Positions 1-64,000 of a stretch of DNA of 64,000 bases are shown in pieces (position 1 is the first letter of the stretch; every line of letters starts with the position of its first letter). The stretch lies in contig NC_064437.1 in the NCBI RefSeq assembly GCF_023343835.1, forward strand, positions 28,309,001 through 28,373,000, in the 5' to 3' direction. Source of the stretch: Lagopus muta. Taxonomy: Eukaryota; Chordata; Aves; Galliformes; Phasianidae. The translations under genes and the position numbers were made by a program. Under the pieces are notes generated by a model. The model was not told the DNA's origin. It was given only the letters and a program-made list of their open reading frames with translations, and did not search any database.

Positions 1-814
1 GCGAGACCTGCATTCTGGTTTGCGCACCATGCTTCATGAACTGTCTGCAATAACGTTTAAGTAATCAATGACTGGAATACCATAGGTTTCTCGAAAGATT
101 GCAACTGGTTTCACGTACGTGTTGTAACGGATGTTTAACTCTGTTTAACTCTATTCTGTATTCAGTTACAGTTGTATTAGGTCTAATATTAATATGCTTT
201 ACACTTATAGTCATTTTATATATAGGTGTATAGGTATATTACATAGATAAGTATAGTGTATGCTGAGACGAATGACTCATGGCAAATGCTAAGACGAACG
301 AATCAGCATCGTCTAAGTATGCAATATATAGCTTTATGTAGAACTCACGCTTAAGACATTAGGATTATTAGGTTAATAGGTTGTAGGGTTATTAGGGTAG
401 GATTATTTGGCGCATTGTGATGTAATGGGGCAACACTTAACTGAGAGGACAATGGCATGTATAGGCGTAATGCGGGGATTTCGGGGTGTAAGCGATTAGG
501 GTCCTCTTGGGTTGTAGTAGATTTGCTTGAGCTTAGGGAGGGGGAAATGTAGTTAACTGAATGGGCTGTGGTAGTTGCCAGGATCCACACGGGCCCCATG
601 ACCTTCAGGAAACCATGGCAACAGGTATCTTGAAGACAAGACATGCTACATGTCCATTGGGCATAGATAACTGTAGTTAGGATGATTGGTAGCACTAAGA
701 TATGGGGAAAGCTTTAAGAAGGGTGTGCTGCTTGCAATAAATGCCATTTTGCCGCTCACCATATTGGTGTCAGAAAAAGCACGTGAAACTGACCGGGGCT
801 GTCGGAGCACTTCA
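1..814 (+). mobile_element. 3' end of an alpharetrovirus-like endogenous retrovirus (fossil)
   Basis: The segment ends in an LTR-like block (549-814) directly preceded by a purine tract (about 535-548, AGGGAGGGGGAAA), the arrangement seen in Rous sarcoma/avian leukosis-type proviruses, where U3 also starts TGTAGT. The block has an AATAAA-containing stretch near 738 followed by a CCATTTTGCCGCTCACCATA-type sequence like the avian R/U5 region. Positions 1-548 are the noncoding part before the LTR, cut by the window edge. No intact gene is visible; treat it as a broken, partial fossil of the ALV/EAV/ART-CH class. The exact subfamily is inferred from memory. Confidence 0.68.
549..814 (+). repeat. 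3' LTR of the alpharetrovirus-like fossil
   Basis: It begins TGTAGTTAAC right after the polypurine tract and ends near GCACTTCA, where a CR1 tail follows shortly. The length of about 266 bp suits short avian alpharetroviral LTRs. The polyadenylation signal and R/U5-like region lie around 735-775. The right border is approximate. Confidence 0.65.
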
Positions 815-839
815 CAAAAGGACTTTAGCCAGAGTCGCC

Positions 840-1039
840 GAAACAAAGGCAACAGAAATTCTATACTGTAAGAGTGATGAGACACTGGAACAGGTTGCCC
901 AAAGAGTGGTGGATGTCCTCTCCCTGGAGGCACTCAAGGCCAGGATGGATAGGGCTGTGAGAAACCTGGTCTAGTGCAAGGTGTCCCTGCAAGGTTCTTT
1001 CCAACCCAAACCATTTTATGATTCTATGATTCTATGAAA
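840..1039 (+). mobile_element. CR1 LINE 3' end
   Basis: The 3' end of a CR1 element: a GATGAGACACTGGAACAGGT stretch, then the TTCCAACCCAAACCATTTTA region and the ATTCTATGATTCTATGA tail at 1020-1037. It is 5'-truncated, as most CR1 copies are. It lies within about 30 bp of the retroviral LTR. Confidence 0.85.
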
Positions 1040-1338
1040 ATAAAATTATTCCTTGGGAGTGGGATGCTCTGCTGGAGATAAGTAATGAGTGGTTGCTTGG
1101 AAGACTGGAGAGGTGGTTCACAGGTAGGTCAAAGCTTCCAATAAAGAGAAAGAGAAAAGGAAAAGTTCATACTGTTTCTCTTTCCTCCAAGCCACTGAGA
1201 AATTGAGGTTTGTGGTTGTGTACAGAAGATTTTTTATAATGGAACTTCATATAATGACATTAGCAGCATTGTTCTGTATGTGTAAAGTCTAGAACTGTTT
1301 TCAAATGATGTATTATCTGAAAGGTGTGTTGGGCTTAA

Positions 1339-1369
<31 letters not shown>

Positions 1370-4300
1370 TTTGACAGAAGAAATAATACATTTTCTTAGA
1401 AAAGAAAAGTAAAACCATGGAATGTGGTAATAAAATGATGAAATGATTTTGCAAGCTGCGTTCTATTCTTCCTCCCTGCTTTAATGAGAATGTTAGCTGA
1501 AAATAACTGAGCATTATGGCAATTTGTGTATGTGAGACATATTCTCTAAATTATTTTTTACCCTGTGGATCTGAATATATATTGGAGCTGTAGTTGCTGC
1601 TTTATATTTGTCATAGAATTTTATACTGCAGGTAGCATTCAGCTGTATTTCTTTAACATTTGCAACTGACCTGAAAATATCCATTTCAGTGTTTAAGGCA
1701 TTGCTAACATTCTTGTCCTTCAGAAAAGAAATAGTTCAATAATAGTGTGGTCTTTTTTCTTGTTTAGGATGTATGCTGTCCACAACAGTCTTACCAAATG
1801 CTGAGATTGACATTTCCAATGTCGTAACATTTATAACTATATGCACTATTCCCCAAAGATGCATATTAATTTTCATAATTATGTGAAAATATTAAGTATT
1901 TCAGTTTGGACAGCTTTCTTGAATTTTAATACAAATCCAAAAATTTTGGACTGCAACAAATGTGGTACCCAAGGCTCTACAGGAATGAACTTCTTTTCCT
2001 CCTGGGCCACAAAGCTTTTTGATTTCTTCTTCTAATCATATGTGGTCTCAACTCATTTAGTTCTCCTACACTAAGAGAACTTTATTTTTCCCACAGGTAG
2101 AGAAAAATTTCATTTTCAGCAGTGAATATCTGATTATCCTTAAAAATCTGTGTTCTTGCACCAGTGAATCTCTGTGAAACCGAATCTAATAAATGCAGTT
2201 CAAAAAAACTTTTCACAAAGAGCAAATATCTTCCAGCCTACACACATTGTTTGTATATATGTTATATATTGTGTTAAACATATTGTTAATGTTTTATATT
2301 GTGTGTTCACTTTTCTGCTTAAGTGAAGGAAGTGTGTGTAGCTTGATATTTGCACTGAAGTGAAACTGAAAAAGATGTCTGAGGAAATAAATGAGGAAGA
2401 GAACTGAGCTTTGAAGTTCCAAAGCACACTGTTGGAGTGGATTGAAAATACAATAAAAAGTGAGACCAAAGACCAGAGGACAGGGGCTGATATGCTTACT
2501 ATACTGTATGCTGCTTGTCATTTGAAAATGTGTACATTAAACATAGAGAGTAATTTAAAATGCCAGAATGATGATGGTAAAATCCTTTCTAATCCTGATC
2601 ATTTCCACATCCCTGATGACTGACACTTCCTCTTCAAATGTGAAAAGCACGGATGTGGACATGCCACTTTTATAACTTTTCTGTTCGGTCAGAATGGAGC
2701 TGGATTGAAATCCTGTCACTTCTGCTACACCTGAGTGAATTAGAAAAATGTTGATCTTTACTCTCTGGTAGACAATATGATTCGCCTTGCTACCGTCCAA
2801 AAAGACAGTTTCCTGGAATGAAGCAATTTGTAATAATCAAAATGTTTCACCTCTGGACAGTAACTAGCAGTCTTATGGTGGGAAGTATCTGAAAAAATTC
2901 TATGAGAATCAAGAAGCAGGACAAGCCAAAGTAATATGCTTTTATATCATATAAAATGATGGTAATTATAATAGTGATTGTTACTATCAACTGCTATTTT
3001 ATTTTGATTGGAGTTGTTCCTATTACTTCACTGCTGTAGTGTACCTTAGAATGATTTTTTCAAGACCTGAATTTGAGGCTGAACACAGGTATTTCCAAAA
3101 AATAAATATTGATTTTAGTGGAGATATGAAATGAATATGAATATGAATTTGAAAAATGAAATTATATGAATATAATCTGAAAAAAAGTGTTTAAATTCAT
3201 ACATTATGCGCCATTTTCACAATGAGTAACTAAATATTCTACTCTTCCGAGAGTCCATGTGTGGTCAGTGCAATAGATAATTCAGAAAAGAAGCTAAGTT
3301 TCAGCTATCAAGAAGGTGACTAGCATGATTCATTCTCTACATTTACTGTGGAGGGCACAAAGAAAGATAAGCTTTGTCAGACAAAAGTTGGCCTTCAGGA
3401 ATACTTTCTTAGTATATTTGCATGCATAAATTACATTAACTCAGAAAGTTGAGTGAATCTGAAATTTTCAATTATTAAGATGATGACTATGTCAAAAAGA
3501 CAAGAAATTTCAGGGAACTGCAGTACAAGCTACTAGTATTTTTTAGGTTAAATGAAGGTTGTTGAGCAGCTTCCCACTGTTGCCACGATTGGCCATAGAA
3601 GAGCTTCTCTTTGTTATTATAAACTAAGATAATGGAGGCCTTATTCCTATTTATCAAATAATACAGTGTAGAAGAAAGACAGTCAGAAAGCAAACACTGA
3701 CAGCTTGGACACATCCATGAAGTTATAGTGACTGAATTAGATCCTATTTATTTATTATTTATAATTCATATGCTTTACTTTCCACGCATCCCTACAGAAC
3801 TAAAAATTATCAATGCAAGTATAAAATTTAAGAGTGAAGCAGATAAAAAACACTAATGTTCAACATATCAAAACCCAGAAGTGTTGCATAAACTTCATAG
3901 ACAATAACACAAAACAGTACACTGAACAAAGTAGGGCATTTCTGGAGTAGGGTGATATTTAATATGTAAAAAGAAAGCAGGATCAGAAATAAAGGGTGAT
4001 TTTAATCAGTTTTGGTAACTGCACTTGTCTACATACACACCTTCGGCTATGAAAACAAAACACAACTTGAAAATAACTAACATCAATAGTGAAAACCCTT
4101 TCGTTTTCGGATCTGATCTTTCTTTTAGATTCTAGTTCATAGAAAATAATTTACATTTTAATGAAATACCAACAATAAAAATATCAGCAGATAGATCACG
4201 GGGGAAAAGAAAATGTCTGGTACTTTCAAAATTGGAAATAAATTGTTCTCATTTACAGCTTCATTTTTGCTGACAGAACGTATTTTGTTAATGCAACTTA

Positions 4301-5582
4301 TAAATGAACCAAATGCACATTTGTGGATATCTAGAAAGTTTTGTGCAGTTAGATGGAGATGGATGATTTTTAAGTTCAGTTAGTGTTAAGGTTATTGCAC
4401 AGAGTAGAACTGATGGTCTTTCTCCATGCAGAATTTAAAGTTCGTTAACTGTAGCAGCAAAATAATATGTCATTATAATTGCTGCTACGTTAGTAAAAGT
4501 GCTAATATAAAGGGAATATCTCATACCTGATGAATGGCAGGAAAAAAAAAAAAAAAAAAAAAAGAACTGTGCAGTGAAGACTTGTATTTGCAGCATTTTT
4601 ACAAATAAAAATGCACAGAGAAAGAAAAATCTCAGAAACTTGTGGTATGTTATCTATATGCTTATAAGGATACACATATGTACCTCGGAGTTACTTAAGT
4701 CCATAGTGGCTCCTTGAACATGGGGATATGTAACAGTTTCATTATGAGATGACCAAGTAGATAAACTTAGCAGGAGAAGGTGTTCATTTCTTCCAGGAAG
4801 CAGCTATAAACGCTTAGAATCAGTGGTTATCTACTTAACCTTGTTCTCAAGGACATATCAGACAAGGCAATAATACTTGCTGTTGAATGTTATAGAAAAT
4901 TTTAAAGACATATGCTACTCGTTATAATTTAGCTCTCCCTTTAAAACTGCAAGATATCTTCAAGGCCCAGAGCTCTGCAGAATGTTGAAATCAATTGGAT
5001 AATTACAGTGATCCATGAGTTGTCATAGTAAAGACTAAACAAAGATTAATTTCCTCTTCCTGTGTAAAGAAACACGCACCTTGAAAGGGATAATGGATTT
5101 TCAACCTTCAGGGCGTAGGCTGCCTCTAACTAATGGGGTTTGGGAAGAAATACTCAGAGAGATATACTGCACCTTGGGTAGATACTGGTTTAATGCAGGA
5201 ATTACAAGTTGCTCAGCTGTTAGGAAAGCAGTTTGTGTAGCAGCCTCTACAATGTTTTTGCACACTGCCTGGTTGCTGTTTGCGGTGTGCAGAATTTCTT
5301 CACTTTCCTGTTAAAATTTCTTTCCCTTCCCTTCTTTCATACCTAGGGCCCTTTCAGTATAGGAGTCTTTCCCACATGAGTGGAGACGCCACCTGAAGAG
5401 TTTAGCCAGTGTAGGTGTTATCTGTAGTTACCTTCCTAAATGCTCTTACTTTCTTCCTTGAAAACAAAGAGTGTCCACTGAATGTCGCTATGATCCAGTG
5501 CTCCATTAACAGCAGCAGGAAAGCATGCTACATGGTACTCAAAGATGGAGAAATCACAGGATGTGATCCATGCCCACAGCTA
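1040..5582. other. AT-rich DNA, no gene seen
   Basis: I see no convincing coding region, RNA gene or recognisable transposon. Simple sequence is present: (AT)n followed by T-run at about 1338-1372 and a 22-base A-run at 4542-4563. Open frames here are short (under 90 codons) and lack motifs. Confidence 0.6.
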
Positions 5583-5890
5583 CAGAATCACTGAATTGTT
5601 TGAGTTGGAAAGGACACTTAAAGGTCATCTGGTCCAACTCTCCTGCAATGAACAGGGACACCTACAGCTCCATCAGGTGCTCAGGCCTGGTCTAGCCTGA
5701 CCTCGATTGTCTTCAGGGACAATGGAGCACTACTACTTCTCTGGGCAACCACTTGTATTGTAAAAAACTTCTTCCTTATATCTAATCCAAATCTTTATTT
5801 TAGTTTGAAACATTTTTCCTTTGTTCTGTAACAACAGATCCTGCTAAAGAGTTTGTCCCCTTCCTTCTTGTAACTCCTCTTTGTGATTAT
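5583..5890 (-). mobile_element. CR1 LINE fragment
   Basis: Reverse-oriented CR1: the plus strand reads ACAGAATCACTGAATTG, then TTGGAAAGGACACTTAAAGG, then the internal CTCTGGGCAACC and TCTTCCTTATATCTAATCC blocks typical of the CR1 3' region. Moderately diverged. Confidence 0.85.
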
Positions 5891-8800
5891 TTCCCAATAG
5901 AAGTGGGTCACTTAGTTAAAGATATGCAAAGAGAAGGGATAGAATGCTCATAATAATTTTACGGATGCCTGTAGTCCTGCAAATTGAGACTATTGTTTCT
6001 GTTACTGCAGTGAATTCTGAAAAATAATCAGCAATTGCCCCTTTCAGGAAGTAGATTTCCCATTTATGTATGGTGCCATTAAAATTAATTATCTGAAAAC
6101 TGGTGCGTAATGTGTACAGATACCAAAATAATAAAAAGTAATTGACTGAAGGTATTCATAAAATATTTGAAGCAAAGGTCATTAATTTATGCCGGCTGAA
6201 ACCTAGAGTTGTATGCCTGAATTACTAAAATCCATGAGCAATAAGACAAATAGGTGCTTAAAAAATAGCTGTCTCCTGTGATAGCTGTACATTTTCTGAA
6301 CTACCCCAGTTTTGGAGGGCAGTGGCCAGCAATGCAGGAGGCTGGATACGTTCTCTAAGGCAGGTCCAGCAGGTCAGTGCTGTGACTTGAGGGGCTAGCG
6401 AAATGAATGCCCTCTCATGGTCTCCAAGTTGTGGATGTTTCAGGAACAAGTCACTCACTTTGCAGCCTCTGTGTAATCTGCGTTGCAGAAAGTTTTTCAG
6501 ATGCCTGAAGTAATTACTCTGCTGATCAATTGATCTCTGTAACATGGGTGAAATCACAGAAAAATGTTGTAGAGCACCTAGCAGATTCTGAAAGAGACCT
6601 TTCAAAGTGTTCAAAGTGTTCTTTGTCATGGTCAGATCCATTTCTTAAGAGAAAAAAAGTAACGAGAAACTGGTGACAACATCTCAAAAATGATTTAAGA
6701 AAAAAAAAAAAGCAAAAGTGAAAGAATTATAACACTTTTTCTTTTGTTACATTCAAATGAAGCAGTACTAAGATCAGGAAGATTTAAGATTTCAGAGTAG
6801 ATTTTCTGGAGATACATTTTTTGCTATTAAGCAATATTGTTAAATAAACAATTAACAACGTTACTCGTTGTTGAAGAAGTACATTTCTATCTGGATATAA
6901 AAAGTCAAGGCTAACAAAGGCTGGCATCTACCGAGCTGATAGAAAACAGAATGTATCCCCTTCCCCTAAGAAAAAAAGTTTCCACTTCACATTGAATTTT
7001 TGTAATAGAAAATAGAAAAGTAAAATCTAAATTCTCGTGCTGAAACCTGAACATTTTCAATATTTCATTGCTACAAACATGTATATATGTGTATAGATAT
7101 ACACACACACACTGCCCTATACAAATACAAAAATACTTTTTTTTTCTTTTAGTTGAAATTCAACTTTTACCCTGGGATAGAAATATCTTTCTGTATTAGA
7201 CTTAGTATGAATAACTTAAATAACTTAGGTTATTTACATAATGATAGTTGTATGAATCCTTACTGTTCTTACCATGGCATACTGTATATTAATTTCCCAT
7301 TTTGCAGTTGGCATTTATATTCCCTAGAACCTAAAACAAGCTTTGCAGACAGCAATTAGTCCTAACCAATCCAAAATAGTTATGTATAGGACTCCGTATT
7401 GAAATAGTTTGATTTTAAGTGCATTCATGTATTTCATTTGCTGAATACAAAACTTAAAGCACTGATATGATCTGGAGTTATGTACTCACCACCTGATATT
7501 TTTAGACAATGATTTATAAAACCAATTTTAAGAAAGCAATTGTAGTACCTGTGTGGCAAATTAGTTAATCATGGGACTTGAACAAGCGTGTGCATTCTCA
7601 TAGTCTTGATAATGTAATAATTAATGGGAAAAGCAAGTCTATGGCTATCGTGGTGTTGAAAGAGTCAGTAAGCCTAGACAGGTTGAATACAGATGTTTTT
7701 GTGAAGACAAAGTAGCCTTGTATTTCAGGGTTTGGACTGGAACCAGAACAATCTGTAGGGTGATGGAAGACGGATCACATTAGTGGCATTATTTTGCTTT
7801 TGACAGAGTTGCAATGAATGTAGTCACTGTATTATGCCATACAATAAAATTGTGTTTATAAAGAATTCTGTGTTGGAATGATGTATTATTATTCTTTTTA
7901 TATTCTTTTTATATAATTTTATATTTTTTTTTATCAGTAATATACTTGAGGGGCACAATAATGTCTGTAGTGCCGCACTGGCAGTACAAAAGAGAATTAT
8001 TCAGGGATTATTTTTTTCCCTGTTGTTCATGTAATTGCATGTAATTAGAACTAAATATATATATGTATATATATGTGTATATAAAAACACAACAAAAAAC
8101 AAAACACTTTAAATGGACTGGTTTTTTGTTTTCAATGTTTAGATTTGTAATTATCAAAAATAGAAGGATTTCTTGTCTCTAATTCACTTTTTAATTTTAT
8201 TTTATGGCAGGATATTTTTTTTCTTTTTCTGCCTACTAACCAAAAATATGTAACTATAAAATAGTTATACTCTTATGAGCATATATTTGAAGCAGAGAAC
8301 TGTAGAGGATCCATTTGTGAAAGAGAAGGATGTAATAATAAAACACTTTTTCTTGCTGCATTTTTACCCTCTCTGTCTTCATAGCTGCAGTTCAGGACCT
8401 GTGTATTAAGCTCCTCTACTAATTATTTATATTCTTACAGAGTAATGTGAACATCCTTTTTCTTTTGCAATTCTTTTGTACATGCCTTCTTCCTCGCCCC
8501 TCAATGTTTTCTGTTCAAGTACTGAAGGGGTAACACACTTTCTCAAACTTTTCTGTTGCTTTAGTAATTTTTAACTTATCCAAATATTCTTGAGCACTGA
8601 TGTTGCTTCATTGGTACCCCTCAGCAGCTGGAAAATATGGTTCCATTTATTTATACCATTTCACCTCAGATTTCCCTTGTGAATACTGAGAAGTGGAAAA
8701 CTCATTTAATTTCTCCACTATATACAATTCACTTATTATTAAGTTTCTCCTTAATCCCTTAGTGGGCTAATTATTTCAGTTTTCATTCCTTTATCTCTTT

Positions 8801-10444
8801 CCCTTTATATATTTATATATTTAAAGAATCTTATATTGTTTTTAGTCACTCCCAAGGCAATCATTTCCTTTTTATTATCTTTTTATGTCACAGCATTTTT
8901 GAGATACAGATATCCATTCTGCTGCATTTCTTCCATTCGTTTTCAGGGACGTTCATTTACACTGCTCAGATATATTTCCTTTGATTATCCCTCTCTCTCT
9001 CCAGTGCCTCTTCCCTCTGAGACTGTCTCATTTTATTTAGCTGACCCAGAGCAATTAGAAAAAATTAGTTGGGTGCCAACTTCAGTAAAATTTTATTTCC
9101 ACAAAATGTTGCCTGCCTGCCTGCCTTCCAGACTTATGGCAGAGTATTTTTTTCCCTCTTTTCATGGTTAAAAGACAGGTCGAAATGCTGAGTTAAAGGA
9201 TTTCCAGGGCATGTAGTCACAGAAAAAGCCAGGTGTCAGGCAGGCTCGTGCTGTCTGTCTGCCCAATGCCACTCCTGGGATCACCCTGTTCCAAGAAGCA
9301 ACTTCTTTTTGTGTATTATCCTCCATCTGCTGCACTTCTTGTATGTCTTCCAGGCAGTATACTTTAGGTTTCTCATGACCACAGATGCAGTGTGCTCAGC
9401 ATGCCATTTCTGCCTGCAATACCAAATTTGCTCCAATAAGATATAGAATACAGTATATATATGATGTACATTGTTTGTTTTGCTTACATCAATAAAATTA
9501 GGAATTTCATAGGAACTATTTTTCCAGAGACATAAAACTTATATGGTTAAAGTTTGTGTGACTCTCTGAAAAAATATCTTCCTACGTGTTTATAATTTTA
9601 TAAATGTATAATTACATACATAAAACCTGCATAGATTTTTTATAATTTTGTTTATGTTTCCACTGGAATTATGTCTGAAATTTGTATTTCAGAGAACTGA
9701 AAAGCTCTATGAATGTTTAATATATTCCAGATAATCCTATTTTTCTTTCTTTGTATTTCACTATGTTAGAAAATTTAAACTGCAAGTAGATTAAGTCTGC
9801 CTTGATAATTGATCTCCAATGTTAATCTCCAATTCATTCCTTTCCACCTAAAAAGTATAAATAGTAAAGCAAACAAATTATGTTTCTTGTTTTTCTTTTA
9901 ATAACTCCATCTTTTATAAGATTTTCAGATTTTGTTGGCTGTCTAATTTGAGCTTGAAAGAAATTAGACCACGCACCTTAGAGACAGAGCAAAGTCTTCG
10001 AATGCTTTAGTAGATTACCATTAATTAGTCTGGGTGGAACCTTAATCTCTGTATGAGTAAGGGTTATTTGGCACACTTCTGACATTCTGCAAATACAGAT
10101 GTTGCAGGGCTGTTATACTCTTAGCTTATGTAAATCAGAACAAATAATACTCTTAGCCTTTGTTAAACAAGACTAATAAATATTACTTAATATACAGACT
10201 TCATTTCCCCAGTTCATTCAGTGTAGAGCCATAAGAATTTTTAATATACTTCACTTTTCAAGGTAAGTAATCTGTGTAGCAAAGGAAAAGATCCCTACAG
10301 GGTAACTGTGCTTAATAGCTGTAAAATATACATGTGATTCAGTGTTTAGATTCCATATCCAGCATATGACAAAAAAAAAGGAAAAGGAAAAGAGGTAAGA
10401 TGATGGCATTCAATGTGTCATCGAATTCCTTGATATGAAAAAAA
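5891..10444. other. AT-rich DNA, no gene accepted
   Basis: No recognisable gene. A 127-codon open frame on the minus strand (6641-6258) has no known domain, signal peptide or splice context and is treated as chance. CA/TA-rich microsatellite stretches lie at about 7081-7114 and 8056-8085, with T-rich low-complexity DNA at 7885-7935. Confidence 0.55.
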
Positions 10445-10990
10445 TCACAGAATCACTGAATTGCAGGGGTTGGAGGGACTTTGAGAAATCATCAAGTCCA
10501 ACTCCCCTGCTAAGTATGTTCCCTACAATAGGTTGTAGAGGTAACTGTCCAGATGGGTCTTGAATATCTCCATAGAAGGAGACTCTGCAACCTCTCTGGG
10601 CAGCCTGTTCCAGTGCTCCACCTGTTCCAGTGCTCCATCACCCTTACCATAATGAAATACTTCTGCATGTATGGAACTTCCTAAGGTTTAGGCCATTACT
10701 CCTTTCCTATAGCTACACACCACTGAGAAGAGCATGACCTCATCCATTTGCCTCCCACCTCACTTTAGACATTTATAAACTTTAATCAGACCCGCTTCAG
10801 TCTTCTTTTCCCCAGACTGGACAGATCCAGGTTACTCAGCCTTTCCTCACACAGGAGATGCTCCAGGCCCTTCATCATCTTTGTGGCCCTTTGCTGGACT
10901 CTTTCTAGGAGATCCCTGTTTTTTGAACTGCGGAGCCCAGAACTGAACAAACTATTCTAAATATAGCCTCATCAGAGCAGAGTAGAGGGG
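10445..10990 (-). mobile_element. CR1 LINE fragment, long
   Basis: A reverse-oriented CR1 copy of about 545 bp, running from the 3' end (CACAGAATCACTGAATTGCA) through the CTCTGGGCAGCCTGTTCCAG block to the TTTGTGGCCCTTTGCTGGAC and GCGGAGCCCAGAACTGAAC blocks. A perfect 17-bp tandem duplication (CCTGTTCCAGTGCTCCA) at 10604-10637 is a private change in this copy. Confidence 0.88.
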
Positions 10991-10997
10991 CAACCAT

Positions 10998-11210
10998 TGA
11001 CATTCAGTGACATCTGCTGACAGTTTCTGGAGAGCAAACATGAACGTGAGCACAGTGAGATGACGTGTGGTGTTTCTACAATGACACTATCATAACAGCT
11101 GTTAAGCACCTGGTCACCTCTACTCATGCAGATTTTAGTGAGTGCAGCATGAAGGCTCTTAATCATCGATGGCAAAAATGCATAGCCTCCAGTGTTTAGT
11201 AATTTTACCC
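10998..11210 (+). mobile_element. Internally deleted mariner-like DNA transposon
   Basis: Two separated parts of a mariner transposase can be read on the plus strand. Around 11010-11070, residues like LTVSGEQT and NVSTVR match the helix-turn-helix region of bird mariners. Around 11085-11210, residues like ITAVKHLVTS and ALNHRWQKCIA match the C-terminal end. The catalytic core between them is missing, so this is a dead, internally deleted copy with frame breaks. It abuts the preceding CR1. Assignment rests on remembered motif similarity. Confidence 0.6.
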
Positions 11211-11384
11211 CTGAATAACTGCTGAATCATGAAAAACAAGTAAAATATTTGGAAAAATCACCTTAGCCATTCTAGAGAGACACAAATCACTGTAACATGC
11301 TTGAATCTGGTTCTTGTCAATGGTTTACAGGCCAGTATGGCCTGGTTCTGTGACTAATGGGGTGGGGGACCCACAGAGATCCAT

Positions 11385-11625
11385 AAATCATTGGCATCTA
11401 CCAAAGCCTGTGCAAGACCCCTCATCATCCTCAAGGGTCAGAGAAGGTCTCCAACTGCTGCAATAAGCCCTGCTGTTGCTGCAACCCCTATGGCAGGCCC
11501 CACAGTTGCTCCAACTCCTATGACATCCCCTGCAGTTTAAGCAGAAAATCAACCTGTGTTGGTATCTGTTGTCCCTATACACGTGAAGAAACAATGGATG
11601 TGAACATGGAATTCTTTTTTTCGGG
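11385..11625 (+). mobile_element. ERV gag-like fragment (fossil)
   Basis: The plus strand reads an Ala/Pro/Thr-rich stretch (AVAATPMAGPTVAPTPMTSP) followed by a VSVVPIHVKKQW-like stretch, resembling a linker in bird ERV gag proteins. It is short, broken and lies just upstream of an LTR-like block in the same orientation. The family is uncertain. Confidence 0.4.
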
Positions 11626-11639
11626 GTGCTTGGTATGAT

Positions 11640-12115
11640 GCTATGTTTTGATTCCAGGACAAAAACAATGCTGATAGCACTGTAAACTAATGTTTACAGT
11701 TGCTGTTAAGCAGTGCTGCACAGAGCCAAGGCCATTCTCAGCAAATGGCTCCAGGAACAGAGTGAGGACAGTTGATTTAGACTGGCCAAAGGGATATTCT
11801 ATGCTGTGTGACATTGTGTGGAAGGGATTGTGAAGGGAGTGGGAGTCCATCTCACCCTCATCCACTGCTCAGGGTCTAGGTGGTCATCAGTCGGGAAGTG
11901 GTGAGCAACTGCTTGTGCATCACTTGTTATATTCATTCATATGTATGCATATATAGTCATAACTATTATCCTTTTCTGTCTCAGTCAATTGTTTTATCTT
12001 AACTCATGAGTTCTACTTTGTTGGGTTTTTTTTAATCTCTTCCCCAGCCCATAAGGCAGGGGGGGAGGCAGGTGCTCAATCACCTGCTGGAGTAAACCTC
12101 AGCTGCACTGCTGGA
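11640..12115 (+). mobile_element. ERV LTR (fossil), bird type
   Basis: The block contains ACTGGCCAAAGGGATATTCT (about 11780) and a later TTTTATCTTAACTCATGAGTT region followed by a C/G-rich stretch and AGTAAACC. This series is familiar from bird ERV (class II/III) LTRs with a near-end GGTTAAACCACGACA. It is an old, diverged copy; exact ends are uncertain. Confidence 0.62.
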
Positions 12116-12260
12116 CTGAGGACAGCAGGCACAATTCAGGTGTTACTTAATATTTAAGACTTTGCAAATATTCTTAATTACTTGTCTTGTGAAATGAGTG
12201 CCTGATAAGTGTATTACCTATAGTAAGAGGAATGTCAAATAAAAGTATCTGCTATAGTGA

Positions 12261-12308
12261 CATAGAATCTCAGAATCACCAGAGTTGGAAAAGACCTCCA
12301 AGATTGTC
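12261..12308 (-). mobile_element. Short CR1 3' tail
   Basis: Only the last about 48 bp of a reverse-oriented CR1 (ATAGAATCTCAGAATCACC, then GTTGGAAAAGACCTCCAAGA). It directly abuts the retroviral pol fossil to its right. Confidence 0.65.
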
Positions 12309-12309
12309 A

Positions 12310-13255
12310 GTGTGTTTGCAGGGCTAAATCTCAGTTATCCAGAGAACGTGTCAATGATCACAAGCATATATTCTAGGCTGAAATATTCAGGCATTTGGAT
12401 TATTTTTTTCCTGCAGATTAACAAAAATCTCCAGTATTTGGGATGTGCTGTGAGGGCTATTTTTGATGCAGGCCAATACTATGGGCCAGGCACATGGGAG
12501 AGGTACTGCAAAACTGCTGGCCTCTCCAGAAAAGTTTGGAGTAAATCAATCTCACTGTATTGCAGCAATCTTCACTCTTTTGGTTGTTTGTACCAGTGTG
12601 TGATATGACACACAAGGTAGGATAAAATAGTGAAATGCTACCAGACAGACATCCAGAGAGTGCCACAAAGAGTCTAGGTGTAATTGGTAACAACTGCGGA
12701 GACAAGAGTCTTTCTCAGTTGCAAGTGTATTGCTCTGCAGCAATTAAAATCATGCATCAGATTGAGAGAGACAAATAAGAACAAAATGCAGAGCCTGAGG
12801 GCCAGAAAGGGCTGCACTTCTGGCAGTTTGATCAGCCAGGTCATTTCCTCTTGTGACAACATCATAAGGGCCTGACATTTAACAACAGATAAAGAAGATG
12901 GGTTTGTAAATAGATTTGCAACAACTGTTTTTAATAGGGGAATCTGTAGAGCTGTTTCCAAAGCTGACTAAAATCATGTACAACACAAAAGGCGTAGTGT
13001 GAGTCAGTGTAAATAGTTGCAGATTCACCCTGAGCCAGAATAACACACATATAATGCAAAAGCTCAGCAAAGAACTGGGAGATAGCTTTTTGCTGAGCGG
13101 GGATGGGCTGCCAAACAGATATATGCACATTTCCATTAAAAGTGGAACACACCAAAACATCTGTGGGTGAGTATGAGACGTATTCTGTTTTATTCTGTTT
13201 TCTGCATTTAGTTTCAGTGATCGGTAGGAGTTCAGGCTTTATTTCCAAAAAGAAG
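12310..13255 (-). mobile_element. ERV pol fragment (RNase H and integrase), fossil
   Basis: On the minus strand an RNase H-like segment (around 13255-12900, with ATIYTDSHYAFCVVHDFSQL) is followed by integrase-like residues near 12340 (EYMLVIIDTFSG). The order matches a gammaretrovirus-like (class I) pol gene. It is clearly broken by several changes, and no LTRs were found. Old by its degree of decay. Confidence 0.72.
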
Positions 13256-15671
13256 CCAAGATGCTGGGACTCACCCCTTACTTAGTGTATGTAGTTTTAC
13301 ATTAGCTATATTTTTAATGGAGTAAACCAAATCATAGCAGAGTCATAGCAACTAATGATTTTTTTTTTTTTTTTAATTTTGTTTCTGTTTAGGACTATTT
13401 CCTCACAAGTAAATCATAACTTCTATGAATTTATGTTTATTGGTCTTGAATTATTCTGTGAATTTTTCCAGGTATGGAAGAGCTGCAGTGGATGGTAAGC
13501 AAGAAAATGTAAGTCTCATTCCTTGGAGAAAATAGATAAATACAGCTCAGCTACAACTCTCAATAACAGTAACAGGCCCTAAAAATGCAGCTTCCCTGAG
13601 ATACATTCCCCTAGAAAACCTTCAAAGTACTATTTCTGGATTTCTAATGGCCAGATTTTTGAAGTGATTGATGGTAGAAGGGATTGAGTGACACGTGATC
13701 TTCAAGAAATGTCATAGTGAATATTTAGAAAGCTGCATTTTTGCAGGAGTGTCTAAATTGGTAGAGATCAAAATGTAATATATTTAAATTGAAAAACATG
13801 ATCTGCCTTGAAGGCACTGGCAGGACTGTCACATGCAATTGTGTATTTGTGAGTTCCAACCCAGCTTCATTTATGTGAGTTTAGAATCTTGTGCATTTTC
13901 TGGAATAATATAAAACATACAATTTTACATACATTGAGGATTACAGATTTACTTGGTAGATAGTATAATGCATAATTCTACCTGTTTAATTGGCAAAAAA
14001 ATAATATAGAGCATTTTAATACTATTCTAGAGGAACAAGCCCTTTCTTATGTCTGTGTTTACAGAATAATATAGTAGATGAAACTGGAAATTTGCCTCAG
14101 GTCAATATGTAATTTTGAAACACCATAAGGTTATGCATATAATTAACTTTCTGCTCTTTTGCTGGTGCTTTTCCCCTGTCTCCTTTCTGTTAATAATGAA
14201 TAAAACAAAAAATCCTGCCTCAGTTCCATGTTCAGGAAAGTCTTCTGATTTGATTTCTTTAACTTTTAGTTATGCAAACATATTTAATTATTTATCTGCT
14301 TATTTCCACAGGAAATCCTAAAGAGATGCAAACCTTGTTTGAAGGGTTATCATGTCAAAAGGAGATGGAGGATCCATCATTAAGAGAATAGAAATAGAAC
14401 ACTAGTTTCCCAGTAATGGGTGAATGGTTTAGGTTACAATTTGAAAGCTTGTTTGCTATTTGAGAAGTTGGATACTCCCACTTTTAATACTGTGAAAGAA
14501 GAATGCTGCTATAGTACGTGGATGTGACTGTCTGTGGTCAAGTTCATGCAAGGGATGCAAATCACAAATGTGATTCTGTTCTATCGGTCGAGCAACCTGA
14601 AACCCAGTGGCCAGTGTGATAGCCTGCCATTTCTACTCAACCATGAAAATAAATGCTCTCCACCCAAAAATACATTCACTGTCTCTGTGGATGATTTCAT
14701 GCCCACCAGTGCAGCACCAGTGGGACAGGGAAGAGATGTAGGGATGTTGCAGATGGCACGGTCTTTGGGAATCTGCCAGCCATCAGCTGGATTCTCTGGC
14801 ATTAGTCTTCAGACATTCAAAATTACATGCATAACTAAAAACTAATTGATTTTAGTGGGAATCTATTTCTGCAGGACTTTGGTTTCTGGGTCTTGAATTT
14901 AAGTTCACAGTCAGGTGCCTTAAGCCAGTTCATCCACACTGCCTAGTCTAGCTAGTTGCTCTTCCCATGGTCTACTGTGATTGCCCCTTGTCTGAACACT
15001 CCATTCTGGAGAGTGACTTGATCCTCTCTAGATCAGAGCCAACATGAGAATCAAATCCAGGCTGTATGAACAGTCAAGGAGTTTTGTTTGGATTACAGGA
15101 CAACATGGAAGCATCAGGTAGTAACAACCAGTTCAGTTGGCTGAGAGATCACTTACTAGTAATATTGTTTCCTATCCCCTTGGTTAAGATTGTTATTGAC
15201 AGAAACCAGGATTGTACTTGTTGGTTTCACATCTAGAACTTTGCTGAATTTTAACATGCAAAACATGCAGACATAGACAAGATAAGATGTAAGTAGCCTA
15301 TTCTAGCCTCACAGGCTTCTGAAGAGCATGGGATTTGGAGCTTCATAGCAAGGACTTTCATGTCATAGATTGGAGTAGAGAAAAACAAGCAAAAACAACA
15401 ACAGAACACAAGAACAAAACAAGAACAACCAAGTACAACTCTTGTGGCTTATTATTCTATCCTACTCCACCGTGGGATATCATGCTTCATCGTGTACTGT
15501 CAGATAGTTTCTGTATGATATTAATGAGCATTAATATAATGCTCTGACACACAGGGAAATTCTCTTTTTTTCATTTCTATTTCTTTGTAATTTTGGTATT
15601 ACAGATATCATTCATTCAAAATACACCAAATGCAGTATCCTTACTGCTTATCTTCTTATACATATTTAAAG
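13256..15671. other. AT-rich DNA, no gene seen
   Basis: No domain, RNA gene or clear transposon recognised. A T-run lies at about 13360-13374. Open frames of up to 103 codons (14534-14845) overlap on both strands and carry no recognisable motif. Confidence 0.55.
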
Positions 15672-15832
15672 TTCTGATTCTGACCCAAGCAAAGACATTA
15701 ATTCAATCATTAAAAAAATAAAATGTTTACCAACCCTCCCCAGATCTCAAATGAGATCCTGGTCCAAGCTTCAAATAAGAATTCGGTCTGTGCTCTTCAA
15801 GTACTTCATTCTAATCATACAATTAATTGTAA
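15672..15832 (+). repeat. Direct duplication, copy 1
   Basis: About 161 bp starting TTCTGATTCTGACCCAAGC recurs at 17087-17252 with only a handful of substitutions and a longer A-run in the second copy. I do not recognise it as a known transposon. High identity suggests a fairly recent local duplication. Confidence 0.85.
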
Positions 15833-16920
15833 CTATAACATGTTGTAGGCTCTGTAATCAGATGCTATATGTATACAATGAGACAACTGCAAATACTTTT
15901 TACCATTAAAAATACAGAACATACATAGTGGTTCCTCAAGACTTCACTAGAGTATGGGCTATGAACTAGATATGGGTCAGAAAATCAGAGTGCACATAAT
16001 GTCAGCTGCACTTAACAGCCTGTGACTCAAATACTGGCATTTGGTACTAAATTGGAAATCAGTTGCAGCACATAGAAATAAGTTGTTTAGTCATTCTGAA
16101 TTAAGACACACCCAGGAGGAAATTGTGTTGGTTCATTTTGTTGGTTCTTTGGGAGTAAATATAATGATATAAAGAAAATGAAAAACAGACTACAAAACTA
16201 ATGGCCATCTTTCCCAATGCCAGTGATGTACTACAAAATATTTCCAATGTGGAATGAGAAGAAGGAGATTAAACTCTCTGCATTGTGTATTATTGATGTT
16301 TGTGTGTGCGCTATGAACCTTTATGAAAGCAACATCTGCACCCATTTGTATGTTAATTTTTTTTGGCATTTAAAATTTGGCTTTTAAAAAAATATTCTCT
16401 CTGTTTTCCCTTAGAGTGAGAAACTGAGATATAAAGCAGGTGCTGTACAGAGCTATGAGAGCATCTGATCTAAATTAGAAATAAAATCATCTCAGAGGAG
16501 TAACTTCAGTCATCACAGAAAGTGTGTCAAATGCCAAGCTAGAGCATGCTAATAAAATTTGAACTCATATTGCCAGATCAAGTATCTTCATGTATTTCTT
16601 GTTTGTATTTTGTTTGTGAGATTACTTTATTATTTCCATTTTCCTTCTAGCGTTCTATATTCCCTCTCAGTACAGCCATTTCAAAGGCAAAGGAACCTTC
16701 TGATTCCCACATCCTGCACTGCTGACTTCCCCCAAATCTGAGCCATGCTGCTGACTACACTGAAGAGAAAATACATTAGAAAACATTCTGTTTTGTTGAT
16801 AAAGCCAAAAGTATGCAATGATGTTGCAGGTTTCATTTACAAGGTTCATAAGCATCCAAAGAACACAGATAAATGTAGGTTGAAATTGATCTCCATAGGT
16901 CATCTGTCTGTATCAAGTTG

Positions 16921-16974
16921 CATTTCTGATGCATCCAAAGGTGGAGATCCCACAGTATCCCCAGATGACTGGAG
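16921..16974 (+). repeat. Inverted repeat, left arm
   Basis: About 52 bp running from ATTTCTGATGCATCCAAAGG to CCCAGATGACTGG. Its reverse complement occurs at 17263-17315 with one obvious mismatch (GGGATAC versus GGGACAC). Confidence 0.88.
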
Positions 16975-17086
16975 TTTGACCACTAACATGAAGAAATTTT
17001 CTTTTTCCCCATTTCTAATTACAATTTTCCATTTTCCAATTTGTGTTCACTGCTTCTTCTTCTATTGCCTTTCCTATCTGGGAATA

Positions 17087-17252
17087 TTCTGATTCTGACC
17101 CAAGCGAAGACATTAATTCAATCATTAAAAAAAAAAAAAAAAAGTTTACCAACCCTTCCCAGATCTTAAATGAGATCCTGGTCCAAGCTTCAAATAAGAA
17201 TTCAGTCTGTGCTCTTCAAGTACTTCATTCATAATCATACAATTAATTGTAA
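17087..17252 (+). repeat. Direct duplication, copy 2
   Basis: Second copy of the 15672-15832 segment. It lies between the two inverted-repeat arms and ends about 10 bp before the right arm. It has a 17-base A-run (about 17127-17143) where copy 1 has A7TA4. Confidence 0.85.
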
Positions 17253-17262
17253 TTATGTATCC

Positions 17263-17315
17263 CCAGTCATCTGGGGACACTGTGGGATCTCCACCTTTGG
17301 ATGCATCAGAAATTA
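17263..17315 (-). repeat. Inverted repeat, right arm
   Basis: Reverse complement of 16921-16974, starting CCAGTCATCTGGGGACACTG. The first bases also form a small self-palindrome (CCCCAGTCATCTGGGG). Together the arms could form a stem of about 52 bp with a loop near 290 bp. Confidence 0.88.
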
Positions 17316-17344
17316 AACCTCTTGTCTAAACTTTCCCATTAGGT

Positions 17345-17520
17345 TGTCTCTTGACTGAGCAAATACAAACTGCAGGCTCTCCTTGCAAAGCATAGTTTTC
17401 AGCTCACTAATAGCCTTTGTGGGCCACCACTGCAGCAGTCTCACCAAGCATCTCATGAACTATTGAGCCCAGAATTGAGCATTACATTCCAGATGCAATT
17501 GAAGGGCTTTATCTGTGTCC
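17345..17520 (-). mobile_element. Old, diverged CR1-like fragment
   Basis: The stretch GAGCCCAGAATTGAGCATTACATTCCAGATGCAA and the preceding GCCTTTGTGGGCCACCACTG resemble the reverse-oriented CR1 region around GGAGCCCAGAACTGGACA. Divergence is high, so the call is tentative. Confidence 0.4.
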
Positions 17521-19694
17521 TATTCTTTGTCAGACAGTGTGTGGCAGACTCTTAAACCATGCTGCTCTCACCTATGATACTCACTCTCTTGACTGGATGA
17601 GATTTCTCTTTAACTAGTATTTTTTAACAGCTAACACTGTTTGAGAGCTCTGAAAGCTTCATTCTTTTTTTAACTGGAGGACAAACAGCCAAATCTACAA
17701 GCCTCAGGTGCTTCTTCTGTTGTATTGCAAAGTTGTCTCTTCAAACCTCATCACTCCTGTGTTCGTAGCTCCTATGCACAGAATATCTGTCTTAGAGCCC
17801 AACTGTGAGGACAACATTCCAAGATCACAAAGTAAAAAGACTCTGGTTCAAGTGGTTTCATGTTATTCCTCATTTAAAAAAAAATAAATAAACAAAAATA
17901 AAAGTTTTCACAATTTAGTAATTTTCTAAATACTCCTTTCATTGATTACTTTGCAATTTAAAGTGCTTATCTAGATAACTTTGTGAATCCTGGGGCCCTA
18001 AGAATTGATTTCATCTCAGTTCCCTCCTCTTCTGAATGCAAATCCCAACCTAATTGGGCTAAATTCATACAACACAAAAATGAAGTCTTCAACTGCAAGT
18101 GCTGATGTAATATTCGCATTCACACACTACCGGAAAAAAAAAAAAAAAAAAAAGAAAAAAGATGGATCTCAGAATATCTTCTCTCTCTTTTTTAAAAAAT
18201 ATACTCTTCCACTAACTTCCTTGGAAAGAGATTATACATTCCAAAACAAGGGAGGTGGCATAAAGAAAGACTGACTCTTATATGGAGGACAGAAGTACAT
18301 CTCTTTTATGAATTAGGCTTATACTAAAAACTCAGCAACTTCATTACTAAATTGTTGTTTTGCACTGGGTAAATCCTCTGCTAGGTAACAAGCTGTCTGA
18401 AAGGCCCAGAGATGCCCTAAAATAAAGTCTGGTGCAGTACAGAAGAGCCCAGTCAAATCACAGATATTCTGTGCCTGAAAAAAAAGGACTTAGTATTATC
18501 TCTTACCTTTAGGTATTCTCCAGAACAAAAGTGGTCCTAGTGCCCAGCAGAGACTGGGAAGCTTTCAGAAAATTGTTCTTTAGATCTGATTTCCACATTG
18601 ATATCTTTGTTTATTTATTTATTCTAAGAATTCAAATATTCACCAATTGCTTTTAACTGGCCTTGTACCTTCCCTGTTTCTCTCAGCTACCTCAGAAGAA
18701 AATTAAGAAAGCGCCATAGCAAATTTTGCTACTCTCTTTGTTTTAGTCTCAGTATATATACCTAAGTCATTTTATGCTGACAATCTCACATTTATCCAAG
18801 CCATGAGATATGTACAGCCTCCTCACAATATAATGAAATATAGTCACCAGAAAAAGAAAGTGGTTCACAATTTGACATCAGTGAAAAAAATGCTATGGTC
18901 AACTGATGTCAGTTATAAAAATCTTTGTCAATTGTGTAGAATTCTGTCTGTTTAGGGGATGAAATGCTTGTTATCTTATGTAGGTAGATGTAAATTCATC
19001 TATTCCATCCTGTCCTCCTTTAAAATGTTTGAGTTATTCTTCCAAGGCTTTCATCTTGCTTTTAAGACATTGCTGGAAAGTAGTGAAGCAAAACAAAATA
19101 ACATATGAAAACAAAGGCTAGGATGGGGACTTGGAAAGAGCATGTCAGGGGCAGTGAAGTCTTCGAGAGCCATCTGGGCCCTGAAAGTCTCTACTGATTT
19201 ACTGTAATCCCCCTTTTGATTTTATTTTTGCACACATTATGCAAGTATTATGGTGCTAGTATATTGTAAGTATCATAACCTCAATTGGGAGTTTTTCTTA
19301 TCAGTGATACAGTAGGCTTGAGGGAACAACAACATAAGAAGTTGGGAAAAGTCTATCTAAAAAAACATTTTCTGGCAGAAGTAAGGTTTTAAAAGTTGAA
19401 TGTTCTCTAAATAAATAATTCTTGAACTCCTCACCTTTAAAAAATGGAAACACTTAGGAATCTGTTCTGATTCAAGGACAAAAATCTCATGAAATTTTAG
19501 GATTTTCTTCAAAACTTAATTGCACCCATTACAGCCCTGTTAGCTACTATGGCAATAAGGCTACAGATACCTTTTATGGATAACCCATTTTTCAGAATTA
19601 TTTTCTCAGTGAAGTTCTCTTCTGTAAGGCCATTAGATGTTCCAATGATGTTCATTAATAAGAACCTTATCTCAGTATTTCTCTTCTCTTCCCC
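17521..19694. other. AT-rich DNA, no gene seen
   Basis: Nothing recognisable beyond simple sequence: a 20-base A-run at 18134-18153 followed by GAAAAAAG. No open frame with protein-like features. Confidence 0.55.
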
Positions 19695-19772
19695 TATAGC
19701 AGGGGGGTTGGAACTAGATGATCTTAAGGTCCCTTTCAACCCAAACCATTCTATCAAGCTATGATTCTCTCT
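19695..19772 (+). mobile_element. CR1 LINE 3' end
   Basis: Short forward CR1 tail: GGGGGGTTGGAACTAGATGA, then CCCTTTCAACCCAAACCATT and a degenerate ATTCTATC...TATGATTCT end. Confidence 0.85.
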
Positions 19773-22700
19773 TTTCTCCCCTTTAGCTTGGTTGTACATC
19801 AGGTATTTTGAGCACTGCATTAGTCTTGATTTAGGGTCTCTGTGGTGAGATTAAAGGGCCATTTCTCTAAGTTCATTTTAACCATAGTTAAAGGAGAGAG
19901 ATTTGGTTACTTCTTGTTTCTTTATTCTTGCTATTAATTATGTAACTTAACTTCTGTTAATCTTCAGACTTCAAATGTCTGTGACCTAACTAGCACTGAG
20001 GCCTTGTCTGTTCTGAGTGAGTCAGAACCCTTTAAACTGAAGTTCTGTATTTAATAATTAAGCATTTCTGGATTACAAGATCTCAGCTTGGATGAGACAT
20101 GGAAACACTACTATTAAATAAAAATGAAGTGAAAATGGTCCCAGTTTTGTAAACTGCTCCTTGCTGCCAATCTGTGTGCGCTTATCGCTGTTTTTCTGTT
20201 TAGCATTCTTTGTATGATTAAATGACTGTAAGACTATTTGGACATTTTCACAAGTGCGTATGTAACACTGGCTATCTATTTACCTTTTTAAGTGCTTAGA
20301 TTCACAATTCACAGAAAGTGAGCATATCACTACTTCTCCCATCCTTCAAACTATCATCTTGGATACTATCAAACTATCAAACTATCAAACTATCAAACAT
20401 CTTGGATAGTTTGTATAGGAGTGCATGTGGAACCAGCCAGCTTCTCTGGGCTTGTCATTGTTCAAATACAGGAAGTAAGCAAACTGTTATCCCTGATGTG
20501 GTTTTAAAGTGCGTATTTATGTAAAACCCAGGAATAACTAATTTCTGCTTCTGGTTCCACAATAGAGTATTTTGGGAACAGTCTATAGCACATGCCTTCA
20601 TATACCAGTCTAAACTCTTATGTTTAGTGATTTCACCTACTTTTTTGCCCCTATGAAAAATTTTATAGCCACAAGAAAAGAAGAAGAAAAAAAAAGGACA
20701 TTATTTTTGAATTCAGTCTTCATGGTCAGAAATGAGAAGTCAATTAGAAGTTATTTTACAAGCAAATAATTTAGAATTCTCCTCAAATTCCTTGACTACT
20801 TCTTCGCTGCAATTATATCCAAGTTATTTTGAAATATGTTTCTGAAAACACAGATACTGGCTTGTTTCCCTTTAGCTGATGTGCCTTTTTTTATATGGCA
20901 ACTTCACAGATATTATATTGATCCACATCATTAATGCAGAACTTATTCTGCAAACATTTTTATTGGCATCTCAATTGTCATTCTTGAGAACACCTAAAGG
21001 TTGATAATTTTAATGCTATACAGTGAAATGTTGGGTAATTCCTGAGAAAAAATTAGTGGAAATTTGGTTTAGTGAAAGTCACTCATTTTCAAAACAAACT
21101 AACTGGCAAAAAAACTCCTCCCCTTTATGCATTACCTACTTTTAATTAAAATGAATCCACTCTGTTTTTAGAAAGAAAATTAGTCAGGCAACGCTCTGAG
21201 TTCTTAGTGCTAAGAATAGTGATGAGCAGTTTGTGATCCATATCTTTTTAGAAAATCAACATTTTTCAGGTTGATATAAAAGAAACGCTTCAGAGAAAAT
21301 ATGGTTTATCACTTTCACTTCCATCAAAACATATCTGATATTCTTTCTGGTAGATACAGCGTACAGCCTCTAGAACTAATGTTGTGTTCTGCTTGTATAT
21401 ATTAAGGTGTCATTTCAGCAGTACCCATTTCCTAACTCCCTTCCAAAGACAGAACACACTAAATCTTATTTTATATTTTTTTTTTACAAAAAGACAAAAG
21501 CATTCAACACAGCAGAGACTGGCTCATAATTAGCTTAGAGGACTCATCAAGGTTTCTCATCAGTGTACAAAATTCAGTGAACATTTTCATGAAATGCTTT
21601 CTTAGTTAACCACTGAAATTATTATGCATGGCCTGAACACCTTCAGGAATACATTCAGGGGTTGTTACCTGCAATAGGTGTGTTACAAATGGCCAGCTGG
21701 AAATGCACAGTTCATTCACACTGCACACCATGATCATCAGTTATCTCTACACTAGTTTACTGTGGCAGGTCACTGTTCTTTTGGCTGGTGATATTGGTCA
21801 GAGAGAGCTTGAAACACTGGCAGCTCTAGTTTTTTGGTGGGTAGCATCAAAGCACAAGCTTCTGTGAGACATCAGGAGCTGTAGTTGTCCGTATGTAATT
21901 CCAGTGAAGAATCTGTGAGCTCATTGTCTGGCAAAACAGTTCTGCTACTATGATTGCAGCCAGGTAAGCTAATTTAGCATGCTGAAAAATGAACAAGTCA
22001 AAGTTCCTTCTAACTATTATTTCAAGGACAGCATCAGACTACTTCCATCATCGAAGTCAGAGGTCTGGCATCTTCAAGAATATTTATCCTTCCTTTAGTC
22101 AGGAAGTACACATTGCACAATGTAAATCAACACCTATTCATGGACCACTCACTACATTCAGCACAAGACCTCCAAATATGGGAAAAGATTTTTGATGTTC
22201 TAACTTGTAGCTGAGAGCTCATTATTGAACTTTGCTAGTTTATATTTTTAGACCCTGCAATATTTGCTGTTAATTGTATTCTCTTGCTCAGCGAGGGGTA
22301 TTCATGTGCCTTTCTAACATAGCATTGCACTGAAAAAGGAGTTGAGTAACGATTAGGGAGGATTCCAACCGTACTTGTATCTCGCCATGTCTTTATGCTT
22401 TGTCATGTCCTCTGCAATGTCTAATCTAGGGATTAAAATGCTTTTTGTAGAAGCAGAATTTGCATAAAATGACAAAATACTATATTCCTAATTGCTTGTT
22501 GATTATGAATTCAAATTCAAAATAAATGGAACAAGTCTTTGGATGATGTTTTCTAGGGGTTGTGGATTTGCTAAAGATTCTTTTAAATCAGTCCTTCATT
22601 GCTCCTAAAAAAGACAACTTGCAGTGTTGCCAAAGCAGAAAATTGTTGAGTGTAAAACGGCTGATATACGTCTACAGCATTATACTGCAGATCCTGGGCT

Positions 22701-23194
22701 GCTCTACCTTATCTAGACTGCTGGGGTGTTTGGGTACTAATGGAAATTATTCAATAATTGTGAAATCTGCTTCAGAGCCATGTGCTCTAGAAGTAGCAAC
22801 TTATTTCATTTTAATTGACTTCGGTGTTTGATCTGTTAAAAGTCACATTTTCCAAATTTAATCTACTGCCCTGAGAGCTAAAAGTGCATTCTAAACCAAA
22901 AGGATGTCTGGATTGTTCTGTATAAAGCAGAAGGCTCTCAATTAAAAAGCATGAAGTATTTGAGACTAACAATAAAACCATAAGCTTTGATAACACAGAA
23001 GCATCTCAGGGAGAAGGATATACATAAACCCAATATAAAAATGCACCAGTGTCATGGCAAGGTAAATGGGGTATTTAAGAAAGAGTATAATTGCTATGTA
23101 GCAACTTTTAAGAGAGAGCAATAGGAAAAATGTGAAAGAAAAGACTGAAGCCATCAAGATCAGTGCAGAAGAAGGGAATTAGGAGTTCCAAGAG
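19773..23194. other. AT-rich DNA with a small tandem repeat, no gene seen
   Basis: No gene recognised. Near 20366-20398 an 8-bp unit (CTATCAAA) is repeated about four times, flanked on both sides by CATCTTGGATA. The rest is unremarkable AT-rich DNA. Confidence 0.55.
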
Positions 23195-23808
23195 AGGAGC
23201 AGAAGTTCCCTGCAACCAAGGAGAGGCCCATGGGTGGAGCAGGCTGTTCTCCTGCAGCCCACTGAGGACCTTGTCAGAGCAGGTATCTACTTTGCAGCCC
23301 AAAGGGGAGCTCAGGCAGGTAGAAATTACAGTACATGGGGGGGCTCATGCTGGAGCTGAGTGCTTCTGAAGGACTGTGGCTCATGGAGTAGATCCATGCT
23401 AGAGCAGAGGAAAACTGAGGAGGAAGAAAAGGCAGAAAATAGTTACTATGAACTGACCATCACCTCATCAGGAACGGATGAGTGATGTTGAGCATGGGAG
23501 GAAGAGGGGTTGGGGGAAGGTGTACATACCATTCCAATTTTAATTGGCAAGAAATTAAATTAATTGATAAAGAATCATAGAACAGCTTGACTTGGAAAAC
23601 ACATTAAATAACATGTAGTTCTAATTCCCTTGCCATGGACAGGGTTTCCACCCTCCAGACCAGGCTGCACAAAACCCTCCCCTTCCAACCTAGCCTCAAG
23701 TACCTACAGGGATGGGAAATCCACAGTTTCTCTAGGTAATTAGGGAGTGACCTCTTTATCTTAGCCACAAGCAGCTGGGTGGGCAGCTAGTTAAGGTCAA
23801 CCCACCAT
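23195..23808 (+). mobile_element. ERV LTR (fossil) split by a CR1 insertion
   Basis: The left part carries repeated GGAGCAGG/GGAGGAAG-like motifs, then ATGAACTGACCATCACC, GGGGTTGGGGGAAGGTGT and TAATTGGCAAGAAATTAAAT. The right part resumes with GGTAATTAGGGAGTGACC and ends GGTCAACCCACCA. This order matches a known class of bird ERV LTR. A reverse CR1 occupies 23571-23734. Diverged and partial; the left border is approximate. Confidence 0.65.
23571..23734 (-). mobile_element. CR1 LINE fragment nested in the LTR
   Basis: Reverse CR1: AGAATCATAGAACAGCTTGA at its 3' end, through TCAAGTACCTACAGGGATGG, truncated near CACAGTTTCTCTA. LTR sequence resumes immediately on the far side, so the CR1 inserted into a pre-existing LTR. 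Confidence 0.8.
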
Positions 23809-26800
23809 CATCTTCCATTTTCTTTTTCTAAGAAGTGACGAAGTTTAACCTAGCTAAAACACTGAGCTACTGGTTGGTATTACACGTGCCAATTGCTGTG
23901 TGTAGTTTGTGCTTTTTTCCTCATTTTCCTGTGATGAGCCTTGATTATGCTACCATCACATAAGGCTGAGTCACCTGCAGAAGGGATTTGGTAGTGTTTG
24001 TTTTTGTTATCTTATTTTTAATTGTTACCTGTGTTACATAGCTACTGTTAGCTGGGCTATGTCACCCATCACTTAATCTCTTTCTGTGAGTAACCTAGCT
24101 TGAAAGGCCTCTGTTTATTTAAAGTAAATTCTAAGAAAATATAAGGGTTGTGTATATTTTTATGTAAGGTAGCGTTTTAATACAGAAAATAAAACAATGA
24201 GAAAGGGAGAATTATAGGTTGTCTTTGTTCTCAAAATGCTGTTATTTTTAAATGCTATCCATCTCTGATTTTTTACACCCACCAATGCTGCAAGATGCAA
24301 ATTGTCGATGATATGGTTTCATATATATATTCATTTATAACCCTTCTGTTTGTTTTGATCTGAATTTTCTCATTTTTATGATGTTTTTTATTTATACATG
24401 TCATTTCAGAATAGATCAAATAAATTGTTCCAGAGGTGATTCTGTAGCATGAATTTTAAACTTCCATTATATTGTACAGTTCACAGCATGCTCCCCCTCA
24501 GTTTGTAGTATAGAAACTGTGGCCCATCAGCAATGTTTTTTAATAGTCATTTCTATAAAACATCTGAGTAATTTTTTTGAATCTCGTTTAATGAAATACA
24601 CAGATTTCTGAGGCCATTACCTTTGAATGAATCCGCTTCATTCATCTGTGGTTGAACTGACCATGAAGAAATAACATTCAGCCTTCCAAACTTATCTTTT
24701 CCTGTGAGCTGTTGGTCATAATTTTTAGTTATTTTCATTTTTTATTTTTACAGAGTAGTTTATGTCAATGTCTTTATGACCTAAATTAACACTGTACTTG
24801 CTTGTACATCACCCATGCACTTTTCCAAATGCTAATAGATACTCTCTTAACTGCCCTCTGTTTCCATCTCAGTTATAAACAAGACAATGTTTTTGCTGCA
24901 GTATTGAGCAAAGTGTTTAAAGGAGATTGCTAAGAAATCAATCTGTAAGCTGTCTGATGTTGTTTGCTAGATTTTACTTACCAGTTGATACTTCCAATCC
25001 TCCTCTAATGTCAATGAATGACACTGTGTAGCATCCTTAAAAGGTGCTCTATACCTTCATCTATACCTTCATCTCAAGATAGATTAATCAAGAAGATTAT
25101 TACTTTTAATTAGTTTAGCTGTCCACTCAAAAGGTTTTCTTTCTGAGCTCTTCTTTTTATTTCTAGGAAAAAATAAAAAAAAATTAAAAAAAAAGAGAGA
25201 GAACCAACTTTGCATTTTAATTATGTCCATAACGCACAATTTCAATTTTCTGGTCTTTTTTTCCTTCCCTTAGATTTAATGAGCAAGTAGAGAATTGTCA
25301 TAGTTTTCAGTTCAGCTCCTACATTCAAAATGAATACACTTCACTGGATGAAATTACATTTGCGATTTGCTGTCATTGCCATGAGTTCCAGTTTCTGACT
25401 AGAAATCAAAATACAAAAATTTGCAAGAATAATAGCGCAATAATTATGCGATAATGCTGATCAGTATGGCATGTGGTATTCCTAACTTTCGACACATTCC
25501 ACTCATCATGATTCCTACATTACCTTTCCACTGTCATCACTGCCTTGACCTGAAAGCTAGTCCTGTATATTCTTGAAGGGAATGGTCCACTCTACTTGTT
25601 TATGGCTAGCTCAACAGAGAGTGTTCTAAATAAGACTTTGTCCTTCAGAACAGCTAAACAGACAAGAGCATCATTGTAATTCTTATTTTTCCATACACTA
25701 AAACAATGAAATATCTTTCATTTTAACACAATCTATGTCTGTGTATATCATAACCAAATAGCAGAGACTAGTCCATAAAACCAGGTGGAACATGTTTCTA
25801 CATCAAATAAAGTTCATTGCTTCCTTCTTAAATGCAATTTCCAGCAACAAGAGACACTGAGATTTTTTCCAGACTCTCCTGTACTTTCGTGTTTGTCATA
25901 GCAAAATGTTTCCAAGATGTCACCACTTTTTGTCTCAACAGCCATTTTTGCTATGGGTGCCAACCATATGCCGGAAAAATTTGCATCACTGCAAGAGATA
26001 CATGTGTGTATCTCATTTTATTGGTGGGAGTGCTGTGGGTTTTTTTGTTTTCATTTTAAACTGTTAGCGGGACAGATTTTTATGAAATATATTTTACTTC
26101 TATATGTAGTGAATGCCTCTCCCTATCATTTTCCCTTCCTTCCATCCTTAATTCTATGTTGGTTTCATATTCAAGGTATTAAGTGTTTCACACATTAGAA
26201 ATCTGTTCAGCTATTTGTGATGATACAAATCTATCATCTTCCATTAGATGTCAGTTCACTTAAGAGAAGGGAAACAAATGAATGTGGGCATCTAGCTCTT
26301 CTGTAGCAATCACATAACAGAAGCTACAACTCATGAAATCAAAAGATACTGCTATGCATTGATATTCAGTACAGATGATAGTGTGCTACATTTCTCAAGT
26401 CTGACATCTAACTTTATTTAAGGAATATTTAAGGAAATATTTAAGTCATATTTAAGGAAAACAATGTCTATTAAATTATTTAACTTGAAACATCTTCCAA
26501 TATTCGCCAACATAAGATCCTCTTTCCATTCACCTTTTTTGGCAAGTATTAAAAAAAGTAGTTAGGGAGCACTATTATTTTGAATAAGAACAAACTCCCA
26601 GAACACTATTGCCTCACTGAAGAAGCCTACAGATCTACTTCTAATAAGTCAAGAGATCATTTTACATGCAGAGAGCCAGGAAAGATCTTGTTATATCTTG
26701 AAAGAAGAATCATTAAATTGAAGGTAAGAATTTTCGAACGTCAATGTATTCAATGTAAATTTTCATTCTTTTCATAAACTTTATCAAAAGGATGAACTAA

Positions 26801-29130
26801 TGGTGGCTCATCTTGTGTGTTAGGGAAAAAAATCCATTGTCTCCCATAAGTGGAGTAAGAACGATAATAATGTGAAAGATTATTTTGACCTTTTCAATAT
26901 TCATAATTTTGTCTGAGTGATCATACATTTTCTGCTTGAAAACTTATAATCGGTGCGTATGACTCCTAGTAAAATATACCAGGCTTTTATTTGTGAGAAA
27001 AAATATTAAATATGTTAATAATACTGAGCTCTGTTGACATATGACCAGTGTTTCAGATTTTACTCACTCTCTGTGAGTCTTGCATATTTTTTCTACTTTT
27101 GGAGACTGACCCTGTCAAGGTCTGACCATTCTGCATTGTTCAGTAAAACTCTTGCGTAGGCATTTAAATCTGTCCTAGTACATTCTAATAAGACATGAAT
27201 AACTACATTTGATCATGGCAATCATTAATTCAGACAGTAGAATCTTTGAAAATAAAAATAAATCAAAAATTCCAAGTTAAGCATTCTTAAAAAATAAGGG
27301 AGGGATGAGAAAAATCTGTTAAACTGTGATGCCTTAGTAGGCTGGAGACTCTCAAGTATGAGCTATAACTGTGGACACAATAACATTAGCATGCTAAGAT
27401 GAGAAGAATTAAATCCTAATTGCAAAGCATAAGAGTACTGAATTTAAAATAATCTTCTGTTGCAGTAGCAGCCCCTAGTTTTCCTCATGCGTAAGACATA
27501 CAAATCTTCATGCAATTTGCAAGGAATGTGAGTGTAATTGTCATTATTATAACACTGTCTACTTACTATAATAATTGCTACCATGTTTTAACACATACAC
27601 ACTGATTTCACAAATAGAAAAACATACGGAGAAATGAAGTGTAAAGAAAATCTGTGAGCAAGAATCTCTTTCCATCCCCACCCCTTCCCCAGTAGGGCTG
27701 CCTTACATTTTGCACTGCTGGAGCAAATCATCTGTGGGAAAACTGATGGCCGTCCTGGGTCAAACCTGAAGACCTACAGCACTAGTCTACTTACCACCAG
27801 CATTCCAACAGTAGTTGTACAGCTATGAATTTTACTGTTTGACTGATAATGAGATAAACTGTAACAGTGAAATGAATAGCATTGCAGCCTGTTCAAGTTT
27901 TAAAGCTGGAATAAAAAAGACTTTACTGAACAGTTGTGTTTCTATACTAAAGAAAATACATTCTGTTCAGAACATGTTGCAAAGGTATTCTGTTCCTATT
28001 TTAGTTCTCTTACAGATTGCAGGCAAACCCCATTTTCTTGAAAATGGAGTTACACAGCATGTTTTTTTTTTCCCCTTGCTACTGTCATTCCTCATTTGCA
28101 CCAGAAATCTTATTTCCATTTCTTTCCATCCAGCAGGGTAGTGTTATTTATTATTTTACTTCCTGCCGATTATTGATTTGACTCCACAGAATAGATTACA
28201 GTTGCCAGGCGAATTATTTTTTCCTCTGGGAACAGCTTGTCTACCAGTCCTTTCAGTGTCGAGATTCAAGTAAGACCTAGCTGGAAACTTCAGGCTCTTC
28301 CTGTTGTGCTTTATTTCTAGCTTACGTGCTGAAAGCTGAGTCAGGAGTGCATTTCATCTGCTAAATGAGCTGAGGCAATGTATATCTTTATTAAAGAATT
28401 TCTGATTTGGAGTACTTTATTACCCATCATAGAAAATTTTCAGTGCTTAGCATCATTTTATTTCAGCAAAAAAATTCTTTTGTATTTCATTTGGGAGCAT
28501 GTCTAGATAAACTTTTAACAATAATTTTCATTTTTTAAAATGATTTTCATTATTTTTTCACTACACTAAAAACAGTGAAGACCGGTAAAAGGCCTTGGAA
28601 ACTGTAATCATGAGAAACCTGTGCTGTGACTGTGGAGGAGGGCAGATCTTGAGAAAAGGATTCGATATCTAAGGTTAATGCAAAATTCACTTCACTGTGC
28701 AGGGATAGGAAGAAAGCTGTGGTTATCAAATGTGCTGATATCACATATCCAATTTTGTCATACCGATCAGCCATCAGGAGCTAATTGAAGTCTGGGTTAT
28801 GAATTTGGATAGAGTTAAGATTTGAGGGAAGAAGATGTGAAGAACACATTTTCTACTAGATTTTCCTTAGCTAACATTTATAATAAATAAGATGTTATTC
28901 TAAATAGTCACTGACTTAAGTTGTATTTTGCTGTAAATGCTGCCACACAGCTGTAATTATAGCTATGATTTTGTAAACTGATCATGACTGGATACTGCAG
29001 AGCTCTGAAATTAGAAACAGGTTCATGAGATCAAAGGCTTGGCACATCTTTCAATATATGGGTAGATAATCACTGGCTGAAATAAAGACTACAGTTTTAA
29101 AGGGTTCTGAGCAGTTAGTGAACCCATGTA
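23809..29130. other. AT-rich DNA, no gene seen
   Basis: No domain-bearing open frame, RNA gene or clear transposon was recognised in this stretch. Low-complexity A-rich DNA is present near 25165-25200. Frames of 93-108 codons (for example 27815-28141) lack motifs and look random. Confidence 0.5.
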
Positions 29131-29375
29131 GAATTATAGAATTATTAAGGTTGGGTAAGACCACTAAGATAATCTAGTTCTAAAATAATCTAAGATAATC
29201 TAAAATAATCTAGCCATCAACCCATCACCACCATGCCCACTAAACCATGGCTCTCTGCCATATCTACACATTTCTTGAACACCTCCAGGGTTGGTAACTC
29301 CACCACCTCCCAAGGCAGCCTGTGCTGATGCCTCACAACTATTTTGGAGAAGTAATTTTTCTTAATATCCAATTT
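29131..29375 (-). mobile_element. CR1 LINE fragment
   Basis: Reverse CR1: GAATTATAGAATTATTAAGG at the 3' end, then ATGCCCACTAAACCATGG, CACCTCCAGGGTTGGTAACT and AGGCAGCCTGTGC blocks. A local expansion of TAAGATAATCTAAAATAATC lies at about 29155-29210. Confidence 0.82.
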
Positions 29376-31809
29376 TCACTGGCTGAATACTTCATTGCTA
29401 AATGCTTGTGGATTCTTGAATTAGGAAAACAGTGCTGAAGTCTACATTGTTTTTTTCATTTTTCAGATTTTACTGTTTGCTGTTCACTGTATTGATAAGG
29501 TATTTGGTCAGCATGAGAGCAGTAAAATACAGAGAATTTTTTTTTTATAATGTTTAATGCTGCATGACCATGAAAATTAGGAAGATATTTTATGACAGCC
29601 AAATCCGATTTTTCATTATATTCATGTCTATGGGTTCATATTCAATAAATCCCTCAGGGTTTGGATTCTAGCATGGATTTAGGAGATAATCAAACATCTA
29701 GTGTAGTTTTGTTGACCTGGAGTATGATACAAAGTAGGATTGAAAGATAGGGCTAGTAAATCTAATGCCTCTGCAGGCCAATTTACCTCTATACGCTTCC
29801 AGAATTCCTGGGGCAGATAGATTAGTAGAGAGAGAAGTGATACCTCTCAGATTTGGGGAGCTTTGCAATTAGGTTAAAGAAATTCAAAGGTTGACGTTTT
29901 ATTTCAGGCTTCTGCAAGAGCTTCAGAGTTAGGAAATTGCCTTGTATAAACTGAAATATGTGGTTTTTAGTGACCTAAAAGTATAGATGGAGGGTTAGAG
30001 AGCTAGCTGGTATTATTTTAAGGCAAAAAGTCACCCTTCATTTTAGATAATCGATAAAAATAAGGCATGTTTTAACTAAAGAAATTATATAGCTATTTTA
30101 TATACGTGCTGAAAAAACATAAGAGAAAGAAAAAAAGTCTACTGATGATTATAGCCAAATTTTATAATATTTCTACTGTAGCGTGGTGGACATTATCATT
30201 CATATTTGGGATCATTCTTTTCCCAGATGCCATCGGGTCCTGACAGATTAGAAATGGGCTGTGTCAAAAAAGAATAATGCTTTCTGTTGCTTCATGTTGT
30301 AGGTTAATATTGCTTGAATGTAGTTCTAGGTGGATTAGTATTTGGCAACCTAGCACAGCAGAGAACCATTCTCTACTGAATTACACCTACAGAAAACTGT
30401 TTTCAATAAAGAATAGATAGATTCATTGTCACTTAGCAACATTTCCCTTATGTAAAATCACTTTTGGATTTAGATTTGAGCTAGATTTTCAAAATTAGTG
30501 TCATCTTATATTTCTATTCTTCTACAGCCACATAATTAAGAAGTTAACTGGTGTTTGCATAGGCCAGTAGATCATGCTGCGTTTTAGCCTAGGCCCCTGT
30601 TACCTTTCTAAAGTTTTATAGTGAACTTTGTGGTTAGAATTGGTTAAAAAAGAAATGTCCAAGAACCCAGTCCATGACTGCATTCTTCACTGCCTGCAGA
30701 ACAAGGAAATGGGTAAATACAAAAAAAAAAAAAAAAAAAAAAAAGGATTCCTTTTTGTTACCTTCAGCGTGGGGTTCTAACATTGTAACTGGATAGGTGC
30801 TAGCATTTGTGAATGTGAAACCTCAGGAGCCCAGCTAGCTTTTGGATTGTCCAGTAGTCATAGAGGTGGAAAGAAGACTACTTGCTGGAGAGGCTTTATA
30901 TTGTCTGTTTTTTGTTATAATGTAGATCAAGTTACAGCTGGGGTTTGGGAAATTAAAGTTTCAAGAGCTCAGTTTATTACTTGTTTTTGTACTTCCCACC
31001 CACTGACTTAGGACGGAGATCTTATTCTGGAAGTGCTGAACTGAAGCCTTTGGGAAATAAGCTTAAATAAGTGAAATTGTTCAATTTTCTTCAATTCCAT
31101 TTTGTATCATTGCTAGCAACAGGAAAAAGGCTATTAGAGATGGTGGTTTCTAGTGACATAAAGCCATATGGTGCCTTTTAGTGTTACAGACAACGTGATG
31201 ATTTTAATTAAGGATAGGATTTGGTATTTAAAATTAGATATTCTACTGGACTGAAATAATAGTCTAGAAATTATGCCAAGAGAATCAAGTACTTTGTGTG
31301 GTCTTTTTGTTGAATATAATGAAAGTTAGTGTTCTGATCAGGAACAAGGCTGAAGAACCTAAAGCTACTATAAGACATTATTTTACTGGACTTTGAAGTC
31401 TCTGGGTAATCTGGTAAGCAGGAACAGCTTAGCTTTCCTCCCTGAAGGATCTGGTGCCCTCAAATCAGAGTGCCTGGAAATGAAGTCTGGGAAGAAGCTT
31501 AGCTAATCTGGGTCACTGATAGATTTTCCTGGTTTGATGTGTTTGACCCTGCTGCAGATAATTTTAACTGCCATACGATCAGAAATTACAGTAAAGGTCT
31601 TTTTGATGAACATGTTAATATGAATCACCAGTGTGGGAAAAGGCTTGTGTTTGTTTAGCAATGTCTTACATTTAATTTCTTGTAGTCCATGGGCCACAAA
31701 ATTACAAAGTAAGGTCAACAGCATTATTTTATAAGCAAAAAATCCTTGCCAGTGGTTTCACCATTCAGCACAGAGACAGGTGAAAACAGCATGTCTTCAA
31801 ATGAAATTT
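29376..31809. other. AT-rich DNA, no gene seen
   Basis: Nothing recognisable except a 24-base A-run at 30721-30744. Confidence 0.55.
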
Positions 31810-32000
31810 GTCTATGAATCTGTGAGGCTGTGGAATCTCCTTCTGCATACCACCTTTTGCACATCTCCAGAAATACGCAAAACTTCCCTGGATGATTTCC
31901 TGTGCAATCTACTGCAGGGAACCTGCTGCTTTAGCTGCAGGGTTGGACCAGATGATCTCCAGAGGTCCCTTCCAACCCCTATGATTCTGTGATTCTGTGA
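31810..32000 (+). mobile_element. CR1 LINE 3' end
   Basis: Forward CR1 with GCAGGGTTGGACCAGATGAT, CAGAGGTCCCTTCCAACCCC and an ATGATTCTGTGATTCTGTGA tail at about 31980-31999. The 5' part (about 31810-31920) is more diverged. Confidence 0.88.
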
Positions 32001-32991
32001 GAAAGCAGGTACTGAACCTGAGTAAGAAGAAGGAATGCGATGGAAGTCTCAAAATCAAAGTCACCTCTGGAACGAGGTGATGGTAGTTTGTGCTGCTCCT
32101 TTTTTTCTCATCTCCTATGTGCAGAAAACCATTTCTCTATCTGATTCACTGACTTGAACTGTGAACTGACAGATCCTCAGTCAGGAAGCACTTGCAGTAT
32201 GTAGTATCAAGGGAGATACAGGAAAATTTGATCTTTGGTCCAGATGTTTAGGAGATTCCCTCATAAATACAGTTGTTGCTTTGAAGCACTACTTCCTTTT
32301 CTTCTGCTTGTTCAATTTCTTTTGCTGCTGTACTGAATGTTGAGAAATAATAGACACTCGTTAAACTCTCATATGCTCTACCTTAAATCTCCATTCAGCT
32401 ATTATGATCATAAAATCATGCACAATGTTATTATGAAATAATTGATCTTTGAATAAAGGACATCAAGATCAAATGAATTGGAAAAAAAAAGTAATGTGAC
32501 CCTTTTCCAAAATTGTGTTTTAATTATTTGAAAATCCATAATCTTGCACAGGATTTTAATTAACAGGTATACACTAAATCTACAACATTTTACTATTTTG
32601 TTAAATGAGAGCAAGAAATATTTACCTTTTCATTCCCAACAAATTAAAGGTTCATAAAATCTATTGCACATTAGAATGAACACTAGCAATATATCCTGTA
32701 AAAACAAAAATTATGAAAGTTTTTTATAAGTATCAAATTCAAATTCTCTACATCAGCACAACTGGGCTTATAAACGTGCTGTCAGTTCTTTTCAAAACTT
32801 GACATCCACCTGTCAAAAAAAAAGCCTTTGAGTAGAAAGCACGACCAAGAGAAACCTGTCAAAGAGTATGCGGGAGATATATTCCTCAGTAAATTTTGGC
32901 CTAGAATCAAATATTTTAAATTCCATATGAGGAGACCTTCAGTTTGTTGCTCATGGCACGACAAGCCAAGCTGCCTTGTCCTTGTTGTACA
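32001..32991. other. AT-rich flank left of the array, no gene seen
   Basis: No gene or transposon recognised. Base composition changes sharply to GC-rich just to the right, where the tandem array begins. Confidence 0.55.
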
Positions 32992-33147
32992 AGGCACTGG
33001 TGGACTTGGAGCTTGAAAAGAATGCTAACGTTTTCATTCAGACATTAGGAGAAGGGGGCAAAAGTTACCAAGTATTTCCCAAACTCTCAAAAGTGTTTTC
33101 TCTTTGCAGAGTGGAAGGGGGGCAAGGCAAATGTGTAACTCTGCACG
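32992..33147 (+). repeat. Diverged partial unit fragment at left array edge
   Basis: Matches 34656-34816 inside the next unit (GGTGGACTTGGAGCTTGAAA, then CAAACTCTCAAAAGTGTTTT) but with several substitutions and a short gap. It is joined directly to the second exon at 33148-33154, skipping about 2.2 kb that lies between these parts in a normal unit. Confidence 0.85.
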
Positions 33148-33153
33148 TTGCAG

Positions 33154-33519
33154 TTACTGTGCTACTATCATCCCTATTTCCAGAGAGATCGTCTCCAGTG
33201 CCAAAGAAGATTCAAGCGGAGTCTTGGAGCTAGGAGGAGACCAGCTTCCTCCTTGCAGGCCTTCCAGTGGGGTTGGCAGGAGGGCCAGCAGAGCAGAAGC
33301 CTGCAGCCAGAGATGCAGTCAGGCGCTGCTGCACGGGCGGGCAGTGAGCTCCCTGTCGGCAGCTGCAATGCTGCTCCTGCTGCTGCTGCTGCTGCTGCAC
33401 ATCACAGCAGACGTCCAGCACCAAGCGGTCCTTTTCCACGGGGGCTGAGACCCGATAGCGGAGCTGGGGGTGATGGAGTTGGACGCCGCTACAACTTGCG
33501 CCCCAGAAAGCGCTGCTGA
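33154..33519 (+). pseudogene. Orphan second exon of the HSF-like gene
   Basis: The sequence is open and nearly identical to the second exons of the complete copies (121 codons plus stop, starting LLCYYHPYFQ and ending YNLRPRKRC). No first exon precedes it: homology to the other units starts only 6 bp upstream, at TTGCAG, so the branch point, polypyrimidine tract and whole upstream gene are missing. It keeps its AATAAA signal. It is best read as a truncated, non-functional remnant at the array boundary, although it could be spliced onto an unknown upstream transcript. Confidence 0.75.
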
Positions 33520-33563
33520 TGGCAGCAGTAGTGTAGGAGATAGTGTAGAGTCGTAGTTTAGAA

Positions 33564-33665
33564 AATAAATGTTTAAAATGCTTCTCCCTTGTCCTGTCCT
33601 GTTTCTTCGGTCTGACTGAAGGCTACTCTTCCTACGCCCAAGGGGGGGGGGGGGGGGGGGGGGGG
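33564..33665 (+). terminator. Poly(A) signal and 24-base G-run (orphan unit)
   Basis: AATAAA at 33564-33569, 45 bp after the stop, followed by a T/GT-rich stretch and a run of 24 G at 33642-33665. Confidence 0.7.
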
Positions 33666-35536
33666 TTGCCTTTAGGGAGCCTTCCATGAGTTTCCCCCAT
33701 CCCCGCCCCGTGGGTTTTGGCAAAGGTGCCAAACGCGAAGCAGGCACTGTGCGAAGCAAGCCTGATGCACGGAGTGATGGGAGCCCGGGGCGTGCAGGTG
33801 TGCATCTGGAGCTGCGCAAAGTGCCTGGTCCCTCTGCCTGCCTGTCCTCTGGGGGTGGGTGAGTGGGTGGGTGGGTGGGTGAGTGGGTGGGTGGGTGGGT
33901 GCCCCGGTGTCCCAGGGACAGGAGGTGTGCCGTCCTCGCTGTGCACTTCCTTCTGGCCCGCGTGTACTTTGAGGAAGTATGGCAGCTTCAAGCGGTTCAG
34001 TTTCTAGGATGGCTTCTAGGATGTGGCTCCTGGGCCAATCAGCAGGCTCCTTGGGTTACGCTTGAGGTAGCCCTTATCTTTCCCATTCTTCGTGCTCAAC
34101 TACTTCTGCCCTTTTAGGAATAAAACCAATTAGCCCTTTATTCACTGGTGTAACTGGTATGTGCCCCAGTACCAAAGTAAGAGTGGATGCAGGCTCCTTT
34201 GATGACTCCCTCTAGCTGGAGAGAACCCACCTCATCAGAGGGAATGCTTTAGACAGCACACATGGGCTTGTGTTACATCGCTGCTACTTGTGGCTTGGTT
34301 CACCTGCAGACCCGGTGATGAAGTGCACGTTGTGTGCGTTGGACTCACTTCCAATTGTGTCAGAGAAAGCGGAGCTGCAAAGGGCTGGTATTTGTCTGTG
34401 CTAACAGGAGGCTCACGTGCAGAACGTGCTGGAGTGCAATCATTTGTGCTATAGCAAATGCCTGCCTTCCTGGGACAAGGAGTTGGAGCGCAGCGCAGCT
34501 TAGTCTGTTTGTCACAGAATGCGTGTGAGGAGGTTGTGTTGAAGTCTGCCACTGTATCCTTTGCTTACAGAGGAAGGACTCAAACACTAGCGGAGGAGCT
34601 TTAAAGAGATACTCTGTCTTCAGTAGAGGAAAAAAGAGGTGTGCAGTACGTGATCAGGCGCTGGTGGACTTGGAGCTTGAAAAGAATGGAAACGCTTTCA
34701 TCAAGACATCAGGAGAAGGGGGCAAATGTTACCAAGTATTTCCCAAACTCTCAAAAGTGTTTTCTCTTTGCAGAGTGGGGGGAGGGGGGACGGTCGTGTA
34801 ACCTGGGAGCTCTGCAAAGGGAACAAAAGATTGCCGCTCAGGAAACGCCCTCTCCTGTTGCCTGTGCTGCTGGTTTGATGGGGAAAAGCAGGCTCGGGCA
34901 TTCCCTATTGCATTGATACATATTCCACTGCCAAGGGGTGCAGAGAAGGACAGCACTTACAAGCTAGATATCCATGTCATTTATTGCTTGCTGTGCTTCC
35001 ACGTGAGGGAACCTTTGACTCTCTACCTCTTTGAAGGGTTTATCACTCAATCAGTGCCTAGATATGAGAAGTCCTCAGAGGAGCTCTTCTTTCCTCTGAT
35101 GATCTTTCTGTTGGCCACCTGCTCTTCATGATGTGCTATTGTAAAAATTGGGCAATTTAGAGGGAAGGGAAGGATCTTGGGTTACAGGACGGTTGGAGAA
35201 ATCAAAGAGAAGTGTGTTCACCGTGTGCTAATCACCATCTTGGCTTGCTCTGAATCACGGAGTGACCAGTACAAGACAAGACTGTGGTGTCTAAGCATGA
35301 TTCCTTTTGAATTTTCCCTAAGAGGGGAACACAGGACAGGAGAAGTACGAATGAATCTCTACAGAATAAGGGATCGGAGGAATTCCTTCGTCTTTATCAT
35401 ATGTAAGCCGTATTTCTCACATTTGCTTCCTATAGTCAGACACAGAAAGCACCTGTTAGGCCATATATTGATATCTCTATGGCTGTATATGCATGTATGT
35501 CTGCCTACGTATATATATAAAACATACATATATATA
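33666..35536. other. Array spacer after the orphan exon
   Basis: About 1.9 kb without an accepted gene. It holds a GGGT/GAGT repeat tract (about 33853-33900, longer than in other units), a CCAAT motif in GGGCCAATCAGC (34035-34039), and a TA microsatellite just before the next promoter. Open frames of up to 149 codons (35177-35626) start at non-ATG codons and carry no motif. Their conservation simply follows from the recent duplication. Confidence 0.6.
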
Positions 35537-35630
35537 TATATAAAGCCAGTGAGGGCATTATTAAAGGAATACTCCTCGGGGAGGAAAATACAGGTATCTT
35601 TTTATGTGTTGGTTTGGGGAGCATAAATAG
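35537..35630 (+). promoter_or_regulatory. Candidate promoter, HSF-like gene 1
   Basis: Two TATA-like elements: TATATAAAG at 35537-35545, at the end of a TA microsatellite, and CATAAATAG at 35622-35630. They lie 195 and 110 bp before the first in-frame ATG. A 17-codon upstream frame (35650-35703) would be in the leader. Spacing is the same in all six copies. Confidence 0.5.
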
Positions 35631-35731
35631 CTGGGATCCTATTTCCTTCATGAACGTGAATCTGGCTGCCCCATTTTGCCAGCAAACAATCTCTGCTCTG
35701 TGATGCAACTGTGACGCTGTGGAACGTCTCC

Positions 35732-37390
35732 ATGGACACGTTTGTGGAGGCCCCCCTGCCCGCAGCACGGGTGCCATTGCGCTTCCTGCTGCTGGTGGGA
35801 GGACAAGCCTTGTTGGCTGTGCGCTTCCTGCTGCTGGTGGGAGGACAAGCCTTGTTGGCTGTGCGCTTCCTGCTGCTGGTGGGAGGACAAGCCTTGTTGG
35901 CTGTGCGCTTCCTGCTGCTGGTGGGAGGACAAGCCTTGTTGGCTGTGCGCTTCCTGCTGCTGGTGGGAGGACAAGCCTTGTTGGCTGTGCGCTTCCTGCT
36001 GCTGGTGGGAGGACAAGCCTTGTTGGCTGCGCGAGCGGTTGTGGACAGGAATTTCTGCCCAGGTGACAAATTCCAACTTGCAATGGAGACACCTTCCTCA
36101 GAAACATCGGGTGCCTCTGTTCCAAGCACCGAGTCGGCAGTCTCGGCATCTGCTGCCCGCCGGCTCGGTGCTAAAAGAGCAGCTGCGCATGCTGCCCTTG
36201 GACCTCTCCAAGAGGAGAAGGCTTCCCCATTTTCTCCCGGGGAAGTCAGTGCCAAAAGACGATGCCGCGGTCTGTCTGAGCAATGCTGCGGCTATGACAG
36301 TGACATGACATCGTGCTCCTTCCTCAACACCCTCTGGAAAGTTGTTGAAAGTGTTGGCTTCCAGTCCATTCGGTGGGGCGATGAGGGAGACTTCATTGTG
36401 ATTGAGGAGGCGTTCTTCAGAGCGGAAGTACTGGCCAGAGGAGGAACTCTCCAAGTCTTTGATGTTGGCAACATGAAAGATTTTGTCCGTCGCCTTCATC
36501 AGCATGGCTTCTACATCACGGACGCGGATTTGCCAACGTCTGCCCCATGTGCTCAGTTCCTAGCACAGGGAGCATCAATTTCCACTCCGAGCCAGGTACG
36601 TAGTCCCTCTAGCTGTGAGATGGCTCTCGGCACAGCGGCATTGGTGGCCAGCCAGTGCAAAGTGAGGTGGCTGACAGCTGGTGACACTTGGGTACTTGTG
36701 CTTCTGAGAACCCTCCATCACTCTGCGGCTGGCAAATGAGAGAAATGCAAGCAGGGGTGGTTATTACAAGGGCTGCTCTGCACGTAGTGCCTCCTCGTTT
36801 ATGTTGGCCCATGAAAGGTGGCAGCAGAGGGGCAGTGTGACAGAATGGCATGGGACGTGGCTGTGCGTATGAAACGAAGGTGTGCAACGGAATTCTTTTG
36901 TGTGGAAACGGCCCCCGAGAGTCCGCTCCGACGGTCTCTTGAGATTCCAATTCTCATGCCTTGTGTCTTTGTTTTCCCAGTCTTGAAATGGTGGTGACTA
37001 ACTCTTCCTCTTTGCATTTTGCAGTTACTGTGCTACTATCATCCCTATTTCCAGAGAGATCGTCTCCAGTGCCAAAGAAGATTCAAGCGGAGTCTTGGAG
37101 CTAGGAGGAGACCAGCTTCCTCCTTGCAGGCCTTCCAGTGGGGTTGGCAGGAGGGCCAGCAGAGCAGAAGCCTGCAGCCAGAGATGCAGTCAGGCGCTGC
37201 TGCACGGGCGGGCAGTGAGCTCCCTGTCGGCAGCTGCAATGCTGCTCCTGCTGCTGCTGCTGCTGCTGCACATCACAGCAGACGTCCAGCACCAAGCGGT
37301 CCTTTTCCACGGGGGCTGAGACCCGATAGCGGAGCTGGGGGTGATGGAGTTGGACGCCGCTACAACTTGCGCCCCAGAAAGCGCTGCTGA
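35732..37390 (+). CDS. HSF-like transcription factor, copy 1 (two exons)
   Basis: Predicted DNA-binding protein of the heat shock factor family, closest in layout to HSFY/HSFX. Exons are 35732-36595 and 37025-37390. The intron starts CAG/GTACGT, has a TGACTAAC branch site (36995-37002), ends TTTTGCAG, and is phase 0. From the first ATG the product is 409 residues; from a better-placed ATG at 36083 (GCAATGG) it is 292. In the 292-residue numbering the winged-helix domain starts at F80 (FLNTLWKVVES), with W85, W98 and the recognition-helix segment FVRRLHQHGF (134-143). It continues across the intron into LLCYYHPYFQRD, which parallels LKFYYNPNFKRG of human HSFY. Basic clusters (AKRR; RRFKR, ARRR) may be nuclear signals. 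No heptad-repeat trimerisation region is seen. A poly-Ala tract and a basic C-terminus (YNLRPRKRC) follow. Six 14-residue repeats precede residue 1 of the short form. Confidence 0.8.
35779..36030 (+). repeat. 42-bp minisatellite, 6 copies
   Basis: Unit begins GCGCTTCCTGCTGCTGGTGG and ends TTGTTGGCTGT (last unit GGCTGC). In the gene frame it encodes VRFLLLVGGQALLA. Copies are essentially identical. Confidence 0.97.
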
Positions 37391-37434
37391 TGGCAGCAGT
37401 AGTGTAGGAGATAGTGTAGAGTCGTAGTTTAGAA

Positions 37435-37539
37435 AATAAATGTTTAAAATGCTTCTCCCTTGTCCTGTCCTGTTTCTTCGGTCTGACTGAAGGCTACTCT
37501 TCCTACGCCCAAGGGGGGGGGGGGGGGGGGGGGGGGGGG
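37435..37539 (+). terminator. Poly(A) signal and 27-base G-run, gene 1
   Basis: AATAAA at 37435-37440, 45 bp after the stop codon, then a T/GT-rich stretch (CCTGTCCTGTTTCTTCGGTC) and 27 G at 37513-37539. Fits a cleavage site followed by a G-rich pause element. Confidence 0.7.
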
Positions 37540-39390
37540 TTGCCTTTAGGGAGCCTTCCATGAGTTTCCCCCATCCCCGCCCCGTGGGTTTTGGCAAAGG
37601 TGCCAAACGCAAAGCAGGCACTGTGCGAAGCAAGCCTGATGCACGGAGTGATGGGAGCCCGGGGCGTGCAGGTGTGCATCTGGAGCAGCGCAAAGTGCCT
37701 GGTCCCTCTGCCTGCCTGTCCTCTGGGGGTGGGTGAGTGGGTGGGTGGGTGGGTGCCCCGGTGTCCCAGGGACAGGAGGTGTGCCGTCCTCGCTGTGCAC
37801 TTCCTTCTGGCCCGCGTGTACTTTGAGGAAGTATGGCAGCTTCAAGCGGTTCAGTTTCTAGGATGGCTTCTAGGATGTGGCTCCTGGGCCAATCAGCAGG
37901 CTCCTTGGGTTACGCTTGAGGTAGCCCTTATCTTTCCCATTCTTCGTGCTCAACTACTTCTGCCCTTTTAGGAATAAAACCAATTAGCCCTTTATTCACT
38001 GGTGTAACTGGTATGTGCCCCAGTACCAAAGTAAGAGTGGATGCAGGCTCCTTTGATGACTCCCTCTAGCTGGAGAGAACCCACCTCATCAGAGGGAATG
38101 CTTTAGACAGCACACATGGGCTTGTGTTACATCGCTGCTACTTGTGGCTTGGTTCACCTGCAGACCCGGTGATGAAGTGCACGTTGTGTGCGTTGGACTC
38201 ACTTCCAATTGTGTCAGAGAAGGCGGAGCTGCAAAGGGCTGGTATTTGTCTGTGCTAACAGGAGGCTCACGTGCAGAACGTGCTGGAGTGCAATCATTTG
38301 TGCTATAGCAAATGCCTGCCTTCCTGGGACAAGGAGTTGGAGCGCAGCGCAGCTTAGTCTGTTTGTCACAGAATGCGTGTGAGGAGGTTGTGTTGAAGTC
38401 TGCCACTGTATCCTTTGCTTACAGAGGAAGGACTCAAACACTAGCGGAGGAGCTTTAAAGAGATACTCTGTCTTCAGTAGAGGAAAAAAGAGGTGTGCAG
38501 TACGTGATCAGGCGCTGGTGGACTTGGAGCTTGAAAAGAATGGAAACGCTTTCATCAAGACATCAGGAGAAGGGGGCAAATGTTACCAAGTATTTCCCAA
38601 ACTCTCAAAAGTGTTTTCTCTTTGCAGAGTGGGGGGAGGGGGGACGGTCGTGTAACCTGGGAGCTCTGCAAAGGGAACAAAAGATTGCCGCTCAGGAAAC
38701 GCCCTCTCCTGTTGCCTGTGCTGCTGGTTTGATGGGGAAAAGCAGGCTCGGGCATTCCCTATTGCATTGATACATATTCCACTGCCAAGGGGTGCAGAGA
38801 AGGACAGCACTTACAAGCTAGATATCCATGTCATTTATTGCTTGCTGTGCTTCCACGTGAGGGAACCTTTGACTCTCTACCTCTTTGAAGGGTTTATCAC
38901 TCAATCAGTGCCTAGATATGAGAAGTCCTCAGAGGAGCTCTTCTTTCCTCTGATGATCTTTCTGTTGGCCACCTGCTCTTCATGATGTGCTATTGTAAAA
39001 ATTGGGCAATTTAGAGGGAAGGGAAGGATCTTGGGTTACAGGACGGTTGGAGAAATCAAAGAGAAGTGTGTTCACCGTGTGCTAATCACCATCTTGGCTT
39101 GCTCTGAATCACGGAGTGACCAGTACAAGACAAGACTGTGGTGTCTAAGCATGATTCCTTTTGAATTTTCCCTAAGAGGGGAACACAGGACAGGAGAAGT
39201 ACGAATGAATCTCTACAGAATAAGGGATCGGAGGAATTCCTTCGTCTTTATCATATGTAAGCCGTATTTCTCACATTTGCTTCCTATAGTCAGACACAGA
39301 AAGCACCTGTTAGGCCATATATTGATATCTCTATGGCTGTATATGCATGTATGTCTGCCTACGTATATATATAAAACATACATATATATA
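37540..39390. other. Array spacer between genes 1 and 2
   Basis: No accepted gene. Contains the short GGGT tract (about 37726-37755), the CCAAT motif (37889-37893) and splice-acceptor-like CTTTGCAG and CACCTGCAG strings that could belong to unannotated upstream exons but have no coding support. Confidence 0.55.
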
Positions 39391-39484
39391 TATATAAAGC
39401 CAGTGAGGGCATTATTAAAGGAATACTCCTCGGGGAGGAAAATACAGGTATCTTTTTATGTGTTGGTTTGGGGAGCATAAATAG
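39391..39484 (+). promoter_or_regulatory. Candidate promoter, HSF-like gene 2
   Basis: TATATAAAG at 39391-39399 and CATAAATAG at 39476-39484, with the same distances to the ATG as in copy 1. Confidence 0.5.
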
Positions 39485-39585
39485 CTGGGATCCTATTTCC
39501 TTCATGAACGTGAATCTGGCTGCCCCATTTTGCCAGCAAACAATCTCTGCTCTGTGATGCAACTGTGACGCTGTGGAACGTCTCC

Positions 39586-41160
39586 ATGGACACGTTTGTG
39601 GAGGCCCCCCTGCCCGCAGCACGGGTGCCATTGCGCTTCCTGCTGCTGGTGGGAGGACAAGCCTTGTTGGCTGTGCGCTTCCTGCTGCTGGTGGGAGGAC
39701 AAGCCTTGTTGGCTGTGCGCTTCCTGCTGCTGGTGGGAGGACAAGCCTTGTTGGCTGTGCGCTTCCTGCTGCTGGTGGGAGGACAAGCCTTGTTGGCTGC
39801 GCGAGCGGTTGTGGACAGGAATTTCTGCCCAGGTGACAAATTCCAACTTGCAATGGAGACACCTTCCTCAGAAACATCGGGTGCCTCTGTTCCAAGCACC
39901 GAGTCGGCAGTCTCGGCATCTGCTGCCCGCCGGCTCGGTGCTAAAAGAGCAGCTGCGCATGCTGCCCTTGGACCTCTCCAAGAGGAGAAGGCTTCCCCAT
40001 TTTCTCCCGGGGAAGTCAGTGCCAAAAGACGATGCCGCGGTCTGTCTGAGCAATGCTGCGGCTATGACAGTGACATGACATCGTGCTCCTTCCTCAACAC
40101 CCTCTGGAAAGTTGTTGAAAGTGTTGGCTTCCAGTCCATTCGGTGGGGCGATGAGGGAGACTTCATTGTGATTGAGGAGGCGTTCTTCAGAGCGGAAGTA
40201 CTGGCCAGAGGAGGAACTCTCCAAGTCTTTGATGTTGGCAACATGAAAGATTTTGTCCGTCGCCTTCATCAGCATGGCTTCTACATCACGGACGCGGATT
40301 TGCCAACGTCTGCCCCATGTGCTCAGTTCCTAGCACAGGGAGCATCAATTTCCACTCCGAGCCAGGTACGTAGTCCCTCTAGCTGTGAGATGGCTCTCGG
40401 CACAGCGGCATTGGTGGCCAGCCAGTGCAAAGTGAGGTGGCTGACAGCTGGTGACACTTGGGTACTTGTGCTTCTGAGAACCCTCCATCACTCTGCGGCT
40501 GGCAAATGAGAGAAATGCAAGCAGGGGTGATTATTACAAGGGCTGCTCTGCACGTAGTGCCTCCTCGTTTATGTTGGCCCATGAAAGGTGGCAGCAGAGG
40601 GGCAGTGTGACAGAATGGCATGGGACGTGGCTGTGCGTATGAAACGAAGGTGTGCAACGGAATTCTTTTGTGTGGAAACGGCCCCCGAGAGTCCGCTCCG
40701 ACGGTCTCTTGAGATTCCAATTCTCATGCCTTGTGTCTTTGTTTTCCCAGTCTTGAAATGGTGGTGACTAACTCTTCCTCTTTGCATTTTGCAGTTACTG
40801 TGCTACTATCATCCCTATTTCCAGAGAGATCGTCTCCAGTGCCAAAGAAGATTCAAGCGGAGTCTTGGAGCTAGGAGGAGACCAGCTTCCTCCTTGCAGG
40901 CCTTCCAGTGGGGTTGGCAGGAGGGCCAGCAGAGCAGAAGCCTGCAGCCAGAGATGCAGTCAGGCGCTGCTGCACGGGCGGGCAGTGAGCTCCCTGTCGG
41001 CAGCTGCAATGCTGCTCCTGCTGCTGCTGCTGCTGCTGCACATCACAGCAGACGTCCAGCACCAAGCGGTCCTTTTCCACGGGGGCTGAGACCCGATAGC
41101 GGAGCTGGGGGTGATGGAGTTGGACGCCGCTACAACTTGCGCCCCAGAAAGCGCTGCTGA
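39586..41160 (+). CDS. HSF-like transcription factor, copy 2 (two exons)
   Basis: Exons 39586-40365 and 40795-41160; 381 residues from the first ATG, or 292 from the internal ATG at 39853. Outside the 14-residue repeats (four here) the predicted protein is identical to copy 1, including the whole winged-helix domain and basic tail. The intron keeps the same donor, branch site and acceptor. The intron carries an A at 40530 where copies 1, 3, 5 and 6 have G. The unit is marked by an insertion of about 40 bp after the poly(A) signal that it shares only with copy 3. Confidence 0.8.
39633..39800 (+). repeat. 42-bp minisatellite, 4 copies
   Basis: Same unit as in gene 1, four copies, open in all reading frames. 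Confidence 0.97.
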
Positions 41161-41204
41161 TGGCAGCAGTAGTGTAGGAGATAGTGTAGAGTCGTAGTTT
41201 AGAA

Positions 41205-41339
41205 AATAAATGTTTAAAATGCTTCTCCCTTGTCCTTCGGTTTCTTTGTTTCTTTGTTTCTTCGGTCTGACTTGTCCTTGTTTCTTCGGTCTGACTGAAG
41301 GCTACTCTTCCTACGCCCAAGAGGGGGGGGGGGGGGGGG
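41205..41339 (+). terminator. Poly(A) signal, insertion and 17-base G-run, gene 2
   Basis: AATAAA at 41205-41210. An extra stretch of about 40 bp (about 41236-41277), with TTTCTTTG repeats and a second copy of TTTCTTCGGTCTGACT, sits between the signal and the 17-G run (41323-41339). Confidence 0.7.
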
Positions 41340-43190
41340 TTGCCTTTAGGGAGCCTTCCATGAGTTTCCCCCATCCCCGCCCCGTGGGTTTTGGCAAAGG
41401 TGCCAAACGCGAAGCAGGCACTGTGCGAAGCAAGCCTGATGCACGGAGTGATGGGAGCCCGGGGCGTGCAGGTGTGCATCTGGAGCAGCGCAAAGTGCCT
41501 GGTCCCTCTGCCTGCCTGTCCTCTGGGGGTGGGTGAGTGGGTGGGTGGGTGGGTGCCCCGGTGTCCCAGGGACAGGAGGTGTGCCGTCCTCGCTGTGCAC
41601 TTCCTTCTGGCCCGCGTGTACTTTGAGGAAGTATGGCAGCTTCAAGCGGTTCAGTTTCTAGGATGGCTTCTAGGATGTGGCTCCTGGGCCAATCAGCAGG
41701 CTCCTTGGGTTACGCTTGAGGTAGCCCTTATCTTTCCCATTCTTCGTGCTCAACTACTTCTGCCCTTTTAGGAATAAAACCAATTAGCCCTTTATTCACT
41801 GGTGTAACTGGTATGTGCCCCAGTACCAAAGTAAGAGTGGATGCAGGCTCCTTTGATGACTCCCTCTAGCTGGAGAGAACCCACCTCATCAGAGGGAATG
41901 CTTTAGACAGCACACATGGGCTTGTGTTACATCGCTGCTACTTGTGGCTTGGTTCACCTGCAGACCCGGTGATGAAGTGCACGTTGTGTGCGTTGGACTC
42001 ACTTCCAATTGTGTCAGAGAAGGCGGAGCTGCAAAGGGCTGGTATTTGTCTGTGCTAACAGGAGGCTCACGTGCAGAACGTGCTGGAGTGCAATCATTTG
42101 TGCTATAGCAAATGCCTGCCTTCCTGGGACAAGGAGTTGGAGCGCAGCGCAGCTTAGTCTGTTTGTCACAGAATGCGTGTGAGGAGGTTGTGTTGAAGTC
42201 TGCCACTGTATCCTTTGCTTACAGAGGAAGGACTCAAACACTAGCGGAGGAGCTTTAAAGAGATACTCTGTCTTCAGTAGAGGAAAAAAGAGGTGTGCAG
42301 TACGTGATCAGGCGCTGGTGGACTTGGAGCTTGAAAAGAATGGAAACGCTTTCATCAAGACATCAGGAGAAGGGGGCAAATGTTACCAAGTATTTCCCAA
42401 ACTCTCAAAAGTGTTTTCTCTTTGCAGAGTGGGGGGAGGGGGGACGGTCGTGTAACCTGGGAGCTCTGCAAAGGGAACAAAAGATTGCCGCTCAGGAAAC
42501 GCCCTCTCCTGTTGCCTGTGCTGCTGGTTTGATGGGGAAAAGCAGGCTCGGGCATTCCCTATTGCATTGATACATATTCCACTGCCAAGGGGTGCAGAGA
42601 AGGACAGCACTTACAAGCTAGATATCCATGTCATTTATTGCTTGCTGTGCTTCCACGTGAGGGAACCTTTGACTCTCTACCTCTTTGAAGGGTTTATCAC
42701 TCAATCAGTGCCTAGATATGAGAAGTCCTCAGAGGAGCTCTTCTTTCCTCTGATGATCTTTCTGTTGGCCACCTGCTCTTCATGATGTGCTATTGTAAAA
42801 ATTGGGCAATTTAGAGGGAAGGGAAGGATCTTGGGTTACAGGACGGTTGGAGAAATCAAAGAGAAGTGTGTTCACCGTGTGCTAATCACCATCTTGGCTT
42901 GCTCTGAATCACGGAGTGACCAGTACAAGACAAGACTGTGGTGTCTAAGCATGATTCCTTTTGAATTTTCCCTAAGAGGGGAACACAGGACAGGAGAAGT
43001 ACGAATGAATCTCTACAGAATAAGGGATCGGAGGAATTCCTTCGTCTTTATCATATGTAAGCCGTATTTCTCACATTTGCTTCCTATAGTCAGACACAGA
43101 AAGCACCTGTTAGGCCATATATTGATATCTCTATGGCTGTATATGCATGTATGTCTGCCTACGTATATATATAAAACATACATATATATA
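41340..43190. other. Array spacer between genes 2 and 3
   Basis: No accepted gene. Same content as the previous spacer: short GGGT tract, CCAAT motif, TA microsatellite near the end. Confidence 0.55.
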
Positions 43191-43284
43191 TATATAAAGC
43201 CAGTGAGGGCATTATTAAAGGAATACTCCTCGGGGAGGAAAATACAGGTATCTTTTTATGTGTTGGTTTGGGGAGCATAAATAG
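43191..43284 (+). promoter_or_regulatory. Candidate promoter, HSF-like gene 3
   Basis: TATATAAAG (43191-43199) and CATAAATAG (43276-43284), spacing as in the other copies. Confidence 0.5.
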
Positions 43285-43385
43285 CTGGGATCCTATTTCC
43301 TTCATGAACGTGAATCTGGCTGCCCCATTTTGCCAGCAAACAATCTCTGCTCTGTGATGCAACTGTGACGCTGTGGAACGTCTCC

Positions 43386-44918
43386 ATGGACACGTTTGTG
43401 GAGGCCCCCCTGCCCGCAGCACGGGTGCCATTGCGCTTCCTGCTGCTGGTGGGAGGACAAGCCTTGTTGGCTGTGCGCTTCCTGCTGCTGGTGGGAGGAC
43501 AAGCCTTGTTGGCTGTGCGCTTCCTGCTGCTGGTGGGAGGACAAGCCTTGTTGGCTGCGCGAGCGGTTGTGGACAGGAATTTCTGCCCAGGTGACAAATT
43601 CCAACTTGCAATGGAGACACCTTCCTCAGAAACATCGGGTGCCTCTGTTCCAAGCACCGAGTCGGCAGTCTCGGCATCTGCTGCCCGCCGGCTCGGTGCT
43701 AAAAGAGCAGCTGCGCATGCTGCCCTTGGACCTCTCCAAGAGGAGAAGGCTTCCCCATTTTCTCCCGGGGAAGTCAGTGCCAAAAGACGATGCCGCGGTC
43801 TGTCTGAGCAATGCTGCGGCTATGACAGTGACATGACATCGTGCTCCTTCCTCAACACCCTCTGGAAAGTTGTTGAAAGTGTTGGCTTCCAGTCCATTCG
43901 GTGGGGCGATGAGGGAGACTTCATTGTGATTGAGGAGGCGTTCTTCAGAGCGGAAGTACTGGCCAGAGGAGGAACTCTCCAAGTCTTTGATGTTGGCAAC
44001 ATGAAAGATTTTGTCCGTCGCCTTCATCAGCATGGCTTCTACATCACGGACGCGGATTTGCCAACGTCTGCCCCATGTGCTCAGTTCCTAGCACAGGGAG
44101 CATCAATTTCCACTCCGAGCCAGGTACGTAGTCCCTCTAGCTGTGAGATGGCTCTCGGCACAGCGGCATTGGTGGCCAGCCAGTGCAAAGTGAGGTGGCT
44201 GACAGCTGGTGACACTTGGGTACTTGTGCTTCTGAGAACCCTCCATCACTCTGCGGCTGGCAAATGAGAGAAATGCAAGCAGGGGTGGTTATTACAAGGG
44301 CTGCTCTGCACGTAGTGCCTCCTCGTTTATGTTGGCCCATGAAAGGTGGCAGCAGAGGGGCAGTGTGACAGAATGGCATGGGACGTGGCTGTGCGTATGA
44401 AACGAAGGTGTGCAACGGAATTCTTTTGTGTGGAAACGGCCCCTGAGAGTCCGCTCCGACGGTCTCTTGAGATTCCAATTCTCATGCCTTGTGTCTTTGT
44501 TTTCCCAGTCTTGAAATGGTGGTGACTAACTCTTCCTCTTTGCATTTTGCAGTTACTGTGCTACTATCATCCCTATTTCCAGAGAGATCGTCTCCAGTGC
44601 CAAAGAAGATTCAAGCGGAGTCTTGGAGCTAGGAGGAGACCAGCTTCCTCCTTGCAGGCCTTCCAGTGGGGTTGGCAGGAGGGCCAGCAGAGCAGAAGCC
44701 TGCAGCCAGAGATGCAGTCAGGCGCTGCTGCACGGGCGGGCAGTGAGCTCCCTGTCGGCAGCTGCAATGCTGCTCCTGCTGCTGCTGCTGCTGCTGCACA
44801 TCACAGCAGACGTCCAGCACCAAGCGGTCCTTTTCCACGGGGGCTGAGACCCGATAGCGGAGCTGGGGGTGATGGAGTTGGACGCCGCTACAACTTGCGC
44901 CCCAGAAAGCGCTGCTGA
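43386..44918 (+). CDS. HSF-like transcription factor, copy 3 (two exons)
   Basis: Exons 43386-44123 and 44553-44918; 367 residues from the first ATG, or 292 from the ATG at 43611. It has the fewest minisatellite copies (three). The non-repeat protein is identical to copies 1 and 2. In the intron, 44454 is T (a CpG to TpG change shared with copy 4), while 44288 keeps the common G. Confidence 0.8.
43433..43558 (+). repeat. 42-bp minisatellite, 3 copies
   Basis: The smallest allele in the window; unit sequence as in gene 1. Confidence 0.97.
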
Positions 44919-44962
44919 TGGCAGCAGTAGTGTAGGAGATAGTGTAGAGTCGTAGTTTAGAA

Positions 44963-45097
44963 AATAAATGTTTAAAATGCTTCTCCCTTGTCCTTCGGTT
45001 TCTTTGTTTCTTTGTTTCTTCGGTCTGACTTGTCCTTGTTTCTTCGGTCTGAATGAAGGCTACTCTTCCTACGCCCAAGAGGGGGGGGGGGGGGGGG
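44963..45097 (+). terminator. Poly(A) signal, insertion and 17-base G-run, gene 3
   Basis: AATAAA at 44963-44968; the same insertion as in gene 2 (about 44994-45036); 17 G at 45081-45097. Confidence 0.7.
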
Positions 45098-46948
45098 TTG
45101 CCTTTAGGGAGCCTTCCATGAGTTTCCCCCATCCCCGCCCCGTGGGTTTTGGCAAAGGTGCCAAACGCAAAGCAGGCACTGTGCGAAGCAAGCCTGATGC
45201 ACGGAGTGATGGGAGCCCGGGGCGTGCAGGTGTGCATCTGGAGCAGCGCAAAGTGCCTGGTCCCTCTGCCTGCCTGTCCTCTGGGGGTGGGTGAGTGGGT
45301 GGGTGGGTGGGTGCCCCGGTGTCCCAGGGACAGGAGGTGTGCCGTCCTCGCTGTGCACTTCCTTCTGGCCCGCGTGTACTTTGAGGAAGTATGGCAGCTT
45401 CAAGCGGTTCAGTTTCTAGGATGGCTTCTAGGATGTGGCTCCTGGGCCAATCAGCAGGCTCCTTGGGTTACGCTTGAGGTAGCCCTTATCTTTCCCATTC
45501 TTCGTGCTCAACTACTTCTGCCCTTTTAGGAATAAAACCAATTAGCCCTTTATTCACTGGTGTAACTGGTATGTGCCCCAGTACCAAAGTAAGAGTGGAT
45601 GCAGGCTCCTTTGATGACTCCCTCTAGCTGGAGAGAACCCACCTCATCAGAGGGAATGCTTTAGACAGCACACATGGGCTTGTGTTACATCGCTGCTACT
45701 TGTGGCTTGGTTCACCTGCAGACCCGGTGATGAAGTGCACGTTGTGTGCGTTGGACTCACTTCCAATTGTGTCAGAGAAGGCGGAGCTGCAAAGGGCTGG
45801 TATTTGTCTGTGCTAACAGGAGGCTCACGTGCAGAACGTGCTGGAGTGCAATCATTTGTGCTATAGCAAATGCCTGCCTTCCTGGGACAAGGAGTTGGAG
45901 CGCAGCGCAGCTTAGTCTGTTTGTCACAGAATGCGTGTGAGGAGGTTGTGTTGAAGTCTGCCACTGTATCCTTTGCTTACAGAGGAAGGACTCAAACACT
46001 TGCGGAGGAGCTTTAAAGAGATACTCTGTCTTCAGTAGAGGAAAAAAGAGGTGTGCAGTACGTGATCAGGCGCTGGTGGACTTGGAGCTTGAAAAGAATG
46101 GAAACGCTTTCATCAAGACATCAGGAGAAGGGGGCAAATGTTACCAAGTATTTCCCAAACTCTCAAAAGTGTTTTCTCTTTGCAGAGTGGGGGGAGGGGG
46201 GACGGTCGTGTAACCTGGGAGCTCTGCAAAGGGAACAAAAGATTGCCGCTCAGGAAACGCCCTCTCCTGTTGCCTGTGCTGCTGGTTTGATGGGGAAAAG
46301 CAGGCTCGGGCATTCCCTATTGCATTGATACATATTCCACTGCCAAGGGGTGCAGAGAAGGACAGCACTTACAAGCTAGATATCCATGTCATTTATTGCT
46401 TGCTGTGCTTCCACGTGAGGGAACCTTTGACTCTCTACCTCTTTGAAGGGTTTATCACTCAATCAGTGCCTAGATATGAGAAGTCCTCAGAGGAGCTCTT
46501 CTTTCCTCTGATGATCTTTCTGTTGGCCACCTGCTCTTCATGATGTGCTATTGTAAAAATTGGGCAATTTAGAGGGAAGGGAAGGATCTTGGGTTACAGG
46601 ACGGTTGGAGAAATCAAAGAGAAGTGTGTTCACCGTGTGCTAATCACCATCTTGGCTTGCTCTGAATCACGGAGTGACCAGTACAAGACAAGACTGTGGT
46701 GTCTAAGCATGATTCCTTTTGAATTTTCCCTAAGAGGGGAACACAGGACAGGAGAAGTACGAATGAATCTCTACAGAATAAGGGATCGGAGGAATTCCTT
46801 CGTCTTTATCATATGTAAGCCGTATTTCTCACATTTGCTTCCTATAGTCAGACACAGAAAGCACCTGTTAGGCCATATATTGATATCTCTATGGCTGTAT
46901 ATGCATGTATGTCTGCCTACGTATATATATAAAACATACATATATATA
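45098..46948. other. Array spacer between genes 3 and 4
   Basis: No accepted gene; same landmarks as other spacers. A private substitution (ACACTTGCGG instead of ACACTAGCGG) lies near 46000. Confidence 0.55.
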
Positions 46949-47042
46949 TATATAAAGCCAGTGAGGGCATTATTAAAGGAATACTCCTCGGGGAGGAAAA
47001 TACAGGTATCTTTTTATGTGTTGGTTTGGGGAGCATAAATAG
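46949..47042 (+). promoter_or_regulatory. Candidate promoter, HSF-like gene 4
   Basis: TATATAAAG (46949-46957) and CATAAATAG (47034-47042). Confidence 0.5.
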
Positions 47043-47143
47043 CTGGGATCCTATTTCCTTCATGAACGTGAATCTGGCTGCCCCATTTTGCCAGCAAACA
47101 ATCTCTGCTCTGTGATGCAACTGTGACGCTGTGGAACGTCTCC

Positions 47144-48566
47144 ATGGACACGTTTGTGGAGGCCCCCCTGCCCGCAGCACGGGTGCCATTGCGCTTCCTG
47201 CTGCTGGTGGGAGGACAAGCCTTGTTGGCTGTGCGCTTCCTGCTGCTGGTGGGAGGACAAGCCTTGTTGGCTGTGCGCTTCCTGCTGCTGGTGGGAGGAC
47301 AAGCCTTGTTGGCTGTGCGCTTCCTGCTGCTGGTGGGAGGACAAGCCTTGTTGGCTGCGCGAGCGGTTGTGGACAGGAATTTCTGCCCAGGTGACAAATT
47401 CCAACTTGCAATGGAGACACCTTCCTCAGAAACATCGGGTGCCTCTGTTCCAAGCACCGAGTCGGCAGTCTCGGCATCTGCTGCCCGCCGGCTCGGTGCT
47501 AAAAGAGCAGCTGCGCATGCTGCCCTTGGACCTCTCCAAGAGGAGAAGGCTTCCCCATTTTCTCCCGGGGAAGTCAGTGCCAAAAGACGATGCCGCGGTC
47601 TGTCTGAGCAATGCTGCGGCTATGACAGTGACATGACATCGTGCTCCTTCCTCAACACCCTCTGGAAAGTTGTTGAAAGTGTTGGCTTCCAGTCCATTCG
47701 GTGGGGCGATGAGGGAGACTTCATTGTGATTGAGGAGGCGTTCTTCAGAGCGGAAGTACTGGCCAGAGGAGGAACTCTCCAAGTCTTTGATGTTGGCAAC
47801 ATGAAAGATTTTGTCCGTCGCCTTCATCAGCATGGCTTCTACATCACGGACGCGGATTTGCCAACGTCTGCCCCATGTGCTCAGTTCCTAGCACAGGGAG
47901 CATCAATTTCCACTCCGAGCCAGGTACGTAGTCCCTCTAGCTGTGAGATGGCTCTCGGCACAGCGGCATTGGTGGCCAGCCAGTGCAAAGTGAGGTGGCT
48001 GACAGCTGGTGACACTTGGGTACTTGTGCTTCTGAGAACCCTCCATCACTCTGCGGCTGGCAAATGAGAGAAATGCAAGCAGGGGTGATTATTACAAGGG
48101 CTGCTCTGCACGTAGTGCCTCCTCGTTTATGTTGGCCCATGAAAGGTGGCAGCAGAGGGGCAGTGTGACAGAATGGCATGGGACGTGGCTGTGCGTATGA
48201 AACGAAGGTGTGCAACGGAATTCTTTTGTGTGGAAACGGCCCCTGAGAGTCCGCTCCGACGGTCTCTTGAGATTCCAATTCTCATGCCTTGTGTCTTTGT
48301 TTTCCCAGTCTTGAAATGGTGGTGACTAACTCTTCCTCTTTGCATTTTGCAGTTACTGTGCTACTATCATCCCTATTTCCAGAGAGATCGTCTCCAGTGC
48401 CAAAGAAGATTCAAGCGGAGTCTTGGAGCTAGGAGGAGACCAGCTTCCTCCTTGCAGGCCTTCCAGTGGGGTTGGCAGGAGGGCCAGCAGAGCAGAAGCC
48501 TGCAGCCAGAGATGCAGTCAGGCGCTGCTGCACGGGCGGGCAGTGAGCTCCCTGGCAGCAGCTGCA

Positions 48567-48597
<31 letters not shown>

Positions 48598-48718
48598 ACA
48601 TCACAGCAGACGTCCAGCACCAAGCGGTCCTTTTCCACGGGGGCTGAGACCCGATAGCGGAGCTGGGGGTGATGGAGTTGGACGCCGCTACAACTTGCGC
48701 CCCAGGAAGCGCTGCTGA
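47144..48718 (+). CDS. HSF-like transcription factor, copy 4 (two exons)
   Basis: Exons 47144-47923 and 48353-48718; 381 residues from the first ATG, or 292 from the ATG at 47411. The first exon matches copies 1-3 (four repeats). The second exon differs before and inside the Ala tract (ELPGSSCN instead of ELPVGSCN; Pro inside the tract replaced by Ala, giving ten Ala in a row) and has CCCAGGAAGC instead of CCCAGAAAGC near the end (silent). The first and last of these changes are shared with copy 6, not with copy 5. The intron carries both the A variant (48088) and the T variant (48244). Confidence 0.8.
47191..47358 (+). repeat. 42-bp minisatellite, 4 copies
   Basis: Four copies, as in gene 2. 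Confidence 0.97.
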
Positions 48719-48762
48719 TGGCAGCAGTAGTGTAGGAGATAGTGTAGAGTCGTAGTTTAGAA

Positions 48763-48840
48763 AATAAATGTTTAAAATGCTTCTCCCTTGTCCTGTCCTG
48801 TTTCTTCGGTCTGACTGAAGGCTACTCTTCCTACGCCCAA

Positions 48841-48869
<29 letters not shown>
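48763..48869 (+). terminator. Poly(A) signal and 29-base G-run, gene 4
   Basis: AATAAA at 48763-48768 and the longest G-run of the array, 29 G at 48841-48869. The insertion seen in units 2 and 3 is absent. Confidence 0.7.
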
Positions 48870-48871
<2 letters not shown>

Positions 48872-50720
48872 GCCTTTAGGGAGCCTTCCATGAGTTTCCC
48901 CCATCCCCGCCCCGTGGGTTTTGGCAAAGGTGCCAAACGCAAAGCAGGCACTGTGCGAAGCAAGCCTGATGCACGGAGTGATGGGAGCCCGGGGCGTGCA
49001 GGTGTGCATCTGGAGCAGCGCAAAGTGCCTGGTCCCTCTGCCTGCCTGTCCTCTGGGGGTGGGTGAGTGGGTGGGTGGGTGGGTGCCCCGGTGTCCCAGG
49101 GACAGGAGGTGTGCCGTCCTCGCTGTGCACTTCCTTCTGGCCCGCGTGTACTTTGAGGAAGTATGGCAGCTTCAAGCGGTTCAGTTTCTAGGATGGCTTC
49201 TAGGATGTGGCTCCTGGGCCAATCAGCAGGCTCCTTGGGTTACGCTTGAGGTAGCCCTTATCTTTCCCATTCTTCGTGCTCAACTACTTCTGCCCTTTTA
49301 GGAATAAAACCAATTAGCCCTTTATTCACTGGTGTAACTGGTATGTGCCCCAGTACCAAAGTAAGAGTGGATGCAGGCTCCTTTGATGACTCCCTCTAGC
49401 TGGAGAGAACCCACCTCATCAGAGGGAATGCTTTAGACAGCACACATGGGCTTGTGTTACATCGCTGCTACTTGTGGCTTGGTTCACCTGCAGACCCGGT
49501 GATGAAGTGCACGTTGTGTGCGTTGGACTCACTTCCAATTGTGTCAGAGAAGGCGGAGCTGCAAAGGGCTGGTATTTGTCTGTGCTAACAGGAGGCTCAC
49601 GTGCAGAACGTGCTGGAGTGCAATCATTTGTGCTATAGCAAATGCCTGCCTTCCTGGGACAAGGAGTTGGAGCGCAGCGCAGCTTAGTCTGTTTGTCACA
49701 GAATGCGTGTGAGGAGGTTGTGTTGAAGTCTGCCACTGTATCCTTTGCTTACAGAGGAAGGACTCAAACACTAGCGGAGGAGCTTTAAAGAGATACTCTG
49801 TCTTCAGTAGAGGAAAAAAGAGGTGTGCAGTACGTGATCAGGCGCTGGTGGACTTGGAGCTTGAAAAGAATGGAAACGCTTTCATCAAGACATCAGGAGA
49901 AGGGGGCAAATGTTACCAAGTATTTCCCAAACTCTCAAAAGTGTTTTCTCTTTGCAGAGTGGGGGGAGGGGGGACGGTCGTGTAACCTGGGAGCTCTGCA
50001 AAGGGAACAAAAGATTGCCGCTCAGGAAACGCCCTCTCCTGTTGCCTGTGCTGCTGGTTTGATGGGGAAAAGCAGGCTCGTGCATTCCCTATTGCATTGA
50101 TACATATTCCACTGCCAAGGGGTGCAGAGAAGGACAGCACTTACAAGCTAGATATCCATGTCATTTATTGCTTGCTGTGCTTCCACGTGAGGGAACCTTT
50201 GACTCTCTACCTCTTTGAAGGGTTTATCACTCAATCAGTGCCTAGATATGAGAAGTCCTCAGAGGAGCTCTTCTTTCCTCTGATGATCTTTCTGTTGGCC
50301 ACCTGCTCTTCATGATGTGCTATTGTAAAAATTGGGCAATTTAGAGGGAAGGGAAGGATCTTGGGTTACAGGACGGTTGGAGAAATCAAAGAGAAGTGTG
50401 TTCACCGTGTGCTAATCACCATCTTGGCTTGCTCTGAATCACGGAGTGACCAGTACAAGACAAGACTGTGGTGTCTAAGCATGATTCCTTTTGAATTTTC
50501 CCTAAGAGGGGAACACAGGACAGGAGAAGTACGAATGAATCTCTACAGAATAAGGGATCGGAGGAATTCCTTCGTCTTTATCATATGTAAGCCGTATTTC
50601 TCACATTTGCTTCCTATAGTCAGACACAGAAAGCACCTGTTAGGCCATATATTGATATCTCTATGGCTGTATATGCATGTATGTCTGCCTACGTATATAT
50701 ATAAAACATACATATATATA
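48870..50720. other. Array spacer between genes 4 and 5
   Basis: No accepted gene. Same landmarks; carries the CTCGTGCATT variant (near 50080), shared with the next spacer only. Confidence 0.55.
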
Positions 50721-50814
50721 TATATAAAGCCAGTGAGGGCATTATTAAAGGAATACTCCTCGGGGAGGAAAATACAGGTATCTTTTTATGTGTTGGTTTG
50801 GGGAGCATAAATAG
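50721..50814 (+). promoter_or_regulatory. Candidate promoter, HSF-like gene 5
   Basis: TATATAAAG (50721-50729) and CATAAATAG (50806-50814). Confidence 0.5.
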
Positions 50815-50915
50815 CTGGGATCCTATTTCCTTCATGAACGTGAATCTGGCTGCCCCATTTTGCCAGCAAACAATCTCTGCTCTGTGATGCAACTGTGACG
50901 CTGTGGAACGTCTCC

Positions 50916-52658
50916 ATGGACACGTTTGTGGAGGCCCCCCTGCCCGCAGCACGGGTGCCATTGCGCTTCCTGCTGCTGGTGGGAGGACAAGCCTTGTTGG
51001 CTGTGCGCTTCCTGCTGCTGGTGGGAGGACAAGCCTTGTTGGCTGTGCGCTTCCTGCTGCTGGTGGGAGGACAAGCCTTGTTGGCTGTGCGCTTCCTGCT
51101 GCTGGTGGGAGGACAAGCCTTGTTGGCTGTGCGCTTCCTGCTGCTGGTGGGAGGACAAGCCTTGTTGGCTGTGCGCTTCCTGCTGCTGGTGGGAGGACAA
51201 GCCTTGTTGGCTGTGCGCTTCCTGCTGCTGGTGGGAGGACAAGCCTTGTTGGCTGTGCGCTTCCTGCTGCTGGTGGGAGGACAAGCCTTGTTGGCTGCGC
51301 GAGCGGTTGTGGACAGGAATTTCTGCCCAGGTGACAAATTCCAACTTCCAATGGAGACACCTTCCTCAGAAACATCGGGTGTCTCTGTTCCAAGCACCGA
51401 GTCGGCAGTCTCGGCATCTGCTGCCCGCCAGCTCGGTGCTAAAAGAGCAGCTGCGCATGCTGCCCTTGGACCTCTCCAAGAGGAGAAGGCTTCCCCATTT
51501 TCTCCCGGGGAAGTCAGTGCCAAAAGACGATGCCGCGGTCTGTCTGAGCAATGCTGCGGCTATGACAGTGACATGACATCGTGCTCCTTCCTCAACACCC
51601 TCTGGAAAGTTGTTGAAAGTGTTGGCTTCCAGTCCATTCGGTGGGGCGATGAGGGAGACTTCATTGTGATTGAGGAGGCGTTCTTCAGAGCGGAAGTACT
51701 GGCCAGAGGAGGAACTCTCCAAGTCTTTGATGTTGGCAACATGAAAGATTTTGTCCGTCGCCTTCATCAGCATGGCTTCTACATCACGGACGCGGATTTG
51801 CCAACGTCTGCCCCATGTGCTCAGTTCCTAGCACAGGGAGCATCAATTTCCACTCCGAGCCAGGTACGTAGTCCCTCTAGCTGTGAGATGGCTCTCGGCA
51901 CAGCGGCATTGGTGGCCAGCCAGTGCAAAGTGAGGTGGCTGACAGCTGGTGACACTTGGGTACTTGTGCTTCTGAGAACCCTCCATCACTCTGCGGCTGG
52001 CAAATGAGAGAAATGCAAGCAGGGGTGGTTATTACAAGGGCTGCTCTGCACGTAGTGCCTCCTCGTTTATGTTGGCCCATGAAAGGTGGCAGCAGAGGGG
52101 CAGTGTGACAGAATGGCATGGGACGTGGCTGTGCGTATGAAACGAAGGTGTGCAACGGAATTCTTTTGTGTGGAAACGGCCCCCGAGAGTCCGCTCCGAC
52201 GGTCTCTTGAGATTCCAATTCTCATGCCTTGTGTCTTTGTTTTCCCAGTCTTGAAATGGTGGTGACTAACTCTTCCTCTTTGCATTTTGCAGTTACTGTG
52301 CTACTATCATCCCTATTTCCAGAGAGATCGTCTCCAGTGCCAAAGAAGATTCAAGCGGAGTCTTGGAGCTAGGAGGAGACCAGCTTCCTCCTTGCAGGCC
52401 TTCCAGTGGGGTTGGCAGGAGGGCCAGCAGAGCAGAAGCCTGCAGCCAGAGATGCAGTCAGGCGCTGCTGCACGGGCGGGCAGTGAGCTCCCTGTCGGCA
52501 GCTGCAATGCTGCTCCTGCTGCTGCTGCTGCTGCTGCACATCACAGCAGACGTCCAGCACCAAGCGGTCCTTTTCCACGGGGGCTGAGACCCGATAGCGG
52601 AGCTGGGGGTGATGGAGTTGGACGCCGCTACAACTTGCGCCCCAGAAAGCGCTGCTGA
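50916..52658 (+). CDS. HSF-like transcription factor, copy 5 (two exons)
   Basis: Exons 50916-51863 and 52293-52658; 437 residues from the first ATG, or 292 from the ATG at 51351. Eight minisatellite copies. Relative to copy 1 the short form differs at residues 11 (Ala to Val) and 27 (Arg to Gln), both in the presumably disordered N-terminal part; the DNA-binding domain is unchanged. The base three before the internal ATG is C (TTCCAATGG) rather than G, which weakens its Kozak context. The second exon matches copies 1-3. Confidence 0.8.
50963..51298 (+). repeat. 42-bp minisatellite, 8 copies
   Basis: Eight nearly identical units. Confidence 0.97.
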
Positions 52659-52702
52659 TGGCAGCAGTAGTGTAGGAGATAGTGTAGAGTCGTAGTTTAG
52701 AA

Positions 52703-52790
52703 AATAAATGTTTAAAATGCTTCTCCCTTGTCCTGTCCTGTTTCTTCGGTCTGACTGAAGGCTACTCTTCCTACGCCCAAGGGGGGGGGG
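52703..52790 (+). terminator. Poly(A) signal and 10-base G-run, gene 5
   Basis: AATAAA at 52703-52708; the shortest G-run, 10 G at 52781-52790. Confidence 0.7.
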
Positions 52791-54646
52791 TTGCCTTTAG
52801 GGAGCCTTCCATGAGTTTCCCCCATCCCCGCCCCGTGGATTTTGGCAAAGGTGCCAAACGCGAAGCAGGCACTTTGCAAAGCAAGCCTGATGCACGGAGT
52901 GATGGGAGCCCGGGGCGTGCAGGTGTGCATCTGGAGCAGCGCAAAGTGCCTGGTCCCTCTGCCTGCCTGTCCTCTGGGGGTGGGTGGGGGGTGGCTGGGT
53001 GGGTGGGTGCCCCGGTGTCCCAGGGACAGGAGGTGTGCCGTCCTCACTGTGCACTTCCTTCTGGCCCGCGTGTACTTTGAGGAAGTATGGCAGCTTCAAG
53101 CGGTTCAGTTTCTAGGATGGCTTCTAGGATGTGGCTCCTGGGCCAATCAGCAGGCTCCTTGGGTTAAGCTTGAGGTAGCCCTTATCTTTCCCATTCTTCG
53201 TGCTCAACTACTTCTGCCCTTTTAGGAATAAAACCAATTAGCCCTTTATTCACTGGTGTAACTGGTATGTGCCCCAGTACCAAAGTAAGAGTGGATGCAG
53301 GCTCCTTTGATGACTCCCTCTAGCTGGAGAGAACCCACCTCATCAGAGGGAATGCTTTAGACAGCACACATGGGCTTGTGTTACATCGCTGCTACTTGTG
53401 GCTTGGTTCACCTGCAGACCCGGTGATGAAGTGCACGTTGTGTGCGTTGGACTCACTTCCAATTGTGTCAGAGAAAGCGGAGCTGCAAAGGGCTGGTATT
53501 TGTCTGTGCTAACAGGAGGCTCACGTGCAGAACGTGCTGGAGTGCAATCATTTGTGCTATAGCAAATGCCTGCCTTCCTGGGACAAGGAGTTGGAGCGCA
53601 GCGCAGCTTAGTCTGTTTGTCACAGAATGCGTGTGAGGAGGTTGTGTTGAAGTCTGCCACTGTATCCTTTGCTTACAGAGGAAGGACTCAAACACTAGCG
53701 GAGGAGCTTTAAAGAGATACTCTGTCTTCAGTAGAGGAAAAAAGAGGTGTGCAGTACGTGATCAGGTGCTGGTGGACTTGGAGCTTGAAAAGAATGGAAA
53801 CGCTTTCATCAAGACATCAGGAGAAGCTGGCAAATGTTACCAAGTATTTCCCAAACTCTCAAAAGTGTTTTCTCTTTGCAGAGTGGGGGGAGGGGGGACG
53901 GTCGTGTAACCTGGGAGCTCTGCAAAGGGAACAAAAGATTGCCGCTCAGGAAACGCCCTCTCCTGTTGCCTGTGCTGCTGGTTTGATGGGGAAAAGCAGG
54001 CTCGTGCATTCCCTATTGCATTGATACATATTCCACTGCCAAGGGGTGCAGAGAAGGACAGCACTTACAAGCTAGATATCCATGTCATTTATTGCTTGCT
54101 GTGCTTCCACGTGAGGGAACCTTTGACTCTCTACCTCTTTGAAGGGTTTATCACTCAATCAGTGCCTAGATATGAGAAGTCCTCAGAGGAGCTCTTCTTT
54201 CCTCTGATGATCTTTCTGTTGGCCACCTGCTCTTCATGATGTGCTATTGTAAAAATTGGGCAATTTAGAGGGAAGGGAAGGATCTTGGGTTACAGGACGG
54301 TTGGAGAAATCAAAGAGAAGTGTGTTCACCGTGTGCTAATCACCATCTTGGCTTGCTCTGAATCACGGAGTGACCAGTACAAGACAAGACTGTGGTGTCT
54401 AAGCATGATTCCTTTTGAATTTTCCCTAAGAGGGGAACACAGGACAGGAGAAGTACGAATGAATCTCTACAGAATAAGGGATCGGAGGAATTCCTTCGTC
54501 TTTATCATATGCAAGTCGTATTTCTCACATTTGCTTCCTATAGTCAGACACAGAAAGCACCTGTTAGGCCATATATTGATATCTCTATGGCTGTATATGC
54601 ATGTATGTCTGCCTACGTATATATATAAAACATACATATATATATA
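52791..54646. other. Array spacer between genes 5 and 6
   Basis: No accepted gene. The GGGT tract is altered (about 52977-53010, with GGGGGGTGGCTGGGT). It shares GAGAAAGCGG (about 53470) with the leftmost spacer only; the four spacers between have GAGAAGGCGG. Confidence 0.55.
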
Positions 54647-54740
54647 TATATAAAGCCAGTGAGGGCATTATTAAAAGAATACTCCTCGGGGAGGAAAATA
54701 CAGGTATCTTTTTATGTGTTGGTTTGGGGAGCATAAATAG
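54647..54740 (+). promoter_or_regulatory. Candidate promoter, HSF-like gene 6
   Basis: TATATAAAG (54647-54655) and CATAAATAG (54732-54740). The TA microsatellite just upstream is one dinucleotide longer than in the other copies. Confidence 0.5.
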
Positions 54741-54841
54741 CTGGGATCCTATTTCCTTCATGAACGTGAATCTGGCTGCCCCATTTTGCCAGCAAACAAT
54801 CTCTGCTCTGTGATGCAACTGTGACGCTGTGGAACGTCTCC

Positions 54842-56480
54842 ATGGACACGTTTGTGGAGGCCCCCCTGCCTGCAGCACGGGTGCCATTGCGCTTCCTGCT
54901 GCTGGTGGGAGGACAAGCCTTGTTGGCTGTGCGCTTCCTGCTGCTGGTGGGAGGACAAGCCTTGTTGGCTGTGCGCTTCCTGCTGCTGGTGGGAGGACAA
55001 GCCTTGTTGGCTGTGCGCTTCCTGCTGCTGGTGGGAGGACAAGCCTTGTTGGCTGTGCGCTTCCTGCTGCTGGTGGGAGGACAAGCCTTGTTGGCTGTGC
55101 GCTTCCTGCTGCTGGTGGGAGGACAAGCCTTGTTGGCTGTGCGCTTCCTGCTGCTGGTGGGAGGACAAGCCTTGTTGGCTGTGCGCTTCCTGCTGCTGGT
55201 GGGAGGACAAGCCTTGTTGGCTGTGCGCTTCCTGCTGCTGGTGGGAGGACAAGCCTTGTTGGCTGCGCGAGCGGTTGTGGACAGGAATTTCTGCCCAGGT
55301 GACAAATTCCAACTTCCAATGGAGACACCTTCCTCAGAAACATCGGGTGCCTCTGTTCCAAGCACCGAGTCGGCAGTCTCGGCATCTGCTGCCCGCCGGC
55401 TCGGTGCTAAAAGAGCAGCTGCGCATGCTGCCCTTGGACCTCTCCAAGAGGAGAAGGCTTCCCCATTTTCTCCCGGGGAAGTCAGTGCCAAAAGACGATG
55501 CCGCGGTCTGTCTGAGCAATGCTGCGGCTATGACAGTGACATGACATCGTGCTCCTTTCTCAACACCCTCTGGAAAGTTGTTGAAAGTGTTGGCTTCCAG
55601 TCCATTCGGTGGGGCGATGAGGGAGACTTCATTGTGATTGAGGAGGCGTTCTTCAGAGCGGAAGTACTGGCCAGAGGAGGAACTCTCCAAGTCTTTGATG
55701 TTGGCAACATGAAAGATTTTGTCCGTCGCCTTCATCAGCATGGCTTCTACATCACGGACGCGGATTTGCCAACGTCTGCCCCATGTGCTCAGTTCCTAGC
55801 ACAGGGAGCATCAATTTCCACTCCGAGCCAGGTACGTAGTCCCTCTAGCTGTGAGATGGCTCTCGGCACAGCGGCATTGGTGGCCAGCCAGTGCAAAGTG
55901 AGGTGGCTGACAGCTGGTGACACTTGGGTACTTGTGCTTCTGAGAACCCTCCATCACTCTGCGGCTGGCAAATGAGAGAAATGCAAGCAGGGGTGGTTAT
56001 TACAAGGGCTGCTCTGCACGTAGTGCCTCCTTGTTTATGTTGGCCCATGAAAGGTGGCAGCAGAGGGGCAGTGTGACAGAATGGCATGGGACGTGGCTGT
56101 GCGTATGAAACGAAGGTGTGCAACGGAATTCTTTTGTGTGGAAACGGCCCCCGAGAGTCCGCTCCGACGGTCTCTTGAGATTCCAAATCTCATGCCTTGT
56201 ATCTTTGTTTTCCCAGTCTTGAAATGGTGGTGACTAACTCTTCCTCTTTGCATTTTGCAGTTACTCTGCTACTATCATCCCTATTTCCAGAGAGATCGTC
56301 TCCAGTGCCAAAGAAGATTCAAGCGGAGTCTTGGAGCTAGGAGGAGACCAGCTTCCTCCTTGCAGGCCTTCCAGTGGGGTTGGCAGGAGGGCCAGCAGAG
56401 CAGAAGCCTGCAGCCAGACATGCAGTCAGGTGCTGCTGCACGGGCGGGCAGTGAGCTCCCTGGCAGCAGCTGCAATGCTG

Positions 56481-56511
<31 letters not shown>

Positions 56512-56632
56512 ACATCACAGCAGACGTCCAGCACCAAGCGGTCCTTTTCCACGGGGGCTGAGACCCGATAGCGGAGCTGGGGGTGATGGAGTTGGACGCC
56601 GCTACAACTTGCGCCCCAGGAAGCGCTGCTGA
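54842..56632 (+). CDS. HSF-like transcription factor, copy 6 (two exons)
   Basis: Exons 54842-55831 and 56261-56632; 453 residues from the first ATG, the longest copy, or 294 from the ATG at 55319. Nine minisatellite units. The first exon from the internal ATG matches copy 1, but like copy 5 it has C three bases before that ATG. The second exon has Glu to Asp in LQPDMQSG, GSS instead of VGS, and two extra Ala codons in the Ala tract. It is the last complete copy; its unit is cut off about 640 bp after the stop. Confidence 0.8.
54889..55266 (+). repeat. 42-bp minisatellite, 9 copies
   Basis: The largest allele in the window, nine units (378 bp). Confidence 0.97.
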
Positions 56633-56676
56633 TGGCAGCAGTAGTGTAGGAGATAGTGTAGAGTCGTAGTTTAGAA

Positions 56677-56780
56677 AATAAATGTTTAAAATGCTTCTCC
56701 CTTGTCCTGTCCTGTTTCTTCGGTCTGACTGAAGGCTACTCTTCCTACGCCCAAGGGGGGGGGGGGGGGGGGGGGGGGGG
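56677..56780 (+). terminator. Poly(A) signal and 26-base G-run, gene 6
   Basis: AATAAA at 56677-56682; 26 G at 56755-56780. Confidence 0.7.
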
Positions 56781-57268
56781 TTGCCTTTAGGGAGCCTTCC
56801 ATGTGTTTCCCCCATCCCCGCCCCGTGGGTTTTGGCAAAGGTGCCAAACGCGAAGCAGGCACTGTGCGAAGCAAGCCTGATGCACGGAGTGATGGGAGCC
56901 CGGGGCGTGCAGGTGTGCAGCTGGAGCTGCGCAAAGTGCCTGGTCCCTCTGCCTGCCTGTCCTCTGGGGGTGGGTGAGTGGGTGGGTGGGTGGGTGCCCC
57001 GGTGTCCCAGGGACAGGAGGTGTGCCGTCCTCACTGTGCACTTCCTTCTGGCCCGCGTGTACTTTGAGGAAGTATGGCAGCTTCAAGCGGTTCAGTTTCT
57101 AGGATGGCTTCTAGGATGTGGCTCCTGGGCCAATCAGCAGGCTCCTTGGGTTACGCTTGAGGTAGCCCTTATCTTTCCCATTCTTCGTGCTCAACTACTT
57201 CTGCCCTTTTAGGAATAAAACCAATTAGCCCTTTATTCACTGGTGTAACTGGTATGTGCCCCAGTAAA
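56781..57268. other. Truncated spacer at right array edge
   Basis: Follows the other spacers through the GGGT tract and CCAAT motif up to GGTATGTGCCCCAGTA at about 57268, where homology stops and CR1 sequence starts. Confidence 0.85.
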
Positions 57269-57610
57269 AAAGTGTTTCCTCATATTCATAATGAATTTTT
57301 TATGATTTATGCCCATTGTCTCCTGTCCTGTCACTGGGTACCACTGAGAACTATTTGGCTCCATCTTCTTCACAGCACCCCTTAAGTTGTTACACATGGA
57401 TATATTTTCTTGGAGTCTTTTCTTCTACAGGCTAAACAGTCACAACTCACACAGTGATTTCTCAGGAGCAACGCTTTAGTCTCTTGATTATTTGTGTGGT
57501 CCTTTTCTGGACTCACTCCAGCAAGGTCAACGGTTCTCTGTACTGGGGATCTAGAACAGCACATGGTACTGTAAATGTGGCCTTACCTGAGCTGAGTAGT
57601 GATGAAGGAT
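57269..57610 (-). mobile_element. CR1 LINE fragment at the array boundary
   Basis: Reverse CR1 interior: AAGTGTTTCCTCATATTCA, TGCCCATTGTCTCCTGTCCT, CACTGGGTACCACTGAGAA, then TTCTACAGGCTAAACAGTC, GTGGTCCTTTTCTGGACTC and GTACTGGGGATCTAGAACAG. The usual CR1 3' end is absent on the left, so the array breakpoint falls inside the element. Confidence 0.82.
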
Positions 57611-59188
57611 AAGAATCCTGGATCCTGATTAAGCCATCAGTGCCTCTCTGATGATGAGGAAATGAAATGTCTCTCCCTCTCCCTTTGTTTCCACAAATGA
57701 CATAATTTTTGCTTATTTTTAGATGAAGAATAATTGGGTTTTGCAGTTTTGTTATAGGTGGCAAATAAAGCAAATGGGAGCACTGCTGTATAAAATCTGT
57801 TTCACTGCTATGAGAAATTCACCCGTAATTCTGGGGTATGCTCTGGCCTTATCACACAAAAACCTGTTTTTCAATGTTTGGACAATTATAACCGAAGTTT
57901 TGAGGTGCAACTGTATGATATGTATTTGCCCAAGATTTCTGAGTTTCTCTAGTGCTTTTGTGGCCTTCCCTCACTACACGCTTTTAGTATTCAATCCAGG
58001 AAGGAGCACTGATATGGTCAAAGTTCTGAGAGCACTAATGGGACTCAGTGGCTTTTCCCAGCATCACGTGGGACCCTCCACCCTTGCACAAGGCCAAGAA
58101 GGTCATACCAGGCCCTCAGCCCCTGCCCAAGCAGAACAAACCCACAATTCCAGTTGTGACTGAACATCTGCCTTCGACATGTGTAATCATAGGAGGCTAA
58201 TGACCAGCCATATGCAGCATGGTTGACAATAAAAGGAAGACCTTCACCTGTCAGTCAGCAGCCTGAGTAATTAGTGAAAAGCCTTTCTGTGACTTTGGCA
58301 GAGATAGTGTTGCATTAGCTGAAAGTATCTTTGAAATTCCAGTAGTCATGCAGTTATATAACTAACCTCATCATAAGCAAAATAAGCTGTAAGAACCCAC
58401 AGAGAGGTTATTCAACCTGCCACTTGGTGTGAGGTAAACTGAGCTTCAAATAAAGGAAAGAAAATGTTAGAAAAAAGTTTAAAAATTTAAAGAAGACCTT
58501 CTCCTTTAAGAATAGCTTCCACCTGTAGTGGAAATAGAATATCTTTCATGTAATAATTAGATGTGAACATTTTTGCATCCACTCTAAGTAAGCAATCTGA
58601 AAGAGTTTTCCATTAGGCTGCTTTCAACGAGCAGAGTGAGGTGTGCATAGAAGCTGTGAAAATAATCTAGCTATTGAGAGCTGAAAGAGGAAGGATGAGA
58701 AATAGTGATTCACAGCTAGCAGGCATGGATCTACAGGGACAGATTGAGCTGGGCAGGACTGATTACCTTCTGATAAAACTACATGATAGATTGAGGCAAT
58801 GATGCACGTGTACTACTATGTACAGTGCATGAGCATGAGTTTAACAGGGAATTCTAATTGAGAACGAACTCTAAATCACGTGGTTAGGTCCATGGCATTG
58901 GAAAGAAAAGGAAAACTTGCAGAAAAAATGATGTGTAAACTCAACAGCATTAAGTGGGAAAAAGTACTGAACACCTTCTTGGATCAAATCTTACCAAAAT
59001 ATAGTATTTGGGGCCCATCATAGCAGGACTATAACATTCACTCATCTCCAGTGCATTATAAGTTATGCAGCATTCTGAACTGAATTTGTAATGAGTCTAA
59101 ATGACTCAAAAGATTTTGAAATATTTTGTACTTTTAATGCATTTGAATTTTATTTGCGTTACAGAATTTCTGTGAAGATACACAGCTG

Positions 59189-59240
<52 letters not shown>

Positions 59241-62200
59241 TTTTCTGTACTTTTTTTACATTATACATAAACAATAAATCTAATATATAGGTAGTTTCTT
59301 TATATCTGTGAGATGCTTCTTTCTGATAAGAACCTTATAATTAAAATATTAAAAAATATTTTGATTCTCACTGATAAATGGAATGCACCAAACCTGTAAA
59401 CTGCCTTTTTATGTTGTACCTTTGGGGTTATTACTAACAGCATTTCATCTTCTAATTCCTATTATGCTCTGATAAGTGTGTCTAAAAAACTACCTGCAAT
59501 CTCTGAGTATGAAGTTCTAATGCAGTATATATAGCTTATCTAATCACTGAAAATCACAATCAAAAAGATTTGGTTAATTTGGTTAGATACAGTTTATTGT
59601 ATCATTTGGGATATGTACAGTTACTGAATAATACTATGCTTTTATTCCATTTTATTCACATTATCAAAGATGGTAACTATGGCACATCTTCTTTGAGGGG
59701 GTATTAGACATATATATCACAACAAATCATGAATTTACAGAACTTTAAAGTTTTGGGTAAGTAAATAGTCACTAATGTTTTTCTTTTGCCTTGAGATTAA
59801 CCTTGCTGAGAACTGTACTTCCATTTTAGAAGTCCATCTCAGTAATAAGTATTCTACAAGAGAAGGAACCAGGGCCTGATGCAGACAGCTGAGGATTCAG
59901 TTTTCATACTGCTGTCTCCCATCCACTGTTTGGAACAGGCAGAATGCTTAGGGATGGGTGAACAGGCATATGAAGAGTCACTTTTAGATAAGCTAAAATA
60001 AATGTTCTGGGTTGCACAAAGTGGCTGTGTTGTTCTGAGGTCCTTATGAGGCAGCCATTGCTGTGCAAAGCCACATAATATACAGCTAATCTTTCACACT
60101 AAGTAAATAAAACAAGGCTTTGCAGGCACTTGACTTGTAGAAAATGGACTTATAGCCATTGTTTTTATAAAACAAGCAAGCAAACAAAGAAAAGCTATTA
60201 TTGGAGAGAAAATTTAAATAGCATCATCTCCTACTGGTTCTTCTTTATATACTAGATCCACCTCTCTGGTGACCTGCTACACTGCAGCCTAGCCTTCCCT
60301 TATATGCAGCTCTTTAAAGAACAGATTACAGTGCAAGGAAAATGTGCTGTTCACTCCTGCCTGTGGGGTTCTTGTTAAGCAGGTAGCCAAGTACTGCCTT
60401 TATCGCAGGGTCAGCGTGTTTAATTCTTGTCACTTTTCAGACAGGTCTCCAGTATCTATAGTGCGTAGATTTGAGATCATGATATAAAATGACATTTAGA
60501 AATTAAGCTGAGCTTCTGGCTCCATTTCTTCTTGACCTGTTAACTTTTTCAGTGACTCAGTGCGAAGAGGAATCCTCAGTTAAAAGTTCTCATTGTGTCC
60601 TGCGTGGCTAACAATTCAAAGGTCTGGCATTTTGCTCAGTTGAATGCAGGGCCTGTGATATGCTTCAAAAGCTTGGTAGCAATTGATTCCTAAGCTAACT
60701 GTATTTAGTGTGCCCCCCACACATATGCACACACACCTTGAATACATGATTAGGAAAGTGTAATACAGTGTTTACCAGCTAAAACCAAACTTCTGTTGGG
60801 ATAGACTGAAGCTCACTGGAGTTCTTCTGTTGCTTTTGTGAAATGATACCAAAATTTCAGACCTTTAGGGAACAGGCATCTGCTGAATTTAAAATGAAAT
60901 CAGTGCCAACTAGAAAGGATAAAGGATGCAAAAGCATGCAACATTTTGAGATGAACATGCTGGTGTGGGAGAAAAAGATAGGTCTGGTATTCTGGATCTG
61001 CAGAACTTGTTTGCAAAGTTATTATACTCATATGAAGCATTATAGAGGAGCTGAGCTACTGATACCGTGGGCTGTAATAGTTAGTATGGAGAAGTGAGCC
61101 GTTCTGGAGTCTAGGGTATAATGGGAGAAATTTTCCATCTACCAAATTGTCATTTGTAATGAGATATGCATCTCGCGTCCTGGCTAGGAGAGAAAAAGAA
61201 AAAAAAAAAAAGAGTAAATAGAGCTCACACCTTTCACACCTTTCACTGGTACTGAAAGCTTGTTTAAAAATAATTCTGAAAAATTCATTTTGAGAAAAGA
61301 TTAAAGATTAACTCAAGCACTTTTGCAGAGGTTAAACCACTTCACTTTGGAATAATATTACCTCACACAAGCAGGCATTCAGCAAGGAAATGAAATATAC
61401 TGGGATCGACAGAACTCCAGCAAGTAGACAGAACCACAACATTATGTTGTTAAAATTACAGCTAAAATGGAAACCATTATATTAGTCGTTACAGTCCTGC
61501 TCATCTTCTGCTCTTATTCAAACATTCTGTACAAAAAATGAAATTATCATAATGTCTTTTTAAAAGACAATTACTTAAAGTTACCTACCTTTGAACTTTT
61601 CTTATTATGTTTTAATTATATAGATAATAATTGGCTAAACTACATGTATACTTTAAGTGTATCTTCTAGTAGGTGCTTTATATTTAACTTGCTAACAATT
61701 TTTTTTATTGTGCATCTCATGCAGAAGTGGTTAGGTCACTTTGCCTGGTTAGGATCTTTATCCTAAGTAGTATTGTACTATTCTATCAATAACACACAGA
61801 AGTTTTACTCTTTATACATATTTTTGAAACTGTACATATTATTTATGTATGACAAACCTGCCTTGTGAAGGGGGAAGAAAACTCTAGGGTGCCAAAAAAT
61901 AATCTCCCCAGAGACATGACTGTAGCTACAACAGGCCTAGACTCATGTCAAACACAGGGCTTACAGTTCAGTTATACGTTATACATGCCAATTTTTCCAC
62001 TTGAGCCAACTTGACACAAAGTAGCTCATTTTTAACTTTCCTAATTCCTTCATGCAGAAGGAGTGGGAGGAAAACAGATATTTCTCTGAGAAAATTGCAG
62101 CCTTGTGGAAACCACATTTTCACTTGAAATGTAGCCTGGTTCCCTGGCGTTGCAGTCAGTCAGGTTATCCGACCAACAGCTAATCACATTAAACACGAAG

Positions 62201-62809
62201 GCATGGCAAGGATCAGGTGAACAGTGGCCGGCAGCTGAGCCAGGGAGAGATGCAGCCACCAAGTGAGTCAGTCTGATGGCAGACCAAGGTGAAGGATTTA
62301 CCTTGATGAAGAAGAATAAAGAAATTTTCTTCACCTAGCAGCATGTAAAAAAAAAAGAGTTACAGCATACAGGTGCATAGGATATAGAGAAAGCTAAGAG
62401 CATTAAGGGATAGCATAAAGTTTATTTCACCAGGCATGAAGAGGATTGTGAAGATACATGGGACTTCATATGCTTTGCTTAAAGGAAGGCCCACAGGCAG
62501 GGAAAGAAAAAGGTCAAAATGGACTAGGGAGGGCAAGTGGGGCAAAATAGTGGGAAAAAGGGATAAAAAGTCATTTATAAACAAGTGCTGCTTGGCTGAG
62601 CCTCATGCCTGATCCCTATGATCAATATTATATTCTCATATATCCTATTCCCAACTATCTTCTGCATGGATGTGCTCCTCATTCTGGGTCTTTGGGTCCA
62701 TGTGGGATGAAGAGATAAGCAGGGATGTCTCTAGGTGGTCACAGGACAGAAAGACTGTGGGGATGAGGGAACTAATCATCTCCTTAATGAAGACTATCGT
62801 GTTGTTTAA
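57611..62809. other. AT-rich DNA right of the array, no gene accepted
   Basis: No gene recognised. A 146-codon open frame (57723-58163) has no known domain and starts within low-complexity sequence; I do not accept it. The remainder is AT-rich apart from the (AAT)17 tract and a CA-rich stretch near 60715-60735. Confidence 0.5.
59190..59240 (+). repeat. (AAT)17 microsatellite
   Basis: Seventeen uninterrupted AAT units, likely to be length-polymorphic. Confidence 0.97.
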
Positions 62810-63070
62810 GCACATTGTCCCTTTGTAAATTCACACTGACTACTCTTCTTGTCCTTTGTATTTTTGAAAATGGTTTCCTGATTGCTCAGTTATCTTCCCA
62901 GTATTTTAAGTAAGGCTGACCTGCCCGTAGTTGCCTGGATCTTCCCTCATGTTCTTTCTGAAGATAGTAGTGACATTTACTTTTTTCCAGTCCTCTTTCC
63001 CTAGTTGCTGTGACCTTTCAAAGGATATATTAAAATTAATTGTAGACAATAGTTAATAGCACACTGACAG
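62810..63070 (-). mobile_element. Diverged CR1-type LINE fragment
   Basis: AAGTAAGGCTGACCTGCCCG followed by TAGTTGCCTGGATCTTCC, TTTCTGAAGATAGTAGTGAC and TTTTTCCAGTCCTCTTTCCC matches, with many substitutions, the reverse strand of a common bird CR1-type reverse transcriptase region (GAGGCTGACTGGCCTGTAGT and following). Old copy. Confidence 0.55.
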
Positions 63071-64000
63071 AAGTGCAGAAACCTGGAAACCTATTTCCTT
63101 GTTAAAGTTTTTCAAATCTAACAATCTCACTAATTTAGGGTGAGTATAATTAAGTTCTATCCAGCAAATGTTATAGACTGTTTCTATTTCCATTTACAGA
63201 CATGGACTTTCTCTTAGTTCCTTCCACCCTTTTTGAAGAGTGCTGTTTTCATAATTACTTCATTATTCTTTACTATTTTGAGTTATGAACCCAAGTAAAA
63301 AATAAGGATGTAGTTCAATTGCCTGAGCTAAAACTGGCAGAGGATGAAATCAATGTAACAAAATGCTATCATTCTTAATGGAAAGGAAGAGAAACTTCTT
63401 AAATGCCATTGCTGGATTTTTTATTGTGATGCACAAAGCTGTTCTAACAATTACATCTTAATAAATGAAAGCAATACACAAAGAGATTCAGAATCAAAAA
63501 TCTTCTAAAAACAATAAAATATAGGAAATATTCAGGATCATTTAGAAAAATTAATAGAGATGTAATGAAAACTGTATCTATAGTTATACATAAATTATAT
63601 TCTTAAATATGGGGGATGAACCACATAGCAGGGTTAGCTAACTGATACATTCACAGGCCATACTAGGACCCAGCCCTTGCCCAGTCCAAGCTGTTCTTGT
63701 CCTTTCTCACTTAAGAATGAGTCTGGAGCTTCTCTTTGTTCTTCACAGAGCTTTGATGAGTTCCCCAAAGTCAATGTGTTGCTTCTGGTGCATCTCAGCC
63801 ACATTCAGATATTGTACAGCAAATGGGCTCAGAAATATCGTTCACTATACAGAAAACTTTAGATGATTATGAAACACTTTGGTAGAAAAAGTTACCCAAA
63901 TGTGTCATAGTCACAGAAATTGTGAACTGCAATATATTTCTATTTTAAAATGATATCTCATTCTCAAGATCAGCAGTGCTGTATGCATACACACACATAC
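63071..64000. other. AT-rich DNA, no gene seen
   Basis: No recognisable feature apart from a short CACACA tract at the window end. Confidence 0.5.

Follow-up and report, generated by a model that had tools for sequence, protein, structure and literature searches.

In the rock ptarmigan Lagopus muta, six full repeat units of 3758-3987 bases, each carrying a two-exon gene with a heat shock factor (HSF) domain, lie head to tail downstream of a truncated unit. The array falls in the window, by which we mean the whole 64,000-base stretch that was analysed (contig C8:28309001-28373000) and which contains 0 N bases. Unit boundaries were inferred, and positions are those of the window unless a contig is named.

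32992-34170, plus strand: U0, truncated first unit, with exon 2 from 33154, 3′ flank and AATAAA retained, and promoter, exon 1 and intron deleted
34171-38024, plus strand: U1, exon 1 36083-36595, intron 36596-37024, exon 2 (coding sequence and stop) 37025-37390, 292 aa
38025-41824, plus strand: U2, exon 1 39853-40365, exon 2 (coding sequence and stop) 40795-41160, 292 aa
41825-45582, plus strand: U3, exon 1 43611-44123, exon 2 (coding sequence and stop) 44553-44918, 292 aa
45583-49354, plus strand: U4, exon 1 47411-47923, exon 2 (coding sequence and stop) 48353-48718, 292 aa
49355-53278, plus strand: U5, exon 1 51351-51863, exon 2 (coding sequence and stop) 52293-52658, 292 aa
53279-57265, plus strand: U6, exon 1 55319-55831, exon 2 (coding sequence and stop) 56261-56632, 294 aa
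37435-37440, plus strand: AATAAA poly(A) signal of U1 (the other signals start at 33564, 41205, 44963, 48763, 52703 and 56677)

In all six full units exon 1 (513 nt counted from the ATG) and exon 2 are intact, and they are joined across a 429-nt, phase-0 intron of the form GTACGT...TTGCAG (GT-AG). Five of the six products have 292 aa, and that of U6 has 294. A first-pass annotation of this DNA, made from its letters alone, had described six intact two-exon genes in head-to-tail order, and all six frames are indeed intact. The 36595/37025 junction and 292-residue length that it gave are exact, and its TATA elements, GT-AG introns and AATAAA signals recur in every full unit, the last also in U0. 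Its count of six full units stands; what it overlooked is the partial seventh, U0, at the left end. The first 400 bases of exon 2 in U0 are 100% identical to the U1 counterpart, 33139-34170 is 97.3% identical to 37010-38024, and 32992-33114 is 93.5% identical to 34656-34778 of a unit.

The flanks hold 177 ORFs, and the five put to Pfam yielded no host gene. A broken minus-strand ORF at window 12.9-13.3 kb that weakly resembles RNase H (E 0.017, under the Pfam cut-off) is perhaps a degenerate retroviral relic. A perfect (AAT)17 microsatellite lies at window 59190-59240.

Upstream region of the units

35621-35634, plus strand: TATA-like element GCATAAATAGCTGG of U1 (also at 39475, 43275, 47033, 50805 and 54731)
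35726-35739, plus strand: 14-bp near-palindrome GTCTCCATGGACAC of U1 (also at 39580, 43380, 47138, 50910 and 54836)
35778-36033, plus strand: 42-bp minisatellite in the leader of U1 (also 39632-39803, 43432-43561, 47190-47361, 50962-51301 and 54888-55269), 3-9 copies

The TATA-like sequence GCATAAATAG is present in all six full units, and similar sequence aligns in the paralogs at C8:21.1 Mb and C1:78.6 Mb. A CRE-like TGATGTCA occurs in several paralogs and is, judged by eye, altered in the array. Forms related to the near-palindrome GTCTCCATGGACAC also precede several paralogs. In RFX2 target genes of spermiogenesis the X-box is a 14-bp inverted repeat (PMC4498915), and we offer GTCTCCATGGACAC as a lead, a candidate X-box-like RFX site with weak statistics. 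An X-box with compensatory changes was demoted to this rank because 1257 of 20000 shuffles of the right halves reached the observed score (44/56 pairs) and because palindromic 14-mers occur in the flanks, where 109 of 39587 are at least 6/7 palindromic. The best match to GTCTCCATGGACAC is poorly palindromic at C1:78.6, C1:69.1 and four more C1/C10 loci.

We read the 42-bp minisatellite as untranslated leader, since copies in a second array on C8 have 41-bp units that would shift the frame. It could instead code for a hydrophobic N-terminal extension from an upstream ATG (35732 in U1). From there an open frame runs into exon 1 in all six window units and in an inverted copy elsewhere on C8, and the database model of the turkey protein P0002 starts likewise. 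Such an extension is improbable, however, because the upstream in-frame Met is absent from five of the six second-array copies and 41-bp units break the frame in the four of those six that were inspected; a single-copy paralog also has a stop just 5′.

The HSF domain and its recognition helix

The HSF fold, first suggested by a few motifs, is confirmed. Pfam HSF_DNA-bind matches residues 80-193, spanning both exons, with E=5e-13 (49.9 bits vs a cut-off of 22), and it matches all 40 aligned relatives scanned, which were picked from 107 found. A PDB sequence search returned chains of HSF5, HSF4, HSF2, HSF1 and yeast- or fungus-type HSF domains. The query in the protein, Pfam and PDB searches had 293 aa, one Ala above the true 292. 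The best protein match is P0001, 'heat shock transcription factor, X-linked-like [Lagopus muta]', at 99% identity, so the gene family is already named in public annotation, and the bird genome guessed from the letters is a bird genome.

The AlphaFold model of P0001 (mean pLDDT 58.5, pTM 0.40) reaches high confidence in two stretches only, roughly residues 81-150 and 171-190, and its order of helices and strands fits an HSF domain. All 40 Foldseek matches to this model (E<=0.001) were HSF/Skn7 DNA-binding domains, with HSF5 the best. Neither Pfam nor the model, whose confidence is low there, gave a second domain beyond the HSF domain. As to the HR-A/B trimerization coiled coil of HSF1, 2 and 4, the low-confidence region shows no helix past residue 195; HSF5 is an HSF without HR domains according to a 2025 review (PMC12366260). 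The product is basic, with a mass of 31.6 kDa.

The canonical HSF recognition-helix residues, which we take to be R71, Q72, N74 and Y76 in HSF1 numbering, are R, R, H and H in the array (FVRRLHQHGF), so R71 alone is kept. Among 36 relatives, the Arg71 position holds Arg in 26, His in 5, Gln in 3 and Cys in 2. Gln is found at the Gln72 position in 21, and His at the Asn74 position in 35 and at the Tyr76 position in 35. The 56 other rows (parsed from 60 taken by id range, a few short-clade rows included) keep Arg71 in 39, Gln72 in 50, Asn74 in 43 and Tyr76 in 48. Since the base-contacting Arg is missing from 17 of these 56, as it is from 10 of the 36, its loss is not specific to the short clade; that clade's mark is the His pair at Asn74/Tyr76. 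Because the array keeps the Arg but has changed its neighbors, its domain is predicted to recognize nGAAn sites more weakly or with a shifted specificity. Against a DNA-binding role, loss of the base-contacting Arg in many relatives suggests that DNA binding may be decaying across the wider family.

Two arrays on an autosome

The bLagMut1 genome (165 contigs, 1.0267 Gb; PMC10320755) matches exon 1 DNA in at least 20 places. Thirteen of these are at 99-100% identity, all on C8, in keeping with the recent, near-identical amplification proposed at first pass; the remaining matches are one at 76% (C23), one at 75% (C1) and five at 67-68% (C16). Six of the 13 copies lie at 27.53-27.55 Mb, one is inverted at 28.14 Mb, and six are in the window. 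All 13 frames are intact, with GT-AG introns of 429 or 433 bases, and five of the six second-array copies and the inverted copy encode 296 aa, four codons longer. In a tree of exon 1, intron and exon 2, whose bootstrap had not settled, the window array is a clade (100/100) and the seven other copies form a second, its six tandem members grouping at 99/95 with the inverted copy as their sister.

Two further stretches resemble the unit. C23:7468747-7469249, the 76% match, is perhaps a degenerate copy, as it is missing from the HSF domain hits. In the left flank of the 27.53-Mb array (L011 2470-2711), pieces about 80% identical to the unit are perhaps an older decayed copy.

Units this nearly identical could be produced by an assembler that falsely duplicated one gene. 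We think this very improbable, as the units have 3-9 minisatellite copies, unequal lengths and single-base differences, and the second array, 0.8 Mb distant, is of a diverged type. The assembly also combines HiFi and Hi-C data, at a mean coverage of 57.75x (PMC10320755).

C8 measures 65.9 Mb (65,877,600 bases) and carries two DM-domain genes (5.1 and 6.2 Mb), a PAX gene (47.4 Mb) and a single-copy HSFY-like gene (21.1 Mb). C59 has three consecutive DM hits at 26.5 Mb, PAX hits at 75 Mb, and HIT and ATP-synthase hits; because of these we take it to be Z, presuming the identity and Z linkage of the DMRT-like triplet and the other marker genes. The HIT and ATP-synthase searches gave hits on C59 and found no clear W copy. 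C8 itself is not the W chromosome, being oversized and having too many autosomal markers. The 38 HSF profile hits in the genome are spread over C1, C2, C3, C8, C10, C11, C15, C16 and C23.

The first-pass annotation had gone on to suggest sex linkage, and a sex-linked ampliconic family would have a precedent in mammals, where the Y carries HSFY, and the X carries HSFX, in multiple copies (PMC12366260). We rejected this reading as scarcely credible: all 13 copies at 99-100% lie on C8, an autosome with autosomal markers, and none of the 38 HSF hits is on C59. The copies are more than 99% identical in exon 1 and homogenized, as sex-chromosome ampliconic genes are, and do not share the sex-chromosome location of such genes. 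The autosomal amplification of this HSFX/HSFY-family gene is real and well resolved.

Within the window array the mean difference is 0.19% in exon 1, 0.48% in the intron and 0.79% in exon 2; between the arrays it is 0.68%, 3.07% and 1.2%. Exon 1 diverges less than the intron (p 0.013, from rounded counts), a contrast that is less clear for exon 2. Upstream W-INV and A-INV distances of 17-21%, probably due to misaligned minisatellites, were left out. At an assumed bird rate of about 2e-9 per site per year, intron divergence suggests a separation of about 8 million years for the two arrays and of about 1 million years for copies inside the window array. W1 and A2 differ by four synonymous and two nonsynonymous changes (dS 0.019, dN 0.003), neither of the latter inside the DNA-binding domain. 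Fisher p is 0.03 for W1-A2 and 0.01 for W1-INV, in tests that rest on six or seven changes, and domain dN/dS between W1 and five paralog rows is about 0.24-0.40. Gene conversion may contribute partly to the low exon divergence.

A selfish or neutral tandem expansion, of a unit that duplicates readily and encodes proteins that do little, might also have built the array, perhaps close to where a chromosome once ended or two were fused. In turkey, chicken, guineafowl and two quails, genes related to the one at C8:21.1 Mb occupy contigs of 26.9-30.2 Mb, and C8 therefore resembles two ancestral galliform chromosomes fused near 29-30 Mb. The arrays (27.5-28.4 Mb) possibly lie close to this join and may adjoin an ancestral chromosome end. 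One unit, U0, has lost exon 1, as neutral expansion would allow. The GC content, 52.7% in the array where the flanks have 36-37% and the C8:21.1 Mb gene has 42%, would be compatible with biased gene conversion, although the HSFX-like gene at C11:33.4 Mb has 51-55% GC with no array seen. We nevertheless consider neutral expansion rather unlikely, given that 13 of 13 frames are intact, that exon 1 diverges less than the intron, and that nonsynonymous changes are rarer per site than synonymous ones.

Relatives and the reason for amplification

Our family tree has 51 rows and 124 columns: 37 of the 107 proteins, 11 rows from the ptarmigan genome, one PDB row and two provisional human rows that we take to be HSFY1 and HSFX1. 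The array and turkey P0002, its nearest relative outside Lagopus (77-79% identity), group at 100/99, and chicken P0004, Bambusicola P0005 and ptarmigan C1:78.6 Mb join them on the next branch (98/86). The bird short clade, gharial and the provisional human rows form one group (95/87), which supports the HSFX/HSFY assignment made at first pass. The array thus falls with these human rows and away from HSF4, HSF5 and insect HSF1, in a tree that does not fix the basal order. Two older lineages, C16 and C8:21.1 Mb, stand apart; grouping C16 or the C8:21.1 group with the array was rejected (p 4e-38 and 7e-11), as was an exclusive grouping of the array with the provisional human HSFX row (AU p 2.6e-70), all of these groups having been named after the tree was seen. 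Two other arrangements of the HSFX-like birds were not rejected (AU p 0.17 and 0.19). Human HSFX1, cuckoo, condor and HSF5 sit on long branches and their placement is unsure.

A phase-0 intron before the LLxYYxP strand is shared by the array, C8:21.1, C1:78.6, C16, C1:96.1, C1:69.1 and C11:33.4. The HSFX-like ptarmigan genes at C1:96.1 Mb and C11:33.4 Mb have the intron position, phase and HSF domain of the array, but they carry an RQLN-type helix and a C-terminal CPTCTC, both of which the array proteins lack; the CPTCTC motif is found in two of three spliced HSFX-like loci. The chicken 'HSFY-like' cluster (P0004, on a 196-Mb contig) belongs to a related clade at 60-62% identity. Together with ptarmigan C1:78.6 Mb it is the sister branch to the array, and the key Arg of P0004 is Gln. 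Protein database entries, which are not loci, number 31 for chicken (P0004), 15 for ptarmigan (vs 13 loci found), 23 for goose and 30 for mallard. If the 31 chicken entries correspond to loci, the expansions in chicken and in ptarmigan took place on different branches.

A 2025 review states that high-confidence HSFX/HSFY orthologues are known from mammals only (PMC12366260). The bird and gharial proteins found here suggest that this range is too narrow, and a remark in an earlier pig paper has HSFY seemingly identifiable in birds (PMC4460688). Searches of openly licensed papers in PubMed Central listed none that, by its title or the start of its abstract, is about amplified HSFY/HSFX-like genes in birds; a Steppe Eagle genome paper contains the words (PMC13254548).

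The parallel with mammalian HSFY drawn at first pass holds, in that both belong to the HSFX/HSFY subfamily, have an HSF domain and were amplified in particular lineages; its description as convergence fits less well than repeated amplification within one gene family. Mammalian HSFY is on the Y, with about 70 copies in cattle and about 100 in pig (PMC3049798, PMC4460688), whereas the ptarmigan array is an autosomal tandem with an altered recognition helix. Mammalian HSFX, X-linked and multicopy, is of the same subfamily, and a sister copy of the array genes is called 'X-linked-like' in the database, but the array is not on Z. Mouse has an HSFY-related gene that is likewise autosomal (PMC3477149); that gene is processed and single, while the array genes are tandem and have introns.

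The reading that we think probable is of an autosomal bird HSFX/HSFY-family tandem array, one of two, that is maintained, transcribed in the germ line and encodes a DNA-binding product. Unequal crossing-over and gene conversion would expand and homogenize such an array. A TATA-type promoter would drive joint transcription of its copies in the germ line, the 31.6-kDa protein would bind DNA via its winged helix with a specificity moved off the canonical nGAAn element, and copy number would set dosage. Our best guess, offered with a little less assurance, is that these genes are expressed in male germ cells, because HSFY is both amplified and testis-expressed in cattle and pig (PMC3049798, PMC4460688); we infer a germline role for them.

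HSFY amplification is usually framed as Y-chromosome biology, and a parallel on a bird autosome, where the copies are intact and homogenized, offers a natural control. Should the family amplify with no sex linkage, the gene's germ-line job becomes the likelier cause. It is tempting, and for now quite tentative, to propose that bursts of the HSFX/HSFY family recur on bird autosomes, that a germline role (dosage or sperm conflict) and not sex linkage drives them, and that the galliform helix was retuned to a new specificity.

Other HSF-domain copies lie elsewhere in the ptarmigan genome. C16:10.07-10.66 Mb (L016-L019) holds a second multicopy HSFY-like family of five copies in GC-rich units, represented by P0022. 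Further copies on C1, C10 and C11 (L020-L027, L029 and L030) are HSFX-like except L023, and several have stops.
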